A stretch of DNA of 25,645 bases from a virus (IMGVR_UViG_3300037584_006092:1-25645), one strand, 5' to 3'; numbered from the stretch's first letter, positions 1 to 25,645 are shown. A program made the numbers and translations. The notes: generated from the letters alone by a model not told the origin.

Positions 1-1
1 A

Positions 2-2332
2 GGAAGATATTCTAATTATGCAGATAATAGTGGTTGTTATTATGCAGAAGTAAATTTTGTTGATGGACAGGCTTATGACCCATCATATTTTGCAGAAACA
101 GACGCATTAACAGGTCAATGGAATCCTCGAAAGTACACTGGATCTTACGGAACAAATGGATTTTATTTGAATTTTTCAGACAATTCTGGAACGACTGCAA
201 CAACACTTGGCAAGGATTCAAGTGGTAACGGCAACAACTTCACACCAAATAATTTTTCCGTAGCTGCTGGTGTTGGTAATGATTCTTTAGAAGATACACC
301 AACTAATAACTGGTGTACTTTAAATGCTGTAGCAAAAGGATCTGGTGTTAGTTTGTCACAAGGTAATTTAGGTTATAACTCGTCAGGAAGAGAAGGTGTA
401 GTAGGAACTTTTACTGTTAGCTCTGGCAAATGGTATTGGGAAGTAACGGCATCAGATGTTGGTGCTGATACTCAAGTTGGAATATATGATAATACAGATG
501 GAAAAGGTTTTCCAACATCTTATTTGGGTGCTAACACTTCAAGTTGGGGTGTTATCTCAGGCAATGGGAATACAATTCATAATACAAGTCAAGCTAGTTA
601 TGGTGGTAGTTTTAGTGATGGGGATATTCTTATGGTCGCTTTAGATATGGATAATGGTAAATGGTATTTAGGAAAAAACGGATCATGGTATAACTCAGGA
701 AATCCTGCAAGTTCTACTAATCCAGCACATTCTGGCATTACATCTGGTACAGGTTCAATCTCACCAGCCATATCTAACAATACAGAAAATAATATGGATT
801 ATCAGTTTAATTTTGGACAGAGAGCATTTAGCTACACACCACCAACAGGATTTAAAAAGTTAAATTCAGCAAACTTACCCGACCCAACAATAAAGCTACC
901 TAATAAACATTTTGATACTTTGCTTTGGACAGGTACTGCTGCAAGTCATACATTAACAGGGTTAAATTTTAAACCTGACTGGTTTTGGGCAAAGGCTAGA
1001 AGTCAGGCTTACCATCACACGTTGATGGACTCTGTTAGAGGTACTGATAGACAATTATGGAGTAATAGAAGTAATGATGAGCAGACAAATACAAGTTTTC
1101 TTACATCTTTTAATTCCAATGGTGTAACTTTAGGAGATAATTCATCAGGTACAGGAGCAACAAATACAAATGGACATACTTATGTAGGTTGGAATTGGAA
1201 CGCTGGCGATACAGATGGCAAGACTTATACAGTAAAAGTTGTTTCTGATTCTGGTAATAAATATAGATTTGATGATTTTGGAACGTCTGCTGTAACTCTT
1301 GATCTTGCAGAAGGTGGCAGCTACGTCTTTGATTTATCAGATAGTTCTAATGATGGACACCCGATGAAGTTTTCTACAACTGCAAACGGATCTCATGGTG
1401 GTGGGTCTACTTACAGTACAGGAGTTACTTATGAACTTGATGGTGTAGGTAAAACTGAATCTGAGTATGTCTCAGGTTTTAATGCAGCAAGTTCAAGATT
1501 ATTAAAAATAACAGTTGCAGCGTCAGCACCCCAGCTCTTCTATTTTTGCCACTATCACTCTGGGATGGGTGGTGCGATTAATACAAACTCAACTCTTGGG
1601 TCAAGTAATTTTGATGGTAATAATCAATCTACTGTCAAAGTAAATGCTACGGCAGGTTTTTCAATTCTAAAATATATAGGCACAGGGGCAAACAGCACTC
1701 TTGTCAGTATGGGGCATGGATTAGGAGTTAAACCATCAGCAGTTTTTATAAAAAATAGAACTAGAACAGTAGATTGGGTTGCTTGGATAGATGGTGTTGG
1801 AGGATCTGCTACTGATAATCAGAAAAATTTAGCTTTAAATACCAATGCAGCAGCAGGGCAAAACTCATCACAATTTAGAACATCTGATTCAACAACTATC
1901 ACAGTTAGAGATACTGACTCAAATGGAAATAATAAGGTTAATAGAAGTGGCGATAATTATATTGCTTATGTATTCAGCGAAGTAGCAGGGTATAGCAAGT
2001 TTGGCAGCTATGTCGGAAACGGAAATGCCTCAGGCACGTTTATTTTTACAGGTTTCAGACCTGCACTAATAATATCGAAAAAATCAAGTGGTACTGATTC
2101 ATGGCAACTTTGGGATAACAAAAGAGATACTGATAATTTAATGCACCATAGATTATTTGCTAATGAATCCGCAGCAGAAAGTACATCAGTAGATAACACT
2201 TCATCTCAACTTGACTTTTATTCAAATGGATTTAAGTGGAGAGGATCTAGTAATGATACAAATGGTAATGGAGACACATATATTTATTTAGCATTTGCGG
2301 AAGCACCTTTCAAAAACTCTCGTGCGAGGTAA
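2..2332 (+). CDS. Phage tail-fibre/structural protein with SPRY and cupredoxin-like domains (5' partial)
   Basis: The frame is open to the left window edge, so the N-terminus is missing; a TTG at 167 is not needed as a start. The first ~60 codons (EVNFVDGQAYDP, GTNGFYLNF) look like the LamG/concanavalin-type segment I recall from marine phage structural proteins. A SPRY-like segment follows at about nt 400-840 (GTFTVSSGKWYWEV, ALDMDNGKWYLG). Three related beta-rich modules follow, at about 900-1200 (FKPDWFWAK, GHTYVGWNW), 1640-1980 (LGVKPSAVFIK, DNYIAYVF) and 1985-2320 (GFRPALIISKK, DTYIYLAF). Between the first two lies an insert (1206-1600) with GHPMKF and FCHYHSGMGG, resembling a cupredoxin copper site. 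Role inferred: virion-surface adsorption or fibre protein. The next gene starts 10 nt later. The virion role is likely; the exact tail part is not known. Confidence 0.85.
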   Translation, partial: GRYSNYADNSGCYYAEVNFVDGQAYDPSYFAETDALTGQWNPRKYTGSYGTNGFYLNFSDNSGTTATTLGKDSSGNGNNFTPNNFSVAAGVGNDSLEDTPTNNWCTLNAVAKGSGVSLSQGNLGYNSSGREGVVGTFTVSSGKWYWEVTASDVGADTQVGIYDNTDGKGFPTSYLGANTSSWGVISGNGNTIHNTSQASYGGSFSDGDILMVALDMDNGKWYLGKNGSWYNSGNPASSTNPAHSGITSGTGSISPAISNNTENNMDYQFNFGQRAFSYTPPTGFKKLNSANLPDPTIKLPNKHFDTLLWTGTAASHTLTGLNFKPDWFWAKARSQAYHHTLMDSVRGTDRQLWSNRSNDEQTNTSFLTSFNSNGVTLGDNSSGTGATNTNGHTYVGWNWNAGDTDGKTYTVKVVSDSGNKYRFDDFGTSAVTLDLAEGGSYVFDLSDSSNDGHPMKFSTTANGSHGGGSTYSTGVTYELDGVGKTESEYVSGFNAASSRLLKITVAASAPQLFYFCHYHSGMGGAINTNSTLGSSNFDGNNQSTVKVNATAGFSILKYIGTGANSTLVSMGHGLGVKPSAVFIKNRTRTVDWVAWIDGVGGSATDNQKNLALNTNAAAGQNSSQFRTSDSTTITVRDTDSNGNNKVNRSGDNYIAYVFSEVAGYSKFGSYVGNGNASGTFIFTGFRPALIISKKSSGTDSWQLWDNKRDTDNLMHHRLFANESAAESTSVDNTSSQLDFYSNGFKWRGSSNDTNGNGDTYIYLAFAEAPFKNSRAR

Positions 2333-2341
2333 ACTATTATT

Positions 2342-2884
2342 ATGGCATTTAAATTAAACGGAAAACCTTTACCAGTTGATGTTCCCTTTACAGTAGGGGA
2401 TGTAAATTACCCTGCTAACTGGTTAAGACTATCAACAGCAAAAGAGAAGAAAGATCTTGGCATCACAGAGGTAGCTGACGCTGCAACATTTGATAATAGA
2501 TTTTATTGGGGCGATGGAACTGCAAAAGCACTTGATGATGAAGATGCTAAAGATACAGATGGTAAGTTATTGAAAAACCCTGATGGCAGTCAGATGGTTA
2601 TACAAGGTGTTAAATCAGTATTGAAGGCACAGGAAAAAGTAACTGCTGGTTCTTTGTTAGCTAGATATGATTGGTACGTTGTAAGAAAAGCAGAGAAATC
2701 TACAGCAATTCCTTCAGCGATTACAACTTATCGTGATGGAGTGAGGACAGCTTGCAATACAAGGGAAACAGAGATTTATAACTGTAAAGATACAGCAGCT
2801 TTGGTTACTCTTTATGGGTCAACAGAAAAAGATGGTGTTACAACACCTAACATGACACAATATCCAGCAGATCCTAACGCTTAG
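2342..2884 (+). CDS. Tail-fibre-associated phage protein
   Basis: A 180-aa protein starting MAFKLNGKPLPVDVPF, ten nucleotides after the fibre gene and surely co-transcribed with it. The N-terminal third (residues ~1-40, NYPANWLRLS, LGIT) resembles a protein commonly placed next to fibre genes in marine phages. The central part is acidic (DDEDAKDTDGK) and the C-terminal half is mixed helical with two cysteines. There is no signal peptide, membrane segment or catalytic motif. By position it could be a fibre-assembly chaperone or a small tail component; this is inference. Residues ~95-150 (KVTAGSLLARYDWYVVRKAE, IPSAITTYRDGVRTA) recall the helical end of DUF4376-type tail proteins, but weakly. 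The 119 bp that follow hold no convincing gene. Confidence 0.75.
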   Translation: MAFKLNGKPLPVDVPFTVGDVNYPANWLRLSTAKEKKDLGITEVADAATFDNRFYWGDGTAKALDDEDAKDTDGKLLKNPDGSQMVIQGVKSVLKAQEKVTAGSLLARYDWYVVRKAEKSTAIPSAITTYRDGVRTACNTRETEIYNCKDTAALVTLYGSTEKDGVTTPNMTQYPADPNA

Positions 2885-3003
2885 TTTCGTGCATCTGTCT
2901 TGTCATAAAGCCCATCGTGACGTAGAGAGGACTAATTGCTACTATAAATAAAAGAACGACTAAACTCATTAATGAGCAAGCTCGTATTATTTGGTACTTA
3001 ATC

Positions 3004-3228
3004 ATGCTTAGAAAGGCTTTAGACATTATTACCATCGTAACTGGAATCCTTATGTTAGGCATTTTAGGCGGTGGTTTTTTTACATACAAATATGTGACAA
3101 GCGAACAATTTAAGACAAAAATAATGAATCAAGTATTAGAACAAGTACAAGGAATTATGCCCAGTATTCTTGATGCAGAAATGCCAGATGTAACAGGTCC
3201 ATCAATGCAACTTCCTAAGTTAAAATGA
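3004..3228 (+). CDS. Small single-pass membrane protein, cyanophage-type
   Basis: A 74-aa protein with one clear hydrophobic segment (residues ~8-29, IITIVTGILMLGILGGGFFTYK), then a short amphipathic helix and a Pro/Met-rich C-terminus ending in a basic tip. N-terminal MLRKALD followed by a glycine-rich membrane span and TYKYVTSEQFK matches a small protein I recall near tail genes of T4-like cyanophages. Its function is unknown; lysis or virion anchoring is possible. The frame stays open upstream of the ATG back to 2926 without another standard start, so ATG 3004 is the best choice although no clear Shine-Dalgarno sequence is present. Its stop overlaps the ATG of the next gene (ATGA at 3225-3228), which indicates translational coupling. 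Confidence 0.75.
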   Translation: MLRKALDIITIVTGILMLGILGGGFFTYKYVTSEQFKTKIMNQVLEQVQGIMPSILDAEMPDVTGPSMQLPKLK

Positions 3229-3386
3229 ATTGTTATTGGTGTAATAATGAATTAATACCAAGTGGCGATATAGATATTGATCAAACTATGCCGACATATC
3301 CAGAATTTTCAGTAATGACTAATTTATCTTGTCCTAAATGTTTCTCGCAAGTAGAAGTACTGAAAAAAAGAGATGCCTTCGATTGA
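3225..3386 (+). CDS. Small zinc-ribbon protein (53 aa)
   Basis: This short gene begins at the ATGA overlap with the membrane protein before it. The product has CxxC near the N-terminus (CYWCNNEL, residues ~3-6) and a second CxxC (NLSCPKCFSQVEV, ~36-39), separated by an acidic loop, which is a classic four-cysteine zinc ribbon. I recall similar ~50-aa ribbons beside structural genes of cyanophages; no biochemical role is known to me. It overlaps the start of the following Pro-rich gene by 14 nt, keeping the chain 3004-4014 tightly packed. The coupling, the paired CxxC motifs and the neighbours make it likely real despite its length. DNA, RNA or protein binding are all possible. Confidence 0.7.
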   Translation: MNCYWCNNELIPSGDIDIDQTMPTYPEFSVMTNLSCPKCFSQVEVLKKRDAFD

Positions 3387-4014
3387 AATACCTGAAATTT
3401 ATATTCCTGAGATATATGTTCCAAACGTTCCAGAACCTTATAATCCTCATTATTTACAAATAGCCAAACCACCTGAGATTGATGCCCCTGGTTGTACCTA
3501 TCAACATCGTGATATAAAAAATACAGGTAATCGTAATTTGTTATTAGATGATCCGAATGGTGTATATTCAACGTGTGATTTTGCATTTCCTAGTTTTATT
3601 CCTCTTGACTATACACCTGAGAATCTTGTCATTACAGAAGAAGTTCCTCTTACAAATGAAACCCCACCCTTACCAGAAACAAAGCAACCAGAGATTCCAG
3701 AACTACCAAAAGATAAAGATATTGAACTAGAGCCTTGTCCTGGTAAAAATCAGCAAAGAATTGGTTCATTTGTTAACGAAAAACGATTGGAACGTGTTAT
3801 CGGACATAAAAGAGGAGATGATGGGATTGAATGTATAACTCTCTATGAAAACGTTCCATTTAAAGATCAGTACATTCCAGAAGTTTCTACTATTGTATCT
3901 ACTGCTGTTATTGGCTTGGTCGCTGCCAGTAGTCCACTTCTTCTTAACGCAGTAAAACCATTAGTGAAGCAAATCGTTAAAAAGCTGACAAAGAAAAAAG
4001 ATAAGTCTACTTAG
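3373..4014 (+). CDS. Pro-rich protein with C-terminal membrane anchor, cyanophage-type
   Basis: A 213-aa protein. The N-terminus is a Pro/Ile/Glu repeat (IEIPEIYIPEIYVPNVPEPY). The middle has a conserved-looking stretch (GCTYQHRDIKNTGNRNLLLD, DPNGVYSTC), then a second Pro/Glu-rich linker (~95-125). A compact segment follows (RIGSFVNEKRLERVIGHK, ECITLYENVPF). Near the C-terminus is a hydrophobic span (~180-197, VSTAVIGLVAASSPLLLNAV) followed by a Lys-rich tail. The order (Pro-rich region, DPNGVYSTC block, LLLNA.KPLVK membrane end) matches a cyanophage protein of unknown function that I recall near the tail module. Its 3' end converges on and overlaps the leftward gene at 4007 by 8 nt. Role unknown; a membrane-anchored or virion accessory protein is inferred. 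Confidence 0.75.
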   Translation: MPSIEIPEIYIPEIYVPNVPEPYNPHYLQIAKPPEIDAPGCTYQHRDIKNTGNRNLLLDDPNGVYSTCDFAFPSFIPLDYTPENLVITEEVPLTNETPPLPETKQPEIPELPKDKDIELEPCPGKNQQRIGSFVNEKRLERVIGHKRGDDGIECITLYENVPFKDQYIPEVSTIVSTAVIGLVAASSPLLLNAVKPLVKQIVKKLTKKKDKST

Positions 4015-4591
4015 TTTTTATTTCGTGAGTATGTGGGATAACTTGACCTGGTGGAACTGTAACTACAACATCTTCACAAGTAACAGCACTAGGAGTATTA
4101 GGTTTAAAGTAAACACCTAATTTCGCTTGTTCGGAACATATTTTTAGCCTATGGAGAGAAATTTCAAGCAAGGTTTTTTTATATAGTAATTCCTGATTCT
4201 TAATATTAATTTCTGTTGCCCTATGACAAAGTGCTGGAGACTTGCCTAATGGAATATTTAACTGAGCAGAGATACCATAATTCAAATTAAAGTTCTCTTT
4301 TTCAAATCTTGGAGTTTCCTGTACATATTTTATCGCTCCAGTATTCTCGTCATAAATATTCTGTTTGGTAACAGTTTCTCTAGGTAAAGAGAATGTGTGA
4401 GAGTCGGTTACATATGGAGTAATTGTAAGACTAGGAGAAGCACAGACAATACCTTGACTCATTCTGAAAGAAGGCATAGAAGAAGGTGTTATCATGGTGG
4501 CATTATTGTTCACTACACCTTGGGCATTACTCGAAGGCGATGCGACTGTAGTGTTTGCAAGGGTTTTGACAGGACAAAGGAATAAAGCTAT
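4007..4591 (-). CDS. Putative exported protein, cyanophage-type (start uncertain)
   Basis: The frame is open up to an ATG at 4759, but that would overlap the upstream gene by about 170 nt. A hydrophobic stretch ending at a signal-peptidase-like site (ALFLCPVKTLA before N) lies exactly at the upstream gene's stop. No ATG, GTG or TTG exists in this frame near it; an ATA overlaps the stop (ATAG at 4588-4591), parallel to the other junctions of this chain, so I place the start there tentatively. The mature protein has a beta-rich front (TVTKQNIYDENTGAIKYVQE) and a helical C-terminal half (LLYKKTLLEISLHRLKICSE). It ends with GVYFKPNTPSAVTCEDVVVT and PGQVIPHTH. I recall the same C-terminal pattern in cyanophage proteins of unknown function. 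It is the last gene of the leftward chain 5983-4007. Confidence 0.65.
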   Translation of the reverse strand: MALFLCPVKTLANTTVASPSSNAQGVVNNNATMITPSSMPSFRMSQGIVCASPSLTITPYVTDSHTFSLPRETVTKQNIYDENTGAIKYVQETPRFEKENFNLNYGISAQLNIPLGKSPALCHRATEINIKNQELLYKKTLLEISLHRLKICSEQAKLGVYFKPNTPSAVTCEDVVVTVPPGQVIPHTHEIKTK

Positions 4592-5025
4592 TGCCCAAAG
4601 GTAGTTGTAGTTTCTACTGTGGTGCTTGTATTTATTGTTCTTTGTATTGTCGTTACTGTGTCTAACCCTGGTGTTATTAGAGTTTCCTGAAGAGAAAAGG
4701 ATGCTCCTGGATTTGTGATTGTGAATCTTGGAACAGTTTCTAAGTTTGGCGAAGTCCAACTAAAACTTACACCTCCAACTGTCTGTTCTGTGAGAGTAGT
4801 AGCGGTGGGATTGATATAGCTGTTTGTATCGGCACTTTCAATATTATGTCCTGATGCGGAGTAGGAGTATCCTGTGCGATACTGATGACTTGTGATCGTT
4901 TCATTAATTACTGATTCCGAAGTGCTTGAAGTCTGAGAACTTCCAGATCGGAATTGAGGCACAACTGGAACGGCTAATGTTCTTATGGGCAGTGCTAAAA
5001 ATAGTAATAAACAAAGTTTTCTCAA
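4588..5025 (-). CDS. Exported Ser/Thr-rich protein of the 4-gene leftward chain
   Basis: I choose a TTG start at 5025 because it overlaps the upstream stop (TTGA) and puts a signal peptide at the very N-terminus (residues 1-18, LRKLCLLLFLALPIRTLA). The ATG at 5061 would add 12 residues and a 40-nt overlap. The 145-aa product is Ser/Thr/Gly-rich with beta-type repeats (YSASGHNIE, GVSFSWTSPN, GASFSLQETL, TTIQRTINTSTTVETTTT). Its pattern resembles its upstream neighbour (signal peptide, a YS.SG.NI motif, SFSL.E), so the two look like diverged relatives. A secreted, host-surface or virion role is inferred; the function is unknown. Confidence 0.7.
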   Translation of the reverse strand: MRKLCLLLFLALPIRTLAVPVVPQFRSGSSQTSSTSESVINETITSHQYRTGYSYSASGHNIESADTNSYINPTATTLTEQTVGGVSFSWTSPNLETVPRFTITNPGASFSLQETLITPGLDTVTTIQRTINTSTTVETTTTFGQ

Positions 5026-5540
5026 TCTATTGTAATGGTTACGGTAGTGGACGCAACACAACTAGAACCTGATCCAAATGCACCTGAACAGGTGGTAACC
5101 CCTGACGATAAACTCGTCATTGCCCCACTACCTAGAGTCCCCCCAGAACCTATTGTTGTTTGTCCCGACAGATGAGGTAATGCTGCTATTCCTGACGATG
5201 GTGTAACTGCTGATGGTGTTGCATCTCCCATTGTTACCGCTTCTGTAAGACTGAAGGCCGACCCTGCTGTTGTTATAGCTTTATCAGTCTGAATTAAAGC
5301 TGGCACACCTGCGGTTAAGCTGGAAACATTGAGTCCACCAATCGCACCAGAGGTAGTGCTACCACCAGAAGTTACAGAGGGAGTGATGTTGTTACCTGAT
5401 ATTGAATATGTTGTACCTAATTTATTGGTAACAGAATACGGCATATCTACACTTATCTGTGCAGATGTTGTGAACTTCTGAGTTATATCAGCACAAACTG
5501 GTGTTGATAATAGAAATAGAAAAGGAAGTAATTTTTTCAT
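5022..5540 (-). CDS. Exported Gly/Ser/Thr-rich protein with clear signal peptide
   Basis: 172 aa beginning MKKLLPFLFLLSTPVCA, a textbook Sec signal peptide with cleavage predicted after residue 17. The mature part is low in charge and very rich in Thr, Ser, Gly and Ala. It contains GTTYSISGNNITPSV, TTAGSAFSLTEAVTMGD, and a C-terminal cysteine pair (GVTTCSGAFGSGSSC) that could form a disulfide. I recall proteins with this start and the YS.SG.NI motif in T4-like cyanophages, where they are annotated as hypothetical or structural. It starts at an ATGA overlap with the membrane protein upstream (5537-5540) and ends at a TTGA overlap with the next gene. Export by the host Sec system is inferred from the signal; whether it joins the virion is unknown. 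Confidence 0.75.
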   Translation of the reverse strand: MKKLLPFLFLLSTPVCADITQKFTTSAQISVDMPYSVTNKLGTTYSISGNNITPSVTSGGSTTSGAIGGLNVSSLTAGVPALIQTDKAITTAGSAFSLTEAVTMGDATPSAVTPSSGIAALPHLSGQTTIGSGGTLGSGAMTSLSSGVTTCSGAFGSGSSCVASTTVTITID

Positions 5541-5983
5541 TGTTTTGGAGGAGTGCGATCAATTTTACTGACTTCAGGTTTTTGTGTAATTAATTCTATT
5601 GGTTGCCTTATTATTATAGTTTGCTGTCCACTTGCGTTTGTATTATTTGCTTCTCCTTCTTTTTTCTTTTTCTTTGCTCCAGTAGCAGCACCAACAGAAA
5701 CACCCCAACCTGCAAGAATATTTCCTAACAATCCAGCCGCAAACGTACTGTCCACTCTAGGTTGGTCTGGGATGTCCATACCAAATAATTTATTAGGTAA
5801 TTTAATATATCCAAGAGACAGAACGATCAAACACCAAGCAAGAATAGCTCCTTGTGCAGTAGTGCTAACTAAAAACATTATCTTCTCTTGATAGTCAGGT
5901 TTATCATCTTCTAATTCTTTTTTCTTTTGTGGTATATCTTTTGAATTATTTTTATCCATAGGGTTTTTTTGTATAATAGACAT
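5537..5983 (-). CDS. Membrane protein with charged N-terminus, first gene of leftward chain
   Basis: 148 aa: a highly charged N-terminal tail (residues ~1-35, Lys/Asp/Glu rich), a hydrophobic span (~36-60, FLVSTTAQGAILAWCLIVLS) and a Gly/Ala-rich second hydrophobic stretch (~78-100, FAAGLLGNILAGWGVSVGAA). A Lys cluster and a polar tail with IIIRQPIELITQ follow. This suggests one or two membrane passes with both ends possibly cytosolic. The start could be ATG 5983 or ATG 5959; neither has an obvious Shine-Dalgarno sequence. It overlaps the next gene by ATGA. The first rightward gene of the following block starts beside it, so the 5960-6002 region drives both directions. Function unknown; a membrane partner for the three exported proteins is inferred from the operon. 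Confidence 0.7.
   Translation of the reverse strand: MSIIQKNPMDKNNSKDIPQKKKELEDDKPDYQEKIMFLVSTTAQGAILAWCLIVLSLGYIKLPNKLFGMDIPDQPRVDSTFAAGLLGNILAGWGVSVGAATGAKKKKKEGEANNTNASGQQTIIIRQPIELITQKPEVSKIDRTPPKQ
5972..5977 (+). promoter_or_regulatory. TATAAT -10 box for rightward gene at 6002
   Basis: A perfect TATAAT lies 24 bp before the GTG at 6002, with an AAGGA ribosome-binding site at 5990-5994 between them. A T-run precedes it and there is no clear -35 box, as at most other promoters in this window. It lies inside the start of the leftward gene at 5983. Confidence 0.5.
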
Positions 5984-6001
5984 AGATCAAGGACTCGTAA
6001 A

Positions 6002-6232
6002 GTGGTAGAGGTAATTGCAGCAGTAGGTGGGGCATTATTAACAGCTTGTTTTGTATCTGTAGGATCAATATCTTACAGAGGAAGACAATCAAGAGATGAT
6101 TTGGTGCGAAATACCACAGCTATAGAATTACTAACAACAAAAATAGATGATATGCATGACGATATGAAAGAAGTATTTCATAGATTAAAAGAAGTAGAAC
6201 TTGCTGTTGCAGAAATAAAGCCAAGAAGATAG
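6002..6232 (+). CDS. Small membrane-anchored coiled-coil protein, holin-like candidate
   Basis: A GTG start at 6002 is preferred over a TTG at 5969, because a TATAAT box occupies 5972-5977 and AAGGA lies 8 nt before the GTG. The 76-aa product has an N-terminal hydrophobic span (~3-22, EVIAAVGGALLTACFVSVGS), then a basic patch and a long amphipathic helix with heptad spacing (LTTKIDDMHDDMKEVFHRLK, VELAVAEI). One N-terminal membrane segment plus a cytoplasmic or periplasmic coiled coil is compatible with a pinholin, spanin partner or anchor, but no family is recognised. The stop codon is embedded in an 11-bp perfect inverted repeat. Confidence 0.6.
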   Translation: MVEVIAAVGGALLTACFVSVGSISYRGRQSRDDLVRNTTAIELLTTKIDDMHDDMKEVFHRLKEVELAVAEIKPRR

Positions 6233-6264
6233 CCTCTTCCTTTATGACTAGAAGAAGAGGCTAT
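6229..6264 (+). other. 11-bp perfect hairpin at the end of the 6002 gene
   Basis: ATAGCCTCTTC (6229-6239) and its exact complement GAAGAGGCTAT (6254-6264) flank a 14-nt loop. The left arm contains the TAG stop of the upstream gene. No T-run follows, so it is not a standard intrinsic terminator; it may protect the mRNA 3' end or weaken readthrough. Confidence 0.6.
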
Positions 6265-6317
6265 AGCTCTAGATGGATAGATTGAGCTACTATAAGACTA
6301 GCAATCTACTAATTACA

Positions 6318-6479
6318 ATGCTAAAAATTATTGAGCCTATACTTTTTGCTTTCCTTCGTGGGAAAGCAATAAAAAAACTCGCACTTGATATAGTACGAGC
6401 TATGGTTAAGAAAACTGATAACACAGTAGATGATCGTCTTTGTGATGTCTTAGAAAAAGCTTTGTTTCCAGGTAGATAA
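6318..6479 (+). CDS. Small helical phage protein of unknown function
   Basis: From ATG 6318 the product is 53 aa (MLKIIEPILFAFLRGK, then KKLALDIVRAMVKKTDNTVD, DRLCDVLEKAL). An in-frame ATG at 6273 would add 15 less typical residues and neither start has a good Shine-Dalgarno sequence. The N-terminal ~14 residues are hydrophobic and the rest is an amphipathic basic helix. The KKTDNTVDDRL stretch is a pattern I recall from small phage proteins encoded near lysis or tail genes, sometimes annotated as holin-like; this is a memory and not a proven match. The last codons (Gly-Arg-stop) lie in an 18-bp palindrome shared with the convergent gene. Confidence 0.55.
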   Translation: MLKIIEPILFAFLRGKAIKKLALDIVRAMVKKTDNTVDDRLCDVLEKALFPGR

Positions 6480-6488
6480 TTATCTACC
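6471..6488. terminator. 18-bp perfect palindrome spanning two convergent stop codons
   Basis: GGTAGATAATTATCTACC is self-complementary over its full length. Its centre lies between the TAA of the rightward gene (6477-6479) and the TAA of the leftward 25-aa gene (6480-6482). A T-rich tract follows on the + strand (6494-6514), so rightward termination is plausible. Confidence 0.5.
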
Positions 6489-6557
6489 TAATTTAACTTT
6501 TACTTTTTTTGTTTTCTTCTTTTTTGAAGATCCGTAGCCTCTCGTTTGTGTATGCAT
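6480..6557 (-). CDS. Very small basic protein (25 aa)
   Basis: ATG at 6557 opens a 25-codon frame: MHTQTRGYGSS, a Lys/Thr run (KKKKTKKVKVK), then LGR and stop. The high positive charge would suit nucleic-acid binding, and short RGYG...KKK proteins are known to me from phage genomes, but at this length chance is a real alternative. It lies alone between two rightward genes and ends at a palindrome shared with the convergent gene, which gives it a defined 3' boundary. No Shine-Dalgarno sequence is seen. Confidence 0.35.
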   Translation of the reverse strand: MHTQTRGYGSSKKKKTKKVKVKLGR

Positions 6558-6613
6558 TTTTATAGTTAAATAACTGCTTCTATATTAAAATAAAAAACCA
6601 TACAAATCTACAG

Positions 6614-6811
6614 ATGCATCGATTGAATTTTGTAAAATGTCCTAACTGTAATACTCTTTCAAGACAAAAAGTAATTCAATCTGATAGAAACTCGGAGCAT
6701 ATAATTATTAGAAGAAGATTATGTTTTAAGTGTGAACATATTTGGCATACAATACAATATCCAGAGCAAACTATAGAAGATAGAAAAGCACAGTATATCC
6801 GTAATAACTAG
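6614..6811 (+). CDS. Zinc-ribbon protein, NrdR/Ogr-like ribbon
   Basis: 65 aa with two CxxC pairs: CPNC at residues 9-12 and CFKC at 37-40, separated by a basic stretch (SDRNSEHIIIRRRL). The order C-P-x-C, ~24 residues with R-R-R, then C-x-x-C followed by a Trp resembles the zinc ribbon of NrdR and other small regulators. The C-terminal tail is polar. It lacks the ATP-cone of NrdR, so only the ribbon type can be claimed. It is separated by 44 bp from the next gene, which has its own strong ribosome-binding site. Role inferred: small transcriptional or nucleic-acid-binding regulator; the target is unknown. Confidence 0.6.
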   Translation: MHRLNFVKCPNCNTLSRQKVIQSDRNSEHIIIRRRLCFKCEHIWHTIQYPEQTIEDRKAQYIRNN

Positions 6812-6855
6812 ACTTTTTGAAATATTTAGTTATTGTTAGGGTGGAGGACACTCTA

Positions 6856-7173
6856 ATGAAAATTGAAATGCCTTGGTCAGGCTGGTTTAACAAACAAGCA
6901 AAGAAAAGACGTAAAGTTGAGCCTTGGGTATTAGCAAACATTTCTCTTGAAGAAGAATTTGAAGTAGAAATGATATTAAGGGAAGTTTTTAATTATATTG
7001 ATCCTGATGATATTCCAGATCTTATAAGTGCTTTTGCAATGGAAAATTTTAGATTAACTAAAATAATTAATCAAGCTGGGGATCATATAGATAAAATTTA
7101 TGATGAGTATGATAAATCTATATCTTCTTCTCCCAAAAATAAGCACAATCCTTCGCCCAAACTCCCCCACTAG
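6856..7173 (+). CDS. Unknown acidic protein (105 aa)
   Basis: ATG 6856 is preferred over a TTG at 6817 because a GGAGG ribosome-binding site (6843-6847) lies 8 nt before it. The protein starts MKIEMPWSGWFNKQAKKRRK and then becomes acidic and helical (LEEEFEVEMILREVFNYIDP, DDIPDLISAFAMENFRL). It ends in a polar Ser/Pro tail. No catalytic motif, signal or membrane span is seen. Its 3' end overlaps the convergent gene at 7118 by 56 nt, where the C-terminal low-complexity tail is encoded. No family recognised. Confidence 0.6.
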   Translation: MKIEMPWSGWFNKQAKKRRKVEPWVLANISLEEEFEVEMILREVFNYIDPDDIPDLISAFAMENFRLTKIINQAGDHIDKIYDEYDKSISSSPKNKHNPSPKLPH

Positions 7174-7432
7174 CTTTTCCTTCTGGCATTCCTAAACCGC
7201 ATTCTGCTTTTATAACAAGATGATGAATACAATCAATACATAAAGGATGATCTCTGCTCATACATCTAGCATCTGCATATAAATATTCTGCTTCAATAAG
7301 AGCAGGTTCTAATTCTTCTGCTTGTAAAGGTAAATTAAGTTTTCCTTTTTTTGTTTTTATCTTTACTCGCCATTTACTTGGTTCTTCTTCATATAGAACC
7401 ATGCGACCTGCATGGTATCTAAGAGAAGCCAT
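7118..7432 (-). CDS. Cys-rich putative zinc-binding protein
   Basis: 104 aa. The N-terminal ~50 residues are mixed strand and helix (MVLYEEEPSKWRVKIKTKKG). The C-terminal half holds an ordered cysteine set, DHPLCIDCIHH, ECGLGMPEG and KDCAYFWE. I recall a CxxC...CxLGxPEx...CxxF module in cyanobacterial and cyanophage proteins, which supports a cyanobacterial host; I cannot verify the match. Metal binding is inferred from four regularly spaced Cys. The ATG overlaps the upstream stop (TAATG), so it belongs to the leftward run of small genes starting at 8932. It overlaps the convergent gene's 3' end by 56 nt. Confidence 0.65.
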   Translation of the reverse strand: MASLRYHAGRMVLYEEEPSKWRVKIKTKKGKLNLPLQAEELEPALIEAEYLYADARCMSRDHPLCIDCIHHLVIKAECGLGMPEGKASGGVWAKDCAYFWEKKI

Positions 7433-7702
7433 TATCTACTCCAAATTTTATCCTCATATCCATTTGGTGGTGTGCTGATCCAGTATCTAGTACCATTTAT
7501 AACCCTAAAAACATGAACTCCGCAACATACAATCTGTCCTAATTCTTGTTGCTGCTTTTTCTGCTTCTGATTTTGTCTCATATAATCTACCGACATAAAT
7601 TTTTTTTCCATCAAAATACCAAGGTCTAAATTTTGTTGTTAGTCCATAATATATCGGGTTAACTCCAATTTGTCCTTTGCAAACTAAATATGTGATATAC
7701 AA
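7432..7702 (-). pseudogene. Small gene apparently split by a frameshift (or two overlapping ORFs)
   Basis: Two frames overlap by 110 nt. The upstream one (7702-7505, TTG start three nt after the preceding stop) reads YLVCKGQIGVNPIYYG, FDGKKIYVGRLYETKSEAEK, then an odd Cys/Ser-rich end. The downstream one (7614-7432) has a Gln/Lys-rich front but a convincing back (CCGVHVFRVINGTRYWISTP, NGYEDKIW). Joining the good half of each near 7540-7555 gives one ~90-aa protein with alternating strands. The simplest reading is a single gene with a one-base frameshift or sequencing error; two genuinely overlapping genes is the alternative. The downstream stop is coupled to the next ATG (TAATG at 7432). Function unknown. 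Confidence 0.45.
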
Positions 7703-7705
7703 GAT

Positions 7706-7789
7706 TTATTTTTTTTCCCAACACTTGATTAATATTTTTAATTCTTTTATACGTTTTTGTGCAGCCTTAATTTTTTGTTCTGTTGTCAT
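7706..7789 (-). CDS. Tiny coupled helical ORF (27 aa)
   Basis: The ATG overlaps the stop of the 91-aa gene upstream (TAATG at 7787-7791) and the TAA at 7706-7708 lies 3 nt before the TTG of the following gene. The product, MTTEQKIKAAQKRIKELKIL plus seven more residues, is a single basic amphipathic helix with heptad-like Ile/Leu spacing. Its only support is perfect tiling between two coupled neighbours. It could act as a small helical partner or exist only to carry ribosomes into the next gene. Confidence 0.4.
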   Translation of the reverse strand: MTTEQKIKAAQKRIKELKILIKCWEKK

Positions 7790-8064
7790 TACTCCATTCT
7801 CATCTCTTTCATTAAATCTTTAATCTGTTGATCTGTATATTTATAAATATCAATCAATTTATTATAAGCAAAATATTTTTCTTTTCCTTTTTTTGAAAAT
7901 AACATTGCGATACATTCAGCTTCAAAACTTTTTGTAATCCATTTAGGTTTTACTTCAGTTGGAAATTCTTCATCAGGTGTCCAATATTCAAAAACAATTT
8001 TGCTTTTCATATCCCAATAAACTTGCCCTGCATATGGATTTTTTGGAAAATTTATAATGTTCAT
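7789..8064 (-). CDS. Unknown small phage protein (91 aa)
   Basis: Start at ATG 8064 is chosen over ATG 8079 because it makes an ATGA overlap with the upstream stop and has GGGAG 8 nt ahead. The product begins MNIINFPKNPYAGQVY, with aromatic, strand-rich sequence (SKIVFEYWTPDEEF, VKPKWITKSFEAECIAMLFS), and ends in a charged helix (DQQIKDLMKEM). The NFP.NP..GQ.Y opening recalls a short beta-hairpin motif of phage tail and neck proteins (usually NFPxNPxxGQxY), which is weak evidence for a structural link. It sits in a chain of small unknown genes. Confidence 0.55.
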   Translation of the reverse strand: MNIINFPKNPYAGQVYWDMKSKIVFEYWTPDEEFPTEVKPKWITKSFEAECIAMLFSKKGKEKYFAYNKLIDIYKYTDQQIKDLMKEMRME

Positions 8065-8264
8065 GAAATAATCTCCCAATCTATAATTTTGTCATTTTTT
8101 TTATAAATAAAATCTGTAGCCATTTTGAATTTTTCAATATCAACTTTTTGATTTTTCTTTCCATTACTTAATTTTTTACCCTCTCCGTTTCCAATCCAAC
8201 AACACCCTGCTGTAATAACTTCCATTAAATTATTACGCTCTTCAAGAGTACAAATAATTTTCAT
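8061..8264 (-). CDS. Unknown small protein (67 aa)
   Basis: ATG overlaps the upstream gene's stop by 4 nt (8261-8264) and its own stop forms an ATGA overlap with the next gene, so it is translationally coupled on both sides. The sequence starts MKIICTLEERNNLMEVITAG with a Cys-Cys pair (CCWIGNGEG), then a Lys/Asn-rich half ending KKNDKIIDWEIIS. No signal, membrane span or known motif is seen. The coupling and sensible composition argue that it is real. I do not recognise a family. Confidence 0.55.
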   Translation of the reverse strand: MKIICTLEERNNLMEVITAGCCWIGNGEGKKLSNGKKNQKVDIEKFKMATDFIYKKNDKIIDWEIIS

Positions 8265-8446
8265 TGATTAGATACCTCTTTGTAGTGTTTTTCTAATTCT
8301 TTTATTAGCTCTCCTAAAAAACCATAAGCAGCTTTCATTCTTGATAGTTGTCTTTTATTTTTCAGAGTCTGACCATACATAGTCATCATAGTTTTTGTAA
8401 GAGTATTAAATGATTTCTCTTCTGTTGTAATTTTAGATTTAGTCAT
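8261..8446 (-). CDS. Unknown small helical protein (61 aa)
   Basis: MTKSKITTEEKSFNTLTKTM followed by MTMYGQTLKNKRQLSRMKAA and a final amphipathic helix (FLGELIKELEKHYKEV). It is basic at the front, all-helical by eye and rich in Met and Lys, and could be a small DNA-binding or oligomerising protein, which cannot be shown. Its ATG overlaps the upstream stop by one base (TAATG at 8446) and its stop overlaps the next ATG, so it is coupled into the same leftward chain. Confidence 0.5.
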   Translation of the reverse strand: MTKSKITTEEKSFNTLTKTMMTMYGQTLKNKRQLSRMKAAYGFLGELIKELEKHYKEVSNQ

Positions 8447-8670
8447 TAATCAAGTATCTCCCACTTACAATCTTTCCACCTTGTTTCTACATACTTAATA
8501 GCTTTCTTTTTGTTTTCTGCATAGGTTGTTAGCTTCATAGGTCCATTGCCAACTCCATTAACAATAAATCTATACTTTTTCGTTTTTGTATCTTTTTCTG
8601 CTCTAGTTACGCCTTCCATGTCTGGAGGCATATCTAGTATTTCTTTGTCTGGAAAGTTATTCGATTTCAT
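8446..8670 (-). CDS. Unknown small protein (74 aa)
   Basis: ATG 8670 is preferred to a TTG at 8676, because a GAGGAGG ribosome-binding site lies 7-8 nt ahead. The product reads MKSNNFPDKEILDMPPDMEG, then a strand-rich region (KKYRFIVNGVGNGPMKLTTY) and a helix with Trp/Cys (YVETRWKDCKWEI). It overlaps the upstream gene's end by 14 nt. The C-terminal pattern, a strand pair followed by a helix AENKKKAIKYVETRW, resembles small single-domain phage proteins, but no specific family is recognised. Confidence 0.5.
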   Translation of the reverse strand: MKSNNFPDKEILDMPPDMEGVTRAEKDTKTKKYRFIVNGVGNGPMKLTTYAENKKKAIKYVETRWKDCKWEILD

Positions 8671-8932
8671 TATCAACCTCCTCTCTTTCCCATTTTTTAA
8701 AATCTTTAATTTTCATGGTTTTTGCTTTTTTTACCTCATAATTGTGTTTGATAATAATAATGCTTATATTTTCATCAACCCAGTTAGACTTTAAATAAGC
8801 AGTATGATCATCTCTATATTGAACAATGTGATCATAACCACGAATATCTTTATCTAATTTTTTTTCAAGCCAAAGCAATCGATTTTGTCTTAGCTTTTTA
8901 AGTTTTAAAACTGATTTAGTAGAGTCTGCCAT
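8657..8932 (-). CDS. Unknown basic protein, first gene of the small-ORF chain
   Basis: 91 aa. The N-terminal ~35 residues form a Lys/Arg/Leu-rich helix (KSVLKLKKLRQNRLLWLEKK). A strand-rich centre follows (DHTAYLKSNWVDENISIIII) and the C-terminus is charged (KIKDFKKWEREEVDNEIE). The ATG at 8932 is directly preceded by a T8 run in the coding strand and no Shine-Dalgarno sequence, which is unusual; its mRNA leader contains the structured inverted repeat at 8968-9030. As first gene of the chain 8932-7118 it probably sets expression of at least seven downstream ORFs. Function unknown. Confidence 0.55.
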   Translation of the reverse strand: MADSTKSVLKLKKLRQNRLLWLEKKLDKDIRGYDHIVQYRDDHTAYLKSNWVDENISIIIIKHNYEVKKAKTMKIKDFKKWEREEVDNEIE

Positions 8933-8967
8933 AAAAAAAAGTTGGGGACTAACAGATGCGTTTGCTT

Positions 8968-9030
8968 ATATATGAGCATATGAGGCAGGTAAAACCTTTC
9001 AGAAAAACTGCCTTTGACTCTCTCATATAT
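8968..9030 (-). promoter_or_regulatory. Nested inverted repeat in the 228-bp spacer before the small-ORF chain
   Basis: ATATATGAG (8968-8976) pairs with CTCATATAT (9022-9030), and inside it AGGCAG (8983-8988) pairs with CTGCCT (9008-9013). In the leftward transcript this would form a two-step stem about 40-100 nt before the ATG at 8932. The rest of 8933-9160 holds no gene I can support and no tRNA-like T-arm. Confidence 0.5.
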
Positions 9031-9160
9031 CCTCGATGGGAACTCGTGTCATTTTTGTAAAAAAGTGCATTTAGGTCATACAGAGTCATTAACCTCAAGA
9101 TTACAAAGGAGCAGCAAATTAACTAGCCCATGAATACCACTAGCGATCATGCCCCGTAAG

Positions 9161-9535
9161 TTAAAAGTCGATTTCGTCTTCGCCTAAAGGTGCATCTACA
9201 GGACTTGTTGATGTTGTACCAGACTCATATATCTCCTTTTGTTTTTTATAGTCTGTCTCAATCTTAAGTGCAAGGAATTTTTTACCATTTGGATTATTTT
9301 TGGGTGTATTTGTGTAACCCGATGCTCTTAATGGGATAAAATCTCCTACATAACCATCGTTATCGGGTTTTGCGTTTTTTAAGTAAGAAATAAATTCTTC
9401 AATCTGACCTACAGGTACTTTTACAGTTCCCTTGTAGTCTGGATATTTTTTAGAAGCATCGAACTTCTCTTTATAAAAAGACTTGTTGTCTTGATCTGTT
9501 TGTCTAAAAACAGCTAATTGTAATTCAAGTGTCAT
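9161..9535 (-). CDS. Putative single-stranded DNA-binding protein with SSB-type acidic tail
   Basis: 124 aa, last of the leftward recombination set. The body is strand-rich (TLELQLAVFRQTD, GTVKVPVGQIEEFISYL, GDFIPLRASGYTN, KKFLALKIETDY), compatible with an OB-type fold but without a motif I can name. It is followed by a Ser/Thr/Pro linker and the tip GEDEIDF. Acidic tips ending in Phe are the partner-docking tails of bacterial and phage SSBs (E. coli ends DDDIPF). The location directly after RecT-like and HTH genes fits an ssDNA-binding role. The ATG makes an ATGA overlap with the upstream gene. It could instead be another phage ssDNA-binding family; the tail and context carry the call. Confidence 0.6.
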   Translation of the reverse strand: MTLELQLAVFRQTDQDNKSFYKEKFDASKKYPDYKGTVKVPVGQIEEFISYLKNAKPDNDGYVGDFIPLRASGYTNTPKNNPNGKKFLALKIETDYKKQKEIYESGTTSTSPVDAPLGEDEIDF

Positions 9536-9735
9536 TGTTTTAATTCAGAATTTTGACGTTTGGCTAGTTCTAGCTCCTCTATCTCAGCCACCTTATAGAG
9601 GATCTTTCCATTAATCGAATAGAAAGAAGGGGGTTTGCCCTGCCTTCGCCATCGTTCAACAGTGTCGGTATGGACTCGCCATCGTTCAGCAAGTTCCATA
9701 GTTGTAATAAATTCATCTTTAGAATCCAAGGTCAT
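9532..9735 (-). CDS. Small HTH DNA-binding protein, excisionase/AlpA-MerR type
   Basis: The start is the ATG at 9735: AGGAGG lies 6 nt ahead of it, whereas an upstream ATG abuts that site and longer forms run into the RecT-like gene. The 67-aa product has a winged-helix HTH of the MerR/excisionase class: FITTMELAERWRVHTDTVER, then WRRQGKPPSF with GKILYKVAEIEELE. The wing pattern (W-R-x-x-G-x-P-P-x-F, then Y-x-x-x-E-I) is typical. Possible roles are an excisionase, a transcriptional switch or a small repressor. It overlaps the end of the RecT-like gene by 17 nt and the SSB-like gene by 4 nt, so it is embedded in the recombination operon. The strand-biased motif GACTCGC occurs in it at 9673. 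Confidence 0.7.
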   Translation of the reverse strand: MTLDSKDEFITTMELAERWRVHTDTVERWRRQGKPPSFYSINGKILYKVAEIEELELAKRQNSELKQ

Positions 9736-10351
9736 TTTCATCCTCCTGTTTTGATTCGACTTGCACCGAAGACTCGGATACATTTATTGGCTCTGGTTCT
9801 ATATCTATCACTTCTTCACTAGTTTGCACACCTAATAACAAGTCGGGAATATATTGCCTACCAAAAAATGTTGCGGCTCGGTTTCTCAACATTAACTCAG
9901 GCATACTCGAATATTTAGGATTTTTAGTCCAACCCTCTTGTCTTGCCATCTTCATAGATACTGCTGTTCCTTTAACTTGTTTTTTATCTTCAAGCCTGGT
10001 GGCAACACATTGCACTTCTAATGTCTCGCCTTGACCTTTTACTAAATAATCAAAGTTAGTAAATCTACCGCATCCAATAATATTAGATGTAATAAATTGT
10101 GCTGACCATGTTGGTTTGCCGTGTATAACATTTAAATTTTGCATAACAGTTAATGGACTAAGATTCATTCTTTTACTCATTTCAAGTGCAACCAAACAAT
10201 TTGGTAAACCTTGTTGACCTTGATATTGTGTTGGCACTAGTTGTGATTGACATAAACTTTTTGCCTGTCTTTGTGCAAACTCAAAACTATCTGTGGTTTG
10301 GTATATAGAAGACTCGCTTTCTAAAGATGTTTTTGTAATTTCTGTTGTCAT
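9719..10351 (-). CDS. recT: RecT-like single-strand annealing protein
   Basis: 210 aa. The core matches the phage RecT/Bet superfamily as I know it: NCLVALEMSKRMNLSPLTVM (~51-70) and GKPTWSAQFITSNI (~78-91). After a strand region, ATRLEDKKQVKGTAVSMKMA comes next, followed by PELMLRNRAATFFGRQYIPD (~150-169) and LLGV.TSEE. The C-terminus is an acidic linker ending EDENDLGF, an SSB-like tip. The family binds ssDNA and anneals complementary strands during phage recombination, usually with a 5'-3' exonuclease partner, here encoded two genes upstream. The start makes an ATGA overlap with the 46-aa gene. Assignment to the general annealase group is solid; the exact subfamily is not. Confidence 0.82.
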   Translation of the reverse strand: MTTEITKTSLESESSIYQTTDSFEFAQRQAKSLCQSQLVPTQYQGQQGLPNCLVALEMSKRMNLSPLTVMQNLNVIHGKPTWSAQFITSNIIGCGRFTNFDYLVKGQGETLEVQCVATRLEDKKQVKGTAVSMKMARQEGWTKNPKYSSMPELMLRNRAATFFGRQYIPDLLLGVQTSEEVIDIEPEPINVSESSVQVESKQEDENDLGF

Positions 10352-10488
10352 TTCATTGGCCTCAATCTAGTTTTTTTATTTACCTTTTCTACAAAATCTT
10401 GTACAAGTTCAGATTTATGTAGGTATGGAAATAGATACGCTTTAAGTTGTATCCACTCTCCTTGTTTGTAATCAAATTCAATTTTCAT
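10348..10488 (-). CDS. 46-aa gene between exonuclease and RecT-like annealase
   Basis: The ATG at 10488 overlaps the exonuclease stop by one base (TAATG) and its TGA overlaps the RecT-like ATG (ATGA at 10348-10351), so it tiles perfectly between two coupled genes. The product starts MKIEFDYKQGEWIQLKAYLF, continues PYLHKSELVQDFVEKV, and ends in a basic tail (NKKTRLRPMK). It looks like a small folded helical protein with a strand at the front. Conserved-looking composition and exact junctions make it likely real although short. A role in modulating the exonuclease-annealase pair is inferred only from position. Confidence 0.6.
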   Translation of the reverse strand: MKIEFDYKQGEWIQLKAYLFPYLHKSELVQDFVEKVNKKTRLRPMK

Positions 10489-11315
10489 TAGTAAAGTTCA
10501 ATCTCCTGATAGTTTTGTGGTGTGACTTTTTTATTAGTCATCCAAGGAGGAAGACTAATATCTTGAATGGTCGGTGTGTAGTCAGGATATAATTTGGTTT
10601 CTTGGCATATTCTTAAAAGTTCCAATGATTTTTCTACTTCACTCATACCTGCATTAATCATGTCCTCATCTGCTCGATAGACCCCGATACAATATGGTGC
10701 TGTTTTTTCTATTGCAATAAAAATAAATTCTTTTGCAGGTACATCAAGTTTTCTTAATCCTCTTAAGTACCAGGCACATTGAATGTGATAACGAAAATTT
10801 GCTATAGATTTTTGAAAACCTTTAGGACTTGCATCTTGTGTAGTTTTAAGGTCAACAACTGTATTTCCATCTTTAGAAAGCCAATCTGGTCTACATTTAC
10901 CCTTTATTTTGTATAAATCGTCCCAAAAATAGCTTAATTCTGCTAATCCCTCCTTATCGTAGATAAATTTTGCAGGGCTGTTTATAAAGTTGTGATTCAT
11001 CTGTATAAGATTTTCTTCCCATTCAGCAGACAATATATTTAGATGACCATGTTCTTGCATCCATTCTTTGCCTTCTTTTGTTCTCCCATTAAATGCTTTT
11101 GGTTTGAATACATAATTTTTCTTGAATAAATCATTTTCTAAAAAATATGTGTGAACAGCAGTTCCTTCTTCCATTGCTTTAGTAGGAACAGTTTCATGTG
11201 TTTTACGAAATATATATTTTTTAGGATTTAATAATGCATCACGAATACTACTAGAAGACTCGTAGTCTTTCTTTGAATGATATTCTGCATTGCTCATTAC
11301 AAGTGGTTTATACAT
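10488..11315 (-). CDS. PD-(D/E)XK exonuclease, RecE/DUF3799-like
   Basis: 275 aa. The N-terminus resembles RecE-type nucleases (MSNAEYHSKKDYESSSSIRD, LLNPKKYIFR). Catalytic elements are visible: GTAVHTYFLE (His55), AELSYFW (Glu126), GKCRPDWL (Asp144) and VVDLKTT (Asp155-x-Lys157). A downstream helix with the Gln typical of this fold follows (FRYHIQCAWYL), then FIFIAIEKTAPYCIGVY. Family members degrade one strand of linear dsDNA to leave a tail for the annealing protein. The start at 11315 overlaps the 82-aa gene by 8 nt, with AGGA upstream; an internal ATG at residue 7 is possible. All key residues are present, so it should be active. Confidence 0.85.
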   Translation of the reverse strand: MYKPLVMSNAEYHSKKDYESSSSIRDALLNPKKYIFRKTHETVPTKAMEEGTAVHTYFLENDLFKKNYVFKPKAFNGRTKEGKEWMQEHGHLNILSAEWEENLIQMNHNFINSPAKFIYDKEGLAELSYFWDDLYKIKGKCRPDWLSKDGNTVVDLKTTQDASPKGFQKSIANFRYHIQCAWYLRGLRKLDVPAKEFIFIAIEKTAPYCIGVYRADEDMINAGMSEVEKSLELLRICQETKLYPDYTPTIQDISLPPWMTNKKVTPQNYQEIELY

Positions 11316-11556
11316 CTTTTTCTATCCTGTCCTTCCAGTTATTAAAACCATCATTGTAAAGTTTGTCTCCCCATCCAAGAAAAGTATCAAGCTCATTACA
11401 ATCACAGATTTGTTTTAGTAAATCACTAGTCATAATGTTGTATAGTTCTTGTTTTCCAAAATGTGTAAATCCACTATCAACAGCAGAACAAAAACCTTTA
11501 TAATTGTCTGTTCTTACATGAAGTAGTAAACGATCTAATAATTCTTTTTTGTCCAT
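11308..11556 (-). CDS. Unknown small protein, first gene of the recombination operon
   Basis: 82 aa: MDKKELLDRLLLHVRTDNYK, then GFCSAVDSGFTHFGKQELYN, SDLLKQICDCNELD, and an aromatic C-terminus (LGWGDKLYNDGFNNWKDRIE). It is all-helical by eye with three Cys. No family recognised. It starts the leftward recombination operon directly downstream of the divergent promoter region, and overlaps the exonuclease start by 8 nt, so it is probably expressed early with exonuclease and annealase. A regulator or nuclease inhibitor would fit the position but nothing in the sequence shows it. Confidence 0.55.
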   Translation of the reverse strand: MDKKELLDRLLLHVRTDNYKGFCSAVDSGFTHFGKQELYNIMTSDLLKQICDCNELDTFLGWGDKLYNDGFNNWKDRIEKDV

Positions 11557-11621
11557 TTATAAATAAAAGACTTGTCGTTTCTTGTCGTATCATATACCCT
11601 AGAAACATCTCGTGCAACCTT
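11557..11621. promoter_or_regulatory. Divergent promoter region between recombination and replication operons
   Basis: This 65-bp spacer must drive genes in both directions. It holds a 10-bp direct repeat, CTTGTCGTTT/CTTGTCGTAT at 11571-11590, which looks like paired operator or -35 elements, followed by CATATACCCT (11591-11600) as a weak -10 for the rightward operon. TATAAATA at 11558-11565 is also present. Confidence 0.4.
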
Positions 11622-13349
11622 ATGCAGTTAAGAAGTTATCAAATCAAAGCAATAGATAGTCTTAGATATTCTTTTAATACAAAGGGTAAAAAATCTCCTT
11701 TGTTAGTAATGCCAACTGGAGCTGGTAAGACAGTTGTTTTTGCTGCAATATCTAAAGCAATATCACAAAACGAAAAAAATGTATTAATTCTTGTTCATCG
11801 AAGAGAACTGATAGATCAAGCCTCAAAAAAATTAAAAAATATTGGAGTTAATCATGGTGTTATTGCTGCAAAATATAAAGAGTCAACTAACAATATACAA
11901 ATAGCATCAGTACAAACTTTAGTAAGAAGACTTGTAAAAAATACTTTTAATCCTAACTACATTATTATTGATGAAGCACATCACGCAGCAGCTGGAAGTT
12001 GGACAAAGATAATAAATCATTTTAAAGATGCATATAAAATTGGATGTACCGCAACACCAATAAGACTTGATGGCAGAGGACTAGCTGACTATTTCGATGA
12101 TTTAGTAAAAGGCCCTGGAGTGGCAAAATTAATTGATGAAAAATATCTTGCTCCTTATAAAGTATTTGCACCTCCACTAAAAGTAAATTTAGATAAAGTA
12201 AAAACTTTAGGTGGAGATTATCAGAAAAAAGAATTAGAAAAACAAATTGATTCTGCTGACATTATTGGCGATGCAGTTCAACAATATAAAAAACACGCTG
12301 ATGGTTTACCTGCAATTGCTTTTTGTATTTCTATAAAACACGCAACTGATGTTTGTAATAAATTTAAAAATGCAGGTTATAAAGCTGCTATAGTTCATGG
12401 CGAGATGAAGGTCGATGATCGTGATGAGGCGATTAAAGGACTTGGAAATGGAAAAATACAAATTCTTACATCTGTTGATGTCATATCAGAAGGTACAGAT
12501 GTTCCAGATGTATCAGCAGCAATTCTCCTTAGACCAACAAAATCTGAAGGGTTATATTTACAACAAGTAGGAAGAGTTTTAAGACCAAAACCTGATAAAA
12601 CAGCCATAATTTTAGATCATGTTAATAGCACCAGAACACATGGATTTGTAGATGATAAAAGAGAATGGTCATTGCATTCTCAAAAAAAGAAAAAGAAAAA
12701 AGGAGAACTTGCACCTCATGTAGAAACTTGCAAAAAATGTTTTGCTACATATAAACCAACACCAGTTTGTCCTGTTTGTGGATATCAAGCAGAAAATAGA
12801 GAAAGATTTATTAAGCAAGAAGAAGGCGAATTAGAAGAACTTAAGAGAAAAGAACAGCAAGAAACAGAAAAGAAGCAACAAAAACTATTAATAGCAACCG
12901 CAAAAACCTTAGAAGAATTAGAAATGGTTGCAAAAATATTAGGTTATAAAAAAGGATGGGCTTATCGGGTATTTGAGTCTAGAAAAAATAAAGGTGTTCC
13001 AAGATATAGGGCTGCACAATTTAACAACGGCACACGAACTGCATCTTATTTAGGTTTAGATCAGAAAGAAACTATTGCTAAATTATTTTGTTTAAATACT
13101 AAAGCATTTAATAAATTTAAATTTTCCGAAACAGTAAAAGATGGAAAATATACTGCTGATAAAATTTTTAAGTTATTTACAATAAATTCTTCTGATAAAT
13201 GGTTTTTACATAAATCACATAAAAAATGGTTTGCAGAAATGTATAAATATCCGTGGGATAGAGCTTTTATAAATAACTATGTTAAGACAGTTAAAGAACG
13301 AAAAATATTCATAGATCCTAATGATTTCACAGGTCCAATTACTCCATGA
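11622..13349 (+). CDS. DEAD/DEAH-box SF2 DNA helicase with zinc finger
   Basis: 575 aa with a complete SF2 motor: Q-motif-like LRSYQIKAI, Walker A MPTGAGKT (30-37), VHRREL (58-63), DEAH (117-120), CTATP (142-146), VHGEM (258-262), TDVPD (292-296) and arginine finger QQVGRVLRP (314-322). A Lys run precedes a four-Cys zinc knuckle (C370, C373, C383, C386). A coiled Glu/Lys segment comes next, and then a ~170-residue C-terminal domain beginning LEELEMVAKILGYKKGWAYR, seen in phage helicases of this type. Likely roles are branched-DNA remodelling or unwinding in phage replication and recombination. It is the first gene of the rightward operon, with a start near a weak promoter. Its stop overlaps the methyltransferase ATG by 4 nt. 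Confidence 0.88.
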   Translation: MQLRSYQIKAIDSLRYSFNTKGKKSPLLVMPTGAGKTVVFAAISKAISQNEKNVLILVHRRELIDQASKKLKNIGVNHGVIAAKYKESTNNIQIASVQTLVRRLVKNTFNPNYIIIDEAHHAAAGSWTKIINHFKDAYKIGCTATPIRLDGRGLADYFDDLVKGPGVAKLIDEKYLAPYKVFAPPLKVNLDKVKTLGGDYQKKELEKQIDSADIIGDAVQQYKKHADGLPAIAFCISIKHATDVCNKFKNAGYKAAIVHGEMKVDDRDEAIKGLGNGKIQILTSVDVISEGTDVPDVSAAILLRPTKSEGLYLQQVGRVLRPKPDKTAIILDHVNSTRTHGFVDDKREWSLHSQKKKKKKGELAPHVETCKKCFATYKPTPVCPVCGYQAENRERFIKQEEGELEELKRKEQQETEKKQQKLLIATAKTLEELEMVAKILGYKKGWAYRVFESRKNKGVPRYRAAQFNNGTRTASYLGLDQKETIAKLFCLNTKAFNKFKFSETVKDGKYTADKIFKLFTINSSDKWFLHKSHKKWFAEMYKYPWDRAFINNYVKTVKERKIFIDPNDFTGPITP

Positions 13350-14590
13350 CTTTAAAATTACTAGATACATTTGCAGGGATTGGCGGTTTTAGTTACGCTG
13401 CGGAAAAACTTGTAGGTGGATTTCAAACAGTACAGTTCATAGAAATTGATCCGTACTGTCAACAAGTACTAAACAAAAACTTTCCTAACATTCCTATTCA
13501 CGATGACATCACAACCTATAGAGCCGAGCCATATTCAGCAGACATTATCACTGGGGGATTTCCATGCCAAGACATATCAACCGCAGGTAGAAAACAAGGC
13601 ATCACAGAGACTTCAAGGTCTGGTCTCTGGTTTCAACTCATCAGAACCATACGCATGGTACGACCAAAATACTTCATCTTGGAAAACGTATCAGCGATCC
13701 TTAATAACGGATTGGACATCGTTCTCGGAGACATTTTCAAGGCAGGGTACGATGCAGAATGGTGTTGTATTCCAAGCAGCTTTGTTGGAGCTTGCCATCA
13801 AAGAGATCGATTCTGGCTCATCGGATTCTCTCCCGACACCTACAAGAGAAGCTGCTCATCACAGGAACAATGTTCCACCTTCAATAGGAAAGACGAGAGG
13901 TTACGATCTAACAATGAAAATATGCGAAGAACAAGAGAAAGCGGAAATGTTACCGACTCCTACAGTATGCAACGACTCGATGTATTACGACAAGAGTCCG
14001 AACAAAGACAAGAGACACAGCAAGGGACTAGCAACAGAAATAATAGATCGGGAGATGTTGCCGACTCCGACAACAATGGATCATTTAGATCAGAGGAGTC
14101 CAGAAGCTTTAAAAAAACAGATGGAAGGTCCGAGAAAAGGGAGGACATCTCTATCCAATCTGAGGGAAGCAGTAAATCCCAAGACTCAGGAAATATTCAA
14201 CTCTCTTTTACCTACACCGAGAGCAAGCGAACCTGGAAGAACGAATCTAGGTTATGGGGACAATCTCAAGGAGGGGATATGCAAACAGACAGGGATTCCA
14301 ACAAAAAAATATCCGTTGCTTCCAACCCCGACAGCCACCGATTACAAGGGGAGGTCGGGTCAAGGATATATAGACCGACATGGAAAACACAGAATATCAG
14401 ACGTATTAACCCAAACTGGAGACAATATGTATCTAAACCCACGATTCGTAGAGGAGATGATGGGCTATCCAATAGATTGGACGCAAGTCAAAGAGTCCAA
14501 AGATTGAAGCAGCTGGGAAATTCAGTAGTTCCACAAGTTGCAGCTATACCCTTGCAAAGGGTTATACAATTGGAGCGTGAGCAACAATGA
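13346..14590 (+). CDS. dcm: C5-cytosine DNA methyltransferase
   Basis: 414 aa. Motif I DTFAGIGGF (7-15), FIEID (motif II), motif IV GGFPCQDIS with catalytic Cys74, motif VI ENV (113-115) and motif VIII QRDRFW (152-157) are intact. Residues ~165-380 form an unusually long Ser/Arg/Asn-rich, low-complexity target-recognition region with VTDS, VADSD and NPDS repeats. The C-terminal LRR-like closing motifs (TIRRGDDGLSNRLDA, LGNSVVPQ 390-397) return at the end. It transfers a methyl group from S-adenosylmethionine to cytosine C5, typically to protect phage DNA or mark it. Base composition in the long region differs from neighbours (more G+C, unusual codons), explained by a second gene in the +1 frame. 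It is coupled to the helicase (ATGA). Confidence 0.88.
   Translation: MTLKLLDTFAGIGGFSYAAEKLVGGFQTVQFIEIDPYCQQVLNKNFPNIPIHDDITTYRAEPYSADIITGGFPCQDISTAGRKQGITETSRSGLWFQLIRTIRMVRPKYFILENVSAILNNGLDIVLGDIFKAGYDAEWCCIPSSFVGACHQRDRFWLIGFSPDTYKRSCSSQEQCSTFNRKDERLRSNNENMRRTRESGNVTDSYSMQRLDVLRQESEQRQETQQGTSNRNNRSGDVADSDNNGSFRSEESRSFKKTDGRSEKREDISIQSEGSSKSQDSGNIQLSFTYTESKRTWKNESRLWGQSQGGDMQTDRDSNKKISVASNPDSHRLQGEVGSRIYRPTWKTQNIRRINPNWRQYVSKPTIRRGDDGLSNRLDASQRVQRLKQLGNSVVPQVAAIPLQRVIQLEREQQ
13503..14507 (+). CDS. Overprinted +1-frame protein inside the methyltransferase gene
   Basis: A 334-aa frame with no stop lies entirely within the methyltransferase gene. Its sequence is not random: GDFHAKTYQPQ, SSWKT (58-62) followed by TFSRQGTMQNGVVFQ, five LPTP repeats (first at 110-113), and LNPRFVEEMMGYPIDWT (311-327). 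I recognise this order (SSWKT.., SRSGTM.NG, LPTPTA.D repeats, LNP.FVE.LMG.P..WT) from many phage proteins usually annotated as hypothetical or methyltransferase-related. Each block lies opposite a methyltransferase motif: GDFHAKTYQPQ/GGFPCQDISTAG, SSWKT/ILENV, LPTPT/VADSD, and LNPRFVE..MGYP/TIRRGDDGLSN. Either both frames are expressed, or the family partly consists of shadow translations. No ribosome-binding site is evident at ATG 13503. Function unknown. Confidence 0.5.
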   Translation: MTSQPIEPSHIQQTLSLGDFHAKTYQPQVENKASQRLQGLVSGFNSSEPYAWYDQNTSSWKTYQRSLITDWTSFSETFSRQGTMQNGVVFQAALLELAIKEIDSGSSDSLPTPTREAAHHRNNVPPSIGKTRGYDLTMKICEEQEKAEMLPTPTVCNDSMYYDKSPNKDKRHSKGLATEIIDREMLPTPTTMDHLDQRSPEALKKQMEGPRKGRTSLSNLREAVNPKTQEIFNSLLPTPRASEPGRTNLGYGDNLKEGICKQTGIPTKKYPLLPTPTATDYKGRSGQGYIDRHGKHRISDVLTQTGDNMYLNPRFVEEMMGYPIDWTQVKESKD

Positions 14591-14933
14591 AACTAAGCTT
14601 CAACAAGAAATCCGACTTGCAATCGGCAAGATACCAACTCTTCGCCTTTTTCGTAATCAAGTGGGGCAACTTCCCGACCCCAGAACAGGAAGATACGTTC
14701 AGTTCGGGTTAGCTAAAGGTTCTTCTGATCTTATTGGTTTTAAGAAAATAAAAATAACTGAAGATATGATCGGACAAGAAATAGCACAGTTTGTCTCAAT
14801 AGAAATAAAAACAGAAAAAGGCAAACTTACACCTCAACAAAACAATTGGCTTAACTTCATAAATAAATCTGGGGGCATCACAGGAGTAGCCAGAAGCATT
14901 AAAGATGTTTTCAATATTTTGTCCCTAAATTAA
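14577..14933 (+). CDS. VRR-NUC domain nuclease
   Basis: 118 aa from GTG 14577; a TTG at 14538 is possible but runs back into the methyltransferase. The family pattern is clear: ETKLQQEIRLAIGKIPTLRL with FRNQVG, then TGRYVQFGLAKGSSDLIGF. The catalytic FVSIEIKTEKGKLTPQQNNW (Glu-x-Lys) and the closing GGITGVARSIKDV complete it. VRR-NUC proteins are PD-(D/E)XK-type nucleases of phages and restriction systems that process branched or structured DNA; phage members are often stand-alone, like this one. It overlaps the methyltransferase end by 14 nt and precedes the primase-helicase, so it belongs to the replication operon. The Asp of SSDLIGF and the E-x-K pair indicate an active site. Confidence 0.85.
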   Translation: MSNNETKLQQEIRLAIGKIPTLRLFRNQVGQLPDPRTGRYVQFGLAKGSSDLIGFKKIKITEDMIGQEIAQFVSIEIKTEKGKLTPQQNNWLNFINKSGGITGVARSIKDVFNILSLN

Positions 14934-14949
14934 TACCACCACAAAATTA

Positions 14950-17091
14950 ATGTCTGACTTAAAACTTGATAAGTTGCAATGGAGAACTTTCCTCAAAATT
15001 CTTGGCAAAGATAAAAATACAGTAAGATTACGTTCTTTTTATCCCAAAGGACATCCCCTTAAAAATACTGATCGTGGTAAAAAATCAAATGCAGATATTG
15101 ATTGGATTACACAATGTCAGATAGAAGGTAGAGGTGTTTATGTTGTAGTCAATGATGGTGGAGATACAGATAGTGAAATAACAGGTTGCCGAGCATTGTT
15201 TTGTGAATGGGACGATAGGCCAAAATCTGAACAGGTTGATTTATGGAGAACTTTAGGTCTAAAAGAACCAACTCTTCAAATAGATACTGGAGGTAAATCA
15301 ATTCATAATTATTGGGTTTTGAAAAAGACAATAGATCCTAAGACTTGGAGGCCTATTCAAGAAAGATTATTAGATTATGCAGATGCTGACAGGGCTTTAA
15401 AAAATCCATCACGAGTAATGCGTTTACCTGGCACATACCATATGGGAGATGATGGGACGCAAAGAGAGATGACTAAGATCATTAACTCATGTGATCAAAA
15501 ATATACTGTTAAAGATATAGAAGATTGTTTGCCCGATAAAGTACAAACAGAAAAAATAAAAAAAAGTAAACAATTTAAGGAATATAGAAAAGGGACTTTT
15601 GAGGATATTAAAGAAGCATTAAATTGCATTCCTCCTCGTGTACCTGGAAGTGGTACTTATGATTATTATCGGAATTTATTATGGGGACTTATAAAAGCTT
15701 GTAATGATGCGAACAGATCTTCGAGCGATGCAATATCTTTGATGCAACAACATTCTCCTCAATGGGGTGGTATTGAACAGATTGCAAAGTCTGGAGGTTC
15801 ACAAATTGAAGCAGGGACTTTTTGGTATCTCGCACGAGAATCTGGATATAATCCACCAAAACTTGTACAGATTCAAAGCATAGAAAATCCTGATCAACTT
15901 GTAGTTTTAGAAAAACAACCATTACAAAAAATAGAAGCTCATGAATTAATGCAAGAACTTAGGACAAAAAATAAAGGAGATAATCCTTTTAGATATAATA
16001 TTTTTACTCAACAAATAGAAGAAGGTGGAGAAGTATGTGAGGGAGAAAATGCTTTAGAAAGATATTATTTAAAACTTGCAGACAAAGGACGCAAAATTCC
16101 AAAAGATGTTGCATATGATTGTGTTGTTCAATCTGCTAGAGAAAATGAATATGATCCTGTCAAAGAATATTTAGATCATGTATATAACACAGCAGATTTA
16201 ACATTTATAGATCAGTTAGCTACAACATATTTAAGACCCGAAGATAAAGCAATTGCTCCTACGATTTACGATAAAATGCTTAAATGTACTTTAATTGCAG
16301 CAGTTAAGCGTGTATATAAACCTGGCTGTAAGTTTGATAATTGTTTTGTAATAGTAGGAAAACAAGGAGCAAAAAAATCTACATTTTTCTCAACTTTAGG
16401 AGGTGCTTTCTTTTCTGATGCACTTAAAGATATTTCTAATAAAGACTCGTTGATGGTACTTCACCGCAGCTGGATAATGGAGTACAGCGAATTGGATTTC
16501 TTGACAACTCGAAAACAAGCTGGAGAAGTAAAAGCATTTTTATCTCAATCAACTGATATATTTAGAGTTCCTTATGGCAAATCAACAGAAGTTTTTAAAA
16601 GAAGAGGAATAATTGTAGGAACCAGTAATAAAACAGATGGTTTGTTAATTGATGATTCTGGGAATCGTAGGTTTTGGATTTGCAGTACGACAAGAGATAG
16701 TGTTAATCAAATAGATTGTGATGGATTATTGAGAGAGAGGGACTCGATTTGGGCAAGTGTCGTAAGTGCTTATAAAAATTTTGAACCTTGTTGTTTAGAT
16801 AGCGAATCAGAGGCAATGGTTAATAAAGAAAATGTTCAATATTTAATAGATAGTCCTTGGAAATCTGTTATAGAAAGTTATATAAATGAACCAAAAAATA
16901 GGGGTCGTGAGTTAACAACAGAGGTCGTACTTACAGAAGCAATTGAAAAGCCAATTGAACGACAAACCAGAGGAGATCAAATGCAAATTGCATCAATCTT
17001 AAGGGACTTGGGACTCGTTAAAAAACGCAGAGGAGATAGATCGAGTCGCAAATGGGTCTACATTCGAGACACGGACACCATTTCTGTATAA
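14950..17091 (+). CDS. Primase-helicase: AEP-like primase fused to VapE-type ATPase
   Basis: 713 aa. The N-terminal ~200 residues resemble the RepB-type archaeo-eukaryotic primase fold: acidic motif LFCEWDD (83-89), SIHNYWVL (117-124), RVMRLPGTYH (155-164). A linker domain follows (~210-330). The C-terminal half is a VapE/DUF5906-like SF3-related ATPase: FRYNIFTQQIEEGG, ALERYYL.LAD, YLRPEDKAIAPTIYDKML, Walker A GKQGAKKST (470-478), SWIMEYSELD (Walker B region), RVPYGKST and GTSNKTDGLL..NRRFWI. A fully basic C-terminus ends the protein. Together these make a single-protein replication initiator that primes and unwinds. Such proteins are common in phages, satellites and cyanobacterial islands. 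An iteron block follows directly downstream. Confidence 0.85.
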   Translation: MSDLKLDKLQWRTFLKILGKDKNTVRLRSFYPKGHPLKNTDRGKKSNADIDWITQCQIEGRGVYVVVNDGGDTDSEITGCRALFCEWDDRPKSEQVDLWRTLGLKEPTLQIDTGGKSIHNYWVLKKTIDPKTWRPIQERLLDYADADRALKNPSRVMRLPGTYHMGDDGTQREMTKIINSCDQKYTVKDIEDCLPDKVQTEKIKKSKQFKEYRKGTFEDIKEALNCIPPRVPGSGTYDYYRNLLWGLIKACNDANRSSSDAISLMQQHSPQWGGIEQIAKSGGSQIEAGTFWYLARESGYNPPKLVQIQSIENPDQLVVLEKQPLQKIEAHELMQELRTKNKGDNPFRYNIFTQQIEEGGEVCEGENALERYYLKLADKGRKIPKDVAYDCVVQSARENEYDPVKEYLDHVYNTADLTFIDQLATTYLRPEDKAIAPTIYDKMLKCTLIAAVKRVYKPGCKFDNCFVIVGKQGAKKSTFFSTLGGAFFSDALKDISNKDSLMVLHRSWIMEYSELDFLTTRKQAGEVKAFLSQSTDIFRVPYGKSTEVFKRRGIIVGTSNKTDGLLIDDSGNRRFWICSTTRDSVNQIDCDGLLRERDSIWASVVSAYKNFEPCCLDSESEAMVNKENVQYLIDSPWKSVIESYINEPKNRGRELTTEVVLTEAIEKPIERQTRGDQMQIASILRDLGLVKKRRGDRSSRKWVYIRDTDTISV

Positions 17092-17101
17092 ATTGTTAAG
17101 A

Positions 17102-17300
17102 GGTTGGACACCTTGAGGTTGGACACAGGTTGGACACCCTGTCCACAACTGACTGTGTCTAACGTCCAACCTAAAACCTATAAAGTACTTTTTTTATGTA
17201 AATACCTATAAGATAGGGCTAAATAGGGGCTATCTTGTATACACCAGATAAAAAGGGAAATATATAGGAAATAGGTTGGACATTTCAAAAGGTTGGACAC
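17102..17300 (+). repeat. GGTTGGACAC iteron-like repeats after the primase-helicase gene
   Basis: GGTTGGACAC occurs at 17102, 17117, 17128 and 17291, with a one-base variant (ending AT) at 17274 and an inverted partial copy GTCCAACC at 17164-17171. Between them lie GGACACAGG/CCTGTCC half-palindromes (17121-17142) and AT-rich DNA. This fills the 267-bp spacer 17092-17358. It resembles binding sites for a replication initiator or for a repressor of the promoter at 17321. Confidence 0.65.
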
Positions 17301-17320
17301 GAGTCTCATCCTCCGAGAAC

Positions 17321-17330
17321 TTGCTATAAT
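17321..17330 (+). promoter_or_regulatory. Promoter TTGCTATAAT before the 17359 gene
   Basis: TTGCTATAAT ends 28 bp before the ATG. The identical 10-mer is the promoter core at 23514-23523, so both probably use the same host sigma factor. No -35 consensus is visible. The last iteron copy (17291-17300) ends 20 bp upstream, close enough for an iteron-binding protein to control it. Confidence 0.6.
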
Positions 17331-17358
17331 TTAATTAATTATATTTTTGTATTAAAAT

Positions 17359-18114
17359 ATGACTATTACAATTAAATATAATCCACAACAATTAACTAAA
17401 GAATTAAATAAATATCAACCCAAATCCTTGAGATTTGTAAGTTATAGAACAATAGAATTTTTAGGAATAAAAGTTCGAGAAGATGTTAATAAAACTTATG
17501 CAAAAAATAAATTTTTTATTGATCCTGTTCCACTAACTTTAAGTAGTACTATTTTTAAAAACTATGAAGGAAAAGCAGAGGTAGATATTTTTCCAATAGA
17601 TGACGAATCTAAAGGCAACCCACCTACAAAATATTTATATCCTGTTATTGGTGGTGGTAGTAGTAAAGTTTATGAGACTCGTTTTAATCAATGGTTAAAA
17701 GCAAATAATTATATGAAGAGAGGTCAATTCGCATATCCTAATAAAAAATATAGAGACATGATATTAACTACAGGTAAAAATAAAAGAGTTTTGCCTTATA
17801 TATATGCTGATACACAAAGAGCATTAAGAAAAACTGACGCAAAGGGATTAAAATATAATGCACAAGGTACAAAAATACAAGATGCAAGAGTTTTTGCAAA
17901 AAAAGATCAATTTGGTAGATTTAAGCCTGGAATTTATAGAGTTAATTTAAAAAAAGGTTCTACATATAAAACATTTATTACACCTCTATTCTTTTTTGAT
18001 AAAAAACCATCAGTTAAACCAAAATCACAAACCTTCTTTGATTTAGTTAAAAAAAGTGCAGATAAAAATGTCGGTAAAATATTTTTAAGAGAGTTGGATA
18101 AATATGGAAGATAA
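17359..18114 (+). CDS. Unknown basic protein, possibly a minor virion protein
   Basis: 251 aa, Lys/Tyr/Phe-rich (strongly basic). It starts MTITIKYNPQQLTKELNKYQ with YRTIEFLGIKVREDVNKTYA, followed by PVPLTLSSTIFKNY and VDIFPID. The centre carries YLYPVIGGGSSKVYETRFNQ, and the C-terminal part has RVFAKKDQFGRFKPGIYRVN and KTFITPLFFFDKKP. The pattern of an N-terminal helix, an 'aligned' P-x-T-x-x-S strand and a YPxIxGG..ETRF segment reminds me of minor tail or neck proteins in prophages, but I cannot name a family. It is the first gene after the iteron block, expressed from the TATAAT at 17325. A basic morphogenesis or DNA-binding role is inferred. Confidence 0.6.
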   Translation: MTITIKYNPQQLTKELNKYQPKSLRFVSYRTIEFLGIKVREDVNKTYAKNKFFIDPVPLTLSSTIFKNYEGKAEVDIFPIDDESKGNPPTKYLYPVIGGGSSKVYETRFNQWLKANNYMKRGQFAYPNKKYRDMILTTGKNKRVLPYIYADTQRALRKTDAKGLKYNAQGTKIQDARVFAKKDQFGRFKPGIYRVNLKKGSTYKTFITPLFFFDKKPSVKPKSQTFFDLVKKSADKNVGKIFLRELDKYGR

Positions 18115-18147
18115 TGCTAGGATATTAATAGCAAATGTTTTACCTTA

Positions 18148-18924
18148 GTGACTAACGTAGACGATCTAGCAAAGAAAATACAATTATTAGATGAAGCTTA
18201 TAGAGCTGGTAATCCTTTAGTGTCTGATTTAGAGTTTGATAAATTAAGGGCAGAATTAGTAGATATAGAACCAAATCATCCTTTATTACTTTTCCCTGGA
18301 GGTGGCAATAATTTATTAAGTTTAGGAAACTATTCTTTTATAGATTGGTATAAAGACTTGCCACTTAATACTGATGTAATCGTACAACCTAAAATAGATG
18401 GTTGTGCTGTAGCACTAAGATATAGATTTGGAGAATTAGTTAAAGCATGGAACAGAAAAGGTAAAGATATTACATATGCAATGAGAAAAGTTACTAATGT
18501 CCCACAAAAAATAAATCATTTAGGTTGCATAGATATAAGAGGAGAATTATATGGAACAACAGGACATTTAAAAAGTCAGAGACTTGCAGCAGGCCACATG
18601 AGAAAAAAAGCACCCGATGGAGAAGGACTCGCATTCTGTGCTTTTGAGATTATGGGAAAAGATGATGGATATGAGATTGACACATTACAGCAATTATTAT
18701 GTTGGAAGTTTCATATCTGTGGTCATATACATATAAAAAATAATGTTATACAAAGAGTAAAAATTTTACATGAAGATTGGCAAGATAGTTTAGTTTTTTC
18801 TAGATACCCAACAGATGGATTAGTAGTAAAAGTAAACAGCCATAAACTACAAGCAGAATTAGGTAGTGGTAGTCATGCACCAAGATGGGCATTAGCTGTT
18901 AAAGATTGGAAATATAGTGATTAA
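18148..18924 (+). CDS. NAD+-dependent DNA ligase-like protein, adenylation domain only
   Basis: 258 aa against the ~650-700 usual for LigA. The front has an Ia-like segment (LLDEAYRAGNPLVSDLEFDK, LRAEL), then nucleotidyltransferase motifs: PKIDG (Lys82 would be adenylated), DIRGELYG (Glu133), FCAFEIMG, TDGLVVKVN (223-230) and PRWALAVKDWKY (245-256). The OB fold, zinc finger, helix-hairpin-helix and BRCT domains are all missing, so it either works with partners or only adenylates. GTG start at 18148 overlaps the TAG of a 14-codon ORF (18104-18148), suggesting coupling through a leader peptide. Catalytic residues are intact, so this is not obviously a dead fragment. It could be a stand-alone phage ligase with minimal domains, or an RNA- or nick-directed adenylyltransferase. 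Confidence 0.75.
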   Translation: MTNVDDLAKKIQLLDEAYRAGNPLVSDLEFDKLRAELVDIEPNHPLLLFPGGGNNLLSLGNYSFIDWYKDLPLNTDVIVQPKIDGCAVALRYRFGELVKAWNRKGKDITYAMRKVTNVPQKINHLGCIDIRGELYGTTGHLKSQRLAAGHMRKKAPDGEGLAFCAFEIMGKDDGYEIDTLQQLLCWKFHICGHIHIKNNVIQRVKILHEDWQDSLVFSRYPTDGLVVKVNSHKLQAELGSGSHAPRWALAVKDWKYSD

Positions 18925-18951
18925 TAGTCTAGTAATTTGCTAGGAATCATG

Positions 18952-18957
18952 TATAAT
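18952..18957 (+). promoter_or_regulatory. TATAAT -10 box before the small-regulator operon
   Basis: GTATAATAAAG lies 24 bp before ATG 18982 and just after the ligase gene. A TTG at 18937 upstream of it would begin the transcript-region codons, so the box argues for the later ATG as the true start. No -35 consensus. Confidence 0.55.
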
Positions 18958-18981
18958 AAAGGGGTACATTCATTTATTATT

Positions 18982-19395
18982 ATGAAAAAAATTGAAATCT
19001 CTATTCCAGATAAAGATTATGATCTTTTGACCAGGATTGCCCAGGATCAAAAAAGACGTTTATCTGATTTGCATTATTTAGCATATGCAGAGGGTTTAGG
19101 TTATTTATTTTGTGAAACAGATGTAACTATTAAAAAATTAGATTCTGAGTTTACTGAAGAAGAAAAAAAGCAAATTAAAATAAATGAAAAGCTTGAAAAA
19201 GAAATTGAAGATTTTTGGCATCTTTCTTGTGAAGAAAGAAAAGCTAAAGGTTATAAGCAAGTTAGGGAATATATGTCTAATCACGAATATGATCAAGAAA
19301 CTAAAAAATATTCTGATGGTTTAATTAAGCCACTTACTGAAAGAATTGAATCTTATGCATTTAATACACCAATAGATGAGGAGGTTGCAAAATGA
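18982..19395 (+). CDS. Ribbon-helix-helix-like protein with long acidic tail
   Basis: 137 aa from ATG 18982, chosen because a promoter box lies at 18952-18957 between this ATG and an in-frame upstream TTG. The N-terminus KKIEISIPDKDYDLLTRIAQ, DQKRRLSDLHYLAYAEGLGYL has the beta-strand then two-helix pattern of Arc/CopG/MetJ regulators. The rest is an acidic, charged helical tail (EEEKKQIKINEKLEKEIEDF) of unknown function. It is probably a DNA-binding autoregulator of the five-gene operon it begins. It makes an ATGA overlap with the next gene. The fold call rests on pattern only, since RHH sequences are short and variable. Confidence 0.6.
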   Translation: MKKIEISIPDKDYDLLTRIAQDQKRRLSDLHYLAYAEGLGYLFCETDVTIKKLDSEFTEEEKKQIKINEKLEKEIEDFWHLSCEERKAKGYKQVREYMSNHEYDQETKKYSDGLIKPLTERIESYAFNTPIDEEVAK

Positions 19396-19628
19396 AAATA
19401 GATAAGCATTCCTCTTTATCACTGAACCAATTAAAAGGTGCATTACTTACGAATAAACATGGAGTAGAATTTCGTATTCATGATTTCTTTGTAAATTTAG
19501 ATGATGCGACAAAGGTTTTGGTATCAATAAAAGAATATGACGATGAAGGTAATTTAGAAAATGAAACTTGCGGAGTTTATTTATCTGCAATAAAAGATTG
19601 GACAATTCAATTACAAGGAGGTAATTAA
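19392..19628 (+). CDS. Unknown small strand-rich protein (78 aa)
   Basis: ATGA overlap with the RHH-like gene places it firmly in the operon. The product starts MKIDKHSSLSLNQLKGALLT, then a strand-rich half (VEFRIHDFFVNLDDATKVLV, SIKEYDDEGNLENETCGVYL). It has one Cys and no signal or membrane span. The alternating strands suggest a small beta-barrel or RNA-binding-like fold, unassigned. Its stop lies 0 nt from the next GTG, with AAGGAGG just ahead of it, so the next gene has its own ribosome-binding site. Confidence 0.55.
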   Translation: MKIDKHSSLSLNQLKGALLTNKHGVEFRIHDFFVNLDDATKVLVSIKEYDDEGNLENETCGVYLSAIKDWTIQLQGGN

Positions 19629-20081
19629 GTGAATAACATACAAACACATTTAGGAGATCTAAAAAATCAAGTTAAGCAACTTCAAGAAGTTAATTTAGCT
19701 CAGATTGATAGGATACAAAATTTGTTAGAAAAAATTACTAGTCCAAGTTTTGAGAAGCTATCTTATCGTGATCAATATGATCTTAAAAAATCATTATCTG
19801 ATGCAGGTAAATTTATAAAAAGTCATATTGAAGAAAGCAATTCTAAATTACATAGTACTGCTTTTGAAATATTTTTTTATTGCCTATTGAATAGTTCCGC
19901 AGAACATGAACTTTACAAAAAAGTTCAAATAGAAAGTGTTCAACATTTATCTGCTAAAGAAATACCTTTTGATATTTTTAAATCCATTATGGAGGACAAA
20001 GACATCTCACAACTTGAAAAGAATTATCTTATTCAAGAAAGGGGAGATAAAAGATACAAAATTAAGGAGGTATCTAAATGA
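19629..20081 (+). CDS. Coiled-coil protein of unknown function (150 aa)
   Basis: A GTG start with a strong AAGGAGG site 8-9 nt ahead. The N-terminal ~45 residues form a coiled coil (LKNQVKQLQEVNLAQIDRIQ, NLLEKI). A basic helical middle follows (SYRDQYDLKKSLSDAGKFIK), and an acidic, aromatic C-terminal half ends in a Lys-rich tip. It ends at an ATGA overlap with the next gene. No family recognised; a helical dimer that bridges other phage proteins is inferred. Confidence 0.55.
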   Translation: MNNIQTHLGDLKNQVKQLQEVNLAQIDRIQNLLEKITSPSFEKLSYRDQYDLKKSLSDAGKFIKSHIEESNSKLHSTAFEIFFYCLLNSSAEHELYKKVQIESVQHLSAKEIPFDIFKSIMEDKDISQLEKNYLIQERGDKRYKIKEVSK

Positions 20082-20323
20082 ACCTAAAAGACTTGCAAAC
20101 ACAAGAAATTTTCCAACTTGGTTTATCCAGGTTGGAACATGATCAGCTGGAGGACTTGCTACGTCATGTTTTACACATTGAAAGAGAAGCAAGACCAGAA
20201 GATCAACTCAGATTTCTTGATCTGAGTACTATCAATGGAATCGTTAAAAAATTAAAAATTTTAGCGTACCAGGAAGGAGCAAAATCAGATGATTTCTTCT
20301 TCAACAACAACAACCCTTATTAA
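20078..20323 (+). CDS. Unknown small protein (81 aa)
   Basis: Begins at the ATGA overlap with the coiled-coil gene, preceded by AAGGAGG. MNLKDLQTQEIFQLGLSRLE, then HDQLEDLLRHVLHIEREARP, DLSTINGIVKKLKILAYQEG and a Phe/Asn-rich tail ending NNNNPY. It is all-helical and acidic in the first half. No family recognised. The C-terminal FFFNNNNPY is low complexity. It belongs to the 18982-20553 operon and is followed by two copies of the GACTCG motif just before the next start. Confidence 0.5.
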   Translation: MNLKDLQTQEIFQLGLSRLEHDQLEDLLRHVLHIEREARPEDQLRFLDLSTINGIVKKLKILAYQEGAKSDDFFFNNNNPY

Positions 20324-20343
20324 AGACTCGGAGGACTCGCAGT

Positions 20344-20553
20344 ATGCAAAAAAGACAGTTTAACATTCGTATTTCTGACGAGTGTTATGAGCAGCTGGAA
20401 ACATTAACAAAAAAATCATCAACTAATATTTGTCCCACTTGTGGAAATGAAACAAATATTGAGTTTTCTAAATTTAAGGATATGAAACCGACAGGACTCG
20501 CAACCTTACTATTAGAAGAAGCAGTTGCAAAATTAACAAAACCAGAATCATAG
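20344..20553 (+). CDS. Ribbon-helix-helix-like regulator with inserted CxxC
   Basis: 69 aa. MQKRQFNIRISDECYEQLET, LTKKSS is the ribbon and first helix. The loop between the helices is enlarged and contains CPTCGN. The second helix is MKPTGLATLLLEEAVAKL. A two-cysteine insert could bind metal across the dimer or form a disulfide switch. The start has GGAGG nine nt ahead, and the spacer includes GACTCGG and GGACTCGC. The gene itself contains GGACTCGCAA as Gly-Leu-Ala codons (20494). It ends the rightward operon ahead of a strong terminator. DNA binding is inferred; the target may be its own operon. Confidence 0.65.
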   Translation: MQKRQFNIRISDECYEQLETLTKKSSTNICPTCGNETNIEFSKFKDMKPTGLATLLLEEAVAKLTKPES

Positions 20554-20578
20554 ACTCCCCGAACTAGAAGACTCGCAA

Positions 20579-20605
20579 AGGACTCGCAAGAGTCCTATTT
20601 TTTTT
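20579..20605 (+). terminator. Intrinsic terminator AGGACTC-GCAA-GAGTCCT plus T8
   Basis: A perfect 7-bp stem (20579-20585 with 20590-20596) closes a GCAA tetraloop of the stable GNRA type, followed by a T8 run (20598-20605). The stem is built from the window-wide GGACTCGCAA motif plus its complement. It ends the rightward operon and overlaps the stop of the leftward gene at 20595. Confidence 0.85.
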
Positions 20606-20777
20606 GCTTTGTGATTTGTTTTTTCATATCTTGAATTATTTTTTTTGACATAATATTTTCTTTATTTAAATAATCATCTTCTCTTATCTCTTTCTCACTT
20701 ATTCGAGCATCTTCCCTTAACCATGTTCTATATCTCTGAATACATTCAATGACAAATTCCATTTCTTTTCTAGTCAT
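20595..20777 (-). CDS. Unknown small charged protein (60 aa)
   Basis: MTRKEMEFVIECIQRYRTWL, then an acidic stretch (REDARISEKEIREDDY) and a Lys/Gln-rich helical tail (KKIIQDMKKQITKQKK). It is last in the leftward cluster 23452-20595, overlaps the 58-aa gene by 8 nt and stops inside the shared terminator region. It is helical throughout with no recognisable domain. The coupling is its main support. Confidence 0.5.
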   Translation of the reverse strand: MTRKEMEFVIECIQRYRTWLREDARISEKEIREDDYLNKENIMSKKIIQDMKKQITKQKK

Positions 20778-20946
20778 TTTCTTCTTCTCCCATTTCTAAT
20801 AAATCTGCAATTTCATTCATAACTTTTTCTGTGGAACTATCCCACCGATCTCGTCCCCACCATAAGGAATCAATTAAATCAATTAATTTTTTTCCATCCT
20901 CATCACAATTAAATGTGCCTTTTTTGTTTGTTGATTTGATAAGCAT
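20770..20946 (-). CDS. Unknown small acidic protein (58 aa)
   Basis: ATG 20946 has AGGAG about 7 nt ahead. Its TAG overlaps the next ATG by 8 nt. The product reads MLIKSTNKKGTFNCDEDGKK, LIDLIDSLWWGRDRWDSSTE, then an acidic helix (VMNEIADLLEMGEEEND). The LWWGRDRWD motif is distinctive but not one I can place. It is acidic and single-domain. A good ribosome-binding site and junctions on both sides make it likely real. Confidence 0.55.
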   Translation of the reverse strand: MLIKSTNKKGTFNCDEDGKKLIDLIDSLWWGRDRWDSSTEKVMNEIADLLEMGEEEND

Positions 20947-20948
20947 TG

Positions 20949-21347
20949 TTAGTCTCCTAATGTGTCATAGTTTTTTCTAAATGGTATTGAATCACTCCAT
21001 ATTTTTTTCTTTCCATAGTTGTGCCATCGATCTATTTTATTTAAACCTATAAAAAAGAATAAATAATGCTGTAATCGATTCCATAAACTTGTAGATTTTA
21101 TTGGTTTTGATATATGAAAATTTTCTTTGGCAACATTTGAGCATTGATTATAAAAATCATACAAACCTAAACTTTGACCATTATCAGATTGTATTTTATT
21201 TTTTAAATCATCATTATCATAAAAACACCAATCAAACGATGTAGGACATTTTTTTCTTGCGTGTTTTTCAAATAATTCCGCTTCTTTTTTTGTTCTAAAT
21301 TTGTATCTTACTTTTTCTATGTAAGTACCATAAACGTAATAAGTCAT
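20949..21347 (-). CDS. Unknown phage protein (132 aa)
   Basis: MTYYVYGTYIEKVRYKFRTK, KEAELFEKHARKKC, then a mixed centre (TSFDWCFYDNDDLKNKIQSD), a short hydrophobic patch (LQHYLFFFIGL) and a basic aromatic C-terminus (RWHNYGKKKIWSD). The opening Y.V.GTY....RYKF.TK.EAE is a common small beta-hairpin/helix front in phage ORFs. No catalytic motif is visible. Its ATG overlaps the upstream stop by one base (TAATG at 21347), so it is coupled to the paralogue gene before it. Confidence 0.55.
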   Translation of the reverse strand: MTYYVYGTYIEKVRYKFRTKKEAELFEKHARKKCPTSFDWCFYDNDDLKNKIQSDNGQSLGLYDFYNQCSNVAKENFHISKPIKSTSLWNRLQHYLFFFIGLNKIDRWHNYGKKKIWSDSIPFRKNYDTLGD

Positions 21348-21685
21348 TAATTTTCCTCCGTATTAAAAATTTCGCCATTGCACCATTCGTACAATTCTTT
21401 TTCTATCTCATCAGGTTTTTCTTCTAACCAATCTTGATTGCCTAGCAATAAATAATATTTGCTATTTAATGTGATTTCATAAAAACCACCATGCTTAAAG
21501 ACTCGCACACATATTGTTGTATGTTGATCTATTTTGTCTTCCGAATCGGCTAACATTATATCTTCTCCACCATTTATGCATTCTTTTGGAATACCATGTT
21601 CTTCATGGATTTTTTTGTAGTTTTGTTTGATATAAGGAATATCCTCATAATCTTTTTTCCATTCTTCAAATGTGATTTTTTTCAT
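21347..21685 (-). CDS. Unknown protein, paralogue of the 22474-23013 gene
   Basis: 112 aa. It shares with the 179-aa protein at 22474-23013 an ordered set of features: F..W.KD...IPY at the start, H-G-I, then VFKHGGFYE (the other reads IFRQGGHIE), and a C-terminal LYEWCNGEIFN (the other reads LYDWANGELFN). The shared core covers nearly all of this protein. Neither matches a family I know. A GACTCGC copy on the + strand sits inside it at 21500, in a different codon position from the copy in its paralogue. It is coupled to the next gene at 21347. Confidence 0.6.
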   Translation of the reverse strand: MKKITFEEWKKDYEDIPYIKQNYKKIHEEHGIPKECINGGEDIMLADSEDKIDQHTTICVRVFKHGGFYEITLNSKYYLLLGNQDWLEEKPDEIEKELYEWCNGEIFNTEEN

Positions 21686-21687
21686 AA

Positions 21688-21942
21688 TTAATGCACCATA
21701 GATAAGTAATAACCATCTGCTTTGATGTAGTAATATTCATCCCAAGCATCTTGGTCATCTTTTTTTACTGAACTAAAACCGCAACCGCAGTAATAAATAA
21801 TTGAAGCTTCAAGAACTTTTAAATCTTTTTTTAATATCCTTGCTTGAATTGGATCTTTCCAATCTCCACTAGGAAATTTAATTAAATCAAAAGCACTATC
21901 TAATTGTCTTTTTGTGAAGCCGTCAAAAACTTTTTTTGTCAT
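21688..21942 (-). CDS. Unknown small protein with Cys-x-Cys motif (84 aa)
   Basis: MTKKVFDGFTKRQLDSAFDL, KFPSGDWKDPIQARILKKDL, EASIIYYCGCGFSSVKKD, and a Tyr/Asp-rich end. CGCG could bind metal but no second pair is visible, so zinc ribbon is not supported. It starts at an ATGA overlap with the 180-aa gene (21939-21942) and stops two bases before the next gene, tiling the leftward cluster. Confidence 0.55.
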   Translation of the reverse strand: MTKKVFDGFTKRQLDSAFDLIKFPSGDWKDPIQARILKKDLKVLEASIIYYCGCGFSSVKKDDQDAWDEYYYIKADGYYLSMVH

Positions 21943-22481
21943 GGCATAACCTCCGTTTGTAAATCCATGTATCTTTGAGCATTTCTGATTTCTGATAATT
22001 CAGATTCAGTACTTTCTTTTAACTCTTCATCTGATTCATAATCTTTATCAAGTTTTCTGTCCTCGATAAGACTATATTGATTACTAAGCATTTGATTTAT
22101 ATATTCAATTGCTAGATCATTTTTATCTTTAGGAAGCATTTTTTCGCCACCTAATTTTTTTAATAAATCAGTTGCAACTTTTACAGCATCATCAAGGGAC
22201 TCGCACTCTTTATTAAATTCAAAGTCAGAGACTTGATCGCTGTGATAGACATAGAATTTTGCAAATTCTTCATTATCAGGACGATTATTTTCTGAGTTAG
22301 GAATCTGAATATGTATCCATCTATTCTCTTGATATTGCAAAGATACATTAGCCATACAATCATTACAGTAACTATCGCCATACCAATTAGAAGAAGACTC
22401 GCTAAGTTTTTCTAACAAGTCTTTCATATATGGTTCTGCAATTTTGGGGTTGTGATGTTCCCATATTTTAAATTTAAGCAT
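21939..22481 (-). CDS. Unknown acidic protein (180 aa)
   Basis: AGGAGG stands 9 nt before ATG 22481. Sequence: MLKFKIWEHHNPKIAEPYMK, SSSNWYGDSYCNDCMANVSL with a CxxC, a strand-rich centre (NRWIHIQIPNSENN, FAKFYVYHSDQVSDFEF), then acidic helices to the end (DKDYESDEELKESTESELSE). Its overall acidity and absence of a membrane span suggest a soluble cytosolic protein, perhaps a protein-interaction partner or a DNA-mimic type; this is not shown. It overlaps its neighbours by 8 and 4 nt. GACTCGC copies lie at 22198 and 22396 on the opposite strand. Confidence 0.55.
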   Translation of the reverse strand: MLKFKIWEHHNPKIAEPYMKDLLEKLSESSSNWYGDSYCNDCMANVSLQYQENRWIHIQIPNSENNRPDNEEFAKFYVYHSDQVSDFEFNKECESLDDAVKVATDLLKKLGGEKMLPKDKNDLAIEYINQMLSNQYSLIEDRKLDKDYESDEELKESTESELSEIRNAQRYMDLQTEVMP

Positions 22482-23013
22482 TTAGGGAGTCCTCCTTATT
22501 AAAAGCATCATCTACTAAAGTCCACATTCTTTCATAAGAACGTAATGTGTCTCTTTGAGTATCTGTTAAATGTTTTCCATTAATTGGTTCAAAACAATAA
22601 AGTAAATCTTCGATTGACATTTGTGGAAGATTTTCTTTTTTTAACCATGCAGTATAAGAATTAGACAAGATAGCAAATTCTTGTAAATCCCAAGTGCATC
22701 CATTTTCACTTTTATAACTGCCAAATTTGAAACCATTTTGTAAATTAAATAGTTCGCCATTAGCCCAATCATATAAAGCACGTTTTACAACATTTAAATT
22801 TATGTCGTAAATATCTGATCTATCTAAAGTGACATGATAAGTGTCATCTTGAAATTGTTCGATGTGACCACCTTGTCTGAAAATTAAGAGACTCGCTGTA
22901 TCTTCGTGAACATCACAAATACCATGTTTGTCTATGACACTTTCAAGTTCGGGGAGGTAAGGGATTTTAAAAAGATCTTTTTCCCAAGATTCGTAAGAAA
23001 CAAATTTTGACAT
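22474..23013 (-). CDS. Unknown protein, longer paralogue of 21347-21685
   Basis: 179 aa. The first ~95 residues match the 112-aa paralogue in order (SYESWEKDLFKIPYLPE, KHGI, LIFRQGGHIE, LYDWANGELFN). An extra ~80-residue C-terminal helical part follows (FAILSNSYTAWLKKENLPQM, LLYCFEPINGKHLT). GGAGG is about 8 nt ahead of the ATG. Divergence suggests an old duplication. The conserved aromatic/Gly set (IPY, GG.E, LY.W.NGE.FN) probably defines a small uncharacterised domain. Function unknown. Confidence 0.6.
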   Translation of the reverse strand: MSKFVSYESWEKDLFKIPYLPELESVIDKHGICDVHEDTASLLIFRQGGHIEQFQDDTYHVTLDRSDIYDINLNVVKRALYDWANGELFNLQNGFKFGSYKSENGCTWDLQEFAILSNSYTAWLKKENLPQMSIEDLLYCFEPINGKHLTDTQRDTLRSYERMWTLVDDAFNKEDSLNA

Positions 23014-23014
23014 T

Positions 23015-23452
23015 TTATTTACCTCCGAAAGTTTTTACTCTAATTTCTTCTTCACTTATATAAATATGTAAATCTAATCCATGAACTATGTCTTTAATCA
23101 TAGTTGCATTTAATGGAATGTTTTCTGCGAAGTCATCTCTGCTAATTTCATATGATCTATCCCATACTATTTCTTTATCTAATGTATTAGGATTAAATCC
23201 TCTTGCATAAACAACAAAATCTTTATCTTTTTTTAAAAATTCTGTATCTTTTTTATAGCAATTCATTAAATAGATACCTTCATCTTTAACCAACCATAAA
23301 CTTTTATCAGAAGTATATTTCTGTTCATATGCTGTTTTGAACTTAGTAGCATTTAGAGTCCTAAAAGCTAGATCTCTAAGTTTTTTTGTATTTGGGAAAT
23401 ACAAGTGCTTCATTAATGAAACTTCATGTAATTCTTTTAGTGAGTTTGTCAT
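23015..23452 (-). CDS. Unknown phage/plasmid-type protein, possibly DUF3085-like
   Basis: 145 aa, first gene of the leftward cluster, 26 nt downstream of a -10 box at 23478-23483. The centre SLWLVKDEGIYLMNCYKKDT resembles a motif (LWLVKDxGVYLM) I associate with DUF3085 proteins of plasmids and phages, though only weakly. Flanking parts are helical at the front and strand-rich at the back (LDLHIYISEEEIRVKTFGGK). No catalytic residues are recognised. It has no signal or membrane span and ends one base before the next gene. Confidence 0.6.
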   Translation of the reverse strand: MTNSLKELHEVSLMKHLYFPNTKKLRDLAFRTLNATKFKTAYEQKYTSDKSLWLVKDEGIYLMNCYKKDTEFLKKDKDFVVYARGFNPNTLDKEIVWDRSYEISRDDFAENIPLNATMIKDIVHGLDLHIYISEEEIRVKTFGGK

Positions 23453-23477
23453 AAATAGAATGTGTAACTACTCCCTA

Positions 23478-23546
23478 ATTATAGCCTAATTTCTAGCAAA
23501 AAAGTAGGAAATATTGCTATAATAACAATAGGTTCAGGTTCCTGAA
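23478..23546. promoter_or_regulatory. Divergent promoters with palindromic operator
   Basis: The leftward -10 TATAAT is at 23483-23478 and the rightward TTGCTATAAT at 23514-23523. Just downstream of the rightward box lies a perfect 14-bp palindrome TTCAGG-TT-CCTGAA (23533-23546), positioned near the start of transcription. The 11-mer ATAGGTTCAGG that opens it recurs at 25313-25323, suggesting a shared regulator. Confidence 0.6.
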
Positions 23547-23571
23547 TCTATGTAAATTTCTTTTATAAATT

Positions 23572-23919
23572 ATGAAAACTATTCAAGAAACCAAAACTTT
23601 TGAAGTTGGACAAATTGCTTTTTGTAATGGCGGTTGCACAATGCAACTTCCAACTTTTTATAAAGTTGTAAGAAGAACAGACAAAACTGTTTGGTTACAA
23701 GAGATCGCTGACCAATTAATTGAACATGATGGTTTTGGTCAAAAGGGTCGCAAAATTCCTGTTGATATTCCAAGAGGTGGTGTTTTCAATAAGCGTGTTA
23801 AAAATTGGAAAGATGCAAAATATGGTGGTGGCAAAGACCAAGAATTTGCTTACATAAAATATTGGGGTATTGTTGAACCTTGGGATGGAACTGCAAAATA
23901 CTATGATTCTATGGATTAA
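23572..23919 (+). CDS. Unknown Gly/Lys-rich protein (115 aa)
   Basis: MKTIQETKTFEVGQIAFCNG, GCTMQLPTFYKVVRRTDKTV, WLQEIADQLIEHDGFGQKGR, then GGVFNKRVKNWKDAKYGGGK and an acidic aromatic end. It starts a three-gene rightward operon from the palindrome-controlled promoter. The front is strand-rich and the whole is basic. I do not recognise a family; the FYKVVRRTDKTVWLQEI segment looks like a small beta-barrel such as an SH3-like fold. An AAGGAGG spans its stop and serves the next gene. Confidence 0.6.
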   Translation: MKTIQETKTFEVGQIAFCNGGCTMQLPTFYKVVRRTDKTVWLQEIADQLIEHDGFGQKGRKIPVDIPRGGVFNKRVKNWKDAKYGGGKDQEFAYIKYWGIVEPWDGTAKYYDSMD

Positions 23920-23932
23920 GGAGGTATTAAAA

Positions 23933-24097
23933 ATGTTTGATGCACTAGGAGAAATTCTTACTCAAAAAGAAATTAAATTTCTTGCAGAAGTTTTAACCGA
24001 AGCTTGGTTTGCACTTGATGTAAGAAATATGGATACAGAAAAAAGAAAAATGTATTCATCAATTAAATCTAAAATTAGGAGGTTAAACAATGGATGA
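23933..24097 (+). CDS. Unknown small helical protein (54 aa)
   Basis: ATG 23933 has AAGGAGG (23918-23924) nine nt ahead, which decides the start over longer upstream candidates. The product MFDALGEILTQKEIKFLAEV, LTEAWFALDVRNMDTEKRK, then a basic end (SSIKSKIRRLNNG) is a single helical bundle. Its stop overlaps the ATG of the next gene by 8 nt, with AGGAGG inside the coding region serving that gene. Function unknown. Confidence 0.6.
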   Translation: MFDALGEILTQKEIKFLAEVLTEAWFALDVRNMDTEKRKMYSSIKSKIRRLNNG

Positions 24098-24263
24098 AAA
24101 ATTAGAAGTTACTTGTACATCAAAATGTACTTATACAATTTCTTTTGAAACCAAGGAAGAAATGGAAGAATGGTTAGAAGACAGAAGCACTAATGATATG
24201 CGATTAGAATATGAGACAGAAGATTGGTCAGATGGTCATAAAGAAGAATATGAACATCGCTAA
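24090..24263 (+). CDS. Unknown small acidic protein (57 aa)
   Basis: ATG 24090 has AGGAGG (24077-24082) about 7 nt ahead. MDEKLEVTCTSKCTYTISFE, TKEEMEEWLEDRSTNDMRLE, YETEDWSDGHKEEYEHR: strand-rich front with two Cys, then an acidic helix. It is the last gene before the 24-bp repeat array, whose first unit lies 33 bp downstream of the stop and can fold as a terminator. No family recognised. The ribosome-binding site and overlap support it. Confidence 0.6.
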   Translation: MDEKLEVTCTSKCTYTISFETKEEMEEWLEDRSTNDMRLEYETEDWSDGHKEEYEHR

Positions 24264-24296
24264 TATATAATCAAGTTTTTAAAATTTTTTAAAAAA

Positions 24297-24447
24297 GGGA
24301 CTCGCAAGGGTTCTTTTTTTTTGGCGAGGGACTCGCAAACATTTTTTCTGAGGGACTCGCAAACATTTTTTTTTAGGGACTCGCAAGCTTTTTTTTTGAG
24401 GGACTCGCTGACTTTTTCACAGAGGGACTCGCAAGCTTTTTTTCTCA
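24297..24447 (+). repeat. Six-copy GGGACTCGC array, five copies at exact 24-bp period
   Basis: GGGACTCGC starts at 24297, 24328, 24352, 24376, 24400 and 24424, so the last five are exactly 24 bp apart. Each is followed by two to four bases, then a T-run, except copy 5 which has T5. Copy 1 can fold GGACTC-GCAA-GGGTTC plus T9, terminator-like with two G-U pairs. GCGAG-GGA-CTCGC around copy 2 is a second hairpin. The unit is the concentrated form of a motif scattered through the window. Confidence 0.9.
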
Positions 24448-24450
24448 GGA

Positions 24451-24490
24451 AATCTCAAAATTTCTCAAAAAATCTCAAAAAATCTCAAAA
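24451..24490 (+). repeat. Four 10-bp TCTCAAAA repeats (phased A-tracts)
   Basis: AATCTCAAAA/TTTCTCAAAA units occupy 24451-24460, 24461-24470, 24471-24480 and 24481-24490 in exact tandem. A-tracts spaced about one helical turn apart bend DNA, so this is a candidate curved segment beside the 24-bp array. The unit shares CTC with the array motif. Confidence 0.8.
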
Positions 24491-24494
24491 AAAT

Positions 24495-24516
24495 TAGTAC
24501 AAAAGTACTATTTTTT
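24495..24516 (+). terminator. Weak hairpin TAGTAC-AAAA-GTACTA plus T6
   Basis: A perfect 6-bp stem at 24495-24500 and 24505-24510 with an AAAA loop, followed by six T. The stem has only two G-C pairs per arm, so it would be a weak terminator; it could instead be an operator. Confidence 0.5.
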
Positions 24517-24940
24517 ACAAAAAAGTGTTAAATCCATTGCTATGACTACGTTTTTAGCGATTATTTAATTATATTTTATAAAGTGTATTTTTTCAGGATT
24601 GTTTATATTTAAAAATAATATTTGAAGCTTAAATATAATTAAATATTTTATTTTTATCTATTTGTTTATATTTAATAAGTGTAATTTTTTTTAATTGTTT
24701 ATATTTTATTTTTTGTAATTTATTCAAGAAAAATGTAATTAAATATTTTATTTTTATTTTATTTATTTATATTTTATTTTTTTATTTTTTTTTATAAAGT
24801 ATAAAGAAATAAATTTTTTATTTTTTTTGTTTTTACTTCTCAGGACGATTAAAAAAAAATTTTAGTTTTTCGCACGCAAAAATTAAATTATGATTTTTAA
24901 AAATTTATAATTAAAGAGTAAACCAATTCATTAACAAAAA
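24517..24940. other. Extremely AT-rich gene-free stretch
   Basis: About 420 bp of mostly A/T, with recurrent TTTATATTT, AATTAAATATTTTATTTTT and TTTATTTTTT runs and no supportable ORF. GCTATGACTA at 24539-24548 recurs at 25464-25473. The low stability beside two repeat arrays is what an unwinding element of a replication origin looks like; strand opening is inference. Confidence 0.6.
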
Positions 24941-25165
24941 ATGAAAAACACAAAAAACCAAAAACCAAAAATAAAAATTTTAGAAATGTCTTTTTTTATT
25001 TTTTCGCAAAAATTAGCAAACTTAATTAAAGATGCTAATAATATTAAATTAGATGATTTTAAAAAATATTATCTAGATTTAATTTCTTATATTAGAATTA
25101 TTCAAAATGAAAATAAAATTTTGAAAAATGAAAATAAAATTTTAAAATCAAAATTAAAATTTTAA
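24941..25165 (+). CDS. Small leucine-zipper-like basic protein (74 aa)
   Basis: MKNTKNQKPKIKILEMSFFI, FSQKLANLIKDANNIKLDDF, then a C-terminal zipper with the heptad NENKILK repeated (residues ~57-70) and SKLKF. The 21-nt repeat behind it (about 25108-25148) is a recent tandem duplication. A basic N-terminus followed by a zipper recalls small dimeric DNA-binding or segregation proteins, but AT-rich DNA easily encodes Lys/Asn/Ile, so caution is needed. It lies in the middle of the AT-rich repeat region and is closed by a good terminator, which favours a real gene. Confidence 0.5.
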   Translation: MKNTKNQKPKIKILEMSFFIFSQKLANLIKDANNIKLDDFKKYYLDLISYIRIIQNENKILKNENKILKSKLKF

Positions 25166-25193
25166 TCTAATATATAAAAAATAATTTTTTTTT

Positions 25194-25224
25194 AATCTAG
25201 ATAATTTTTATCTAGATTTTTTTT
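25194..25224 (+). terminator. Intrinsic terminator after the zipper gene
   Basis: AATCTAGATAA (25194-25204) pairs with TTATCTAGATT (25208-25218), an 11-bp stem with a tiny T loop, followed by a run of T to 25224. It lies 29 bp after the stop. Confidence 0.75.
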
Positions 25225-25617
25225 ATTTATTTTTTTCTTATATAGGTTTATAGAGTCAATTTTTAAATAGGTTATATTTTCATATCTAATAATTTAAAAA
25301 ATATATATTGTTATAGGTTCAGGATGTCTTAAAATTGTCTTAAAATTGTCTTATAATATTGCTACTTTTTTACTAGCTATCTTGATGCAATACTCATAAA
25401 GAGTATTAAAAGTATATGATTCTTATCTATTCTTATATATTATAAAATTCCTTATAAACCCAGGCTATGACTAGGTTTTTTGTAATCTCATCTTGTCTCA
25501 GGTTAGTGTGACAATTTAAAAAAAGGTTAGAATCCCTTTAAAATCCTAGTTTTTTCCTAGTTTTTGTTCTATAATTAAGGTTATAGAGACAATTTTTTTT
25601 CTATCTCTATTATTGTT
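25225..25617. promoter_or_regulatory. AT-rich intergenic control region with short repeats
   Basis: No gene supported. It holds a copy of the operator-like ATAGGTTCAGG (25313-25323) and three TGTCTT(AAAAT) repeats at an 11-bp period (25325, 25336, 25347) running into TATAAT at 25352-25357. GCTATGACTA is at 25464-25473, and TCCTAGTTTTT is repeated in direct orientation near 25545-25566, just before TATAAT at 25570-25575. It looks like a regulated promoter zone, with operators for one or more repressors. Confidence 0.55.
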
Positions 25618-25645
25618 ATGAAATTTTCAACACAAATTGTACTTT
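25618..25645 (+). CDS. Start of a gene cut by the window end
   Basis: ATG at 25618 opens MKFSTQIVL and runs to the last base. TATAAT at 25570-25575 lies 42 bp upstream, behind the direct repeats described for this region. Nine codons say nothing about function, and no Shine-Dalgarno sequence is seen. The promoter context is the only reason to call it. Confidence 0.35.

Follow-up and report, generated by a model that had tools for sequence, protein, structure and literature searches.

Genome layout and location of the motif

The window, by which we mean the whole stretch of DNA analysed, is the entire 25,645-base record of an IMG/VR virus, classed as linear and probably a fragment. Its early region encodes a VapE-domain primase that matches phage primase/polymerases, a helicase, a C5-methyltransferase, a VRR nuclease and a ligase domain, together with RecT-like and exonuclease VIII-like proteins. 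The hexamer GACTCG is spread through this region on the plus strand, and selected copies are listed with the associated features in Table 1.

Table 1. Motif sites and associated features, in window coordinates.
Feature	Position	Strand	Basis or remark
Motif zone with all 26 plus-strand GACTCG, early region	5992..24432	+	Counts; ends in array
GACTCGC in leftward HTH gene (9532-9783)	9673..9679	+	Matching place occupied in relatives
GACTCGC in leftward RecT-like gene (9719-10351)	10311..10317	+	GACTCG kept in 6/7 relatives
GACTCG in rightward VapE/PrimPol gene (14950-17091)	16444..16449	+	Kept in 6/6 alignable relatives
GACTCG in VapE gene, second site	17012..17017	+	Kept in 6/6 alignable relatives
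GACTCGC in rightward ligase-domain gene	18626..18632	+	GACTCG kept in 5/6 alignable relatives
Site pair, 9 bp apart, in 20-nt gap 5' of candidate reader start codon	20325..20340	+	Sequence; relatives
Candidate reader, 69 aa, predicted ribbon-helix-helix-like, CPTCG knuckle	20344..20553	+	Presence matches motif
Two sites 11 bp apart, second forming 5' arm of terminator-like hairpin	20570..20605	+	Folding
Four GACTCGC (21500, 22198, 22396, 22890), antisense inside leftward genes	21500..22896	+	Conserved
Six-site array, five in 24-bp tandem repeat	24299..24432	+	First copy in terminator-like hairpin

A 55.5 kb relative (G006) places this region in a larger genome, in which terminase genes, late genes, early genes, a motif array and ~3 kb of small ORFs follow one another up to the contig end. 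All 20 of its GACTCG copies lie on one strand within the last 17 kb, and the first 38 kb, which holds the late genes, has none on either strand. Polarity does not flip across this zone and no copies occur elsewhere in G006, a contig that may lack its ends. The large terminase subunit of G006 is of the lambda gpA type (GpA), the protein at the small-subunit position gives a DUF1441 match below the cut-off, and a search with the Pfam family Terminase_6N gave no match. Contigs from two further relatives (G009 and G015) span the same boundary, with the array preceding the terminase genes, and the gene order as a whole suggests a cos genome of the lambda kind.

The nearest matches to the terminase come from Roseobacter phages. 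A picocyanobacterial host is only suggested, by a primase fragment of 50% identity in a Prochlorococcus single-cell assembly and by similarity to cyanophage proteins; a search for tRNA genes as a further hint of the host found none.

GACTCG is enriched on one strand only

Within the window GACTCG occurs 26 times on the plus strand and twice on the minus strand (17042 and 17300), while the longer GACTCGC is found 17 times on the former and never on the latter. These counts agree with those of the initial annotation, whose plus-strand positions were all correct save one (13975, properly 13974). It had put the expectation at roughly two copies per strand; an order-1 model gives ~1.1 and a locally trained order-2 model 1.4 (observed z = 18.6). 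Its view that only the plus strand is enriched holds: plus-strand copies are ~20-fold in excess and the minus strand is near chance (2 versus ~1 expected). GACTCG is far ahead of all other hexamers in the window in enrichment, and in 300 simulated windows the top z for any hexamer was 6.8 and GACTCG never exceeded 6 copies. The split between strands has a probability of 3e-6, or 7e-5 if the array is counted as one copy. The asymmetry score alone is unremarkable against the simulations (4.5 observed, 6.7 the simulated maximum), so the case is made by enrichment and asymmetry combined, and on that combination both the enrichment and the strand bias are confirmed.

The variant GACTTGC is likewise strand-biased (41:4 in five genomes pooled), and the flanks of the motif show a preference for purines on the 5' side and for A on the 3' side, so that the full motif is approximately RRGACTYGCA. 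The initial annotation had caught the oriented bias but missed both this broader motif and the linked gene at 20344-20553 described below.

The word is selected even within genes

Motif polarity is independent of gene direction, and the coding copies on the plus strand are divided equally between rightward and leftward genes (7 each). When codons were shuffled synonymously within genes, a mean of 2.1 plus-strand copies remained where 14 are observed, whereas the single coding copy on the minus strand matches its shuffled expectation (0.96). This rules out a codon or protein explanation, in agreement with the initial annotation, which had argued from copies in genes of both orientations that protein coding was insufficient. 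Coding copies are also conserved well beyond their surroundings: in counts pooled from related, and hence not independent, genomes, 58 of 72 aligned copies were kept, where the behaviour of nearby hexamers of equal phase predicts 31.7. Two of these genomes (G004 and G005) each kept 11 of 13 copies, compared with ~30% of matched CG-containing hexamers, and the four antisense sites between 21500 and 22896 are retained in every relative alignable there (2 to 4 each). Since conservation so far exceeds that of matched controls, the word itself is under selection, and the direction of this effect is clear. Spread of a duplicated element was considered and rejected, as the flanks of single-copy sites are unrelated and only the arrays resemble tandem duplications.

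The motif recurs in relatives

Relatives were gathered through the VapE primase, which led to longer contigs. Ten of them (G001-G008, G011 and G019) carry 6-26 GACTCG copies in the forward and 0-3 in the reverse orientation. The bias is weaker in G013, G014 and G020, and in G015 it is limited to the arrays (6:7 once clusters are collapsed); G013 and G015 are distant relatives, and outside their arrays the bias is weak. In G011 and G019, motif copies lie in genes that have no counterpart in the window, so relatives do carry the motif at non-homologous places and the refuting condition named in the initial annotation does not apply; the one-strand excess recurs with the motif. A DNA search of a phage collection found no close relative of the window, and phage S-LBS1 has no such motif; the carriers are uncultured marine phages, and none of the cultured phages in that collection is closely related to them.

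Closely spaced sites are mainly 8, 9, 16 or 24 bp apart, and array periods vary between genomes: 24 bp in the window, G002 and G006, 16 bp in G004, and 8 or 9 bp in G011, G015 and G019. The usual starting point of an array is the stop codon that ends a rightward gene. In the window, two sites provide the 5' arms of terminator-like hairpins whose loop reads GCAA, and the hairpin just downstream of the candidate reader gene (GGACTC-GCAA-GAGTCC followed by a T run) has a folding energy of -11.7 kcal/mol (z -2.1).

A small phage gene tracks the motif

The sole early ORF of the window that occurs in each of the 13 motif-bearing relatives tested but not in G009 is 20344-20553; the locus was not covered in G008, G010 and G016. 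Two more contigs came to light when this protein family was the only query, and one of them (L156) has a GACTCG count of 15:0 and a five-copy 8-bp array, while the other (L159) has 5:0 at its locus, with three copies directly after the gene. Across 14 genomes, which are related to one another, 69 sites lie no more than 600 bp from the gene where 19 are expected; G014 has no site within that distance. G001 and G003-G006 share the 9-bp pair in front of the gene, as does G002, where the first copy of the pair reads GACTTG. The C5-methyltransferase was rejected as the reader, being absent from G011, which has the motif.

The candidate reader consists of an N-terminal strand and two helices separated by the CPTCG knuckle. 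The strand follows the pattern Q-x-N-x-R/K, in which Q5 and N7 are invariant and position 9 is R or K, and it aligns in register with QFNLR of P22 Arc, whose base contacts are Gln9, Asn11 and Arg13 of its N-terminal strand (PMC12645479). The protein is like the Arc and Mnt repressors of P22 in having an Arc-like strand with Q, N and R at the DNA-contact positions, and its structural model (pLDDT 81) has the helix layout expected of a ribbon-helix-helix protein, a class that we infer for it from the strand pattern and the model. Unlike Arc and Mnt, it has an insert between the helices and would serve scattered sites numbering in the tens, where they have a single operator, and it gave no significant fold match: Foldseek and VIA-align, run with two models, matched no ribbon-helix-helix structure, and Pfam RHH_3 matched below the cut-off. 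Searches of 50,697 phage records and of 400 Cyanobiaceae genomes yielded no real relative; in the latter, one weak match, to a 481-aa frame, covered the knuckle onward only.

A sister lineage with a different word

G009 is the only near-complete relative without the GACTCG motif; it also lacks the reader gene and retains the VapE primase. In a VapE tree it stands beside G011 and G019, inside the motif-bearing lineages, with support (92/89) that is not decisive. It has a one-strand motif of its own, GTTCTTGC, present 11:0, with 9 of the 11 copies between genes, and the intergenic copies are followed 7 bases on by a second conserved block (~TGGT). Four copies of GTTCTTGC are arrayed where the early region ends, and the gene for the small terminase subunit follows ~4.3 kb further on. 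No reader for GTTCTTGC was found in G009. Joint absence of gene and motif is seen in this one lineage only.

A candidate box for a polar DNA-binding protein

The motif is real, selected, phage-specific and oriented, and a dedicated reader for it is plausible. We consider it slightly more likely than not that the 20344-20553 protein binds the motif. There is about an even chance that GACTYGC(A) is the box of a small phage DNA-binding protein, likely this one, that acts in a stoperator-like manner. Dimers of the reader would sit side by side on the tandem boxes of an array and singly on scattered boxes, and the bound reader would form a polar barrier to something moving along the DNA, as the boxes all face one way and a simple operator would need no such orientation. 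The first choice for the blocked machine would be a rightward RNA polymerase, favoured because arrays come after rightward genes, in many cases at intrinsic terminators, and a site pair precedes the reader start codon; we offer this transcription block tentatively, as a possible mechanism. The reader would then be a stoperator-like brake that controls itself through the pair before its own start codon. There is a precedent for a bound protein acting as a polar block in mycobacteriophage L5, where repression is abolished when the site is reversed (PMC9283540). The proposal lends itself to a straightforward test of binding, and the G009 lineage offers a naturally occurring exchange of motif and, presumably, of reader.

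Alternative readings of the motif

The initial annotation had proposed an oriented signal of the Chi, KOPS or packaging-polarity kind. An oriented functional signal is supported by the relatives, by selection and by the polarity of the sites, whereas KOPS appears disfavoured, as polarity does not flip within the zone and the 151 Cyanobiaceae genomes examined show no enrichment of GACTCGC. A Chi-like role is the strongest rival to the stoperator-like brake, although we regard it as unlikely. Here a host enzyme of the RecBCD/AddAB type would enter at the presumably cos-proximal right end, meet first the array and then the scattered sites in their active orientation as it moved leftward, and switch from degradation to recombination. 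A single orientation irrespective of gene direction would be natural for such a signal, and, judged by the textbook polarity of Chi relative to enzyme entry, the plus-strand copies have the orientation required if the enzyme comes in from the right. The order of gpA-type terminase, late genes, motif-bearing early genes, array and contig end resembles the lambdoid placement, in which Chi, likewise a short oriented word, sits between the replication genes and terminase/cos, and is found toward cos where the phage has a recombinase and no RecBCD inhibitor (PMC3784561); the phage studied here encodes RecT and an exonuclease VIII-like protein. While zone and polarity thus fit, the enrichment sought in candidate hosts does not appear: in almost all of the 151 genomes of Cyanobiaceae, a family whose role as host is unproven, GACTCGC is no more frequent than the reversed word used as control, and it occurs 18 times against 17 for the control in the Prochlorococcus single-cell assembly with the related primase. 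Moreover, Chi differs in sequence and predicts neither 8-bp tandem arrays nor linkage to a phage gene, and the motif of G009 is different, partly bipartite and mainly intergenic.

The oriented boxes might instead provide a genome-polar address, in which the bound reader would mark the cos-proximal end and an exonuclease, a packaging or entry motor, or RNA polymerase would be stopped or guided one way; we think this improbable on the whole, with a weight similar to that of Chi. If true, it would amount to an address system resembling a Chi or KOPS that depends on a bound protein, and the sister lineage G009 would have rewritten it in another word.

Less weight still falls on the motif as a template recognition site of the VapE-type primase-polymerase, for which we see only a small chance. 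The phage does encode a protein of this kind, and the PrimPol of NrS-1, which recognises TTTGGTTA, illustrates that a phage replication enzyme can read a short site on one strand (PMC8718748). Unlike that site, however, the motif does not follow the primase among relatives, as G009 has retained a primase, whose sister is the one in G011, but not the motif, and the motif is absent from two-thirds of G006, where 38 kb is motif-free even though priming would be needed genome-wide.

Similarly doubtful is the idea that the motif gives direction to the packaging motor or to DNA entry, in which case the array close to the right end would be the decisive part. By analogy with lambda, and given the gpA-type terminase, the zone would lie at the end that is packaged last and enters first, and motif density climbs toward that end. 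Against this, the array is ~3 kb from the contig end in G006 and ~4.3 kb before the terminase small-subunit gene in G009, a placement unlike the textbook layout of the lambda cos elements. There is also no shared link to packaging genes beyond those that G009 has as well, and no packaging role of the motif could be demonstrated.

Escape from restriction of the phage T7 type, in which a single orientation is tolerated, would explain a strand nearly free of the motif but is scarcely credible, because the minus strand is at chance (2 versus ~1) and the plus strand ~20-fold enriched, a pattern that avoidance cannot yield; a Type III restriction bias was rejected likewise, since the minus strand is not avoided.

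Relation to known systems

Only a handful of dispersed, oriented DNA codes have been described in phages, with Chi and stoperators as examples. The cluster A mycobacteriophages, such as L5 and Bxb1, carry 20-30 short asymmetric stoperator sites per genome, mostly in one orientation (PMC6550527, PMC9283540). The motif described here is like them in having many asymmetric sites in one orientation (26:2 in the window and 20:0 in G006), in that a site precedes the reader gene, and in that the sequence differs between lineages; the change of motif in G009 recalls the variation of cluster A stoperator sequence with the repressor (PMC6550527). It is unlike them in that the orientation is genome-wide, many sites are intragenic and the arrays are tandem. 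Stoperators are read by a monomeric repressor that combines an HTH with a stoperator domain, whereas the candidate here is a 69-aa, putatively ribbon-helix-helix-like protein. Most of the scattered sites lie inside genes, which counts against the stoperator analogy, as does their orientation: stoperators of mycobacteriophages are aligned with transcription, and the sites here are not.

A second point of comparison is MetJ of E. coli, a protein of the ribbon-helix-helix fold that, according to work cited in PMC3274233, binds tandem 8-bp boxes. The candidate reader would likewise pair a ribbon-helix-helix-like protein with tandem 8-bp boxes, although Met boxes are palindromic and located at promoters, whereas the boxes here are asymmetric and extend across 18 kb.

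Other one-strand or enriched words in related genomes

A different one-strand motif, GTTCTTGC, occurs in the near-complete relative that lacks GACTCG(C) (G009, locus L017), where all 11 copies lie on the same strand (11:0). Most of these copies are intergenic, and the intergenic copies are mostly accompanied by a second block, approximately TGGT, 7 bases further on. The early region ends in an array of the motif.

TCCCCGA is likewise confined to one strand in L159, a contig found through the candidate reader protein (7:0), and in G013 (L098), a relative carrying GACTCG(C) (6:0), and is possibly another oriented word. In L156, also found through the candidate reader protein, and in G011, another relative with GACTCG(C), both strands show strong enrichment of TGCGGGT. 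In G011 it occupies the + strand up to 18.9 kb and the - strand from 21.5 kb, and its polarity therefore flips.

Additional features of the window

The very AT-rich stretch right of the GACTCG array is possibly an origin or end region. Of the two overlapping ORFs, only the one at 13346-14590 matches a methyltransferase family; the repeated LPTPT stretches encoded by the other look protein-like.

Coordinates of features in the window and in G009 (window orientation)
Feature	Location	Description
GTTCTTGC copies	G009 (L017): 6455, 9805, 9828, 10251, 12324, 18928, 18967, 23142, 23175, 23206, 23278	One strand
Overlapping ORFs	Window 13346-14590 and 13503-14507	Pair of long ORFs in different frames, ~1 kb overlap
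258-aa protein	Window 18148-18924	Sole match, adenylation domain of NAD-dependent DNA ligase
AT-rich stretch	Window 24685-25357	Several tandem repeats
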